Notes under the pieces: generated by a model | Seen by the model: the letters and a program-made list of their open reading frames with translations, nothing else | What the model was told of the DNA's origin: nothing | Database searches by the model: none | In this document: in pieces, positions 1 to 64,000 of the stretch | How the letters are laid out: each line of letters opens with the position of its first letter | How positions within the stretch are numbered: the first letter of the stretch is position 1 | Program-made: the position numbers and the translations under genes | Assembly: GCA_030386875.1 (NCBI GenBank) | Contig: CM059569.1 | Location: forward strand, 49,267,842-49,331,841 | Reading direction: 5' to 3' | DNA from: Morinoia aosen | Taxonomy: Eukaryota > Arthropoda > Malacostraca > Amphipoda > Talitridae | DNA: 64,000 nt

Positions 1-1833
1 CGCTAATTTACGCGAAAAATTTCATGACTTAATCTTATTTCATTAGGAATGCGTTCTAACTTATGCGCCGCAATGCACTTGCCTTCGCCTCGGCAAGTGA
101 GCAAGTGAAGTTTCATCAAAAAATACTTTATATCGTGATAAAATCGTGTATACTCTATACTGTATCGTGTATGCTGTAGATTGAAAAAAATACTGCATAT
201 CGTGCGGATAGAAAGCAGTCATACATTATTTTATCTCCCATTATGAGCATTTTAAATGTGTTCCTGTTTTTATGTATTGTAAACGATCCATACTTTTTAG
301 CAATTTTTACGGAACATTAAAGAAAGTTCAAATGGTACCATTTGACGACTTTTAAAACCCAGAGAATGTACTCAGTTACCCTCCTTAAGCTCTCATTCCG
401 TTGTCAAGTGAACCTGTCGTGAGGCCATAGCAATCATAGCAATCTAATACAAGTAGGAATCGCTGAACAAACTCCTGGTATTCAATAGCAAGCCTTATTA
501 TAACTTGAATAGAACAGACAGTGCTTCAAATAAGTATTCTACAAAAAAGCAACTCAAAAAGATAGAAGCAGTTTGGTTGCTCATGTCGCTTTGGCTTCTT
601 CAACACGAGTTAAGGAAGAAATTGTTCAGATTAAATTAATAACATTGAGTTTAGAAAAATTTCAGAGGATATGGGAAAAGCGTATACAACAATATTGCCG
701 TGATACACGAATAATACTTATTTATAAGGAGTGCCCACATGCAAAAAGTCATCATTATTTTTTCAGTAACGGTAAGCATGCAATTGTCTATTCTTCATTT
801 TAACAGCAAATTTTATGATTGATCATAAGCTTATACTTGAATCATCCATGTTTGAAACGAGGAATTTTCCTTCCATTTACAAATTATACAGCTCATTTTT
901 TGCTTCTCGTTTGACGTACTCAAATCAATAACTTGATTCATAAAAAATCCTACGAAAATATGAGTTGAGGTTTAGTCTTACCATCACGGCTTCTGAGGAG
1001 TTCCTGATGTCTCCTTCGAGCTTACAAGTATAAAAGTAATGTCATCATTGCCTTTTCGAATTATCGCTATACAAGAGGCAAGAAAACACGCTTAAAATTG
1101 AGAACCCTACTTTGAACGGAGGGTAAGCTGTAATGCAACATCGCTTCTTTGAAGTATCACCATGCCTGAGGCAATGAGACAAAAGAATGCTCTTTAAATT
1201 AGGATCAATAATTTTTTTTTAAATAAACCGTAATACGACACAAAAAGTTAGAGGCAGTATGAGGTTCAATCAAGTTCTACGCAGTTCGCAAGGAAGTGTA
1301 AAAAACTATACGATGGACATTTAGCACGCAAAAAATACGTTCTGTAAGGAGAACAACGCTGATGCTTTGTCTTAATGGAAGATAGTTAATAGAACCTGAA
1401 AATGAATTTGTGAGGCTATCTCGTAAACTAGAGTTTCTTTGAATGACGGTTTGGCAATCAAAAAGCTGTGTTAAAATTTATCGCACAGAAGAAAACATTC
1501 TCATTTTATATTTTTCAACTTAATTAAACATTTACGAGCTTTGGTGGAAACAAATTTATAACAACTCCCTCGAAATAAACATTGTACGAATGCCGTCATT
1601 TTTGACAACACGAGTACATTAGTAGAAGAAGGCCACTAACATTTCCACTGACGGGTACACTAATCGAAGAAGGCAAGTTATAGAAAGATTTGCACCGCGG
1701 CTCGCTGCAACACTCTGCGCAGTACGCGGTCACCTCCAAATGAAGACAACGCGTGACCTTACAGAGCCGACCTTCCGTAATGCGTCGTGTTGGTGACGGC
1801 CGAGGTAGGCTTGGGGAGCATGCTCGATATACG
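1..1833. other. No gene recognised
   Basis: AT-rich sequence with only short open frames (the longest is 76 codons and starts at a non-ATG codon). I see no splice-bounded exon, RNA gene or clear repeat. Around 1,600-1,680 two imperfect copies of a GAAGAAGGC-containing phrase occur, and 1,680-1,830 is more GC-rich than its surroundings. Confidence 0.5.
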
Positions 1834-2195
1834 GTCACAATGCTGCTATCTACGGTAGCAAGGTTGCGACACGGTAAGATTGCTATGTACAGGGTAGTAG
1901 GGTTCCTAATTACACGGTAGTAACGCTGCTACACGGCAAGGTTGTTATCTACACGGTAGTAAGATTATAACACGGTAAGGTTGCTATCTACATGGTAACA
2001 AGATTGCAACACGGTAAGGTTGTTATCTACACGGTAACAAGATTGCAACACGGTTAGGTTGTTAGCTATATGGTAGTATGGTTAATACACGGCATGATTA
2101 GTATCTTCACGGCAATAAGGCTGCTATCTACATGGTAAGGGTGTTATCTACAAGGTAGTTAGGCAACTACACCGCATGGTCACTACCTGCGCATT
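1834..2195. repeat. Degenerate minisatellite (CGGTA / TTGCTATCTACA motif)
   Basis: About ten imperfect tandem copies alternate between 'acacggtaa(g/c)(a/g)' and 'ttg(c/t)tatctaca'. The compound period is about 35 bp. Units differ by many substitutions and small indels, so the array is old or no longer homogenised, unlike the 19-bp array further on. No coding frame follows the period. Confidence 0.75.
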
Positions 2196-5100
2196 AGTGC
2201 GGTTGCTGTATGCACATTGCAATGGTGCCTCCACAAGAGAACAGCAAGCTACAGAGTGAGTCAGAAGTTTTCATTAGCTCCAACATGAGCTAATGCTCGA
2301 AGTACAGGTCGTTTCCATCACGCATTAACGCACTCACGATGTGAGCCGCCGGTGTACGCCGAAGGAATTTTTATAGTGCTGCTGACCGACCTGTAGTCAC
2401 AAAATCAATTTTTATAAATACCTAATTGAAGCTAAATGAAGGCACGATGTAGTTCGTGTTTCCTACTTTCAAAATTGCTCACTACAATTGACTTTAAATT
2501 GACTTTGACAATTGACTTTGAGCTGAATATTGAACTTAAGTTTAACCCGTCGCGGTCGACGTGTTAAGAGCAGCTGGTCAAACTAAACTGTTATAAGATT
2601 GCTTTCAAAACAATTCTTATGAGAATTTATGAGCATTCATTTTTTCATTCGAATAACTTGGTAAAAGAAGCAGTTACTGCTGGTTCACCATGCCCTGAAA
2701 ATTTACTGCATAAGAAAGGGAATTATAATTCAATAAGACTGATCAATAAACGAGAACAAGTTCATTCGTTAAATAAGTAAACTACAACAAATTGCTAGCG
2801 CTTCACAGACTTTGCATACTCGTATATCGCGCCGAAAGTCCCAAAGGTAACTTTCAAAAAGTCGTTGAATTCCTGTGTTTCAGCTACTGCACAAAAATTA
2901 TTTATGCAGTCTAAGTTGAAAATAAAATCAGATGTTTGCACCACTTCAAAAACATACAATAATGAACATACTGTAAATTGATAATTCAACACAAGTACAC
3001 TAACTTAATGCACTCTAACACCTGAAAACTCGTGTTATTGAAGTTGTTGTACATCAACCGTCACCACACAGCACACATTCAAATAATGTGCTATGTTCAC
3101 CGAGAGAGAATGAATGATAACACAAGCCGGCAGCACTTTCATAATTGCTAGAGAAAAGTTATTGGAGAATTTCTAATCAGATTTAATTTAATATTATTTG
3201 AATTTAATTGAGACAAAAATAGTGGACTCCTACACGTATTTCGAAATATTATAGTTTCTAGGCATTTCGCAGTAATCTTACATTTTTTCTTGCTCACATA
3301 CGAATGACCGCAGACATCAGCACCTTGGTCCGAGGTCGACTATGGTCACGCACATTGATGAGCTCTTCGACCCGCTCTGGCGCGTCACTGCTGTCACAGT
3401 TCGGCACACGCACTCACTACAAACGACGTGAGCTGTGCAAGCACGCTCTAAATCGCCTCATTTACCGTCCAGCGAGAACTTACGGTCTTGTTTTCTTATT
3501 TTTTTCTTTCAAAAAGCACTGCGAATTTCCAGAACATCTTAAGAAGCAACAATAATATATACTAGGGTAAATCCGTCGATCAAATTTCAACTCAAACGCA
3601 CAAGTTCTGTTCTATGAATCCCATTGAGGAGTTACAAGCTCCGTGTTGTTGCAGCGACCGCGCATAAAAGACACACACCCTTACCGACAGCCATGTTGCA
3701 ACTGAGGTTCTTGTAAAAGGCGAGGTCGGTCGGGCCCCCAGTCCCCCACGAGCTGGCACTCTCCAACATTTAGATGAAAATTACCCTACAATGAGCTCCT
3801 CACCGAATAAGTATTGACTTCTTTACATTTAAACACTTTCTGATCATCCAACAAATTATTTTAGTTGAACGCACGTTAGGAGATAGTCAAATTTAACTGT
3901 GCTCAAACGTGGGACCCTACATTTAGAGGAAATAAAAATATACCTTACAGCTTTGAACTGAAATGTTTTATTTTTATGTTCGGGCTCATTTGTTTTCTTA
4001 AATGATTGAATCTCTTTAGAAGATCTGCATGCATGTTGCATGCATCTGATACAGTATTTGTAAAATAGATTATAATTAGCTAAAATAAACTTATTACCTA
4101 GAGAGCGACTTGAGATTTAATCAAAGAACTTTGACTTATTACTGTTGAACAAGCTCTAAAAATAGAACATTGAAGTATTTAGTTCAAAATATTCTATAAA
4201 TTTTAAAGATTGAATTATACAATTTCGAGTATCCATTAGCTTATTGTTATTACACCACCGTTAGCAAATTTCAAAAGAAGGGTGCATGTCTAAAGAAAGT
4301 GGTTCACGAACCTTTAACAATTCCGCTTCAGTTTCTCTAAAATGAGGTTGATGAAGCGCAAGAAGTTATAATTTAGTTTAGTATAGCTAAAACAAAAAAT
4401 ATAAGAAATACTAAAATAAGAAATACAAAATTTTTGGTTACTTATCTCATTGAAAACGACGAGGCGAAAAGCGGGCTGAAAATTGGGCAACGATTGTAAT
4501 CCATAAAACGTAATGAAGAGGAAGTAAACATTTTGCGTTAAATAAATTCATTAAAACGTGGCACTGAGCAGTGAAATAATTTTCTTCGAGTACGAATACA
4601 AAAATGCAAGGAAGTTTAGAGTGAAACTCGGAAGCCGCTTATAGGTTTGTCACGGTAAGTTTAGTAACAATAACTACTTCTCATTGTCGTTTTATCGTCA
4701 ACAATGTTTTTTTTATTTTGCGTAAACGTTCCTCAATAACGATGAGGGTCTCAGTGCAAATTGTTGAGATTTCATGTGACACTCATTTTCCTTTCAAAAT
4801 TAAAGATTCCTATTCATGTCCATTAACAATTTTAATGGTCATAAATGGAACTTCATTTGTCAAAACTGAAATTAGTCAAAAATGAAACTTTACAATCTGG
4901 GCTTATATGTATGAATAACAAGATTCACATAATTTTCCATGCGAAATTCTTGGGAAACATATAACCAATTTAAAGATGTAAGATGTACAAACTCACAAGC
5001 CGTTTCAATATGGCAGTCAGCGTTCCGTACACAAAAAATATTGTTAAATTTTTACGCCTTGAGTGATGTAGAAAAGACATATTTTCAACCGGCCATTTCT

Positions 5101-5351
5101 TGGCGGAATGTAGAAATGATAACAGCTTTTCTCACAGAAAGATGCATTTCAGAAATGAGGAGTACGAGTCTCAATTCTTATTGATTGATGAACGATATCG
5201 GTATAAAAAACTTTCTCTCAGAGTAAGAGTCTCGTTCCCGGCTGGGGAGGATAAAGTTTGCCTCTTGAGCTTCAAGATGTTGTACAGAAGAGGAAATTCA
5301 CTAATGAGGAACTTCAAAAAATAGGCAAACGAGTGTTCGACTTGATTGGGT
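2196..5351. other. No gene recognised
   Basis: Mostly AT-rich unique sequence. Open frames stay below about 85 codons and show no family resemblance or plausible splice-bounded exon. No tandem repeat stands out until the 19-bp array begins at 5,352. Confidence 0.5.
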
Positions 5352-7251
5352 GATATGATTACGGTTGTGCGATATGGTTACGGTTGTGCGATATGGTTAC
5401 GGTTGTGCGATATGGTTACGGTTGTGCGATATGGTTACAGTTGTGCGATATGGTTACGGTTGTGCGATATGGTTACAGTTGTGCGATATGGTTACAGTTG
5501 TGCGATATGGTTACAGTTGTGCGATATGGTTACGGTTGTGCGATATGGTTACAGTTGTGCGATATGGTTACAGTTGTGCGATATGGTTACGGTTGTGCGA
5601 TATGGTTACGGTTGTGCGATATGGTTACGGTTGTGCGATATGGTTACGGTTGTGCGATATGGTTACAGTTGTGCGATATGGTTACAGTTGTGCGATATGG
5701 TTACGGTTGTGCGATATGGTTACAGTTGTGCGATATGGTTACAGTTGTGCGATATGGTTACGGTTGTGCGATATGGTTACGGTTGTGCGATATGGTTACA
5801 GTTGTGCGATATGGTTACGGTTGTGCGATATGGTTACAGTTGTGTGATATGGTTACAGTTGTGCGATATGGTTACGGTTGTGCGATATGGTTACGGTTGT
5901 GCGATATGGTTACGGTTGTGCGATATGGTTACAGTTGTGCGATATGGTTACAGTTGTGCGATATGGTTACGGTTGTGCGATATGGTTACGGTTGTGCGAT
6001 ATGGTTACAGTTGTGCGATATGGTTACAGTTGTGCGATATGGTTACGGTCTTGCGATATGGTTACGGTTGTGCGATATGGTTACGGTTGTGCGATATGGT
6101 TACGGTTGTGCGATATTGTTACAGTTGTGCGATATGGTTACGGTTGTGCGATATGGTTACGGTTGTGCAATATGGTTACGGTTGTGCGATATGGTTACGG
6201 TTGTGTGATATGGTTACGGTTGTGCGATATGGTTACGGTTGTGCGATATGGTTACGGTTGTACGATATGGTTACGGTTGTGCGATATGGTTACGGTTGTG
6301 CGATATGGTTACGGTTGTGCGATATGGTTACGGTTGTGCGATATGGTTACGGTTGTGCGATATTGTTACAGTTGTGCGATATGGTTACGGTTGTGTGATA
6401 TGGTTACGGTTGTGCGATATGGTTACGGTTGTACGATATGGTTACGGTTGTGCGATATGGTTACGGTTGTGCGATATGGTTACGGTTGTGCGATATGGTT
6501 ACAGTTGTGCGATATGGTTACGGTTGTGCGATATGGTTACAGTTGTGCGATATGGTTACAGTTGTGCGATATGGTTACGGTTGTGCGATATGGTTACGGT
6601 TGTGCGATATGGTTACGGTTGTGCGATATGGTTACAGTTGTGCGATATGGTTACAGTTGTGCGATATGGTTACAGTTGTGCGATATGGTTACAGTTGTGC
6701 GATATGGTTACGGTTGTGCGATATGGTTACGGTTGTGCGATATGGTTACAGTTGTGCGATATGGTTACAGTTGTGCGATATGGTTACGGTTGTGCGATAT
6801 GGTTACAGTTGTGCGATATGGTTACAGTTGTGCGATATGGTTACAGTTGTGCGATATGGTTACGGTTGTGCGATATGGTTACGGTTGTGCGATATGGTTA
6901 CGGTTGTGCGATATGGTTACAGTTGTGCGATATGGTTACAGTTGTGCGATATGGTTACAGTTGTGCGATATGGTTACGGTTGTGCGATATGGTTACGGTT
7001 GTGCGATATGGTTACAGTTGTGCGATATGGTTACGGTTGTGCGATATGGTTACGGTTGTGCGATATGGTTACGGTTGTGCGATATGGTTACAGTTGTGCG
7101 ATATGGTTACGGTTGTGCGATATGGTTACGGTTGTGCGATATGGTTACAGTTGTGCGATATGGTTACAGTTGTGCGATATGGTTACGGTTGTGCGATATG
7201 GTTACAGTTGTGCGATATGGTTACGGTTGTGCGATATTGTTACAGTTGTGC
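5352..7251. repeat. 19-bp minisatellite, exactly 100 units
   Basis: The unit is gatatggttacggttgtgc. Start and end phases agree (7,233 minus 5,352 is 99 x 19), so the 1,900 bp hold 100 units with no net insertion or deletion. The main variable site is a G/A choice (ttacGg or ttacAg), giving a two-letter pattern along the array. Rare marker variants (gatattg at 6,112, 6,359 and 7,233; gtgtga; tacgat; gcaata) help trace block duplications; two gatattg units lie 13 units apart. Because 19 is not a multiple of three and the unit has no stop codon on this strand, all three forward frames stay open. The long 'proteins' are artefacts. Confidence 0.97.
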
Positions 7252-7560
7252 GCAGTTGTTGTTGATGCCATTTGGATAAATTAATGATGATTATCTGATG
7301 CAATTTGAGTATATTTATGATGATTATCTGATACAAAATGGGTAAATCCATGATTATTGTCTGATGCAGTATGGGTAAATTCTATGCAATTTTCTAGTGC
7401 TGAAATAATATGCGTGATTACTTCATAAATGTCCGGTGCAGTATAGGTAAATCGCCCTTAATTATTTAGTGCAGTGTTAAAAAATTCTCTCTAATTATAC
7501 AGTGCAGCATGTGCAATTCCTCTTTGATTATCTGGCGCAGTGTGGAAAATCTGGTGAAAT
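7252..7560 (+). repeat. Degenerate repeat of RING-cassette type (fragment)
   Basis: Several loose copies of a phrase like 'attatctgatgcagtatggg' followed by 'taaatt' occur with a spacing of roughly 50-60 bp. The same phrase family occupies the interval between the two terminal exons of each RING cassette (20,130-20,420, 33,480-33,790 and 42,480-42,790). This block is therefore probably a stray piece of that cassette next to the 19-bp array. Confidence 0.55.
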
Positions 7561-7744
7561 AGGAATTAATCCATTTTAATTATAATCCTTTTTTTAATTA
7601 TGAGTGCTTAAGGAAAGAAATCAATTTTAAATTCTTGGCATGCTGCTTTAACTCGTGACATACATCAGGAAACGAATTCATTAATTCTGCATTTAAAAAT
7701 GTCTGTAACATTGATTGTACCCCTATGTTCGATTTCGTTTTATT

Positions 7745-7830
7745 TTCTGCGTATTTAGGATCTTAATGTTGAGACATTTTGTAATCCAATGTTATTCATT
7801 TCATGTCTCTACTTTACTAGAATTAAACCG
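7745..7830 (-). repeat. Fragment of RING cassette tail
   Basis: The stretch containing 'aggatcttaatgttgagac' and then 'ccaatgttattcatttcatg' matches the reverse complement of the region after the R1 alternative exon (about 21,170-21,240). The orientation is opposite to the neighbouring degenerate block, so the fragment is rearranged. No exon sequence is left. Confidence 0.5.
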
Positions 7831-8403
7831 GCTTTCTGTTTTCTTCTTTTTTCTTCTCACTGAAAATGTATGTTTCGATTGCGTATGCTCAGTAGATTCA
7901 CGCGATAGCATACATGCATTGGCAGTACAAGCCCGTGTACGTAAAATATTTACTTCGTTTTTAGTACGCCGAAAATGCATCACAGTGGTTGGAAACGTTC
8001 GAGATTTTCATCGGTCAAAAAATTTCCCGGGCTTTCCTCCTTCGTTCATTTGTCATTCGAAACTCGTTTCCCATCTTTCTGAATTCCATCTCTTCTGCCC
8101 ACACGACTACTTTACCGCTTATCTCCCTCAACGAATTTTAAGTAGTTTATTGCTCTCGCTGAAACAATGACAAGTTAATCTTAAGACTTGTTTGTGACAG
8201 AATGTGAACAGGAGTCGAGTTCCATTTTTTCCCTTCAGTCGCTGGGATTCGCATCGACTACAAAGATATCAGATCGTCATGCCCTGTCCTGCCTACAGCT
8301 CGGTCAGGGGAGCAGCTGGAGGTCCTGTAGATAATGTGATTTGACTTTGCTTTTTTTGGAAAACATAGCTATCGGCTGCCCATATCGTCTTCTTACTCCC
8401 TTG
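7831..8403. other. No gene recognised
   Basis: The longest open frame, in 7,715-8,170, is 151 codons but Phe/Leu/Ser-rich, matches no family I know and overlaps the cassette fragment. I treat it as chance. No repeat is visible until the 35-bp array. Confidence 0.4.
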
Positions 8404-8850
8404 CATGTTATTCTCGAGCATCACGGTGCTGCTAACATGTTATTCTCGAGCATCACGGTGCTGCTAACGTCATGTTATGCTCGAGCATCACGGTGCTGCT
8501 AACGTCATGTTATTCTCGAGCATCACGGTGCTGCTAACGTCATGTTTTTCTCGAGCATCACGGTGCTGCTAACGTCATGTTATTCTCGAGCATCACGGTG
8601 CTGCTAACGTCATGTTATTCTCGAGCATCAAGGTGCTGCTAACGTCATGTTATTCTCGAGCATCACGGTGCTGCTAACGTCATGTTATTCTCGAGCATCA
8701 AGGTGCTGCTAACGTCATGTTATTCTCGAGCATCACGGTGCTGCTAACGTCATGTTATTCTCGAGCATCACGGTGCTGCTAACGTCATGTTATTCTCGAG
8801 CATCAAGGTGCTGCTAACGTCATGTTATTCTCGAGCATCACGGTACTACA
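8404..8850. repeat. 35-bp minisatellite, 13 units
   Basis: The unit reads catgttattctcgagcatca then cggtgctgctaacgt. Unit starts are at 8,404, 8,436, 8,471 and then every 35 bp to 8,821; the first unit lacks 3 bp. A CAC/AAG difference before GGTG marks subsets of units, and single variants occur in the TTATTC part. Each unit holds a CTCGAG palindrome and a short AGCA...TGCT inverted repeat. The last unit runs into the 21-bp array. Confidence 0.95.
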
Positions 8851-8857
8851 CGTGCAA

Positions 8858-9493
8858 AACGTTGACAACCACGTGCACTACGTAGACAACCACGTGCACC
8901 ACGTAGACAACCACGTGCACCACGTAGACAACCACGTGCACCACGTAGACAACCCCGTACACCACGTTGACAACCACGTGCACCACGTAGACTACCACGT
9001 GCACCACGTAGACAACCACGTGCACCACGTAGACAACCACGTGCACCACGTAGACAACCACGTGCCCCACGTAGACAACCACGTGCACCACGTAGACAAC
9101 CACGTGCACCACGTACACAACCACGTGTACCACGTAGACAACCACGTGCATCACGTAGACAACCACGTGCACCACGTAGACAACTACGTGCACCACGTAG
9201 ACAACCACATACACCACGTAGACAACCACGTGCACCACGTAGACAACCACGTGAACCACGTAGACAACCACATACACCACGTAGACAACCACGTGCACCA
9301 CGTAGACAACCACGTGAACCACGTAGACAACCACATACACCACGTAGACAACCACGTGCACCACGTAGACAACTACGTGCACCACGTAGACAACCACATA
9401 CACCACGTAGACAACCACGTGCACCACGTAGACAACCACGTGAACCACGTAGACAACCACATACACCACGTAGACAGCCACGTGCACCACGTC
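8858..9493. repeat. R1 21-bp minisatellite with CACGTG boxes
   Basis: About 30 units built from gacaaccacgtg followed by caccacgta. The 21-bp period encodes a meaningless His/Val heptad on both strands. Most units contain CACGTG, the palindromic canonical E-box. Variants (cacata, cgtgaa) form a 63-bp higher-order repeat between 9,185 and 9,475, with the gtgaacc variant at 9,251, 9,314 and 9,440. The array ends where block A begins. The same arrangement is inverted in R2 and R3. Confidence 0.95.
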
Positions 9494-10700
9494 AACAGGG
9501 CAGGCCGAGAGAATTAATCAGACGTGAGGCGGTGAGCCTGTACTCGCATTTCAGCAGCTGGAGACAAGCTCCTCTCGGGAGATAATAATCAACGAATTGT
9601 CTTAAGTAAATTGGAAGCTAAACCGTGACAAAACCTCCCGATGGGCTCGTTCTTTGTTTTTTGCTCGTCTTTGTACTTTGCTCATTTACCAGCTCACACC
9701 GAGCCTCCGTCCGCGTAAAGTCATAATTCAAAGTGACGTAAAAACCACCAAATCGCACCCGGAGCTAAAGAATAGTAAACAGGCATTGGGACTGTGACGA
9801 GAGTCCAAAGTTTCGGTAGAACAAAGCATGGACGCGGCAGACGATGCGCACCACAGCCACAGGCCGAGGCTGCACACAAGCAAATATTCTCTCAAACGTT
9901 CGGTACTTTGCGCGAAATGTTTTGTTCTTTCAGACAACGCAATGTGCCATCGGTAAATGTGCTGATTGTTCATGAGTTACGTTGTTAGATGTTCATATAC
10001 TACATTTTACTGAGAGCAGGCATCGCAGCTCAACCAAAATTTGCCGAGCGTAAAATTACTCAGCGCGTCCCTCGCTTTATGACGAAAATAAGGGCATGGA
10101 GGTGTGAGCGCGTGTGATTCTCATACGAACTTCTTAAGTAGGTGGAATTTTTTATTTGATTACATGCGCGGAATTAAAACTTAGCTTTTCGAAGTTATGT
10201 AACAATTATGGGATTCACTCAGATACACTGGCAATACCGCCACTTGTGCCCAACACAAACTACGCACAAGCTCTCACTATGTCGCACAGTCGCACTGAGA
10301 TAGCAACGAGTTTTGCACGATTTTGCTACCTTGTGTGCAGGTTTGAGTGTTGAATTTTGTCCTTATTTTGTTACATGTGTTGTGTTTCTGTTGTGTAGTA
10401 TGTTTTATCCATAAGGTCTGTGCCAACTGATGTGCGTGTGCTGTAGCAAATGGGATACTTTACGCGCTGGTGTGACGACGGTGTGATGTGCTGCACATTG
10501 CGATGTGTGCGGTGCAGTCGGTGTGATTCAGGGAGCAGAAGTGCGTTCCTTTCGCCTCAGTCGCACCCTCCAGTCGCAGCCAGGCGGTCATTTTGGGGCT
10601 TTGCGCTATCCTTCACTGCGTCTGCTGGTCATCTTTCCCCCGCTTAAATTCTACAAATATGTACCTGTGCCACTTTTGACATGTGCCTTATTGTTGCTTG
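9494..10700 (+). repeat. Cassette block A, copy 1 (R1)
   Basis: Non-coding block shared with 37,268-38,956 and 45,655-47,326 (both reversed). The shared ends are a segment starting 'gcaggccgagagaattaatc' next to the minisatellite and a GC-rich segment around 10,440-10,690 (cacattgcgatgtgtgcgg). This copy is about 0.5 kb shorter than the other two, so it appears internally deleted. Short frames in it (for example 9,794-9,988) begin at non-ATG codons and are not kept in copy 2, so I call no gene. Confidence 0.8.
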
Positions 10701-11665
10701 AAAATTATAGCTAAATTTCATAATTTTCTCTGTGTAATTAGGGCATATCATGTCATTAATAATACGAGTCGCTGGGTGTTGACCCGCTTATATGTATTGC
10801 TCATATCTATAAAGTCACGCGTTCAGTATTATGTAGAAAAATAGTACGAGTATTTGGGAGAGATCTCGCCGTATAGAATATAGGTCATTGGCAATTATTT
10901 TCTCCCGAGTTCAAAAATGACGGCAAATTTTCCAGTTTTGGCTGCATTCAGCTGTTAGAAGTGTTGTTAAAAAAGCAGATTCATTACGCAACCCTTCTGC
11001 TGTAAATATTTTGATTTATTGTTTCCAAATAGCAACTGAATCAAGTTCAACGAACAGATATAATATAATAAGTCAAAACACAGCTATTTGCAGCCATTAT
11101 ACAAGGTCAAATATCAGGTCATAACGTGAGAGTATGAATAAACGTTGTGACTTAAATAGTATGAATAGTATGAGAGTTTGCATGCAAGCAACCAAGCGTG
11201 CAAGTATAAGAGTGCAAGCAACAAGCAATTCTATCACAGGTTAGACGACAACTAACGGCGAAGTGTTGATTATCGAAGTGTTGATTATCAGATAGGGAGA
11301 TTGTAAACAAAGAAATTAAGGTTGTTTCCAAAATATTTCTTGGAGTGGCCAAGTAATTGTGATTTCTTTCGAAAAAGGTTTTGAAAAAAATGAGATTACC
11401 GATAACTTCATGGAATAAATTCTTTAAGGATCGTTCTCATATCCAAGCATGACAATAGACACTATGCAGCTGTGATCAGGTTCATATTTTAATAATTATA
11501 TTCAAACTCGTCTTCTATAGGAGAGTGGTGCGTACAGCACAAGTAACAAATAATTGGAAATATTTCGAATAGTAATAATGGGTCAATGAATTTCGTGGAG
11601 AACGAGTTGATAGAGATTATGCCAGTTGTTGAGAAATTTTGATTTGATCAGGTAATGGTAGCAAC
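10701..11665. other. Cassette-derived spacer, no gene
   Basis: The first about 80 bp resemble the R2 sequence beyond block A (both contain 'atatcatgtcatt'). The rest is AT-rich, with no credible frame. It lies upstream of the non-LTR element, whose exact 5' end I cannot fix. Confidence 0.4.
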
Positions 11666-11703
11666 GTTACTTTATATTGCAGTGAATTGCAATATAAAGT
11701 AAC
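11666..11703. repeat. Perfect 16-bp inverted repeat with 6-nt loop
   Basis: The arm gttactttatattgca (11,666-11,681) is followed after gtgaat by its exact reverse complement (11,688-11,703). It lies about 250 bp before ORF1 of the non-LTR element, at or near that element's 5' end. It could fold as an RNA hairpin in the 5' leader, or belong to the host DNA. Confidence 0.85.
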
Positions 11704-11949
11704 AATATATTGAATTGCAGTGAGTGCAGTGAGGCAGTGAGGACGTCTGTGTCTTTGCTCCGAAACAAAGTGCCCAACTGGTTAATGATCATGCATTTCT
11801 AATCAAAAAGAGTGCCCACTCAGACCATGAGGATCCAAGAATAAATTTTATCTAACCAAATTCAAAAAATCGAACAAAAAGTGTGAATATTCCATCAGAA
11901 CAAGCACTCAACCCTTGCTTCTTTTTAAGAGTGTCTCCCTTCTCACAAG

Positions 11950-12750
11950 ATGGCGACAAGCTCAACCAAAGACAACAACAGCGAGGGTACGCTGGAGCTT
12001 GACTATCCAGATGTACGAGGCTTGCCAAAACCGAGTAAGCAAGTAGTTTCCATCCTAATTGATCTCTTCAAATCAGTAATGAAGAAATTTCAAAGCGAAA
12101 TTAGTGAATTGAAAACGATGATTGAAACACTAACGAAGAAAGAATCAAATCAAAATGCAAGAATTGAAGAACAAGATAAGAAGATGAATGACATAGTCTC
12201 TCGTCTAGAGCGACTCGAACGGAAAGAAGAACGTGAAGAATTGGAGAACAAAAAACGCACTTTGGTTATATCAGGGGAACTGCCGCAATCACGTCCTGAA
12301 GAAAATTGCATAGAAACGGTTTGCCAGCTCATGAAGGACCAACTCAAAATCAACCTGAGTAACTCTGACATCACCACAGCGAGTAGATTGGGAAAAAAAC
12401 CTCCACCCGGAAACGTCGATAAAAGAAACATTTCTTTTGAGCTACGAAAATACGAAAAGAAGCAAGAAGTTCTGACAGCCTGCCGTGTGACAAAACCGGA
12501 ACAACTCTACGTGAATGAATACTTAGTACCTTCGCGAGCAAGTATAATGTACACTCTGAGATTGGCCAAACGAAAATTTCCGGAACAAATAGGACCCGCA
12601 AGAAGTTTGGATGGCAATATCAACGTCTTCTCTCCAAAGATACCTGGAAAAGTAACTCAGAAACCTCTAACCATCAATACACCTGAAGAACTAGACAAGT
12701 ACTTGTTGCAACATGTCGGCAAGTCCTCAGAGGAAATTATTCGTGATTAG
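11950..12750 (+). CDS. Non-LTR retrotransposon ORF1 protein (266 aa)
   Basis: Chaperone-like RNA-binding protein that would coat the element's RNA in a ribonucleoprotein. Residues about 33-105 form a charged heptad region (Leu/Ile/Met at repeating positions within Glu/Lys-rich sequence), a likely trimerising coiled coil. Residues about 105-180 contain a segment like the RNA-recognition fold of L1-type ORF1 proteins (LVISGELP start, a conserved TASRLGKK, then NISFELRKYEKKQEVL), and the remainder resembles the C-terminal domain. There is no CCHC zinc knuckle. ATG at 11,950 is preceded by cacaag. A 626-nt non-coding stretch (12,751-13,376), unusually long, separates it from ORF2. No stop or frameshift is seen. 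Confidence 0.85.
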   Translation: MATSSTKDNNSEGTLELDYPDVRGLPKPSKQVVSILIDLFKSVMKKFQSEISELKTMIETLTKKESNQNARIEEQDKKMNDIVSRLERLERKEEREELENKKRTLVISGELPQSRPEENCIETVCQLMKDQLKINLSNSDITTASRLGKKPPPGNVDKRNISFELRKYEKKQEVLTACRVTKPEQLYVNEYLVPSRASIMYTLRLAKRKFPEQIGPARSLDGNINVFSPKIPGKVTQKPLTINTPEELDKYLLQHVGKSSEEIIRD

Positions 12751-13376
12751 TATTTTTTTTAGACTGACATATTGAGTTTAATATTATTTTGATATCTGTC
12801 CACATGTTTTCTTCTTGATTTTTGATTGAATTACGTTTACCTCTTCAAGACATCCACGTCGACCTTGCAGCCTTGTTTTGCTCCTTACTAAATTGTTTTT
12901 CAATTTCTTTCTTTTATTTTATTATATTTTTATTTCTTCTTTCTTTTTATCGAATGCTCATACCGAACTTGCTGCTCAGACTTAACTCGTGTATATGTTT
13001 CTAAATCTGGAAACAATTTAGATAGTCAAGATTTTTAAATTCCATAAATAACTTCACTGTCACATCGTTTTTAAATCCATTTCGTCCTTGCTACATCTTA
13101 TAAGGGTTATATGCGGAAACCACTGGTACGACAGCCTTGTAACTACATTATTTGCCATTTGTGATCCCTAATGTTCCTGCTCATGGACTGAATTTGCGCT
13201 CTCCTTATGAAATCATACTAGGTTTTAGACAATTTAGACTAATAATCTCTGTGTGTTTTTAGTTTCTCTTTTTTTAATTTAATTATAAGTAGGAATGTCC
13301 TTATTTTTACCTTGATCCTGTAGTTTTTATCATTTTTATTTTTACGTCACATTTTACTTACTGTCTCTTAATTCTA

Positions 13377-16300
13377 ATGACTGACCATGTTGACGTATTC
13401 GACAATATTGATCCAGATCTCAATCATTTGAATAGACTGCACCCAAACCTAAATGAAACTGGAAACTGTAAATACCTAAATATTAAAAAATTCAATGAAT
13501 CGATGAGGAAGACCTGTAACGATTTTTCTCTATTATGTTGGAACTGTAGATCCATTTATCCGAAAATAGATGAAATATCTTGTACTATCACTGAGCTGAA
13601 CAGCAATTTTGATGTTCTCAGTTTCACCGAAAGTTGGCTAGACGACTCATCTAAAGACCTGATTCAAATTCAAAACTATTATAGCCATCATTCACTCCGT
13701 AGTAACAAACGTGGTGGTGGCATCAGTACGTACATATCAAAACATATATCTTCGAAAGTCATTTTAAGTGCAACTATGAATCGTGAACATATTGAGACTT
13801 TATTTATAGAACTAACGAAAAATGATAAACGGATTGTGCTTGGGACAGTATATAGGCCCCCAACAGCTTGTAACGTCTCTTTCCTGAACGAGCTTCAAAG
13901 CATAATATCTCAGTTCAACAAGTCTCTATATAATGACATAATAATCTGCGGGGATTTCAACTACGATCTTCTACAATATGATAGCTGTGAGCAAACCTCA
14001 AACTTTATAAATGTTTTTCAGTCTAGCTCCTTCCTTCCAATCATCACGAAACCTACACGTGTTGCTTCTGAATCGGCTACGTTACTCGATAATATTTTTA
14101 TGTTAGATCCGACTGATTTTCTTACCGGAATAATAACTTCTGACTTATCTGACCATTTCCCGGTGTTTCTCATCAAGAAAAATGTCTATAATCCTTGTCC
14201 CAGCCCACAGGCTGATACTTATTCATTTCGTTGTGTAAACGAATACAACTTGGGAACAATGCGAACTGTTCTAGAAGAATTAATGCCATCATTAGACATC
14301 TATGAACGGGACAATAATGCGATAAACATTGATGAAGCAATACTAAATTTAACTGAAATTATAACGACCGCATACAACCAGTGTTGCCCAATAATCACCC
14401 GCACAATTACGCCGAAAAATAGACAAAAGCCCTGGATTACTGAAGATATCGTGATCAATATAAAGAAACGTCAAGCGTACCTAGCCTTACTATACGAAGG
14501 GCGAATATCTAAAGTAACGTATAACCGATTCAGGAATCATGTGACAAATCAAATACGAACCTCAAAACGAGACTACTTCACGCGCAAATTTACTGAATAC
14601 AAAACTGATATTAAAAAAACTTGGCGCCTGCTTAATTCATGCTATAAACCGAATAATAATACTACGAAAACAATTGAGTCCGTCGTTCACGAAAATGTAA
14701 AATACCACGAGAAAAAAGATATTGCAACTGTGTTTAACAACTTTTTTGTAAACATAGGAAAAAATATAGCCGATAGTGTCTTCAGTGAACCCAGAGACCA
14801 CTTGCAATACATGGACCATGTCCGTGAACCTAACTCTTTCTTTTTCACGCCAACTAATCCCTCCGATGTAATTACGTGCATAAACAACTTGAAAAATAAA
14901 TCAAGTGGATTGAAAAATTTTTCGGCTAAAGTTCTTAAGGCTATAGCTGATATAATAGCACCGTGCATATCTTATATTATCAACCAATCCCTTTCTCAAG
15001 GTATCTTCCCCAACTCTTTCAAAGTTGCGAGAGTCACCCCTATTTTTAAAAATGGTGATAAAAACTGCATTAACAATTATAGACCTATCTCTGTACTACC
15101 AATTATTAGCAAAATATTCGAGAAAATTGTGTATAAAAAAGTGTATTCGTATTTTGAACAAAAATCTTTCCTCTACGACAAACAATACGGTTTTCGTTCT
15201 AAGAAATCTACGACACAAGTGGTATTAAATCATTTGCAATACCTTTATTCTAATATAGATGAAGGAAAGCTTGTTTTCTCCGTATTTCTTGACTTTCGAA
15301 AAGCATTCGATTGTGTGGACCATAACGTATTACTCTCGAAACTACATTGTTATGGCATTCGAGGGGCTGCCCATGATTGGTTCAGATCATACTTAGCAAA
15401 TCGGAAACAATACGTTGTCATTGACGACGCAAAATCAGACCCACAGACAATTAGCCATGGAGTTCCACAAGGATCTGTCCTTGGGCCTCTCCTATTTCTA
15501 ATCTTTATCAATGATATCATTCAATCTACATCATTCTTCAAATTCATACTCTTTGCCGATGACAGTACCCTTTCTGCGGTCCTTCCAGACCAAAATCCCG
15601 CTAGGATGGCGGAGCGTATAAATAATGAACTTCATAAGGTTTCATTGTGGCTTAAAGCTAATAAAATAAGCCTTAATATCGATAAAACAAAATATATTAC
15701 ATTCTCATACAAGAAAAATATATCTCTCCCACGCATTCAAATTGGCGAAGGTGAAATCGAAGAAACCAACTCAAGTAAATTCCTGGGCATCATAATAGAC
15801 AAACATCTAACCTTTAAAGAGCACATCGCTCATATAAGTTCTAAATTATCAAAATCTATCGGAATCCTAAATAAAGTTAAAAATTTCCTGCCTGAAACCG
15901 CCTTACAAATGCTCTACCGAACGCTCATTTCACCATACTTGCAATACGGAATAGAAGCATGGTACGGAACTGATAAAAATAAAACCAACAAAATTTTTAC
16001 CCTGCAAAAAAGAGCCATAAGAGCGGTAAAGAATCTAGAATATAATGCTCACACAAATGACTCATTCAAAAATTTACGAATACATAAGCTCTCGGATCTC
16101 TACAAAATCTCCATTTGCAATTTCATTTACAAAACATTAACAAATGATGGCGACAATAGCCTAAAACAACTATTAACTGCGCAAACTGGTCATCACGACC
16201 ATTTAACCCGAAATAGAAGTAAATTCATGCTTCCTTATTACTCAAAGGCTCGGTCACAACACAGTATCCTCTTCGTTGGAACTAAAACTTGGAACTCAAT

Positions 16301-16379
16301 ACCTGCGGAGATCCGTGAAAGTAATTCTTATAAGGTATTCAAAAATAATCTTGAGTCTCACTTCCTATCAGATTACTAG
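13377..16379 (+). CDS. Non-LTR retrotransposon ORF2: endonuclease-reverse transcriptase (1,000 aa)
   Basis: Nicks target DNA and copies the element RNA onto it. The apurinic-type endonuclease spans residues about 50-266, with WNCRS (55-59), TESWL (84-88), VYRPP (158-162), GDFN (192-195) and SDHFP (259-263). The reverse transcriptase spans about 545-800, with FLDFRKAFD (637-645), GVPQGSVLGPLL (695-706) and the catalytic FADD (726-729). The C-terminus carries the LPYYSKAR...TKTWNSIP block common to CR1/L2/Jockey-like elements. There is no RNase H domain and no cysteine-rich end. All catalytic motifs are present and the frame is unbroken, so the copy could be, or recently was, active. The exact clade needs a tree. 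Confidence 0.95.
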   Translation: MTDHVDVFDNIDPDLNHLNRLHPNLNETGNCKYLNIKKFNESMRKTCNDFSLLCWNCRSIYPKIDEISCTITELNSNFDVLSFTESWLDDSSKDLIQIQNYYSHHSLRSNKRGGGISTYISKHISSKVILSATMNREHIETLFIELTKNDKRIVLGTVYRPPTACNVSFLNELQSIISQFNKSLYNDIIICGDFNYDLLQYDSCEQTSNFINVFQSSSFLPIITKPTRVASESATLLDNIFMLDPTDFLTGIITSDLSDHFPVFLIKKNVYNPCPSPQADTYSFRCVNEYNLGTMRTVLEELMPSLDIYERDNNAINIDEAILNLTEIITTAYNQCCPIITRTITPKNRQKPWITEDIVINIKKRQAYLALLYEGRISKVTYNRFRNHVTNQIRTSKRDYFTRKFTEYKTDIKKTWRLLNSCYKPNNNTTKTIESVVHENVKYHEKKDIATVFNNFFVNIGKNIADSVFSEPRDHLQYMDHVREPNSFFFTPTNPSDVITCINNLKNKSSGLKNFSAKVLKAIADIIAPCISYIINQSLSQGIFPNSFKVARVTPIFKNGDKNCINNYRPISVLPIISKIFEKIVYKKVYSYFEQKSFLYDKQYGFRSKKSTTQVVLNHLQYLYSNIDEGKLVFSVFLDFRKAFDCVDHNVLLSKLHCYGIRGAAHDWFRSYLANRKQYVVIDDAKSDPQTISHGVPQGSVLGPLLFLIFINDIIQSTSFFKFILFADDSTLSAVLPDQNPARMAERINNELHKVSLWLKANKISLNIDKTKYITFSYKKNISLPRIQIGEGEIEETNSSKFLGIIIDKHLTFKEHIAHISSKLSKSIGILNKVKNFLPETALQMLYRTLISPYLQYGIEAWYGTDKNKTNKIFTLQKRAIRAVKNLEYNAHTNDSFKNLRIHKLSDLYKISICNFIYKTLTNDGDNSLKQLLTAQTGHHDHLTRNRSKFMLPYYSKARSQHSILFVGTKTWNSIPAEIRESNSYKVFKNNLESHFLSDY

Positions 16380-16773
16380 TCGTATAAGATCACAGAGTCA
16401 AACCTTGTCACCTACATAACTGGTCCTAATAATGTAATTCGCCTTGGTTAATTTCGCCGATCTTCAGTCTGTTCTTGAATCGTTTGTCGACTATACTGTT
16501 AAATCAAGTCCATATGAACTATATTGTGAAATGAAGTATCTAATTTCGAGTTAATTATCTCATTGATCAGTCTAATACGTCTCTAGTTTAAGTGAATTAG
16601 GTTAAACATTATTGTACTCCTAAGACTAACCTTGATGGTAGGATGCCCTAGAAGTCACTGAACTTATTCGGGCCCACAGGTAGCTATACTCAAATTTGAC
16701 CATTGTACTAGACTTAAGAAACATTTTATCCCTGTATCACCTGTGGTAAATAAATTGTTTAAATTGTTTAAAT
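16380..16773 (+). other. 3' UTR of the non-LTR element with terminal short repeat
   Basis: AT-rich 394-bp tail after the ORF2 stop. It ends in two copies of aaattgttt plus a partial third. This is the probable site of reverse-transcription initiation and the right edge of the element. Confidence 0.7.
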
Positions 16774-17500
16774 ATGTTAACCAACTAAGTTACAAGACTC
16801 GCGAGCTCCATCGAGCATAAACAATCACCGCCATTCTTCGCTGCACTGAGCACTAAGAGTATATTTTGATCTGTAAACTCAAGTTTTCATATGTAGCGCC
16901 TGGTTGGTCTTGGATCAGAATAGAACTACGTTGTATTCAACCGAATATTATCATTCATCATGTCTTGAGTAAACAATTAAATTTGATGAGTATCACTCAT
17001 TAGAATTTATCATTTGTCGAGAGACATTTATTTCATTAGAAATTCTGATGTGTTAATACAGGGAAATTTCAAGAGGGAGTGAAGCCTGCATTACAAATAC
17101 GCTCATCATATACTCACAGGTTTTCAAGTACTTGAACAGGAATGAATGCTCTTAAATATGTTCCAACTTGAATAATTTACATCTCAAACATTTCAGTCCA
17201 ACAGAAGAAAAAAAGAGAATGGTTTGATCTGCGATTTCTATGGCGAGAGTACAATAGATATTCGAGAAAATAAAATGGACAACGAACCAATTCATAATGG
17301 ACGTCCGAAAAGACGAGCTTTAATTTTTTTGTTGGTCAACAGCAAGTAGCAAAGTTTTCTAGGTGTCTGAATTTCTTAACTTCATTTATGAGTTCAAAAA
17401 GTTTCGAAATGATTATTCTGTTTCCACTTATTTGAATTATTTCTAACAAACACAATATATACTCAGCATATTCGAATACAGTTAAGGCGTGACCGTTTAC
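16774..17500. other. R1 upstream flank
   Basis: From about 17,050 onward this matches the sequences upstream of R2 (36,200-36,720) and R3 (45,240-45,620), including 'gaagcctgcatt', 'aatacgctcatca' and a GGCGAGAGTAC phrase. The first about 270 bp have no visible counterpart. No ORF. Confidence 0.6.
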
Positions 17501-17504
17501 CGCA

Positions 17505-17601
17505 GAGCTACCAGGTAGTCAGATGAGGCTGTCATCCTACCCGTTGGGAGGGGCCTCGGCTGGGTATATAAGCAGGCACGATTTTGTGATCTCCATTCAG
17601 T
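17505..17601 (+). promoter_or_regulatory. R1 core promoter (GC box, TATA, TCAGT initiator)
   Basis: TATATAAG begins at 17,565, and the initiator TTCAGT places the start A at 17,599, 34 bp downstream. Just upstream is a gggaggggcctcggctggg GC-rich box. The whole block from the CAGATGAGGCTGTC phrase to the initiator is nearly identical in R2 and R3 with the same 34-bp spacing. That supports a real promoter, with a 5' UTR of about 237 nt. Confidence 0.85.
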
Positions 17602-17835
17602 GAAACTGCAGCTTCACACTGTACACAAGGTGCTCGTTAAGGTTCTCAGTCCGGTCTTGTGCTAAGAAAGTTCTTTGTTTCAGAAAACACGGTGAATTTT
17701 GTGAGAAACCATCTACCTACAGTCACATTGAATTTGACTGCCGAAGTCTGCTCGAAACAGTGCTCTGAAGTGGTTCAACCTGCCTTACGAGCAATAATAT
17801 TTTCTTTGTGACTGCTTCTTTTTGGAAACTTCGCC

Positions 17836-19807
17836 ATGAGTTTCCACGAGAATACATCAAATCAGCGGGCTCCTCAGGAGCAGTCAGAACCAGAGGCCAA
17901 TTCTGGCCCTGCTCCATGGGGGACTGGAGTTCCCACCTACGCCCCGAGTGAGGGTAACGCTGCATCGTTTGGTGAGGAAATGGAATCTAACTCCAGTTAT
18001 TCCAATGAATTCAACAACGACGGCAATTCAGACCTCCAGAGTCTAGGACTGGTCAGTTTGTTTTCTAATGAAGAATCAAACCATGAAGACGGGAGCAACT
18101 CAAATGAAGAGCCATGGGTGAGCAGTTACCTCCCTGCTCTCTATTTTAGCGCAAGTGCCAAGCCGGCCAGCAAGCGTGATCTCTTTGAACTACTTCAAAG
18201 TTCTTTCGAGTGGTTAAGACTGGTGAGTCGTGTTCGAGCACCTGGGGTTCGAGGAAAAGAAAAATTAGCGGTAATGAAAGCTCAAGTAATACTTCTACGA
18301 TATCTCTCTACAGATACACTTAAACACGACTTTTATCGTCATTCCAATAGGAGATTGGAAACTCTAGGACAAGACATCAACACGTCAACCGATTTTATTC
18401 AAGAAAATTTTCATCAAAACGAAAATGATGCAAGAGATATAGAGGATACTTTCGAATCTATCAAGGAAAGTGTTGAGATACTCATAACATGGAATAGAAA
18501 GAATAGGTTCTTGTTCGGCCAGTCTGAGAAGTTCGCCAACGTCGTGTGCGCCAAAGACCTCCTGCCACAAAATGATGGTCCCACGACATGCGGGGTCTGC
18601 TTGTCCACTATTGAAGAATCGAGCGACTTCGCCGTGCAATCAGAGTGCACCCACATTTTCTGCACACCTTGCATCACTGCTTGGTTTGAAACAAAGTAAG
18701 TGACTCTTTTCTGTCTTTACTTTTGATATAATTTGCGAAAAACTCAGTTTAGAATACAGCATATTAGAAAAGTTATGTTTTCTGCTAAACGTCTCTCAAT
18801 ACTGTTATAAGTTTGTGAGCGAACATTGTATCGATAACGTTTTGTTGATATAACTTAATAGCAAACGTTAGTCAACCCCATGCCTGGTTAAATTTCTTAT
18901 TTATTCGGCGGCTGATGATGAAACTCGTTTTATTCAGACCTCGCATCACCATCTGTCGAGCACATGTTGTGATTGGGTACTTACGGCATTACGCTCGATT
19001 TGTTATGACAGGGTAACTCGGGTTCATTTCAGCACATTGAACAATATAGAAGGAAAATTAAAATTAAACAGACTGTTTTAAATTCACCCACTGAAGGATT
19101 TTCACGTCATCTGATGCAGGAATATAGAGTTGGCTTAAGCGCCTGTCACCTTTTGTTTTGGCGTTAAATTAAAAGCATTTGAGCAAGAAACTGTGTTAGA
19201 AACTTGTCCAAAAAACAGTTCAAATATTGTTTGATGACCTGCTCTTGAATATCACATCCGTCCCACATTTTCTGGAAACACGTGTAGCGAGTAACAATTT
19301 ATTGACGAGAAGATAGTCTTTCTGACACCTGATTTTCCTTGACACTTTTTCTAATGGACATTGATTGGCTGTCACATTTTGTTCTATTTAAATTTTCACC
19401 AATTAACCTTCTCTGAATTGAACAGACTCATGAATTTAAACTAACAGCTCAAAATAAGCAAGTGGCAATGATCACATTTCTTCTTTGGGTCACAATATTT
19501 CTTACCTGCGTACTTTTACTTCTGACAGCAGTACTTGCCTTTTTTATATTGCTGAGGGATGCTTTTAAGACCAAGTCGAAGTTTGAGACAGAATTTTTCT
19601 CTATGTACTATCGGTAACTTGCACTACTGAGTCAAAGGCAGTGGAATTCAATGAGTGAATGATTCACCAAACCTGTGAATATATTTGTATTAACGTGCAC
19701 GTTTCTTCAACAGAGAAAACTGCCCGATGTGTCGTCAGAGCGGCGTGTTCATGAGCAAAGACCGCCTCCTCGAGCTACGATCCAGCGGTCCGGACCAGGC
19801 ACACTGA
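17836..19807 (+). CDS. RING-finger protein R1, probable E3 ubiquitin ligase (317 aa, two exons)
   Basis: Exons 17,836-18,695 and 19,714-19,807, with donor AA|GTAAGT and acceptor TTCTTCAACAG. Residues 1-110 are Ser/Asn/Glu-rich and probably disordered; 120-235 are mostly helical and charged; a C3HC4 RING closes the protein (C252, C255, C271, H273, C276, C279, C290, C293). The last two ligands (CPMC) come from exon 2, so the zinc finger exists only after splicing. Such RINGs recruit an E2 and transfer ubiquitin; the substrate is unknown. ATG at 17,836 is shared by all three copies. Against R2 and R3, the N-terminus and RING are close but the middle is strongly diverged. No signal peptide or membrane segment. 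Confidence 0.88.
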
Positions 19808-21022
19808 AGCCGTGAGTTGGGTGAGCGATGCGGGGGACAGATAAAGTTCTGAATACTGAAATGGCCGAGAATTTGAGCCATAATTTATTTCACATTAGAG
19901 ATTTAACCACTGAGGTTTGAGGGGAAATATCTAGTATTAATTTATTGAGAGTGTTTTAATTTGTGTATAATGAATTTGAGTATAATTTAATTTGTGTATA
20001 ATTTTTTCAAATGGATATAGTAAAGTTGATAAGAGCTAACATCGCATGGAGTCTGCGCCAACTGTGCCCATGTGACAGCTGAACTAGAAACTCATGTGGC
20101 CAACACTGGCGATGTGTTTGCAAATCCTCTACAGGAGTATCTGGTATGGCATGGGCAAATCTTATATGCATAATTATCTATGGCAGTCAGGTATATTCTG
20201 TAAAGTAATCTCGTACTGATTGGGTAAATTTTTTATAAATATCTGGTGCAGTATGTATTAGTTCGGTACATTGACATGCAATATGCATAAATCTTCTTCA
20301 AATATCTGGCTATGGATGCCTAAATCCTCTTTAAATATAGGTGTAGGGTGGCTAATTCCTCCATGATTGTCTAGAAGATGTAAATATAAAACTGCATATA
20401 AAATTCAACCATTCTGGTTTACTGCTTAAGCTAGGGTAAACTGTGAAACGATTTCTTTAATTCTATACTCGAAGATGTCTAAAGCATCTATTCCAGGTCC
20501 ATGTAAAGATTTGCTTAACATTTAACGTAGAGTATCAACAAAAATTGATTGTCATCTGTGGTATCAGAATGGCAGATAACGCTGAATTTGTGTTTTCAAT
20601 CGAGGCTCTACCAGATAATGGTATTTTCTTCATTGCTCTTCTCACGTGATCTCAGAAATTAGCTCAGTGTGTTTTGTTGTTGATGCAAATTTTGGAAATG
20701 ACATTCTCACAGTGTGATGAACAGTTTGGTTTTAATTTAGTAGAAAATATCGTTTAACAACTCAGCATCGGTCAGAAAAATGTATTAATGATGACGTTCA
20801 ACATGTAATGACGAGTTAGACAAAAAAAATAATTTGAAACACTGCAATTCCAAAATCCTAATATCTATATACATTGAAACAAATCTTGGATTTCAGTACG
20901 ATTAAAATAATGCCACTTTTCTCCAACCACATTTGCGAAGTTTAAGTGAGTAGACCCCATTACGTGACTGTTGCCTCAAAACTTCACATGTAGTTGTATT
21001 AACGTGGGTCTTTTTTCAACAG
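19808..21022 (+). other. Interval between the two R1 terminal exons
   Basis: Holds the 3' UTR of the exon-2 form, a degenerate 50-60-bp repeat (20,130-20,420; phrases such as 'ctggtgcagtatg' and 'gggtaaatt') and, before 21,023, a second polypyrimidine-CAACAG acceptor. The stretch before that acceptor (TTGTATTAACGTG) repeats the one before exon 2. This shows that exon 2 and its acceptor were duplicated together. Confidence 0.7.
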
Positions 21023-21206
21023 GGAAAACTGGCCGACGGTCCGCCACCGCGGCGTGAGGATGAGCAAAGAGCGCCTCCTCGAGCCGCGATCCGGCGGCCC
21101 GGAACCGGAACGTTGGAGCCGGGAGTTGGCTGAAAGAAAAAAAAGAACCAAAAACAGTTTATTCATAGTAAAGTTTATACATGAAATGTATAACATTGGG
21201 TTTTAA
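21023..21206 (+). CDS. Alternative terminal exon of R1 (RING-disrupting)
   Basis: After acceptor TTTTTTCAACAG the sequence is a paralogue of exon 2 in the same phase: GVxMSK-RLLE-RS-GP is kept, but CPMC becomes WPTV, so zinc ligands 7 and 8 are gone. Splicing from exon 1 would give a 347-aa protein with an open RING and a basic tail ending at 21,204-21,206. The equivalent R2 exon has the same 184-nt coding length, and R3 keeps the frame through the conserved PEPERWSREL. The exon is more GC-rich than exon 2. It is either a functional alternative end or a dead duplicate; frame conservation in three copies favours function. No transcript evidence. Confidence 0.5.
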
Positions 21207-22240
21207 AATACCTCAACATTAAGATCCTTAGTTGATATTCACGCATGGTTATCGTAACACCCATGGCAATTGTCGAAATAAATGATTGAGAGAAAAGTAC
21301 GATAAAATGCGTTCCCTTCGTTGCGTTTATCTGATTTCGATAATGCATATAAATGCACGTGACTAAGAAAACATTATCCTAGTGACGCATTGTTGAGTAC
21401 ACTCTCGTTAGTGGGCACTTATATTGAAATATGAGCATTCACCTGAAATGGACATGCTATAATAAACATAGAAGACAAAAAATTACACACGTCTTGCTTT
21501 GCGATCACAGCGTCAGTAAAACACGTTCAAGGAATGAAGCGATCTCGGCGTCAGCAAAGTACTTTGGTGTGTGATCTTGGCGTCAGGAAAACACTTCCGT
21601 ATGCGGTATCCAGGATGCTGCATCGTAGTCATGGATACATTGATATAAAATAGTCGTGTCTTAGTCTTAAATTTAATTCTCAGACGTTTTATTAGCCTGC
21701 AAATGTTATCTAAACATATCTAGAGAGAAAATAAAATCAACGCAAAACATGATCTTTCCTTATGAAAATCGGTTTATTAGACGAAGTTTCAGAAGAAATT
21801 ACTCATAGGATGGAAAATAAATCGTTGGATTTAGCATAGGTTCTCAAGAAAAAATGCACAAACTCCTGAAAAAAGAAAAGGAAAAATGCAGACCTACACT
21901 GCGCTGCAAAAATAGAATTTACCAAGCATATCGTTCTATTCATTAAGGAAACGCATTTCCCCATTTCACTGAACGAAAACTTCGGGTGATTTTTGTTTCA
22001 AATCTGGGTTACGTATTAGAATTAGCTGACACCCCAGTTACTGGAGTCCATGTTCATTCTGTTGATAGAACGTGGCTGGATTCGAGACTTCCACTACTGA
22101 AAAGTGAGAAGGAAGTAATGACAACGACCGTACAATCACATCTCGATTATCTTTATTGTAGGGAAATACGGAAAAGCCGAATAATTGACTTTTTTCATGA
22201 AGTTTTTGCTGGTAGGGATCCAACTTACGTGCACTATGGA
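21207..22240 (+). repeat. R1 cassette 3' tail
   Basis: Shared with 30,953-32,668 and 40,571-41,668 (both reversed). Contains part of a 109-bp tandem unit (ATATTCACGCATGG...), several GATCACAGCGTCAG-like phrases spaced 40-60 bp apart, and the empty Helitron site (ggaca|tgct near 21,455). Near its end, on the - strand, a frame with the phrase DPYQQKLHEK (22,038-22,223) is partly conserved in the R2 tail. I do not recognise its origin. Confidence 0.7.
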
Positions 22241-22523
22241 AAATGTTTGACTATTTATTCTCGTGTTCAACAACAATAACAAAAGAACATCATAACACAA
22301 AGTCACAGCACCCAAGTTAAATAAAAAATGACAACGTATCAAAAGATAAATCGCAGCTAAGATAACACACCAAATCAGCCTCGGTGATGCGATCGCCTGA
22401 CTAACGGCAGAAAATGACCCGAATTTAACTTTCCTGCGGTTATTCGTAAACAAAGATGGCGTAAACTGTGCACAAGGATGGAACGTGCTCAGAGCGCCAG
22501 TCTACTGACGCAGGAGAACAATA
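22219..22523 (-). repeat. Left arm of a ~300-bp inverted repeat (Penelope-associated leader)
   Basis: The reverse complement matches 23,697-24,018 closely: both read 'ttgttctcctgcgtcagtag' at one end and 'aagttggatcc' at the other. About 1.17 kb separates the arms. The right arm leads into a Penelope-like element, so both arms look like its leader, one linked to the R1 tail and one to the element. Confidence 0.8.
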
Positions 22524-22552
22524 AACTGGCAGATGATTTTGTGATTTTGTGA

Positions 22553-23010
22553 CACCCACTCATACACACCCCCCACATACACACCCCACAAATACACACC
22601 CCACACATACACCCCCCAACACATACACACCCCCACACATACACACCCCCACACATACACACCCCCACACATACACACCCCCCACATACACACCCCACAA
22701 ATACACACCCCACACATACACCCCCCAACACATACACACCCCCACACATACACACCCCACACATACACACCCCACACATACACCCCCCCACATACACACC
22801 CCCACACATACACACCCCCACGCATACACCCCCCACACATACACACACCCACACATAAACCCCCCACACATACACCCCCACACATACACACCCACACACA
22901 TACACCCCCACACATACACCCACACACATACACTCCCCACACATGCATACCCCAACACATACTGTACATACCCTCACACATGCACACCCCCACACAACCC
23001 ACACACGGTC
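22553..23010. repeat. CACACATACACACCCC-type microsatellite
   Basis: Pyrimidine/A-rich low-complexity tract of 14-17-bp units (cacatacacacccc with variable C runs). A block of roughly 65 bp is repeated about 108 bp later (22,570 and 22,678). Long open frames on both strands are artefacts of the composition. Confidence 0.95.
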
Positions 23011-23696
23011 AGGTCATTACAGTATTATCATGGCCAAATATCTTCATTTGTCCCGTCTACCTGAAAATGGTCGTTAACCTTCCGCAGGAGACAGAATTCC
23101 TTCATGTTCCATTTACATGCTAAACTTGACCTGAACTTTCATGCTGCTCATTCTGAAGTTATTGTCTTTTATTTTGAGTTTCAATCATCGAATGGTATAC
23201 AAAACAGCTTCACTACTCCAGGCTACCAATGTTCAGCTAATTGTGCTGTAAAATGCGATAGACTCGTTATTCCAAAGTTATTATGGTGAATGTCGACAGA
23301 AGTAGGAGAGCTATATTCTGCTCTATAGGGTAAAGTAATGCTTTATTTTGAGGCGTAAGGAATTTCTATATTAGGTGTTTCAGATGAATTGATGGAACTG
23401 GCTGGATATTTTGCCGCTGATGTAGGTATTCATTTCGTGAGTGAAATATAAGTTTTAAAAGAGCGTATAATTAAGGCTAAAGTCAAAAATTGAGTTATTT
23501 AATAACCTCGGATTATAATTCCTATTTTTGCTATTGATTCTATCTTTTTTATCATCAGTTAAAGAATAAGTATTTAAAATAGGTTTAAATGAGGACATTT
23601 ATTCCCTCGTCACGTACACGGGACGACCGTCGCAAACCACCACACACCCGACAGTAGAGACCCGAAACACCACCACAAATTTTTATGGCAGGTAAT
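23011..23696. other. Spacer inside the inverted repeat
   Basis: AT-rich sequence with no gene or repeat I recognise. The longest frame is 61 codons. It ends in a short GC-richer stretch (23,600-23,690). Confidence 0.45.
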
Positions 23697-24030
23697 TGTT
23701 CTCCTGCGTCAGTAGACTGGCGCTCTGAGCACGTTCCATCCTTGTGCACAGTTTACGCCATCTTTGTTTACGAATAACCGCAGGAAAGTTAAATTCGGGT
23801 CATTTTCTGCCGTTCGTCAGGCGATCGCTATCACCGAGGCTGATTTGGTGTGTTATCTTAGCAGCGATGTATCTTTGATACGCTGTCATTTTTTGTATAA
23901 CTTGGGTGCTGTGACATTGTGGTTTATATCCTATTCTAAGTTTTGTTTTTTTGTTATTGTTTTACTGTTGTTGAACACGAGAATAAATAATCAAACATTT
24001 TCTATACTGCACATAAGTTGGATCCTGCTT
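23697..24030 (+). repeat. Right arm of the inverted repeat / leader of Penelope-like element 1
   Basis: Mirror of 22,219-22,523 with scattered differences and a few small insertions (for example at about 23,925). It runs directly toward the reverse-transcriptase frame starting near 24,098. Confidence 0.8.
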
Positions 24031-24097
24031 AGTTTTCGCCAGTTTTCGTGAACACTGCTCAAATTTTCGACGTTTCTTCACTGCTCAAACTCTGCAA

Positions 24098-24906
24098 TTG
24101 TTGTGCAACAAGTGTTTTTCAGCTAGTCAATTATTTTACGGGTTTGATAATGTGAATTTTATGCATTTTTTGAAACTAGCAGTTACTGAAACGTATTTCT
24201 TTTTTAATCAAAAGCTGTATAAACAAATAGATGGCCTATCGATGGGCAACCCAATCGCGCCTACTCTTGCTAACATTTTTTTATGCAATATGGAACAAAA
24301 GTACCTTGAGGAATGCCCTGATTTTTTTAAACCTGTGTTTTACAAAAGATACTTGGATGACACATTTGTAATTTTTGAAGATAAATCCCATGCACCGTTA
24401 TTTCTAAATCATATCAATAAGTATCATTCGAATATCAATTTTACTATGGAACCTGAACAAAACAATAGATTAGCTTTTTTAGATCTCAATATCAGTAGAA
24501 CAGAGCAGGGTTTCGTTTCCAGTGTATACCGCAAACCAACTTTTACTGGGTTAGGCTGCAGTTTCTTCAGTTTCTGTCACTTCCGCTATAAACTTAATTC
24601 AATACGGACCCTTCTCCATCGTGCATATAACCTATCCTCCTCATACTCCAACTTTTCTTCCGAATTAGATTTTTTAAAATCTTTTTTTTCTGACAACGGC
24701 TATCCATGCGGTTTATTTGACAGGCTTGTCCGTGATTTTTTATGCAATATATTTTCTCGTCAGAAACAAACCTTGTGCACAGTAAGTAAATGTAAGGTGT
24801 ACATATCTCTTCCTTACATAGGCCCCTCATCTGAAGAAATGATTAGGTATTTCAGGAAATTACTTTCTAAATTTTACCCCCAGATTGACTTCATTTTTGC
24901 TTTAAA
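24098..24906 (+). pseudogene. Penelope-like reverse transcriptase, C-terminal half (interrupted)
   Basis: The frame carries the Penelope-type blocks QIDGLSMGNPIAPTLANIFL (RT motif region) and the catalytic YLDD, followed by VYRKPTFTGLG and a thumb-like region. Upstream fingers are missing, and the frame opens at a TTG rather than an ATG, so this is a 5'-truncated copy. The coding sequence is broken at 24,906 by the LTR element. Reading across the insert and one copy of the TAAA duplication keeps the frame, so the element had no other visible lesion in this part when it was hit. Confidence 0.85.
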
Positions 24907-26181
24907 TGTCGTGACCCTCTTTATTTTATCTCGCTGAGGTCACGGTCTTCATTTTCTTCTGCCGTCATTCTTTGTTACGATGCATGATATTTTTCATGTG
25001 ATATTATTAGTCGTGACATTAAGATTATTCGTCACATTCTTTTATTTTCTACTTGTTAATATCAAGGTAGCTGCCACCAACTCAGAGTAAGTCTGAGTAA
25101 ATATTTAATTCAATCTTCGGTAAGCGCATCGACCGGCTTAAGGCCATAGATTAATCGTGCATTCTAGCCGTGTTTCCTGGCTTCAAACATTATTATTTTC
25201 CTTCTGAATCATATCATCCTCCTTTCCTAACTATCTAAAGGATATGAAGAACACAAGGACATTAAAGAAATTCACTATTGATCGAAGTAAAATATTTAGA
25301 CATTAATCATCGAAATTACGCAAACTAAATTGAGCGCACGCGACCTACGCATTCACATCCTAATATACTCAGAAGCTTGAGTGGGGACTGGGGTTTGACA
25401 TGAAATCAGAGGGAAACTTATCTTGAGATTTGGAGATTGGCCTCGCTGTTTGAATGTCGCCCGGCTGGCGCGCTGAAGCAAGGTCGCCATATTTGGTTGA
25501 GGGCGGAGACCGGGTTGATGGCGGGGGCTATGCCGATAGCAATCTAGATTGATGATCTCAAATTTACTTTAAGCTGGCACTGTAGTTGAGTATTCTTGAA
25601 GTTAATCACTTTCGAGCGAATGAGGGCACAGATATTCTGGGATGGCTTTGAGTAGTGAATTTAAGAGGCAAAGCCTCGGCCCAACTGGACCAAGGTAGAG
25701 GAACAAACTCGTGTGCGGCTGTTTGTGATCGTGTCCCAGCCTCTACTGCCCGCTCTCCCTCAGGCACCCGCGCTCGGCGTCACCTTGAGGTGCCAAGTTT
25801 GAATAACAACCTAACAAGGTTACCAATAAGAACGTGATATATCTCTACAATCGAATAGAAAACATACACCATTAACCTTACCCTCATTACTATATAAAAA
25901 TCCCCACAAACAATGTTATACATATTAATTAAAGCAAATGAAGACATCCGTTGAGGTTCTAGGCATCTTCGGCTGGCGTGATCGTTCGCTCCTTGTAACG
26001 GCGACGTTCGAACGTTGTTCGTGAAGAGTCGACTGTCCTAGAATTCAACGATGTGATGCTTTCTCGCAGAAATCAGGCTTAATATTCGGTCTTTTGGATC
26101 ATTTATGAATAAGTCGTTGGCCGGACGATTATTCGGATCCTTAGCGATGTTCCGTACACAGTTATGCGGAGAAGCATAACA
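24907..26181 (-). repeat. 3' LTR of the LTR retrotransposon
   Basis: Bounded by TAAA on the left and by the purine-rich GGGGGATT stretch (- strand) on the right, a short polypurine tract. Read on the - strand, an AATAAA at 24,920-24,925 lies close to the LTR end and could be the polyadenylation signal. Confidence 0.9.
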
Positions 26182-28993
26182 GAATCCCCCGTGGCCGAAC
26201 AAATCACAAGCTCCAGCTTGTGCTCGAAAGGCTTATCTTCGACGTTGCTCACACGTGCAGCCGACGCCTTAAATGCGTGGATCATGGAAGAGTCAAGATG
26301 CTTACAACTGGAGTTTGCTCTTCTGGCGAGCGCTGGTTTAGAGTCGTCAAATGAAGGAGTCATTATAGTTGTCCTATTGGCAGAACCGTGTCCTATAGAT
26401 GGCACCGACCACTCCCTCCGTTGCGTGGATCACTGCAGTAATCCTTGAGAGTGAAAACCCTCGGAAGTGTAGCGAACACTTCCAAATACACCCAAGTCGT
26501 ATAATCCTGGGCTGCATAACTGGCTCCACCACTTTGCAGAAGTCTTATAGAGATCTCCGAAATATATTCCGTGTGTCGTCGGTCGAAGTGGACTACTACC
26601 TCGTGGAGTTCATCATCTTTTTTGGGGTTGCGTAGGATTCGCTGCCTTTATGCTGAGATCTTTGAGTTGATACGTTGATTTTCATCTGGGCCTCCGTATT
26701 ATTTTCATCGTCGTTGATTACATCAGAAGCCGTCGTCGTCGAATCCATCCAAAGTCCGAAGTCGTAATTGAAATCCCAATGTTGAGCTGTCCTTTAAATT
26801 TTAAATGCCAGTCGTTTTCTATTCACAGTGCCTCAGTAGAAAATTAGCCGCGGTTGTCGACCCAGTCCGCTGATAAGAAGTTTTCTTCGCGTACTCGTTT
26901 TCTACGAGTCGGTGTGCGGGCTCAGGTCTGCAGCTGCGTGTCGAGATAGCCAGCTGCCGCCTGGCGAAGTTTTCTACGCCTCGCCGTTTTCTGTTAGTCG
27001 GCGCGCGAGCTCAGGTGGTTGTCGTCTTGCGTCGTGCTCCAAGCGTCGTGTAGATGGTGGAGTAGGGAGCAGGGGCGCAGCGCATGCGTGGCCAACCCGT
27101 AGTAGTGATGTCGTCCGAGCAGGGCGACGGTGAGAGCGGTGGTGCAGCGCGTGTTCGTGGAGGTGCCGCTCTCACCAACCATGGTGAGTGGTGAGTGATT
27201 GTGCCGGCGCGTGCGTTCAGCCGCGCTCAGCTGATGTCATCCACCACTCCTGAAAGGTCAATCCCATTAAGTGTTTGTTCTGATGTTCTTCTTTAATTTT
27301 TCCCAAGTCTCCCTCTTACATCACATCAACCAAGTCCTCCCTCTCAAACTCCCAAGTATTTACAAAGGGACTTAAGCATCCTACGTTTGAATTTACGTTA
27401 TCATTAGCAAATTACGAATAGAACATAAGGTTCAAAATTTTCTTCAAGTATAGATCGCAAAGTTTAAAATTAATTACATCCTACGAGTACACACACATTT
27501 ACGGAATTATCGAAATACATGAAAGCGAAATAAAATTGAACTATTTTCCCCACACAGAAATATTAATTACAAAAATAATACATAGTATTTAAATTTGACC
27601 AACTCGACGCAATGAAATTCATAGTTGTTCAGGACCAGTAGAACGTTTGAGCAAACATATTAATACGAGATCGTCGAGATTGAATAAACCCGTTTGAAAT
27701 AAATCCTGGCTGTACCAAATTTTTCTTTGAAATCACGAATTGAATTTATTTCACTATTCAGATACGTTGTTGTGTTTTCCTAGTAGTTCGCGCATCATTT
27801 ATACTACGTTTCAGTGACAACATGAGTCCCCATGTGAGGTATTCGCAGGTTATTAATTATTTAAGAGTAATAGTAAATCTAATTCTTTAGATTATACGCC
27901 AAAATGAGATTGGTCCAAGGAACCGTAATTAAATTTTTGCAAACCTTAACTCACTATTAATTCTAATAGCAGACAAATGTCTCCAGTTTACATTCATTCT
28001 CATTTGAATAATGTCATAGGTAATTGGATTTGAATTCATTGTACGTAATACCCAGATAATTGATCAAGAAATCGCACATCATATATTGGAAAAAGATTAA
28101 ATTTATTATACGTTGACTTTAAATTGTAATAGCAACTCCTAGCATCCGTAGTAAATTCTCAGACAAATTTCGTGTAAGATCGTTAGTATTTACTGATTAC
28201 ATCGCATAAATTTCCCGTAGCAATAATGAATTTAATTGAATTTTGTTCTCGCACTTTATCAAATTAAATTTTATTTGAAAGCGTAAAGTATTACATCTAA
28301 AATTTACCAATCCGTGGTTCGTGAGATTTTACATTCGTGCTCAATGATGAAATAATTAAATTTTTACGTTCTCACATGTAATTAAATTTATTTTTCATAA
28401 GAAAAACGTAACCATTACATGCCTAAACTAAGAAAATCGTGATTCACAACATTTATCGTTCGCATAATTGAAGTTTAGAATCATGGAAAGCTGTTGAGTG
28501 TGGCTTTGTGACAGTTCGTACGCCGATACGTGGGCTTTGTTTACAGTCTCACATTCCATTGGCGAGGGCGTGAGCTGCCGCGGCAGAGCCGGCTCACTCA
28601 AGGATTGAGGAATGTTCGATCCTAACATTCGTCTCCAACATAGCATGTTGTTACATTTCAGTTTTTACATTAGATGGTACAGAAAATGCCGCATACTGTA
28701 ATTGAAATTAATTGATGAAGGGAAACGTTGAACATCCGTACACATTATAAGTCTATCGACAACATTGAAATATGAAACATTAATGCAACATTCATTCATC
28801 GTTCCTGATGACATCCCGCAAATAAGTATTCATTAGGAAGAGAGAGATGAGATGATTCAGATAAAGAAATTATGTTTAGTCGGCCAAATATAGATTTTTA
28901 AATTTGAATGTTTGAATGCACATATATTTTTATTTGGAGGTGTGAGTTCGGCAGGCATGAGATTTTACAGTAACATTTACATTTAAAGCAAAA
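26182..28993 (-). other. Interior of the LTR element, no coding capacity
   Basis: No retroviral-type protease, polymerase or integrase motif is seen in any frame. The segment 26,860-27,240 is clearly more GC- and CpG-rich than its surroundings. On the + strand it ends in ACCATGGTGAGT, which looks like a start codon directly followed by a splice donor. It may be captured host 5'-exon sequence. The remainder is AT-rich. Confidence 0.6.
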
Positions 28994-29016
28994 CTCAAAT
29001 CCCACCGCTGCCACCA
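28994..29016 (-). promoter_or_regulatory. Primer binding site complementary to a tRNA-Leu 3' end
   Basis: On the - strand, two bases after the 5' LTR, the sequence reads TGGTGGCAGCGGTGGGAT and continues TTGAG. This complements CCA plus the acceptor and T-arm of leucine tRNAs whose 3' part reads AATCCCACCGCTGCCA (recalled from well-known eukaryotic tRNA-Leu sequences). Over 20 matching bases make the assignment strong. Confidence 0.88.
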
Positions 29017-29018
29017 TA

Positions 29019-30293
29019 TGTCGTGACCCTCTTTATTTTATCTCGCTGAGGTCACGGTCTTCATTTTCTTCTGCCGTCATTCTTTGTTACGATGCATGAT
29101 ATTTTTCATGTGATATTATTAGTCGTGACATTAAGATTATTCGTCACATTCTTTTATTTTCTACTTGTTAATATCAAGGTAGCTGCCACCAACTCAGAGT
29201 AAGTCTGAGTAAATATTTAATTCAATCTTCGGTAAGCGCATCGACCGGCTTAAGGCCATAGATTAATCGTGCATTCTAGCCGTGTTTCCTGGCTTCAAAC
29301 ATTATTATTTTCCTTCTGAATCATATCATCCTCCTTTCCTAACTATCTAAAGGATATGAAGAACACAAGGACATTAAAGAAATTCACTATTGATCGAAGT
29401 AAAATATTTAGACATTAATCATCGAAATTACGCAAACTAAATTGAGCGCACGCGACCTACGCATTCACATCCTAATATACTCAGAAGCTTGAGTGGGGAC
29501 TGGGGTTTGACATGAAATCAGAGGGAAACTTATCTTGAGATTTGGAGATTGGCCTCGCTGTTTGAATGTCGCCCGGCTGGCGCGCTGAAGCAAGGTCGCC
29601 ATATTTGGTTGAGGGCGGAGACCGGGTTGATGGCGGGGGCTATGCCGATAGCAATCTAGATTGATGATCTCAAATTTACTTTAAGCTGGCACTGTAGTTG
29701 AGTATTCTTGAAGTTAATCACTTTCGAGCGAATGAGGGCACAGATATTCTGGGATGGCTTTGAGTAGTGAATTTAAGAGGCAAAGCCTCGGCCCAACTGG
29801 ACCAAGGTAGAGGAACAAACTCGTGTGCGGCTGTTTGTGATCGTGTCCCAGCCTCTACTGCCCGCTCTCCCTCAGGCACCCGCGCTCGGCGTCACCTTGA
29901 GGTGCCAAGTTTGAATAACAACCTAACAAGGTTACCAATAAGAACGTGATATATCTCTACAATCGAATAGAAAACATACATCATTAACCTTACCCTCATT
30001 ACTATATAAAAATCCCCACAAACAATGTTATACATATTAATTAAAGCAAATGAAGACATCCGTTGAGGTTCTAGGCATCTTCGGCTGGCGTGATCGTTCG
30101 CTCCTTGTAACGGCGACGTTCGAACGTTGTTCGTGAAGAGTCGACTGTCCTAGAATTCAACGATGTGATGCTTTCTCGCAGAAATCAGGCTTAATATTCG
30201 GTCTTTTGGATCATTTATGAATAAGTCGTTGGCCGGACGATTATTCGGATCCTTAGCGATGTTCCGTACACAGTTATGCGGAGAAGCATAACA
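29019..30293 (-). repeat. 5' LTR of the LTR retrotransposon
   Basis: Same length as the partner LTR with no indel between them. It adjoins the primer binding site at 29,016, which sets the direction of the element. Confidence 0.92.
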
Positions 30294-30672
30294 TAAAGAA
30301 TGACTTCCAAATTAAAAAATTCTTTAGGTATAAAGACAGGCTGCCCTCTGAATTGCTTTCGAATATTGTCTATAAATTTACGTGCGGAACTTGCCAGAGT
30401 TCTTATATCGGAAGCACTCAGAAACAGTCGAAGATCAGATTTTTTCAACACATAGGCGTTCCTTCAGAACAAACCGGCCTCTAGCATCCTTGACGCATTC
30501 TCCTCCCAGACATCATTGTGAACAGACCAATCATTCGTTCTCAATAGATAATTTTGAAATCATAGGATCAGCTCAGGAGTCAGATATTAGAATTTTAGAG
30601 TCCCTTTATATAACCAAACATAGACCGCAGCTCAACACCGATCAAATTGCCGTGCCCCTGTACACCCAATGA
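30294..30672 (+). pseudogene. Penelope-like element 1 GIY-YIG endonuclease end
   Basis: Continues the frame broken at 24,906. Near the start is YKFTCGTCQSSYIGST, the zinc-ribbon-like CxxC plus the YIG half of a GIY-YIG nuclease; later come an FFQH segment and NHSFSIDNFEII...LESLYITKHRP. A disturbed stretch near 30,440-30,480 may be a frameshift. The stop lies at about 30,670. Confidence 0.85.
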
Positions 30673-30952
30673 TTTAGTTTAGTTTTCGGTTTTTTATATA
30701 TTTTTTATCAAGGACCCATGTAAATTTCCTATGAAGTGTTACAAGTGTTTTTTTTCGAATACTTTGTAATTTTGATTGTATAATTTTTTTGTCCTTTTGT
30801 TTCAGAAGCATTCATTGAAAATGAAAAGTCGAAACCAGCTGGTCTGAGTGCAAATAGATGATTTTTATTGTGACCCTTGTGTTTCTTTTTATACTAAAAA
30901 TTAGGTTTCCTACGAATCGTCCAATTTCTGATATTTTACGTCATAGATATGG

Positions 30953-32668
30953 CCAAGATGGACTTTTGTGGTTTCGATAAGTTGGATCCCTACCAGCAAA
31001 AACTCCATGAAAAAGGTCAATTATTCGGCTTTTCCGAATTTCCCTGCAATTAATATAATCGAGATGTGATTGTAGGGGCTTTGTCATTACTTCCTTCTCA
31101 CTTTTTCAGTATTGGAAGTCTGGAATGAAGCCACGTTCTCTCAACAGAATGAACATGGACTCCAGTAACTGAGGCGTCAGTTAATTCTATAATGTGACCC
31201 AGATTTGAAACAAAAATCACTCCAGGTTTTCATTCAGTGAAACCGTTAAATGCATTTCCTGAATGAATAAAATTAAATGTTCACCAAATTTTGTTTTTGC
31301 AACGCAGTGTAGGTCTGAATTCTCCTTTTCTTTTTTTAGGACTTCATGTATTTTTTTGAGGGCGTAGACAAAATACATCGGTTTTTGTCCATCCCATGAA
31401 TAATTTCTTCTGAATCTCGGTCTAATAAACCATTTCTTAAACGGAAAGATCGTCTTTTGCATTAGTTTTTATTTTTTCTCTAGATATGTTCAGCTAACAT
31501 TTGCAGGCTAATAAAACGTCTTAAAATTAATTGTAGAAACTAAGAAACAACTATTTCATATCAATATAACGGTGACTATGATGCAGCATCCAGGATATCA
31601 CACAGCGAAGTATTTTCTAGACGCTGAGTTGGCGTACCAAAGTGTTTTGCCAACAGTGAGATCACGTACCAAAGCGCTTTCCTGACACCGTGACCGTTCC
31701 ATTCTTTCAAAGTGTTTTCCTGACCCTGCGATCACAAAGCAAGACGTATGTAATTTATTGTCTTATGTGTTTATTATAACACTAGTGTTCACGGCCCCCC
31801 CCCCCCCCCCCCCCCCCAAAATGACGGGATTCCATACCTTTCTTGAAGAAATTTTCAGATGTGGATGACAAACAAATATATCCATCCTAACAGTACCCGT
31901 GGTAAAAAATATTCTTGTGCATGTGCACTGATGAAATCATATCACAGATACGGTCATTATAACTATCCTTATGAGTGTGACAGAGAAATGGAAAAGCGGG
32001 CTCCAAACAAATAAGCCATGGGTATTATTAGGTAGTAGCAGGACCCGTGGAAATACCTCTGACAATATCATCGTTAAGTTAAGTGGACCCGTGAAAAAAT
32101 TCCGTCAACATTACTTACCTATCCTAACCTATCAAACCCTAACCGAATCTATTCTGATAAAATGTCAAACATGTCATTTCATGTAAGGCCATCTTTCAAT
32201 ACACTGAGGAATTCGGTATCCATAAAACCGCAAACTCAGACATCCTATGTTTCTCAAGAAGCGGACACCAAACAGATATATAAATAAACACACAACGGGT
32301 ATTATTAGGTTAGATGTCCATTTCAGGTGAATGCTCGCATTTCAATATAAGTGCTCACTAACAAGAGTGTTTTCAACAATGCGTCGCTAGGATTATGTTT
32401 TCTTAGTTGCTTGTATTTATATGCATTGGAAAAATCAGATAAACTCAACGAAGTGAACGCATTTTATCGTGTTTTTCTCTCAAACGTTTGCTTCAATCAA
32501 CACAGATATTACGATAACCATGTGTGAATATCAACTAATGAACTCAATGTAAAGTTATTTGAACGCATTTTTTCATGCTTTCCTCTAAATCATTTGTTTA
32601 GACAATTGTCATTGATATTACGATACCCATGTGTGAATATCAACTAAGGATTTTCATGTAAGGATATT
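30953..32668 (-). repeat. R2 cassette 3' tail (with Helitron insertion)
   Basis: Reverse copy of the R1 and R3 tails. Contains two-plus 109-bp units (anchor aatatcaact at 32,527 and 32,636) and, at its far end, the DPYQQKLHEK frame on the + strand, broken by a stop. A frame of 81 codons (31,217-31,462) is not preserved in R1 and is not called. Confidence 0.75.
31782..32314 (-). mobile_element. Non-autonomous Helitron (533 bp)
   Basis: On the - strand it begins TCTAACCTAATAATACCCG and ends GTGAACACTAG, so it has the 5' TC and 3' CTRR ends of Helitrons. It sits between A and T with no target duplication. The exact empty site survives in R1 (ggaca|tgctataataaac) and R3 (ataaca|tgtcc). A 23-bp homopolymer (C on +, G on -) at 31,795-31,817 lies just before the 3' end, where the usual terminal hairpin should be. 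No ORF. Confidence 0.87.
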
Positions 32669-32852
32669 TTAAAACCAAATGTTGTTCATTTCATGTGTAA
32701 ACTTTATTATAAATAAACTGCTTTTCTTTCTTCCTTCTCTTCCATCCAACTCCCGGCTCCAACGTTCGAGTTCGGGGCCGCCGGATCGCGGCTCGAGGAG
32801 GCGCTTTTTGCTCATCCTCACGCCGCGGTGGCGGGCCGTCGGCCAGTTTTGC
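32669..32852 (-). CDS. Alternative terminal exon of R2 (RING-disrupting)
   Basis: Acceptor TTTTTTCAACAG, then a frame matching the R1 alternative exon: N-W-P-T-A replaces N-C-P-M-C, then RHRGVRMSKKRLLEPRSGG. Coding length is 184 nt to the stop, as in R1, giving 347 aa when joined to exon 1. The loss of both cysteines is shared by all three copies and so predates their duplication. Confidence 0.5.
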
Positions 32853-33479
32853 CTGTTGAAAAAAGACGCACGTTAATAAAAATACATGTGAAGCTCTGAG
32901 GCAACAGTCACGTAATGGGTTCTAATCCCTTAAACTTTGCAAATGTGAAAAGAGAAAAGTCGTATGATTTAAATTGTACTGAAATCCAACGTTTGTTTCA
33001 ATGTATATTGTTATTATGACTACACAATTGCAGTGTTTCCACAAATTTTCTGTGCCTAACTCATCATTACATGTTTTCCATAGTCATTAATACATTTTTA
33101 TTAACAATTATGAGTTGTTAAATGATATTTCATTCAAAATTGAAACAAAACTATTCATGAAACAGTGAGAATGTCATTTCCAGAATTTGCATCAAAAAAA
33201 AACTTACTGAGCTAATTTCTGAGAACACGAAACTAGACCAATGAAGAAAATACCATTTTCTGGTCGAGCCTCGATTGAAAACACATATTCGGCGTCTTCT
33301 GCCATCCTGATGCTACAGATGAAAACTACTTTTTGTTGATACTATACGTTATCTATTAAACAAATCTGTACGTAGACCTGGCACTGATGCTTTAGACATC
33401 TTTAAGTATAGAATAAAAACAATAGTTTCGCAATTCATACCAGCTTCAGCAGTATACCAAAATTATTAAAAAAATTTGC

Positions 33480-33790
33480 AGTTTTATATTCACGTCATCT
33501 AGATAACCATGGAGGAATTACCCATACCGCATCAGAACTTTGTAGAGGAATTACCCACGCTAAAACTGATATTTATGGAGGATTTAGGCATCCACAGCCA
33601 GATATTTAAAGAGGATTTATGCATATTGCATGTCTTTCTACCGAACAAAACATGCTGCACCTGATATTTATAAAAAATTTACCCATACTGTACGAGATAA
33701 CTTTAAAGGATTTATATGCCTGTCATCGATAATAACGTAAGATTATAGTAAGGCCTGCATAAGTTTCTAGTACAGCTTTCACATGAGCAC
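33480..33790 (-). repeat. Degenerate 50-60-bp repeat between R2 terminal exons
   Basis: Loose tandem phrases (aattacccataccgcatcag, gaggatttatgcat, and so on) at irregular 50-60-bp spacing. Reverse counterpart of 20,130-20,420. No coding potential. Confidence 0.65.
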
Positions 33791-34092
33791 AGTTGGCGCA
33801 CACTCCATGCGATCTTAGCTCTAATCAGCTCTGATACATCCATTTAAAAAAATTATTCCTTAATGAAATTAAACGGAAATTAATTATTCACGAATTAAAT
33901 TCTACACAAATTAATGAAACACAACTTAAATTATCCATAAATTTTTGTGCACAAATTAAAACACTCCCCAAAAAAACACTAGATACTTGTTCTAAGATCT
34001 CTAACGCGGAAATAAATTCTGGCTAAAGTTCTCGACCGTTTCAGTACTCAGAAATTCATCTGTCCCCCGCATCCCTCACCCAACTCACGGCT

Positions 34093-35822
34093 TCAGTGTG
34101 CCGGTTTCGGACCGCTGGATCGTAGCTCGAGGAGGCGGTCTTTGCTCATGAACAGGCCGCTCTGACGACACATCGGGCAGTTCTGTCTGTTGAAGAAAGG
34201 TGCACGTTAATACAAATCTACTAGCAGGTTTGGTGAAACAATAAATTATTGAACTCCACTGCCTCGTACTCAGCAGTCAAAGTTACCGATACCCCATAAA
34301 GAAAAATTTAATTTCAAACTTCGAATTGGTCTTAACAACGTATCTCAGCGATAGTATTAAGGCAAGTACTGCTGTCTAAAATAATGGTACATTGGTAAGA
34401 AATATTGTGAACCAAAGAAGAAATGCGGGTATTGCTACTTGCTTATTCTGAGCTGGTAGTTTAAATTCATGAGTCTGTCTAGCTATGAGAAGGTTAATTA
34501 GGGAAAATTTATATGCAATGAAATGTAACGGCCAATCAATGTTCATTTAAAAAAGTGCCAAGGAAGATCACTGAACGGGTAGACTTTCTTCTCGTCAATA
34601 AATTGTTACTCGCTACACGGGCTTCCAGGAAACGTGGGACGATGTGATATTCATGAGCAGGTTATCAAAGAGCATTTCAATTTTTTTTGGACAATTTTCC
34701 AACACAATATTTTGCTCGAATGTTTTTAATTAATCACCGTAACAAAAAGTGTCAGGCGTTTTAGCCAACTCTATATTCCAGCTCCAGATGACGTACGTGG
34801 AAATCTTTCAGTGCTTGAATCCAAGCCCCTCGCTGAGTAACTTTAATTTTCCATCCAGTTTGTTTAAAGCGTAGAAATGAAAAAGAGTTGCTCTGCCATA
34901 ACAAAACGAGCGCAATGCCGCAAGTACTCAACCACAACATAAGACAGAAAAAAGTCACTTACTTTGTTTCAAACCAAGCAGTGATGCAAGGTGTACAGAA
35001 AATGTGGGCGCACTCCGATTGCACGGCGAAGTCACTCGATTCTTCAATAGTGGACAAGCAGATTCCACATGTCTTGGGACCATCATTTTGTGGCAGGAGG
35101 TCTTTGGCGCACACGACGTTGGCGAACTTCTCAGACTGGCCGCACAAGAAGCTCTGTCTTCTTTCCCATGCTTTGAGTAGTCCAATATTTTGCTGGATCG
35201 ATGCGACAGTAGCCTTAATAACTCGAGCATATTTTTGGTTCTGAAAAAAATTTTCCTGAATAAAACTGGTTGAAATGTTGATGTGCTGCCCAAGAACATC
35301 CAATTTCCTGTTCATGTGACGACAGTAGCTGTATTTGGGCAATTCCTTAGCGAGATGTTTTGTCTCCATTTCTTGAGCCATCAATGTCACTCTTAAAGCT
35401 TTTACAAGAACAGCAGATGTTCGAACGCGCAGCAGTTCTGTTGCCTTCTCGATAATAGTTTTCAGTAGTTCAATCATACCAAATATACTGTCCAGCTTGG
35501 GATTTGCACTTAAACAAGTTGCAGGAAGGCAACTTCTCACCCATGGATCTTCACTTGAGTTGCACTCGTCTTCATTGCTTGATTCTTCATTAGAAAATGA
35601 AATGACCGATCCTTGGCTTGGGAGGTCTGAATTGCCGTCGTTGTTGAATTCATTGGAATTACTGGAGTTAGATTCCATTTGCTCGCCAAGCGATGCAGCG
35701 TCACCCACACTCGGGGCGTAGGTGGGAACTCCAGTCCACCATGGAGCAGGGCTAGAATTGGCCTCTGGCTCTGACTGCTCCTGAGGAGCCCGCTGATTTG
35801 ATGTGTTCTGGTGGAAACTCAT
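34093..35822 (-). CDS. RING-finger protein R2, probable E3 ubiquitin ligase (317 aa, two exons)
   Basis: Exon 1 35,822-34,963 (860 nt) and exon 2 34,186-34,093 (94 nt), separated by a 776-bp GT-AG intron. Exon lengths equal those of R1 and R3. The Ser/Asn-rich N-terminus differs from R3 at one of the first 65 residues. The middle (about 66-190) carries some thirty differences from R3 and more from R1. The C-terminal C3HC4 RING is complete (CGIC, then C-A-H-x2-C-x2-C, then CPMC from exon 2). It ends RSSGPKPAH. The frame is intact and the promoter conserved, so the gene is likely expressed. Substrate and pathway unknown. Confidence 0.88.
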
Positions 35823-36062
35823 GATGAATTTTTTAAAAAAAGAAGCAGTCTCAAAGAATATTTTGATGCTTTTAGGGCAAGTTGAACCACTTAGAGCACT
35901 ATTTCAAGCAGACTTCGACAGTCAAATTCAATGTCACTGTAGGTAGATCTCAGTTTATTACAAAAATCACTTCGTGTTTTCAGAAACAACGAACTTCCTT
36001 AACACGAGACACGACTGAGAACCTTTACGAGCACCTTGTGTACAGTGTAGAGCCGCAACTGA

Positions 36063-36165
36063 ACTGAATGGTGATCACAAAATCGTGCCTGCTTATATAC
36101 CCAGCCGAGGCCCCTCCCAACCGGCAGGACGACAGCCTCATCTGACTACCAGGTAGCTCTGTGGT
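36063..36165 (-). promoter_or_regulatory. R2 core promoter
   Basis: On the - strand, TATATAAG with first T at 36,099 and a duplicated TTCAGT initiator with start A at 36,065, spacing 34 bp. The GGGAGGGGCC box and the CAGATGAGGCTGTC phrase upstream match R1 and R3. Confidence 0.85.
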
Positions 36166-37267
36166 CAATGGTCAAGCTCAACTTCGGCTAAACGAATACA
36201 TTACATACGAAACTATGTTCAAGATGTAAAGAAATAATTAAATTTACGTAGCCGTTCCTTCTTGAAAGGACTCGCAAATTTTGCTTCAAGATGTTGAATA
36301 AATATTGTGCTTGTTAGAAATAATTCAAACTAGTTGAAATAGAATATTCATTTGGAAACTGTTAGAAAACATTTACAAGGTTATAAAATTCTGAAGCCAC
36401 GAAAACATAGTTACTTGTTTTAATCAACAAAGAAATTAATGCTCGTCTCATCGCACTTTTATTACGCACACGAATTTCATTTTCTGTTCGTCGTTCAGTT
36501 CGTTTTTTTCGAATATCTTTCGTACTCTCGCCATCGATAGAACGGCTCAAGACATTCTCTTTTTTTCTGTTTGATTGAATTCTTTGAGATGTGAATCATT
36601 CTCGTAATAATATATTTATGATAATTCAGTACTGTTCAATTGTTTGAAAACATGAGAATATGTGATGAGCGTATTACTGATACAGGCTCCAATGCAGGCT
36701 TCAAATTTTCTTGGCGAGAATACTTTAAACGCTAAGGATCTATCCTGAATCTCATACTGTACACAAAATAAACAAAAAACTAAAGTTCATTGCGGAACGT
36801 GAACTGTTGTTCCAATGTCAGGGCATTTCGAATGAATGTGTGTGGTGCTAATACGATGATTTTTGGTTAAATTTATAATGGTGAAAATTTATTTTTAGAC
36901 ACACTGTCTCAGATAATGATAATTTTCATAAAGTTAAAATACTCCAGTCGAAGCATCAATTACCCAATGTATTCATCACCTGCGGGTTGAAGTATGAAGA
37001 CTTAAAAGCATAATCAAAAACATGGAAGCCTTTTTTTAGTTTAATTGAAGGCACTCGAAAGCAAATAATTGGTGTTGGCTTCTCAACTTAAATAAGATCA
37101 ACTCATTTAGCAAGCGTTTATTTTTATGGGCGCAAGCAGTTCACACACGCTGAAGCCAATTAATGTTCCGATAAAAACTTCAGCCATCAGCAAAACTACT
37201 TAATTTTCCAATGACATGATATTCCTGATACCTCAGTTAGGACTACGAATTTTAGCTCTAGTTTCAG
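36166..37267 (-). other. R2 upstream flank
   Basis: The part up to about 36,720 is shared with R1, and the part up to about 36,600 with R3. The segment about 36,580-37,267 is missing from R3, where 'gttgaattc' runs straight toward block A. No gene seen. Confidence 0.6.
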
Positions 37268-38956
37268 AACAACAATAAGGTACGTATCAAAAGTGGCGCA
37301 GGTGCATGTTTGGAGAATTTAGGCGTGGGAAAGATGACCATCGGACGCAGTGAAGGATCGCGCAAAGCCCCAAAATGACCGCCTGGCCGCGACTGGCGCG
37401 TGCGATTGAGGCGAAAGGAACACACTTCTGCTCCCTGGATCACACCGACTGCACCGCACACATCGCGATGTGCAGCACATCACACCATCATTACACCAGC
37501 TCGTAAAGTATCCCATTTGCTACAGCACACGCACATCAGTTTGCACAGACCTTATGCATAACACATTCCACAAAACTCACACAACAAAATACGAATGATT
37601 TCAGCGCTCAAAGTTGCACGCAATGCAGCGCAATCCCACAAAACTCATCGAATTTTTGGTGTGACTTGGTGACTTAGTGAGAGCTTGTGTGTAGTTTGTA
37701 TTGACTACAAAACGCGGTACTGCGAGAGAAATGATGAGCGACTTGCGCTCTATTTTTCTTGCTTTACCAATGATTTGTTCAACCGAAACATTAGGGCATC
37801 GTCTCAGGTATTGTGCCTCTTTTCCTAATATTTAGATCCAAATCGCATTACGTCGTTTGTAATTCTGTTTGAAAAACGGCTTCACGCAGATAAAGGCGTT
37901 GAGTGTCGGTTAACGACCAAAAAACAACAGGGCGAATGCGTTGGGAATTTTTTGCCGAGGCCGTGGCTTAGTTTCAAATTTACTTGAGATAATTCAGTGA
38001 TTCATATCTCTTGAGAGAAATTTCAAACAAACCGCTAAAGTGCGAGCACAAGTAATTCACCGCCTGGCATGAGATTTGCTCGGGTGTTCTGGGGAATTTG
38101 GTTTCTGTTTAATTTAGCAGATAAGAAACTTCAAATGTTTAAAAAATCGCCATGAGACTCTCACGCACATTCCAGTGAGTGACATACCGAATAATTATAT
38201 ATTCGGCAATGTTGGATAAGCTGCTCTGCATGCTCTTAATGAAACATAATAATTAATGTCTGTTTAATCAATTTCAATTTCGTGGGTGTAATCTAATACG
38301 TAACTCCACCTGTTCACAAAGCTCGTATGAGGCTCACAGGCGCTCACACCAACATGACCTTGTCCTTGTTTTCGTTCGGAGGCGAGTGACGCGCTGTACT
38401 ATTTTATGGTCGGAAAATTTTTGAAGAGCTGCCTTGCCTGCTCTCATTGAAACTCAATATATTTATGTCAAACAATTTTATTCAAGAATAGGACAACACG
38501 TTTCCAAATAGTATAATGCGTTGAATACAAAAAAAATACGCGCTGAGTACCGAACGTTTGAGGGAATATTTGCTTGTGTGCAGCCTCGGCCCGTGGCTGT
38601 GGTGCGCATCGTCTGCCGCGTCCATGTTTGGTTCTACTGGAACTTTGGACTCTCGTCGCAGTCCCAATGCCTGTTTACTATTCTTTAGTTCCAGATGCGA
38701 TTTGGACGTTTTTACGTCACTTTGAATTATGATTATACGCAGGTGGAAGCTTTGCGTGTGCTGGGGAACGAGCAAAAAACAAAGACCAGCAAAAAACAAA
38801 GGGCGAGCCCATCGGGAAGATTTTGTCACGGTTTAGCTTCAAATTTACTAAAGACAATCCGTTGATTATTATCTTCCGAGAGGAGCTTGTCTCCAGCTGC
38901 TGAAATACGAGTACAGGCTCACCGCCTCACGTCTGGTTTGTTCTCTCGGCCTGCTA
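37268..38956 (-). repeat. Cassette block A, copy 2 (R2)
   Basis: Reversed and longer version of 9,494-10,700, parallel to 45,655-47,326. Both conserved ends are present: the GC-rich CACATCGCGATGTGTGCGG region and the GGCCGAGAGAAC end next to the minisatellite. No frame is conserved across the three copies. Confidence 0.8.
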
Positions 38957-39240
38957 TGTTGACGTGGTGCACGTGGTTGTCTACGTGGTGCACGTGGTTG
39001 TCTACGTGTTGCACGTGGTTGACTACGTGGTGTACGTGGTAGTCTACGTGGTGCACGTGGTTGTTAACGTGGTGTACGTGGTAGTCTACGTGGTGCACGT
39101 GGTTGTCTACGTGGTGCACGTGGTTGTGTACGTGGTGCACGTGGTTTTCTGCATGGTGCATGTGGTTGTCTACGTGGTGCACGTGGTTGTCTACGTGGTG
39201 CATGGGGTTGTCTACGTATGCACGTGGTGTACGTGGTTAT
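38957..39240 (-). repeat. R2 21-bp minisatellite with CACGTG boxes (short allele)
   Basis: About 13 units of the 21-bp repeat (gtctacgtggtgcacgtggt phase). The last unit (from about 39,211) has a longer form containing 'gcacgtggtgtacgtgg', the same composite that is expanded to about a dozen 30-bp units in R3. This is the shortest of the three arrays. Confidence 0.9.
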
Positions 39241-39268
39241 CAGTGCTGATTTCATCGCTAATGAAGCT

Positions 39269-39295
39269 TGAATTATTATTATTATTATTATTATA

Positions 39296-39360
<65 letters not shown>

Positions 39361-39735
39361 AGAAAGTTTTAGCCTCCCTTAACCACGACAAAGATGTTCT
39401 AAGAGAGGAAAGAGTAAGGCACCATTTAGTATGGAGTTGAGGGAACGCGGAATCTATGCACAAGGTGCTCAGAAACAGTAAGCTAGGAAAGAAGTTCATG
39501 AAACAAGAAAAAAGTTGAAGGAGAAAGTAGTAGGTGCTGAAAAGCAGGGCAGCTGTGAACCAAAAAACGATGGTCCGTAACAAAACAAAAACCTATTTTA
39601 TCAAAACAAAAAGGAAGCCTACCTAACCTCTAGCTCAGTCCCTCACGTGGTTCCCCTGGGAGCGCTGATTCCCATAGATACAATAGTTGTATCCCTCTGA
39701 GGGGAATGAAGCATGAGACAACAAAATAAATTTGT
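39269..39735 (-). mobile_element. Retroposon fragment with (AAT)n tail, only in R2
   Basis: On the - strand a body containing 'ttccgcgttccctcaactc' ends near 39,360 and is followed by about 88 bp of nearly pure AAT repeats. R3 lacks the whole segment: 'aatgaagtt...ctatgaaaaa' is almost continuous there. A related fragment lies at 51,490-51,765. This is probably the 3' end of a non-LTR element or SINE. Confidence 0.6.
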
Positions 39736-39739
39736 GTTG

Positions 39740-40190
39740 AGAGTCCTATGAAAAAATCCTGTAAAATTCTACGATCATTCATATCTTGATGTCCCAATTG
39801 TCCCCCATGAACACACCACTGACCAGCGCCTGATATTGTAGATTATAACAGTGAATCTCGTGTACGCAAAAACTGCTCTTTCAGTTCCGTACTAGGTACT
39901 CCTTAGGTGCCCATTCTCTTCTCGTATCCCGATTTAAGGAAGTCATGTCCGTCTACTTCGCACACCAACACAGATGGCGCCTTCATTTATAGCGTTCGTA
40001 CCACAAAATCGCTCGTCACATCTCCTCCCAACCTTCAGCACATTATTCCTAACATTTGTTGCTCTCGTGCCCACACGAGAAGCCTGTACCCGGCGCACAT
40101 TTGCTGCCGCGCTCACCGCAGCGGTACAGAGCTGTTGCGACCTATGCCGTGCCCCGCAGACCTCCGCTCAGCCCTTGCATGCTGAAGTCA
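39740..40190 (+). repeat. R2 copy of the segment beyond the minisatellite, single 82-bp unit
   Basis: Matches 48,150-49,840 of R3 (shared 'cctatgaaaaa', 'ttccgtactaggtactcct', 'ctcgtgccc'). It contains exactly one 82-bp unit, 40,066-40,147, followed by CGTGCCCCGCAGACCT as in R3. It therefore shows the state before the R3 expansion. Confidence 0.85.
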
Positions 40191-40570
40191 CATGCAAACG
40201 TATACGTGTAACGAGGGAACTATATAGTGGTCTGGAAGATTATAACTCAGTAGCTGAACTTCACATTTGTTCCTCAAAAACTGTCGGAAGGATTAATTTT
40301 TGGGATAACCTTGATATTACCAGAAATGTGATGTGACGTTAGCAGTTTTAAATTGCAAACTTTTTACATACATTTACTTCATATTTTTTTTATCTTCCGA
40401 CACCTCAAAGACTACTTGCGCTTCAGTCATTTTTGAAGAGGAGAGTATGCCGTTCTCATAACCAAAATGAAAATCACTTCATAGCGCTATTAATTATTGG
40501 TCAGGTATTGTTATTCTAACAACAAATAATCGAACTATCATTTTTATATTCAATTCACAGAATTTCGCTG
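40191..40570. other. Spacer between cassettes R2 and R3
   Basis: AT-rich and without a recognisable gene or repeat. It ends where the R3 tail begins (actccagtaactgatgcgtc). Confidence 0.45.
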
Positions 40571-41668
40571 TCACATGGGACTCCAGTAACTGATGCGTCA
40601 GTTTATTCTAAAATGTGACCCAGATGGAAAAAAAATCACTCCATTCAGTGAAATGGGGAAATGCATTTCCTGAATGAATAAAATTATATGCTTAGCAAAT
40701 TCTGTTTTAGCAACGCAGTTTAGGTCTCAATAATTGTTCTCCTTTTTTTAGGCCTTCGTGCATTTCTTCTTGAGGGCGTATGCAAAATACAACGATCTAT
40801 TTTCCATCCTATGAATAATTTCTTCTGAATCTTCGTCTAATAAACCAATTTTCAGAATGAAAAATCGTCTTTTGCATTCGTTTTTATATTTTTTCTAGAT
40901 ATTTTCAGCTAACATTTGAAGGCCAATAGAACGTTTGAAAATTAAATATAGAATCTGAGACACGACTATTTTACGTCAATATAGCGATGACTATGATGCA
41001 GCATCTTGGATACCGCATACTGAATTGTTTTCCAGACACAAAAATCACATATCAAAGCGCTTTCCTGGCGCCGAGATCGCTTCATACTTTCAAGGTGTTT
41101 TCCTGGCGCTGCGGTCGCAAAGCGAGACGTATGTACTTTATTGTCTCCTGTGTTTATTATAACATGTCCATTACAGCTGAACGCTCGTATATCAGTATAA
41201 GTGAGCACTAGTACGAGAGTGTACTCAACAATGCGTCACTGAAGGATTATGTTTTCTTAGTTATTGATGTTTATATGTATTGTAAAAATCAGATAAACTC
41301 AGCGAAGGGAACGTATTTTATTGCGTTTTTCTCTCGATCGTTTGTTTCCACTGACGTAGGTATTAAGAAAACCATGCGTGAATATCAACTGAGGATCTTA
41401 ATGTTAAGACATATGAATGGATTTTTTCGCGCTGTTCTGCCAATCATTTGTTTCGACTATTGTCATAGGTATTACTGAAACCCTGTGTTAATATCAACTA
41501 ATGGTCTCAATGTGAAGTTATTTGAACGCATTTTTGAGGGCTTTTCTCTCAATTATTTGTCTCGACAAATGACATGGGTATTACGATACTCATGTGTGAA
41601 TATCAACTAAGGACCGTCATGTAAGGATATTTTAAGCCCAACGTTGTCTATTTCATGTGTAAACTTTA
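40571..41668 (-). repeat. R3 cassette 3' tail
   Basis: Reverse copy of the R1/R2 tails but cut before the DPYQQK frame. Carries three units of the 109-bp tandem repeat (anchor aatatcaact at 41,381, 41,490 and 41,599). Retains the empty Helitron site at about 41,170. Confidence 0.75.
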
Positions 41669-41810
41669 TTATAAATAAACTGTTTGTTTTTTTCTTCTTC
41701 CACCCAACTCCCGGCTCCAACGTTCCGGTTCCGGGCCGCCGGATAGCGGCTCGAGGAGGCGTTCTTTGCTCATCCTCACGCCGCGGTGGCGGACCGTCGG
41801 CCAGTTTTGC
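41669..41810 (-). CDS. Alternative terminal exon of R3 (RING-disrupting)
   Basis: Acceptor CTTTTTCAACAG, then Q-N-W-P-T-V-R-H-R and the conserved GVRMSKERLLEPLSGGPEPE. A small indel in the lysine-rich tail brings the stop forward, so the coding part is 142 nt, against 184 nt in R1 and R2 (333 aa in total). Both zinc ligands supplied by exon 2 are missing here too. Confidence 0.48.
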
Positions 41811-42479
41811 CTGTTGAAAAAGACGCACGTTAATACAAATACATGTGAAGCTTTGAGGAAACAGTCGCGTGATGGGGTCAACTCACTTTAACTTTGCAAA
41901 TGTGATGGGAGAAAAGTAGCATAATTTAAATTTTACTGAAATCCAATGCTTGTTTCAATGTATGTAGATATAAGGATTATACAAATGCAGTGTTTCCACA
42001 AATTTTCTGTGCCTTACTCGTCATTACATGTTTTTCATCGTCATTAATACATTTTTCTTAACAATGACGAGATAGTAAACGATATTTCCTACGAAATTAA
42101 AACAAAGCTATTGATCAAACAGTGAGAATGTCATTTCCAGAATTTACATCAACAACAAAACTCACTGAGCTAATTTCTGAGAACACGAAACGAGAGCAAT
42201 GAAGAAAATACCATTATCTGCCATAATCTGGTTGAGCCTCGATTGAAAGCACAAACTCGGAGTCTTCTGCCATTCTGCCATGATGATGCTTCTGCCATTC
42301 TGATGCTACAGCTGAAAACTACTTTTGTTGATACTATACGTTATCTATTAAACAAATCTGTACGTAGACCTGGCACTGATGCTTTAGACATCTTCATGTA
42401 TACAATCAAAGATATCGTAATTTATACTGGCTTCAGCAGTATACCAAATTTATGTATTTTATTTGCAGTTTTATATTCT

Positions 42480-42790
42480 CGTCATTTAGATAACCATGAA
42501 GGAATTACCCACACCGCACCAGAACTTTGTTGAGGAATTACCCACGCTAACCTGATATTTATGGAGGATTCAGGCATCCACAGCCAGATGTTCAAAAAGG
42601 ATTTACGCATATTGTATGTCTTTCTACAGAATCAAAACATGCTGCACCAGATATTTGTAAAAAATTTACCCGTACTGTTCGAGATAACTTTAAAGGATTT
42701 ATATGCCTGTCATCGATAATAACGTAAGATTTGACAATGCCGTACCAGATACTCCTATAGAGGATTTACAAACACTGCGATAGAGTTGGC
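42480..42790 (-). repeat. Degenerate 50-60-bp repeat between R3 terminal exons
   Basis: Counterpart of 33,480-33,790, with the same phrases (aattacccac, ggaggatt, tttacgcatattg) and similar spacing. No gene. Confidence 0.65.
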
Positions 42791-43153
42791 CTGCATGAGT
42801 TTCTAGTTCAGCCGTCACATGGGCACAGTTGGCGCAGACTCCGTATGATGTTAGTTCTAATCAGCTCTAATATTTTCATTAAAAAAATCATTCATCACTT
42901 AAATTAAACGGAAATTATTTATACACGAATTAAATTCTACACAAATCATTGAAACACAAATTAAATTATTCATAAGTTATTCATACACAAATTAAAACAC
43001 TCCCCCAAAAAATAACTCTAGATACTTGCTCTAAGACCTCAGGGGTTAAAATCTCTAACGTGAAAATAAATTCTGGCTAAAATTCTCGACCATTTCAATC
43101 TTCAGATATTCAATATTCATCTGTCCCCCGCATCCCTCACCCAACTCACGGCT

Positions 43154-44880
43154 TCAGTGTGCCGGCTTCGGACGGCAGGATCGTAGCGCTAGGAGAAGGT
43201 TTTTGCGGATAAACACGCCGCTCTGACGACACATCGGACAGTTCTGTCTGTTGAAGAAAGGTGCACGTTAATACAAATATACTCGCAGAATTGGAGAAAG
43301 TTAATTATTGAAAATTTATATACAATAAAATGTTGCAGCCAAACAAAGTCTATTAGAAAAATGTGTCAAAAAAATCAGGCATTAGGAAGACTTTCTTCTC
43401 GTCAATAATTTGTTGCTCGCTACACGTGTTTCCAAAAAATGTGGGACGAATGTGATATTCAAGAGCAGATCAACAAACAACATTTCAATTGCTTTTTTGG
43501 ACAATTTTCTTGCACAATTTTATGCTGAAATGCTTTTAATTAATCTCAAATGCTTTTAATAAAGCGTGTCAGGCAATTTAGCCAGATTATGTTCCAGCTT
43601 CGGATGACGTCGAAATTCTCCAGTGCGTGAATTTAAGCCCCACTCGGAGTAGCATTTTTTTCTTACCACTTTGTTCAAAGTGTAGAAATGAACCCGAGTT
43701 ATTCTGCCATAACAACACGAGCGTAATGTCGCAAGTACCCAACTACAACATGTGCTCAACAAATGGTGATGTGAGGTCTGAATAAAATGAGTTTCATCAT
43801 CAGTCGCCAAATAAATAAGCAATTTAACCAGACAAGTGAGTGATTAACGTTTACTATAAACTTATATCAACATTACGTTAATGCTATAATGTTCGTTCGC
43901 AAACTTTTTACAGTGTTGAGTAACGTTTAGCAAAAAACATAACTCATCTAGTGTGCTGTATTTTAAAGTGATTTTTTAGCAAAATGTGTCGATAGGAAAT
44001 ACAGAAAAAAAGGCACTTACTTTGTTTCAAACCAAGCAGTGATGCAAGATGTGCAGAAAATATGACGACAATCAGATTGCACGGCGAAGTCACTCGATTC
44101 TTCAATAGTGGACAAGCAGATCCCGCATGTCGTGGGACCATCATTTTGTGGCAGGAGGTCTTTGGCGCACACGACGTTGGCGAACTTCTCAGACTGACCG
44201 CACAAGAAGTTTTGTCTTCTTTCCCATGCTTTGAGTAGTCCAATATTTTGCTGGATTGATGCGACAGTAGCCTTAATAACTAGTGCATATTTTTGGTTCT
44301 GAAAAACATTTTCTTGTATAAAACTGGTTGAAATGTTAATGTGCTGCCCAAGAAGATCCAATTTCTTCTTCATATGATGACAATAGCTGTATTTGGGCAA
44401 TTCCTTAGCGAGCTGTTTTATTTCCATTTCTTGAGCGTTCAATGCTGCTTTTAGTCTGTTTACAAGAACAGCAGATGTTCGAACCCGCAGCATTCCTGTT
44501 GACTTCTCGATAATAGTTTTAAATAGTTCAATCATACCAAATTTATTTACCAGCTTGAAATTTGCGCTAAAACAGAAATCAGGAAGGCAACTTATCACGC
44601 AAGAATCTTCATTTGAGTTGCACTCGTCTTCATGGTTTGATTTTTCATTAGAAAATGAACTGACCGATCCTTGGCTAGGGAGGTTTGAATTGCCGTCGTT
44701 GTTGAATTCGTTGGAATTACTGGAGTTAGATTCCATTTGCTCGCCAAGCGATGCAGCGTCACCCACACTCGGGGCGTAGGTGGGAACTCCAGTCCACCAT
44801 GGAGCAGGGCTAGAATTGGCCTCTGGCTCTGACTGCTCCTGAGGAGCCCGCTGATTTGATGTGTTCTCGTGGAAACTCAT
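43154..44880 (-). CDS. RING-finger protein R3, probable E3 ubiquitin ligase (317 aa, two exons)
   Basis: Exon 1 44,880-44,021 (860 nt) and exon 2 43,247-43,154 (94 nt) around a 773-bp GT-AG intron. ATG at 44,880 is the start shared with R1 and R2; the frame is open upstream to a GTG at 44,994, but that lies in the conserved 5' UTR and is not used. The Ser/Asn/Glu-rich N-terminus is followed by a helical middle and a complete C3HC4 RING (CGIC, C-R-H-x2-C-x2-C, CPMC). The end is the most changed of the three (IRKNLLLALRSCRP) but the frame holds. Likely a ubiquitin ligase of unknown target. Confidence 0.87.
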
Positions 44881-45117
44881 GGCGAAGGTTTTAAAATGAA
44901 ACAGTCCCAAAGAAAATGTTAATGCTCTAAAGACAGGTTGTATCACTTCAATGCACTGTTTCAAGCCGACTTCGACAGTCAAATTCAATGTCACTGTGCG
45001 TAGATCTCAGTTTCTCACAAAATTCACCGCGTTTTAAGAAACAACGAACTTTCTTAACACGAGACGCGACTGAGAACCTTTACGAGCACTTTGTGTACAG
45101 TGTAGAGCCGCAACTGA

Positions 45118-45220
45118 ACTGAATGGTGATCACAAAATCGTGCCTGCTTATATACCCAGCCGAGGCCCCTCCCAACCGGCAGGACGACAGCCTCATCTGA
45201 CTACCTGGTAGCTCTGTGGT
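45118..45220 (-). promoter_or_regulatory. R3 core promoter
   Basis: TATATAAG with first T at 45,154 and initiator TTCAGT with start A at 45,120, again 34 bp apart. The upstream GC box is nearly identical to that of R2. Confidence 0.85.
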
Positions 45221-45654
45221 CAACGGTCACGCTTAACTTCGGCTAAACGTATGCATTACAAACGAAACTGTGTTCATGGTATAAAAAAATGATTAAATTC
45301 ATGTAACCTTTCCTCCGTGAAAGTATTCGCAAATTCCCATCGAGATGTCGAATAAATATTTTGCTTTTTAGAAATAATTTAAAATAGTTGACATAGAATA
45401 TTCATTTCGAAACTGGCAGGAAAGATAAAAAGTTTTGAAATTCAGGAACTCCAAAAACTTTGGAGCTTGTTTTTAATCCACAAAGAAATTAATGCTCGTC
45501 TCATCGAACGTACATTATGCACTCGAATTTCATTTTTTGTTCGTTGTTCAGTTCGTTTTCTCGAATATCTATCGCTCTCTCACCATCGATAAAACGGCCC
45601 ATGACGTTCTCTTTTTTTTTCTATTTGGTTGAATTCTAAAACGCGAATGAGGCC
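45221..45654 (-). other. R3 upstream flank (shortened)
   Basis: Matches R2 36,170-36,580 and then joins block A directly. About 0.7 kb present in R2 is absent. Confidence 0.6.
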
Positions 45655-47326
45655 TCATATCAAAAGTGGCAAAGGTTGCATGTTTGTAGAATTTAGGCGT
45701 ACCATCGGACGCAGTGAAGGATCGCGCAAAACCCCAAAATGACCGCCTTGCCGCGACTTGCGCGTGCGATTGAGGCGAAAGAAACGCACTTCCGCTCCCT
45801 GGATCACACCGACTGCACCGCACACATCGCAATGTGCAGCACATCACACCATCATTACAACAGGGCGTAAAGTACCCCATTTGCTACAGCACACGCACAT
45901 TAGTTGGCACAGACCTTACGTATAAAACATTCCCCACAACACAAACAGAAACACAACACACACAACAAAATGCGGAGGATTTCAACGCTCAGTGCTGCAC
46001 GTAATGTTGTGGTATCCCACAAAACCGGTCGCATTATCAGTGCAACTTGGGGACTTAGTGAGATCTTGTGTGTAGTTTGTGTTGGTACAAAACGCGGTAC
46101 TGCGAGAGAAATGAATGAATTGCTTCCTATTTCTCCTACTTTGCTCATGTTTTGTTCAACCGAAATTTTAGGGGACTGTCTCAGGTATTATGCCTTTTTT
46201 TCCTAATATTTAGATCCAAATCGCACTACTCCCTCCGTAAGTCTGTTTGATAAACGGCTTCACGCAGGTAGAGGAGTTGAGTGTCGGTTAACGACCAAGA
46301 TACAACAGGGCGAACGCGTCGGGAATGTGTTGCAGAGGTTGTGGTTTAGTCTACAATTTACTTGAGGTAATGCAATGATTCAAATCTCCAGAGAAAAATT
46401 TGTAACAAACCGCTAAAATGCGAGCACAAGTTCATCGCCTGCTGTGAGAATTGTTCATGTGTTGCGTTGAATATTGTTTCTGTTTAATTTAGCTGATAAG
46501 TGTCTCCGAATGTTTAAAAAAATTGCCATGAAACTATCACGCCCGATAGAAGGCATGTGAAGTCCCGAGCAATTTTATTTTCGATAATTTTGGATGAGCT
46601 GCTGCACATGCTTTGAATGATGCATGATATTATCTGCTTAATTAATTTAAATTGCGTGGGTGTAATCAAATACGTTACTCCACCTGTTTACAAAGCTCGT
46701 ATGAGGCTCAAAGGCGCTCACACCAACATGACCTTATTTTCGTTAGGAGGCGAGTGACGCGCTGAGTAATTTGATGATCGGAAAATTTTTGAAGAGCTGC
46801 CTTGCCTGCTCTCATTGAAACACAATATATTTATGTCTAACAATTATATTCAAGAATAGAACAACACGTTTCCAAATAGTATAATGCGTTGAATACAAAA
46901 ATTACGCGCTGAGTACCGAACTTTTGAGAGAATATTTGCTTGTGCGCAGGCTCGGCCTGTGGCTGAGGTGCGTATCGTCTGCCGCGTCCACGCTTTGTTC
47001 TACCGAAATTTTGGACTCTCGTCACAGTCCCAATGCCTGTTTACTGTTGTTTAGTTCCGGGTGCGATTTGGTTGGTTTTATGTCACTTTGAATTATGACT
47101 TTACGCGGACGGAGGCTCGTTGTGTGCTGGTAAACGAGCAGATTACAAAGACGAGCAAAAAACAAAGGACGAGCCCATCAGGAGATTTTGTCACGGTTTA
47201 GCTTCCAATTTACTTAAGATAATCTGTTGATTATTATCTCCCGAGAGGAGCTTGTCTCCAGCTGCTGAAATGCGAGTAGAGGCTCACCGCCTCACGTCTG
47301 ATTTGTTCTCTCGGCCTGCCCTGTTG
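45655..47326 (-). repeat. Cassette block A, copy 3 (R3)
   Basis: Same layout and length class as copy 2. The phrase TRVQ-FGRTK-GRGRR can be read in copies 1 and 3 but only from a GTG start, and it is not kept in copy 2, so I do not call a peptide. Confidence 0.8.
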
Positions 47327-48057
47327 ACGTGGTGCACGTGGGTGTCTACGTGGTGCACGTGGTTGTCTACGTGGTGCACGTGGTTGTCTACGTGGTGCAC
47401 GTGGTTGTCTACGTGGTGCACGTGGTTGTCTACGTGGTGCACGTGGTTGTGTACGTGGTGCACGTGGTTGTCTACGTGGTGCACGTGGTTGTGTACGTGG
47501 TGCACGTGGTTGTGTACGTGGTGCACGTGGTTGTCTACGTGGTGCACGTGGTTGTCTACGTTGTGCACGTGGTTGTCTACGTGGTACACGTGGTTGTCTA
47601 CGTGGTGCACGGGGTTGTCTTCGTGGTGCACGTGGTTGTCTACGTGGTACACGTGGTTGTCTACGTGGTGCACGTGGTTATCTACGTGGTGCACGTGGTT
47701 GTCTACGTAGTGCACGTGGTGTACGTGGGTGTCTACGCAGTGCATGTGGTGTACGTGGTTGTCTACGTTGTGCATGTGGTGTACGTGGTTGTCTACGTAG
47801 TGCATGTGGTGTACGTGGTTGTCTTCGTAGTGCATGTGGTGTAGGTGGTTGTCTACGTTGTGCATGTGGTGTACGTGGTTGTCTACGTAGTGCACGTATT
47901 GTACGTGGTTGTCTACGTAGTGCATGTGGTGTCCATGGTTGTCTACGTAGTGCATGTGGTGTACGTGGTTGTCTACGTTGTGCATGTGGTGTACGTGGTT
48001 GTCTACGTAGTGCATGTGGTGTGCGTGATTGTCTACGTAGTGCACGTGGTGTATGTT
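47327..48057 (-). repeat. R3 minisatellite: 21-bp CACGTG units, then 30-bp derived units
   Basis: The first about 380 bp are some 18 units of the 21-bp repeat. From about 47,700 a 30-bp unit takes over (gtctacgtagtgcatgtgg then tgtacgtggtt), a 21-mer with a 9-bp duplication, repeated about 12 times. The CACGTG box is largely degraded to CATGTG there. R2 has one such composite unit at the same edge. Confidence 0.93.
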
Positions 48058-48425
48058 ATAAGGTTTACATGGATATAGTCAATATCCTACTTAACAATCA
48101 CATAATAAAAGCATTGCTGCTTCCGTTGCAAATGAAGTTTAAAACAGGATAAAAATGTATTAACAGCTCTATGAAAAACCATGTAAATTTGTACGATTTT
48201 TACTGTATAGTATGAATTTTCCAATTGTCCCTCATGAACACATCATTGAAGAGCTACTGGAATTGTAAATTATGAATGTAAATCTCGTATACGTGAAAAG
48301 TGATCTTTCAGTTCCGTACTAAGTAATCCTTTGGTGGCGGCTCCATTATTACCGTGCGTACGATAAACTCGCTTGTAACATGCCCTCTAACTCTTTATTA
48401 TATTATTCATACCATTTCTTCATCT

Positions 48426-49819
48426 CGTGCCCGCACGAGAAGCCTGCACCCGGCGCACATTTGTAGCCGCGCTAACCGCAGCGGTACAGAGCTGCTGCGA
48501 CCTATGCCGTGCCCACACGAGAAGCCTGTACCCGGCGCACATTTGCAGCCGCGCTCACCGCAGCGGTACAGAGCTGCTGCGACCTATGCCGTGCCCACAC
48601 GAGAAGCCTGTACCCGGCGCACATTTGCTGCCGCGCTCACCGCAGCGGTACAGAGCTGCTGCGACCTATGCCGTGCCCGCACGAGAAGCCTGTACCCGGC
48701 GCACATTTGCAGCCGCGCTCACCGCAGCGGTACAGAGCTGCTGCGACCTATGCCGTGCCCACACGAGAAGCCTGTACCCGGCGCACATTTGCTGCCGCGC
48801 TCACCGCAGCGGTACAGAGCTGCTGCAACCTATGCCGTGAACGCACGAGAAGCCTGTACCCGGCGCACATTTGCTGCCGCGCTCACCGCAGCGGTACAGA
48901 GCTGCTGCGACCTATGCCGTGCCCACACGAGAAGCCTGTACCCGGCGCACATTTGCAGCCGCGCTCACCGCAGCGGTACAGAGCTGCTGCGACCTATGCC
49001 GTGCCCACACGAGAAGCCTGTACCCGGCGCTCATATGCAGCCGCGCTCACCGCAGCGGTACAGAGCTGCTGCGACCTATGCCGTGAACGCACGAGAAGCC
49101 TGTACCCGGCGCACATTTGCTGCCGCGCTCACCGCAGCGGTACAGAGCTGCTGCGACCTATGCCGTGCCCACACGAGAAGCCTGTACCCGGCGCACATTT
49201 GCAGCCGCGCTCACCGCAGCGGTACAGAGCTGCTGCGACCTATGCCGTGCCCACACGAGAAGCCTGTACCCGGCGCTCATATGCAGCCGCGCTCACCGCA
49301 GCGGTACAGAGCTGCTGCGACCTATGCCGTGAACGCACGAGAAGCCTGTACCCGGCGCACATTTGCTGCCGCGCTCACCGCAGCGGTACAGAGCTGCTGC
49401 GACCTATGCCGTGCCCACACGAGAAGCCTGTACCCGGCGCACATTTGCAGCCGCGCTCACCGCAGCGGTACAGAGCTGCTGCGACCTATGCCGTGCCCAC
49501 ACGAGAAGCCTGTACCCGGCGCACATTTGCAGCCGCGCTCACCGCAGCGGTACAGAGCTGCTGCGACCTATGCTGTGCCCACACGAAAAGCCTGTACCCG
49601 GCGCACATTTGCAGCCGCGCTCACCGCAGCGGTACAGAGCTGCTGCGACCTATGCCGTGCCCACACGAGAAGCCTGTACCCGGCGCACATTTGCAGCCGC
49701 GCTCACCGCAGCGGTACAGAGCTGCTGCGACCTATACCGTGCCCACACGAGAAGCCTGTACCCGGCGCACATTTGCAGCCGCGCTCACCGCAGCGGTACA
49801 GAGCTGCTGCGACCTATGC
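48426..49819 (+). repeat. 82-bp satellite, exactly 17 units
   Basis: Units begin CGTGCCCACACGAGAAGCCT and are GC-rich. Starts fall every 82 bp from 48,426 to 49,738, and the truncated next unit at 49,820 gives the same exit sequence as R2. A 246-bp (three-unit) higher-order repeat is clear: the marker GAACGCACGAG recurs at about 48,839, 49,085 and 49,331, and GCTCATATGCAG recurs with the same spacing. 82 mod 3 is 1 and the unit is stop-free on this strand, so three long frames (up to 540 codons) are artefacts. Confidence 0.97.
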
Positions 49820-49839
49820 CGTGCCCCGCAGACCTCGGC

Positions 49840-51489
49840 TCAGCCCAGCGCCGCAGCTCAGGTCGTGCGCGCCTGGACGCGCGTGCAACGCGCCGACCCT
49901 TTGGCAGGCACGAGCAGGACCAAGTAACTCCAGAAATTTGATGCTAAATAATGAAAAATTCATTTTTTCTTGGTAGATTTGTTCTTTATTTGACCTTCCA
50001 ATAAGGGAAGATGAAGGAAATTTTACCTATTCAGAGCAATAAGTTCATATTTGTTCACCCATACGAGCGAATAATACATTTACTTCTACTTACCCTAATA
50101 AAATGTGTACATTAGAATCAATTAATATTTCTTATAATGGTACAATTTCTTCATAATTGAGAGCATGCTTTTATTGATCAATTTTCTTTCTCATGACAGC
50201 CGTTCTCACGCCAAATCTAACCTAAAGAACCGGCGTACAGTGAAGGCCATTTCAGCGCTCATTTCTACAAAGTGTTGATGCTGCAAATATTCACATTTAT
50301 GAGCAGACACCTAATTCGGTGTATATATGTATATCCGCCCAACAAATTATATCAGAGGTTCAATACCGCCTCAAACTTCCACCACCGGAATTTCCCTCAT
50401 GCACTAAATTTGGAGGCTGTTTTAGCTGAAGCCACACGGGCATGCCGAGCAGCAGGACGAGAGGCTCGCCTGCCTTCTGAAATTGACACCATCACATCTG
50501 CTATCTCATCTGTCGCCGGATAGAGAACTGATACTCCATAAAATGTGACTAACAAACGAGCAAGAAATCGGAAGTTAGACAAATGAGGAAACGGACGTCA
50601 TACTTCGGAATTTTATGTGTCGATTTGGCTTCTCAGTTTACATTTCTAATGATTTGTTCCTGGACGCATCTCATTATTCATGTTATAACTCATATGTTTA
50701 CAATATTTTCGTAAATATAGGAGAATAGATTTTTTAAAATAATACAACGCCATCTCGCTAAACTTAACTATTCAGGTTCAAGGCATACATCTGTTCACCA
50801 AAATTATGACCATAACAAAACGACTAGACATGTAGATACTTCACAACGGATGTAAGGAAAGTGCACGTCGGTTTTCTGATTTAATGAGTGAATGATGGGA
50901 AAACTAAGCCCTACGTTCACCCGGCAGTCAGGACGAGTTTTGTTCGTTCAGTTTCGTTTTATCAGTGAGTGAACGATAAATCTGGATCTTAGCCTAGAAA
51001 TCTTTCTTATTCCTCTCGGTATGGTTCTTTTATTTTCCGATCCTCTCCTTATGGTGTATTTACTGTCAGGCCTAAAAAAATATTATTGCCAGAAAAAATC
51101 CAAAATGTTCAACATACAGTAAAATTTTTAGGAATTCAAAAAAAGGTGTTCGAGCGCTACAATTTGGTTCATAATGGCAATGCAAGCTCACATCGGAGCT
51201 AACTTAACACAATTTACCAGAAGTTAACTGGGAGCAATGATCTCGACCAGCAGAGGCCGTGAAGGCCTACGTAAACAGCTCTTTTTACTTACGGACAACT
51301 TTTTTGAACAGTATCGGAATGATACTTAGAATTTCAATTAAAACTTCTTTTAAAATTTGCCTCCCAACACCCCCTCAGGGGGATGCACCTATTTCTTCCG
51401 TGGAATATATCACTCCGAGAGGGAAAATTAGATGTCCCGTGCTTCACCTCAAGTAGGCATTTGTTAAAAAAAAATATTTTTTGGGTTGG
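49840..51489. other. No gene recognised
   Basis: After the satellite the sequence becomes AT-rich. The short frame at 50,272-50,523 (83 codons) has no recognised domain, and the sequence diverges from R2 shortly after the satellite exit. No RNA gene or tandem repeat is visible. Confidence 0.45.
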
Positions 51490-51765
51490 TAAGGACCACC
51501 GTTTTTCAGTTTACTGCTCTCCTAAATTTCAGCACCCCTAACTTTCTTCTTCGACTTTTATCTTGTTCCATAGCCTTCCTTCATGCATACTGTTTTTATT
51601 TTCTGGGTATCTTGTGTGAGAACACACCTTGTGCATAAATTCTGCGTTCCCATGAATGCATCCTAAATCGTACCATCATGCCTCCTCTCTTTGGAATGCC
51701 TTTGTTGTGATAGAGGAGGTTTTGAGTAACCCATCTAATCTAATCTGAAATTTAGCTTCCATCAT
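51490..51765 (+). mobile_element. Retroposon fragment related to 39,269-39,735
   Basis: Contains 'accttgtgcataaattctgc' and 'gttcccatgaatgcat', matching the reverse complement of the R2 insertion. It ends in (AATCT)n-like repeats at about 51,738-51,755. Same family, different simple tail, so it is probably the 3' end of a non-LTR element or SINE. Confidence 0.55.
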
Positions 51766-52311
51766 ACAATGAAATAAAAAAGTTCTGTTATAGTCCTAGT
51801 TTTGTGAAATTAGTTTTCGCCCCCCTCTCCCAGGCATCAAATTTTGATGGCACAAGACCTGTCTAAAAAATAAATGAAAAATTCGTGTTTCGCGATAGAA
51901 TTTGAGTAACGTGAGATAAAATTTTCACGCTCGTAATGTATTAATTTATTATCACTCTCCTATTTACTCATCACATATTAGTTATTTACGAAGAGCAGTG
52001 CTGGAAAAATGGTGTGGTGTTCAAAGGGGAAAAGGCGAGTTCGTATGAAAGATGGTTATGCGCGAAGATTGAGTACCTATCGACAAAACTAATAGTTTTT
52101 TCGCTCATTTGCACATTATGATGGTTTGCGCTAAGTATCAGCTTTTTCTCGGTATGATTTTAAATGCCGACTTGTATTAGTTACAAAATCCGCTACACTC
52201 TACTTTACTAGACTATAGAGCTTATAATTTGTATTCAAAAATGTTGCCTGGCGATGATTTGATTCTAGCAAACATTCCTAACAAGATATTGTTAACGCTA
52301 TCACCGAACGC
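51766..52311. other. No gene recognised
   Basis: AT-rich sequence with only short frames. The last about 15 bp include a direct copy of ATCACCGAACGCT that precedes the palindrome. Confidence 0.45.
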
Positions 52312-52354
52312 TCAATCACCGAACGCTATGGGTTCCATAGCGTTCGGTGATTGA
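52312..52354. repeat. Perfect 20-bp palindrome, 3-nt loop
   Basis: The arm tcaatcaccgaacgctatgg (52,312-52,331) and its exact complement (52,335-52,354) are separated by GTT. A third, direct copy of ATCACCGAACGCT lies at about 52,300. It could fold as a strong cruciform or RNA hairpin. Confidence 0.95.
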
Positions 52355-53514
52355 CAGTCCACTTCTCGTTGCACCTCAGGGGCCACTGCAGCAGGCGGCC
52401 AGTGGAGAACTACGGGGCGAGTACAGGACTGCATGCGAGCAGTAATTCAACTTGGGAATGCTGGCAAACGGCATCAATTCCACGATTTTCATGTCGAAGG
52501 TTGGATATCGTTAGTCGTAATCTGCGGATCATCTCGCGGCTATTTTTTACAGTGTTCTTCCATTAACCCACGTCGCTAATGCTCGTATTATGCTTCAACA
52601 GAAGTATGGAAAAACATAATGATTGTATGCATACATCTGAGGCTTGGTTAATTCGAAATAAAATTCCAGTTTTCGGGTTCGCCTGAGTTGCAGCGCTTGT
52701 AATTTCTTCAGTGCTTAAAAGAGTGAGGTTTCCCGTCCGAAAATCAGCCTGCGTTCAGAAAAATGAACCAAGGTTCAGGGCACGAAAATTATTTAATCAA
52801 TTATATTCTTTTAAACAACACTCTTTCGGTTTAACGACCGTGCCCGTGAAGTTAAAATCTAGGTTTTACGTATGCTAGTGTTTAAAGTTGCCTCTTTGTG
52901 TTTCTGGCAATAATATGGTCGTTTGTGTTGATCTGCTGTGTACTGATAATGCCTATTTTATTGCAGTTTCATCCTTACAATTGGGTAAAGTAAATACCTC
53001 TTCAAATACATTTACCTCTTCGAAGTAAATTTCCTCCTTCCTCTTGTATTTTGCTTTTGAAATGAAATCATTGGTTTTCCTGACTCACCCTGACGAAATT
53101 TGAAAAGACGCTACTCAATTAACTCAGTTCCCGGGATACCGATGGGACCAGACTGTTTAATCTCAGTACGGTGCGTGCAGAATTGATGGCGTTTGTGACC
53201 CGAACTTTGTCAGAAGAACCGAACGTTTAGATAAACAATTTATACTTCGGAATTTTCGTTGTGCTAACCAGACACCGATACACTCAACGGTTAATTTTGA
53301 CAGAACATTAAAACTTGATGCCATTCAAGAAACATAAGACTGACAAAAATGTGTATGCTATTGAAGTATCGAACTTTGCTGTTCTGTCACTGCGGATAAA
53401 TGACTCTCACTCACTGGGTTTGGGTAGTTTATTCGGGGGTTGTATGTGCAGAGGATATTGGCTCCGAATGATAAAACCATGTAAGAAACAAGAATAAAGG
53501 ATGCTTTATTAAAA
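52355..53514. other. No gene recognised
   Basis: The first 150 bp are GC-richer, but no frame, motif or repeat is recognised; the remainder is AT-rich. Confidence 0.4.
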
Positions 53515-53763
53515 TCAATCAAGCTGATGCATAGCATCTGGTACGTTTATTTTCAAAAGCCTTATAACTAACACCAGGACGCAATGACGGTTTCCCCCGG
53601 TCAAGCCGGTAGTACCCATTTCCAACACCTAGGGGGGGTGAGGAATTATGGCTGAGTTCTCCCTTTTCCAACGGGAAGAAATCACCGGGCGGCACTGCCG
53701 GGATACGAACTGCCGACACCTTCCCGTGAAGGACGCGCTCTTAACCACTCGGCTTCGGTGACC
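53515..53763 (-). mobile_element. tRNA-derived SINE
   Basis: On the - strand it starts GGTCACCGAAGCCGAGTGG TTAAGAG, a Leu/Ser-tRNA-like 5' half with pol III box A. Box B (GTTCGTATCCC) lies at 53,700-53,710. An unrelated body follows (CCGTTGGAAAAGGGAGAAC, then GGTACTACCGGCTTGACCGG), and then an AT-rich end with AATAAA-like sequence near 53,520. It is not a working tRNA: the anticodon arm is altered and the 3' acceptor strand does not close. Confidence 0.8.
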
Positions 53764-55490
53764 ACTTATAGTTTAACACTGGATTTCAACTGATGACATT
53801 ATTACATATTTTATGGTTGGTTAGTCTTCACTTATCACGACGAGAGGAGAATTACTCAATAAATGCAGTAAACGACTTTATTGGCTCCATGGTGAGTTAA
53901 AAGTTCTAATGTGGCCTCGTTTGTTCTCTTGAGTTGCCATGTTCTCTCTGTAGGCGCATTGGATACCTTGTTTTCATCTTTCGAATTATTATTACCACAC
54001 ATCAAATGCTAATGTTTGATGCATAATTTTACATGAACAACATTCTGGCCAGTTTAATTCAATAAAAATTTTTGAACTGATAAAATTTTGGCCCGTGTTC
54101 GACCGCAAAGCGCTGCATCTTTATAACGTTCGTTTTCATTTCACTTAAAATTGTTGCATTATTTTCTTTGAAGTGTTAGACTTTATCACACTGCGTTTCA
54201 CTGTTTCCAACTCTGCAGTGACAAAACGGAAGAGGACCGTTAAGCAAGCGTGGGGCCTGTTAGTTCGATAGATAGCATAACATTGAAATGTTAACTTAAA
54301 TTAAAAATTTTTTTATACGTTATGTAGCTTTATTTTCCCATGTACATAATTTTGGATAATTCAAACGTAACTCGTAAAAAATAACATAGCGCCGTAATTT
54401 AAGCCGTAATTGACATAAATCATGCAATCGATTGAAGAACATTGGTTTCATTCACTTTCAATTTCAATACTTTCTTCAACTTGAATTAAAAATTACAAAA
54501 AGATTCTGTGGCGAAAATAATAAGAAATTGATCATTCGTTTTTTTTTAATTTAGTACTGAATAACAAACTTTAATTTCATCTGCATGCGAAGTCTAAGCC
54601 ACGACGACGTCTATTTCCACTCATTCCGCAACTTCAAAAAAAACCGTTCACAAGTAATTCAGTAAAATAATTCAGAGACGTAAGCAAAATGTTTGATATA
54701 TCATATCAGACTTGGCAACGACGCCCATGACGGCATTGCGTAGACATAATCCATGCGCGATACTGTTATGCTATTAAGCCATCTTTTCATCCGATGCATT
54801 TTTATCGGTTAGGTTCCATTACTTTTCATCCATTATTGAATACTGGAATAATTCTGAAGCTTCAAACATATCACCCTACTACTTCGTTCACAGATAGCTA
54901 ACCTCTTCGAATGAATGTCTAACAAGCATCTTGATCGACCCTACGAACACCGCAGTAATGATAGAGTGAAGCATTTTGTAATGGTGAAGTACAACTGGGA
55001 AAGTTAAAGCAAAGATTTCATTTTGGCTTCTGGTTTCAGTGGAGTAATTGGCCGGTACTGTGATGATTGTTGTTGTGTCTATTAAAACACGTATCGGTAC
55101 TTCCAAAATAAGGATCCGTATGAAGCTAGTAAAAATTCACTCTTCAAAAAGATCTGCGATCAATACGAGAAGAAATTATTATCATTTAATCATATATTAT
55201 CATCTATCATAAAAAATTCGAATAATTTTAACGTCTAACAAATAATTTTAACGTCTCATCCATCAACAACAAATACCTGCTGTGAACGGGGAAATGACTT
55301 GAGATTTACAATGGCCTTCTCTCATTTTTTTCAGCTGTGTCTCTTTACTGAATGTACTATGGGCAGCTAGATTGAATGTGACGGATTTATTTCACAGCGC
55401 TGATAGATTATGATTGTTGGAAGCTATCGCAATTATAGAAATAGGCCATTCAAGTCGTTAGGAACTCTTATTTATTTTAACTCTTTTTTT
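53764..55490. other. No gene recognised
   Basis: AT-rich sequence. A hydrophobic frame on the - strand (54,888-55,106, 72 codons, non-ATG start) could be a membrane-protein exon but has no recognised family, so it is not called. Confidence 0.4.
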
Positions 55491-55494
55491 TCTC

Positions 55495-55693
55495 TAGTCC
55501 ACCCCCCTTTATATGAAAGAAAAAAAGAGGGCGAAATGAGAGAAAGGCCGTAAGCAATTAAAAAATACAATCTCTCGAGAGCTGATGAGGCCGAGTGCAC
55601 ACGGCCCGTATCACAGATACGCTCATCACGCACTTTCGGCTGGCTTCGGACAGACAGAGAGACGGACGGACACGGCTCCTATTATAGTATAGA
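55495..55693 (+). mobile_element. Probable 3' end of a retroelement with structured RNA
   Basis: A GC-rich segment with a potential three-way junction (55,583-55,628) is followed by AGACAGAGAGACGGACGGAC and CTCCTATTATAGTATAGAT, a tail style I associate with RTE-like or SINE 3' ends in invertebrates. No coding sequence remains, and the assignment is tentative. Confidence 0.4.
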
Positions 55694-58600
55694 TTGTCAT
55701 CGAATAAGGGAAGCTAATGCTCGAGAATTTGAAATTATCGCGAACGTGAAAGTAATTCCGCAGAATTAATTATTTTATATTGAACTGAATGCACTTGAAT
55801 TATTTGTCCTCAGGTCATGCATTTTTAAACTGACCTATCGGGTTTAATTTATTTGAAACATGAAATACGTAGCACGGAATCCACACCATGAAAAACTGTT
55901 TTTCTAGTAGGCACATCCTGGAAACCCACGTGAAGGGGCCGACTGCAGGCAGTTTAAGGAACGTCTACCCTCGTCAGCATAAACGTGTTGTTAGCAATGT
56001 TGTGATTGATGTTAGCATCATTGTGCTTCATGCCATCAGACTGTAAAGCCACTGTAATTTACGGTACATTTTGATCGATGTGACTCCGTTACGGTATTTC
56101 TACTCTTATTGTAATTGGGGCGTTTATTCTTTTTAGCATCAAATAAAATACTTCCTATGCAATTTCGCTCACAAATCACTTAGCTATTTGAATGCATTTT
56201 CGAAAAGTATTTTGTCGATCCACATGGCAGCACAGTAATTTTTCAGAGCTCCAGAGTGTAATGTTCAAACTCGTTTAAAAGAGTTTGAGTAAAGGCTTCA
56301 TCTTGCCTGCTATTTCTTTAGTAAAATGATTTTGCCTTCGTCAAAAGTCGAGTAAACATTTTCGATTTCAACACAAGCAAGCCTTGAATGATTTTCTGGT
56401 AGAATACGAGTATTATATTATATGAGTAAAAAATGTAATATTGAAATTAAAACATAATGAAAAGCATTCTTAGACTCAATAGCGCCTGTGTTTTGGTTAT
56501 TTTGTTGCGTTGTCGCGTGACTTCACAGTCATGCTAGCTCATACTAAGGCAATCAAAATCATGATCTTCACTCAAGCTCATTTCTAACATAGAATAGAAT
56601 TATTTCATAAATAGATGACAGAGTGATTCGATTACATTCTTTGCTACTAAAAGTGACTCAGTGAGTGCAGCAGAACATGCTGAACATGAGCTGTCACGTG
56701 AAATGTGTGAACAAGGTAAAATAATACACTCACGAACCATTTTCTACTGTTTAAGTATTTATTGGTTATCAATCCACTTGCTTAAAGTAAAATACCCGTG
56801 TGAATACATTTGTACTATATCCCCCGATAATATAATTAACCCCTAACACGACTAAGATTCATATTTTATAGCGTGTCTATCAATTAAGGTCCTAAGTATC
56901 AAGAAGTCTTTAAAATCTTATTTATTGTAGCACATTTTACGCATCCATTTGTTTGGACACAAACAGCTTTTATTTGGTTTCTTTTCTTGCATTGAATGAA
57001 CTTAGAATAATATTTCCATTACGATAGTGGATTTTTGGTGCATACCGCAATTTCAATAACTAATGAATTTCTCGTTATGAAGCCCAACAATAGCTTGATT
57101 CATTAGCTAGGAAATTATTCGTAAGCTTCTAAGCTCCATTTTTAAAATAATTTCTTTCAGTTTAAACCTCTGCATGTAAAGTATTTTCGCGATCACATTG
57201 ACCAATGTACATAAGGGAAGTTTATTAATTATTGTAAAAAATATATATTGGAGTTAATTCAGTTTTTGCTGTTTTCAGATAATCTGAGAAAACGAACTTC
57301 AATTTCAATTCTAAACTTCACATTATTCGAAATTTTTCTACTTTCCGTTAGATGTCAAGAAGTATATGTATGAACCTTTTCCTAATCCTGTCAGAGAGAT
57401 CGTTTTCGCAATGGCAAAGTAAGGTCGTGAGTTATAATTTCCGAAAAAGAATGTACCCTCCTTTTCATGTATCGTGATCCAATTTTGGATAGTTACTCAT
57501 GAGCGCTAAACTTTAAGCAATTCGTAGCGGTAATTCAAATTTAAACTATTAGCTAAAAATTCTGAACCATTTTGCCATAGACACACCATGGATTTAAAAC
57601 CAAAAGTTTTTCCCGATAGAGGAACGTTAACCTCATCTTATTGAAGGACATTGGAACCTTCAAGCAAACTTAGCTCAACAAAGTACAATCCTCAGCTGTC
57701 ACGCCTACTTGACAATTGTTTACTGCTTAAATTCACGTCTCTTGCCTAAAACGTGGATGGATATAACAGTGAAAATACTCCGGTCTCTGCTGATCGTACT
57801 ATACGTAGGGCTTGCTGCCTACTCTTCATGTCCATATTCAAGAAACGAGTAAAACGCGGTCATCTGAAATGGGAAATGACTTATAGTTACGTCAATAAAA
57901 TTGAATTGGGGTGTAGATTCCATAATCCAGCTGGAATGATGATAATAGACAGGTGTGGTCTTCGAGAAATATATCGTTTCTGTTTTATCAACGGGTAATC
58001 AGTAAGTGGAGTTTTAGCCACAGAAAGAAAGGAATTTTGAGTGAAGCACATTTAAATGCAGGAACATTCAGGATATTGCCTGCTGATGGTCAGGTCTTCG
58101 GATTGAATAGCTTAAACGTTTGAAAATTAAGAGTTCTTTGTATACTAAACAAAAGCAGCGTAGTGATAGAAAAATCAAACTCATAAGATATTCGATAGGT
58201 CAGTAGAGGATTGAGAGTTTCACTGTATGACATGTTTGTTACAAAATTCCTCCGGATTTTCAAATATATTTCAACCATGCGGGTTATGCTTCCATGCATT
58301 CACGCTAGAGCACTGATTTACCTCGTGAGGGATACTGCTTAATTCATTCATAAGGATTTGAACTGTAAGTTGTTCATTTGCGGGAAACATATGCTTCATT
58401 TTTTCGCTCCTTAAATGCAATGCGAGACAAAATTTATTTCAACATTACATTTACATCATGAACTTCGCTCCTGAAAGGCAACACAATGTTGCATTTACAG
58501 TACTTCCACTTTTATAATTGCATCATTATATGTAGAATCATTTGGTCTAATTCCTATACTTTAAAAACTTCATTGAAAGATTAACGCCACGCGAACCTTC

Positions 58601-59032
58601 TCATTTTTAGAAATTGTCTTTTTGAAAAAAACAAGTCAGGTTATTTGTAAAGTTCATTGCTACAATTTTTTCATCGCTTTTAATTTGTACCATTTTTGAG
58701 TTCATAATTATACAGATTTCGAAATTTAAACGTTTATTGGTAGAAGTAAGTGCATTCTGCAAACCCACATTTTTTTCTTCATACTGTGTTCTTTTTAATA
58801 TTCGTGCTTCGATAGTTCTTGTGCGTAATGTTTTGATGAATTAGAAGTTCTTAACCTAAAATTGGTATGATTATTATTCTCATCTTTAGTTTGACGCATC
58901 GATTATGCCAAAATTTCTTGCGTTAGGACAACCATCCGCCTCTTTTTTCTATTTAGGTGCGGACGGACGACTTGAAACACATTGCCGAAGTTCAGCTGTA
59001 AAGGCTGCCCGCGCGTGTGTCAACTATCAAAA
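55694..59032. other. No gene recognised
   Basis: AT-rich sequence with no open frame above about 85 codons and no family signal. A frame at 57,753-57,998 is unremarkable. No tRNA or clear repeat is seen. Confidence 0.45.
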
Positions 59033-59038
59033 TTTATT
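59033..59038 (-). terminator. Candidate poly(A) signal for the lectin-like gene
   Basis: AATAAA on the - strand, about 240 nt after the stop codon at 59,276. It is a plausible but unproven signal. Confidence 0.35.
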
Positions 59039-59275
59039 AACTTTTACGATTTGCCTTGATATTTTAGGTTAGATTAAGAATTTTTAAGGAAAAACCACTC
59101 AGAGTACAGATTCCTTTGTCGTATGCTTGCCAATTGCAATCTGCATTATCACAGAATACTGGTCAATTTGGTGCTGTATTATTGGTCAATTTGGTGCAAC
59201 AATCGTCTTGAGCAATTCAGGACTGTAATTTTGTTATGACTTCGTTGAATCCTGCATACCCCAAAGTTTAGAGAC

Positions 59276-60037
59276 TCAGATGTATATTTCGAGGTGACAA
59301 ATCTGCAGGCGATTAGCTTTCCCATTAGTGATACTCTGAATGGAGAGATACCTGCCAGCAATGAGCGTTGCAGAGTTTGTGATGAATTCGTAATTGGGAT
59401 ACAAAGCTGAACCACTGAGAAAGCCAAGCTGCTCGTAGTTTACAAAGTTGCCTGATGCCGAAGAATATCCAATGCGTACATCCAGGTTTTTAAAATAAGC
59501 GGCATAGTTCGAGTTGTTTTGCCCTTTAACTAAAACACATCGTACAAGTCGCTGCATTCCTAAATCAAATACAATGAATGGGTTTTCTTCTGAACCCGTC
59601 AAGAAACAGCTGTCCATTTCAAAGTCGTAAACACCGTCTAAGAGGTTAGAAGATACCCTTTTAATCTGATCATTCCACATAGGCGTGGCATCGTGCACTG
59701 TGATGTTAGACTGCGCTGTAAGAATGTTCTTTCGGTTCCTTTTGGTATAACACACAATCCAAGGAGGTCCGTCAGGGTCTTCATTGAAGGGCACAGCGAC
59801 GAGGCCCAGCAAAACCACGCCCGATTCAGCCCGGCAGTACATGAGGCAACAGTCCGTCATGCCACAGAGAGTCGCTGCTTGCGTCATGGACAGCCCAGTT
59901 TCCAGAGTCTGGAAGCCTGAACCTTGCAGACGACTGGCGGCGAGGTGGGTGATCCTCAGGGTGGCATCGAAAGACCAGGACGTTGTTATGGTTGTCAGCA
60001 GTGGCACGAGGCACGCAGCCGCTCGCGAGAAGGTCAT
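59276..60037 (-). CDS. Secreted PAN-like / F5-8C (fucolectin)-like protein (253 aa)
   Basis: Probable extracellular sugar-binding protein. From ATG at 60,037, residues 1-22 look like a signal peptide (MTFSRAAACLVPLLTTI...). Residues about 28-100 hold the cysteine pattern C58, C63-C64, C68, C96 with CGMTDCCLMYCRAE, like a PAN/apple domain. Residues 107-253 look like a galactose-binding (F5/8 type C, fucolectin) domain: LLDGVYD, CFLTGSEENPFIVFDLG, FKNLDVRIG, AGRYLSI and a final CHLEIYI. An in-frame ATG at 60,172 would add 45 residues and hide the signal peptide; a possible 3' splice site (CGTCCACACAG) precedes 60,037. Domain calls are from motif memory. Confidence 0.72.
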   Translation of the reverse strand: MTFSRAAACLVPLLTTITTSWSFDATLRITHLAASRLQGSGFQTLETGLSMTQAATLCGMTDCCLMYCRAESGVVLLGLVAVPFNEDPDGPPWIVCYTKRNRKNILTAQSNITVHDATPMWNDQIKRVSSNLLDGVYDFEMDSCFLTGSEENPFIVFDLGMQRLVRCVLVKGQNNSNYAAYFKNLDVRIGYSSASGNFVNYEQLGFLSGSALYPNYEFITNSATLIAGRYLSIQSITNGKANRLQICHLEIYI

Positions 60038-61822
60038 GGCTGTGATGCTTGCGTCTGTGTGGACGAAACATAAAATGCCATCAAAGGAATAGCTTCGCCA
60101 GGCCCATTTTATCAAAATAATAACTTCAAGTGAAACACAGATGTCTTCTGCATTTGTGAAGATTAACACCATACTTCAAAACAAACGAAATGATATTTTG
60201 CAGCTAGAAAAGTTTGCTAATTTTTAAATTGAACATATTCATGATAATGTTGCAGTTGATTTCTTATTTTCGGTTCAGTGAACAAGGAATTTTAAAGATA
60301 ATTTTAATGTTTGGTGAATTTGTTCTACACAATATCAAACATTTTTGTGATGAATTATGATTTTCAAACATCCGTTTTTTACCTTTACTAGCGTGAATAA
60401 GTTGAAATGAAGTAGAACGTAACTTTGAATCAGTAAGCTTCGTTGACGAACCGGCTCGAAATTACTACTTTTTTGTTTTCGCCGAGGTCTCCTAGAAATG
60501 GACCAGGAGCACAATCGATATAAACTAGGAGAATTTCGAAAACAAATAATTGTCAACCTGGTGGGCTTATAGGATAGAAAAACTGCACTTGTTCAACAGT
60601 CGTTTTCTTCAAAGTGCGAGTGTTCTAGAATGCCATTGTTTGTGAGATCACATCAACGGAGTTTAGGAAGTTCGAAAAAAGTGAACCAGATAAAACTTTT
60701 TTTGCAGCGAGCGTTACAATTTCCTCATTCTTAATGTAGATCCAAGCGAAGTTTAAAATTGAAACTCAATGTCACATAATATGAAACTCATAAAAGTTAG
60801 GATCGATTTTAAAGTCTGTAACGTTCATCTTATTTCCAGATAAAAATAATGAGCTTCGTGGCAGCCTTGTGATTTGTATAGGCAATCCAGAAGTGCCAGT
60901 AGAGGTACGCACCTCGTTAGTACATTATCAGAGGACGACATGTGAAAGTTCAGGACCCAGCACTATATTTTGACTTAACGTATCTGGCTTAGGAAAATAC
61001 CTGCACGGCAAAAGTAGTGATTTTCGGCTCCAGAGATGAATGGCGATCGAAGTTAATTAGAATAAATGATCGTCGAAACAGATATTTATTATTGTTGTCA
61101 GTTTAAATGTATCCATGGAATTGAATAGAAAAATGTTTCGGCATCAGACTAGCAGATGATGATGATGATGGCAGCACAGGTCGGGACAATCAACTGAATT
61201 TATGAGAATTATATCATCGAGAAAATAACTTAAGTGGACTCAAAGGTACACTTAAGTTTTTAAAAAAGGTCGCTTGACCAATTTTGAAATATCAAGTGCT
61301 CTAGCTCTAAATTACGAGAACTTCGATTCCTCATTGACACCGAATTCATCGCATCCATTTTCGATATCACCTGTAATTTACGAAGAAATGACTTGGGGAA
61401 TCTGAAGTGGTCTCCTCTCATTGCCTTCGGTTCTCTCTCTCCACTGATCTTCGGCATGCAGTTAATTTTACCTCGACTGCTTCATTGTATTTTACATAAT
61501 TATAAATTCAAGCGAAACGCACTGAGAGCTTTGATTTAGTACAAAAGTTTTCAGTATGAATTGGTATTATTGGGACCCCTGTAAAAACGTTCGAATATCT
61601 TGCATTCAGAATACATCGTAAAATTTGGTGCGAAATGAAAGCATAAAACAGGGAAACATCATTTGCGTGTCTCCAACGACAATGAATGTACTTTTTTCGT
61701 TTCGGTGCTGACGATCTTGAACTTTTCGTCCTCACCTTACGATACGAGTACGCTTGATAACTTAACATTGCACAATAATCTCTATTCAAAGAATAAAAAG
61801 AAGAACCAGAGTAAAAATGAAC
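60038..61822. other. Upstream of the lectin-like gene; no other gene recognised
   Basis: The first part may hold a 5' UTR intron of the - strand gene. Beyond it lie only short frames (for example 61,260-61,457) with no family resemblance, and a short (GAT)n at about 61,156. Confidence 0.4.
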
Positions 61823-61870
61823 ACTACGTTTATTGCATACGTTTCGGAATTTTTAAAATTCCATCGTCAG
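61823..61870 (-). ncRNA. Hammerhead-ribozyme-like motif next to Penelope-like element 2
   Basis: On the - strand: CTGACGA (61,870-61,864), an 18-nt segment that folds on itself (GGAATTTT...AAAATTCC), then GAAAC (61,845-61,841), then CGT...ACGTA, which can form a short stem III ending in a UA cleavage position. This is the order of a hammerhead core, and hammerheads occur in terminal repeats of Penelope-like elements. It lies downstream of, and on the same strand as, element 2. Helix I does not pair locally, so activity is doubtful. Confidence 0.45.
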
Positions 61871-61972
61871 TGCTGAAACAGGAGAAAATAGAAAAAATTT
61901 CTCAAGATCCTAGTAGAAACAAATATATATCTTCCACAATATTTTTCCTAATGTAAGAACCTTAATTTGTAT

Positions 61973-62115
61973 TCATTCATACACAAACAGTTGCATACTC
62001 ATAATTCACAAAAACACACATATACACGCTAATCCAGATACACCCAGTGAACACATACCATGCCTACACACGCACAACACACATACACATCTACATACAT
62101 ACAAACACACACAGA
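61973..62115. repeat. CA-rich low-complexity tract
   Basis: Irregular (ACAC/ACATAC)n sequence directly after the 3' end of Penelope-like element 2. It could be the element's terminal repeat or its target. Confidence 0.7.
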
Positions 62116-62121
62116 ATTACG

Positions 62122-63054
62122 TCAGTAGGTGGGGGCAATTGATAACTTAACGGCACTAATGTCTTTGCTGAGGTTAGGTTTATGAGTGAATATGAAAAGG
62201 GACTCTAAAATTCTGAGGTCATGCTCACTGTTAGCTCGGCATAAAGTTGAGAAATTTGTATTTTTGAACGAGTGATTTGAATTTTCACAGTGATCTTTAA
62301 TTGCTGATTGGGGTGGAACGGTTAGTGCACGGCCGGTTCTATGAGATATTCCTGCGTGTTGGCTATGTCTGATGAATTGTTGGAGTTTGGTATTACCAAC
62401 GTAAGACTGCATGCAGCAGTCACACTTATAAAAATAGACACAACCACTCCACAGGCACTCATCCAATCGTTCTTTTCTGCTAAAAAAGGATGCAATCTTA
62501 AAACTATTTTTGTAAAACACTCTGACGTCAACCGTAGTAAAAAAACCTACTAACCAAAGACACTACCTCCCTCTTCAGCTCTGCACATGGTACACGACCA
62601 TGGATCTGCGTTCAAATAAACCATGAATGGTAACTCGACGTACAAGGTCTGCTTTGGTACGCTCAAAGTTGCAGGAGAGGGGCAAATTTTGCGGTCGAAA
62701 AATTTTCTAACACAATTCTGAATAAGTGATTTCGGATATTTGTTGTTAATCAGTAATTTTACAACGTATTCTATTTCAAGATGGAATAATTCATACGTGC
62801 TGGATATGCGGTATGCACGATTAAGCAAACTGTAAATACACAATTTATATATATCCTCCATACACACAGCTGAAATAGTTCATAGCAAGACCAGTGAACG
62901 TAGGCTTCCTGTAAACAGAAGTAATGAGTTTAGAATTTGACTTTTTTATGAGGACGTCTAAGAAAGAGATCTGACCATTTTTCTCTACTTCCATTGTAAA
63001 TTTAATATTAGAATGAGATGCGTTAATATACTGAAAAAAGCTATTGGCTGTCAT
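62122..63054 (-). pseudogene. Penelope-like element 2, decayed RT-GIY-YIG fragment
   Basis: Three overlapping frame pieces in order. 63,054-62,845 has FLDVLIKK and VYRKPTFTGLAMNYFS, just after where the YxDD motif should be. 62,867-62,550 has the thumb-like LLNRAYRISSTYELF. 62,520-62,122 has a GIY-YIG-like end (CDCCMQSYVGNT, NHSFKNTNF, LESLFIFTHKP). Frameshifts near 62,860 and 62,540 break it, and the reverse-transcriptase core is lost upstream of 63,054. It differs clearly in sequence from element 1, so it is another family and older. Confidence 0.85.
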
Positions 63055-64000
63055 TTCAAAACTAGCGAGATTCAGCTAGAGAGAAGAACTTCACAGATAA
63101 AATGCTCCCCCAGGACTGCTAGCTGAAGTGCTCGGCAACACCTTAAGTACTACGCACGCCCTGCGTCGCAGATGGGCGGGTCTTGCTGCTTGTGTTGGTT
63201 TAGGTAGTACATTATTTAAACTATTTATTGGAGTTAGCGTTCATGATCGGTGCTTCTTTCTTTATTCTCTGAAAATATTGCGGCATATTTTCATTAAAGG
63301 CTGTGATCGGGCATGTGTGTATTATGCTGAATGCTGGGAGGAAGGTATTCAAAGGGGATTGTTCCATCTTGTGATCATAGCTTAAGTGCTTAGATATGTT
63401 GTTGGCTCAGAACAGGGGTTGCTTTGCTCTTCTTTCCATCAAGCAGGTGTGTCGCACATGCTAGCCTGACAGCTTTCTACCAGGAATGCAAATTTATAGA
63501 CTATTCCCGTGGTACAAATTTGTAGACCATTCCCTCACGCTGAGAGTCGGGTAGTAAAGATACTTGACCTCATTTGGAATACAGCTGGACAACTTACAAC
63601 TTTTTTCTTGGTGGTTTGGCTGGGCGATAGTGCAGCGAAATCCTGTTAGTTACGAATTTTGAGTTTATCGTGTAAGTACTGAGGTTGTAAAATTTGATGC
63701 AGAGGCAGAAATATATTTTCTGGGTAATTCTGAAAGCCATCATGGTATTTATTTATCAATATTTTGACTGTGTTATTAAAATGCTCATGAGGAAGCCCTT
63801 GTTCCTAAGTATTTGCTTTGTGCACCGGATCTCCTCCATACAAGTCTCCTAAGATGAGCAACATTTTTTGGTGTGAGGGATGTGTCTTACAAATGATTTT
63901 TTGTACAGTAAAGGTAGATGAGTAGGGAGGTGAGTGTATGAGCTGTTATCCGCGTGCTTGATGTAATCAGCTGCACAGAAACATGACCCTTTGAATTACA
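63055..64000. other. No gene recognised
   Basis: No continuation of the Penelope-like reading frame and no ORF of note. The 85-codon frame at 63,128-63,385 has no recognised domain. Confidence 0.4.

Follow-up and report, generated by a model that had tools for sequence, protein, structure and literature searches.

A duplicated terminal exon, probably serving as a 3' untranslated exon, in a family of RING-type ubiquitin-ligase genes of Morinoia aosen

Splice forms without the RING are known for the E3 ligases BARD1 and MDM4. Tandem exon duplications occur in coding and in untranslated regions and include duplicated terminal exons, for instance in Drosophila pip (PMC9013439); this source presents such duplicates as mutually exclusive alternatives. 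The window, a stretch of 64,000 nt from Morinoia aosen, contains three two-exon RING-type ubiquitin-ligase genes, R1 on the plus strand and R2 and R3 on the minus strand, each followed by a duplicate of its last exon, here called ex2'. Among the papers listed in literature searches, none dealt with the R1-R3 gene family. The features of the three genes are as follows, with a slash marking exon-intron borders.

R1 exon 1, coding part: 17836-18695, plus strand; N-terminal region and first six RING zinc ligands, donor AAA/GTAAGT
R1 exon 2 (CPMC): 19714-19811, plus strand; stop codon at 19805-19807, end at 19811 (donor 1) or 19820 (donor 2)
R1 exon 2, candidate splice donors 3' of the stop: 19812-19826, plus strand; GCC/GTGAGT at 19812 and TGG/GTGAGC at 19821
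R1 ex2' (WPTV): 21023-21190, plus strand; predicted terminal 3' UTR exon, 3' end approximate
R2 exon 1, coding part: 34963-35822, minus strand
R2 exon 2 (CPMC): 34089-34186, minus strand; candidate donors GTGAGT at 34088 and GTGAGG at 34079
R2 ex2' (WPTA): 32690-32852, minus strand; AATAAA at 32708-32703, 3' end approximate
R3 exon 1, coding part: 44021-44880, minus strand
R3 exon 2 (CPMC): 43150-43247, minus strand; candidate donors GTGAGT at 43149 and GTGAGG at 43140
R3 ex2' (WPTV): 41650-41810, minus strand; AATAAA at 41670-41665, 3' end approximate

The last exonic base of exon 1 lies at 18695 (R1), 34963 (R2) and 44021 (R3), the first base of ex2' at 21023, 32852 and 41810, respectively. 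The product of exon 1 and exon 2 carries all eight zinc ligands of a C3HC4 RING, the last pair coming from exon 2, and in R1 it matches the Pfam zf-RING_2 profile with E 3e-10 and 40.6 bits against a curated cut-off of 27.3. A preliminary description of this DNA had named exon 2 as the source of the last two ligands, and had reported further downstream a second exon of the same phase with its own CAACAG acceptor, reading WPTV (WPTA in R2) in place of CPMC in all three copies over open frames of 184, 184 and 142 nt. All of these details were recovered: ex2' lies 1309, 1334 and 1437 nt from exon 2 in R1, R2 and R3, CAACAG directly precedes it in each gene, its phase is that of exon 2, and its frame stays open for 60, 60 and 46 residues, with the peptide NCPMC of exon 2 replaced by ENWPTV, QNWPTA and QNWPTV. 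In R1 the match between ex2' and exon 2 reaches 78% identity over 110 nt (E about 1e-20), so ex2' is a duplicate of exon 2 and not a chance resemblance; the ex2' blocks of R1 and R3 are 95% identical over 133 nt. A product of exon 1 and ex2' would lack the last zinc-ligand pair, with W in the first of its positions and V (A in R2) in the second; its zf-RING_2 match in R1 ends at profile position 38 of 44 and scores 29.3 bits, just above the cut-off.

We compared these genes with related loci of the same genome, 37 in the whole set and 30 after removal of seven near-duplicates (L010, L014, L019, L030, L031, L041 and L042). The sequence examined does not include exon 1 at L031 and ends within exon 1 at L009 and L010; the first six zinc ligands were read by eye in all 36 loci whose exon-1 RING part was covered, and both zinc cysteines of exon 2 are present in 37 of 37. 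The duplicate exon is not confined to the window: we found ex2' or a remnant of it in 23 of the 30 non-redundant loci, full-length in 20 and truncated in three (L012, L018, L025). The alignments excluded what remains of ex2' in L018 and L019, as well as an antisense stretch located 4 kb past exon 2 of L035. Identity between loci is about 0.91 in the body of ex2', likewise in exon 2, and 0.5-0.8 in the flanks. The acceptor AG of ex2' is lost in L018 only and thus present in all 22 copies reaching the acceptor region, where adjoining intron sites deviate from the majority base in about 10-22% of cases per site.

From these sequences it seems probable that the usual message of the family is exon 1 - exon 2 - ex2', the ancestral terminal exon having been duplicated and ex2' being a 3' UTR exon today. 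The first line of evidence is the behaviour of exon 2, whose candidate donors sit 4 and 13 nt past the stop codon. At least one of them is retained in all 20 loci with a full-length ex2', and a GTRAG donor is kept at every one of the 23 non-redundant loci that have ex2' or a remnant, at both loci at which no 3' end was found (L027 and L028), and at only one of the five that lack ex2' and whose exon 2 carries a 3' end of its own. Donor retention of 23:0 versus 1:4 gives a Fisher p of 2.4e-4, uncorrected for kinship; in a tree without support values, the loci lacking a donor group into about three lineages. Donors were scored by U1 pairing only. On this scale the second candidate ranks first among all GT sites in R1 (19821, 87 sites), R2 (34079, 89 sites) and R3 (43140, 98 sites), and the first candidate (19812, 34088 and 43149), which has a poor exon side (GCC), ranks seventh in all three. 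Among the 20 loci with a full-length ex2', this second donor, TGG/GTGAGN at +104 to +106 of exon 2, pairs best of all GT sites from the exon 2 start up to ex2' in 13 (R1-R3 included) and comes second in three (L017, L023 and L024); the +97 donor of exon 2 ranks top in L038, and exon 2 of L013, L020 and L033 has no donor of rank 3 or better. The upstream member of a pair of alternative last exons should be without a donor, a rule from which exon 2 departs at all 23 loci.

The second line of evidence comes from the 3' ends. An AATAAA at about +142 of ex2' is aligned in 16 of the 20 full-length copies; among the 18 copies that share the common tail type it is intact in 16 and is the best-kept 6-mer between +100 and +290, where 6-mers are intact in about 6-8 of 18 on average. 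Exceptions at this position are R1, with AGTAAA (21167-21172), and L038, with AATGAA and an AATAAA at +123 instead. Both donors are absent from all 18 common-tail copies; L017 and L023, full-length with another tail, keep the second donor and do not have the common-tail AATAAA. Between exon 2 and ex2', some AATAAA or ATTAAA occurs in 19 of 20 loci, with no position common to more than four of the 20 and with no AATAAA at all in eight. Since such signals occur in R1 (ATTAAA at +1186 from the start of exon 2), R2 (AATAAA at +1083) and R3 (AATAAA at +783), an earlier 3' end is possible in these genes. These features, their pattern of conservation and their joint loss are read directly from the genome.

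We infer that the spliceosome uses the exon 2 donors and the ex2' acceptor, and that the poly(A) machinery uses the signal in ex2'. In the proposed history, an ancestral RING gene of two exons would have undergone a tandem duplication of its terminal exon, and the copies would have split two jobs. The upstream copy would have kept the coding role, namely the last two zinc ligands and the stop codon, as an internal exon that ends in the donors past the stop, with no family-shared poly(A) signal ahead of ex2'. The downstream copy would have kept the splice acceptor and the poly(A) signal, lost its coding role and become mainly the untranslated tail of the message, joined after exon 2. A stop codon shortly before the last exon junction is not expected to trigger nonsense-mediated decay (NMD), and as the stop would lie less than 20 nt before that junction, NMD is not expected here. 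Some observations speak against ex2' as a 3' UTR exon: its body is more conserved than a plain 3' UTR needs to be, L018 keeps the exon 2 donors despite having lost the ex2' acceptor, and L021 keeps them although exon 2 of this locus seems to carry a 3' end of its own.

An unlikely alternative is that ex2' lies within a single long, unspliced 3' UTR that extends from exon 2 across ex2' as far as the poly(A) signal, with donors and acceptor as relics. L035, L036 and L039 have a resembling layout, in which a donor-less exon 2 is followed by a second 3'-end type (D), whose AATAAA lies at about +926 to +976. Relic splice sites are hard to reconcile with an acceptor that persists in 22 of 22 copies next to variable intron sites, and with donors kept at every locus with ex2'.

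The preliminary description had suggested that ex2' could be an alternative last exon, with splicing from exon 1 straight to ex2', in effect a skipping of exon 2, yielding a RING-dead form that may act as a dominant negative against the ligase or hold on to its substrates. What stands of this is a real and widespread exon-like duplicate with a conserved acceptor, whose junction to exon 1 would leave the RING without its last two zinc ligands. Skipping of exon 2 is possible; in its favour, the acceptor is kept in the same phase, the first 24 codons of ex2' are free of indels and stops in 17 of 20 full-length copies, ex2' is as conserved as exon 2, and poly(A) hexamers, unshared in place, precede it in nearly all loci; ex2' also has few silent changes, and few silent changes in a conserved exon are a pattern of alternatively spliced exons. 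A useful RING-dead protein is improbable and is not favoured. Exon 2 looks internal and ex2' terminal, with its poly(A) signal and lost donors. A frameshift, stop, deletion or replacement affects seven of the 23 ex2' copies, at loci where exon 1 is open and exon 2 intact; L011, L022, L033, L034, L012 and L025 retain the acceptor AG and an AATAAA in spite of a broken frame or replaced body, and L018, the seventh, has lost the acceptor half. The hypothetical tails end at 12-60 residues, and ex2' is absent from L021, L035, L036, L039 and L040-L042, where exon 1 is open and exon 2 intact. The substitution check suggested for the extra exon disclosed no codon-level constraint: the nonsynonymous/synonymous ratio of ex2' ranges over 0.84-1.62 and never differs from neutral, a test with little power on 24-30 codons because the ratio is likewise close to 1 for exon 2, whose cysteines are unchanged in all 37 loci. 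For codons 1-24 pN/pS is 1.62 (0.96-3.3) in ex2' and 0.97 (0.51-2.5) in exon 2, for codons 1-30 it is 0.84 (0.48-1.7) and 0.82 (0.44-1.8), and for the exon-1 RING 0.35 (0.21-0.54). L011, L022 and L033 were left out of the ex2' codon tests, one of which also left out L028, and L025 for exon 2. The case for a 3' UTR exon does not rest on codon-substitution tests.

Quite improbable is the wider form of this idea, in which RNA-level signals in exon 2 and ex2', whose silent sites are two- to four-fold less variable than those of the exon-1 RING, regulate inclusion or skipping of exon 2 at 20 or more loci, so that the whole family would switch between active ligases and RING-dead decoys with the same fast-evolving N-terminal region. 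A competing-structure model, with the start of intron 1 pairing with exon 2 or ex2', found no consistent signal in 10 loci when the first 400 nt of intron 1 were docked against each exon plus 110 nt upstream (z -2.2 to +1.8), and a conserved RNA fold across 17 loci was weak for ex2' (z -1.65) and had z +1.65 for exon 2. If the skipping form is real, the R1-R3 family would be a natural experiment on decoy ligases. That gene conversion keeps ex2', as a dead duplicate without function in the message, similar between loci is highly improbable: the excess of singletons among ex2' variants (0.71-0.88 versus about 0.4-0.54 in flanks beyond 30 nt) is as expected from homogenised copies and codon constraint was not seen, but AATAAA and acceptor are selectively retained even in copies with a broken body, and ex2' is lost together with the exon 2 donor.

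Among C3HC4 RING E3 ligases the best sequence match is a chain carrying two RNF4 RINGs (E 1.3e-12), followed by a RING2-BMI1 chimera and Arkadia. The likeness lies in the eight zinc ligands; no whole-protein homologue was found in the protein collection, either with a single sequence (E up to 1e-3) or with an eight-member alignment (E up to 0.01). Like the RING-less forms of BARD1 and MDM4, the hypothetical exon 1-ex2' form would have no complete RING. Similarity alone would lead annotators to label ex2' an alternative RING-dead isoform. The preferred reading, ex2' as an added 3' UTR exon, would make the family a worked case, in many parallel paralogues, of a duplicated terminal exon that splits coding from 3'-end formation. 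With the pip-type duplicates of Drosophila the loci share a tandem terminal exon with homologous acceptors, and such duplicates are known in UTRs; unlike the mutually exclusive pairs presented in PMC9013439, exon 2 and ex2' seem to act in succession, with exon 2 coding and ex2' bearing the 3' end.

R1 (plus strand), R2 and R3 (both minus strand) are two-exon RING-type ubiquitin-ligase genes in the window. The first six zinc ligands are encoded at the end of exon 1, while the last pair (CPMC) comes from exon 2, which ends in a stop codon after 30 codons in all three genes. In agreement with the preliminary description, an extra exon (ex2') lies 3' of exon 2, in R1, R2 and R3 1309, 1334 and 1437 nt further on, preceded by a CAACAG acceptor in exon-2 phase, with WPTV, WPTA and WPTV at the zinc-ligand positions and open frames of 184, 184 and 142 nt, respectively. 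The similarity between ex2' and exon 2 is not due to chance (in R1 78% over 110 nt, E about 1e-20). In the profile, most copies are homologous from roughly -80 to roughly +110 relative to the exon, and homology extends to +347 and +396 in two related loci, L017 and L023. Exon 1 of the window genes combines a variable middle with a constrained RING end:

17836-18695, plus strand, exon 1 of R1
34963-35822, minus strand, exon 1 of R2
44021-44880, minus strand, exon 1 of R3

A search of the genome that contains the window (1.99 Gb in 29 contigs) with exon 2 gave at least 40 scored matches among 67 candidates. Stretches of 8 kb around 34 matches outside the window, together with the window's three genes, made up 37 loci, and leaving out seven near-duplicates gave a non-redundant set of 30. 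The family counts at least 37 loci, the majority on one contig and members on three others. Both exon 2 cysteines are kept in all 37; in the 36 loci with the exon-1 RING covered, exon 1 has an open frame of 202 codons or more leading up to the donor, and exon 2 has its acceptor AG. The exon 1 donor is GTRAG in 35 of these 36 and GTAAAT in L035. Coverage of exon 1 is partial in L009 and L010, and in some loci (L033, L011) its usual start was not found. Across 25 loci pN/pS is about 0.75-1.1 in the exon 1 middle and 0.27 at the RING end. Three pairs, L009/L010, L013/L014 and L018/L019, are near-identical around exon 2 (900, 895 and 900 of 900 nt) and map to contig C14 near 47.65-47.71 and 48.49-48.58 Mb, which suggests either that a segment was duplicated recently or that the assembly includes it twice. 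Full-length ex2' was present in 20 of the 30 loci and a truncated copy in three more (L012, L018, L025). The exon-1 tree, rooted at its midpoint, has copies on either side of the root; unless spread by conversion, ex2' therefore probably dates back to the origin of the sampled family.

Pairwise identity over 20 loci is about 0.91 in both ex2' and exon 2, and 0.5-0.8 in the flanks. Of the 30 sites at each codon position, 15 (first), 19 (second) and 15 (third) vary in ex2', against 14, 13 and 19 in exon 2; conservation of ex2' is without codon pattern. The 17 indel-free ex2' copies carry 39 nonsynonymous and 15 synonymous changes, matching the expectation without selection, but the exon 2 control of the same loci behaves alike (42 and 14). 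Over codons 1-24 ex2' has a pairwise pN/pS of 1.62 (0.96-3.3) and exon 2 of 0.97 (0.51-2.5); over codons 1-30 the values are 0.84 and 0.82. The exon-1 RING gives 0.35 (0.21-0.54). As exon 2 too shows no constraint, the substitution test alone is weak, and structural losses are the better evidence on a coding role of ex2'. Frame or motif is lost in 7 of 23 copies, with exon 1 open and exon 2 intact:

L022, frame shifted
L033, start replaced
L034, stop
L011, nine bases deleted
L012 and L025, body replaced
L018, first half missing

Hypothetical tails from the full-length copies range from 12 to 60 residues with no stop in common. The preliminary description had proposed splicing of exon 1 to ex2' to give a RING-dead form; skipping of exon 2 may occur and would produce that form, but there is no sign here of selection for it.

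Candidate splice donors GTGAGT and GTGAGN lie 4 and 13 nt 3' of the exon 2 stop. Among all GT sites from the exon 2 start up to ex2', the second donor shows the best U1 pairing at 13 of 20 loci; R1, R2 and R3 belong to these, and there it ranks first among 87, 89 and 98 GT sites; in L013, L020 and L033 neither donor ranks high. The first donor is lost in L026, L032 and L034 and the second in L020 and L038, yet at least one GTRAG donor is retained in all 20 loci with full-length ex2'. Within the 30-locus set the exon 2 donor is retained in 23 of 23 loci with ex2' or a remnant, versus one of five in which ex2' is lacking and exon 2 has a 3' end of its own (present in L021; absent from L035, L036, L039 and L040); Fisher's test gives p = 2.4e-4 (23:0 vs 1:4), uncorrected for kinship, and on the exon-1 tree the losses map to about three lineages. 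No 3' end was found for L027 and L028, both of which retain the donor. In ex2' itself the 18 common-tail copies have lost both donors, and the second is retained in L017 and L023, where ex2' is followed by D, a second type of 3' end. Exon 2 of L038 has lost its stop codon, the sequence being replaced right after a strengthened donor (ACG|GTGAGT), and its frame could continue into ex2'.

All 22 ex2' copies that extend to the acceptor have its AG. An AATAAA near ex2' +142 is aligned in 16 of the 20 full-length loci; among common-tail copies it is intact in 16 of 18 and ranks top among all 6-mers from +100 to +290. Counting against a role of ex2' in 3'-end formation, the position reads AGTAAA in R1 and AATGAA in L038. 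Between exon 2 and ex2', any one AATAAA or ATTAAA position is common to at most 4 of 20 loci; AATAAA is absent there from 8 of 20, and both forms only from L024. After about 24 nt the body of ex2' gives way in L012 and L025 to D, which brings its own AATAAA, yet an acceptor and a signal are still present.

The D end was seen in L012, L017, L018, L021, L023, L025, L035, L036 and L039. As it is common to loci that are non-sisters in the exon-1 tree, the genes seem to have swapped 3' ends with one another. Exon 2 of L040, L041 and L042 has CPIC intact and an ex2'-type tail with AATAAA (+141), which may reflect an older state or else a deletion that fused exon 2 with ex2'. Silent-site variation in exon 2 and ex2' is two- to four-fold below that of the exon-1 RING (pS 0.230 in the exon-1 RING; 0.085 in exon 2 and 0.051 in ex2' over 24 codons; 0.114 and 0.104, respectively, over 30 codons), and singletons predominate among the variants of both. 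This could be due to gene conversion centred on these short, GC-rich sequences, or to signals at the RNA level; searches of exon 2 and ex2' gave no clear conserved RNA fold or docking pairing.

Elsewhere in the window, identical direct repeats of at least 300 nt, 4.1 kb apart (24906-25205, 29018-29317), resemble the ends of a young retroelement. ORFs of 266 and 1000 aa (11950-12750, 13377-16379) look by eye like LINE ORF1 and endonuclease/reverse transcriptase. Beyond R3 (47243-49955), units of 21 nt and 82 nt are repeated in long tandem arrays, partly mirrored near 38.9-40.1 kb, and a 298-aa ORF on the minus strand (59276-60172) weakly matches F5/8 type C (E 0.0045, below cut-off).

Duplication with divided roles is the simplest account of these sequences. 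An ancestral terminal exon would have been duplicated. Afterwards the upstream copy (exon 2) would have retained the coding role and the donors but not its 3' end, and the copy downstream (ex2') would have retained the acceptor and the poly(A) signal but not the coding role; in ordinary transcripts ex2' would then serve as a 3' UTR exon. Terminal and UTR exons duplicated in tandem are already known (PMC9013439). The variant that we propose is that duplicated exons are used serially, with their roles divided: that paper describes the duplicates as mutually exclusive, whereas in the R1-R3 family both copies would be joined in series, each with its own share of the roles.
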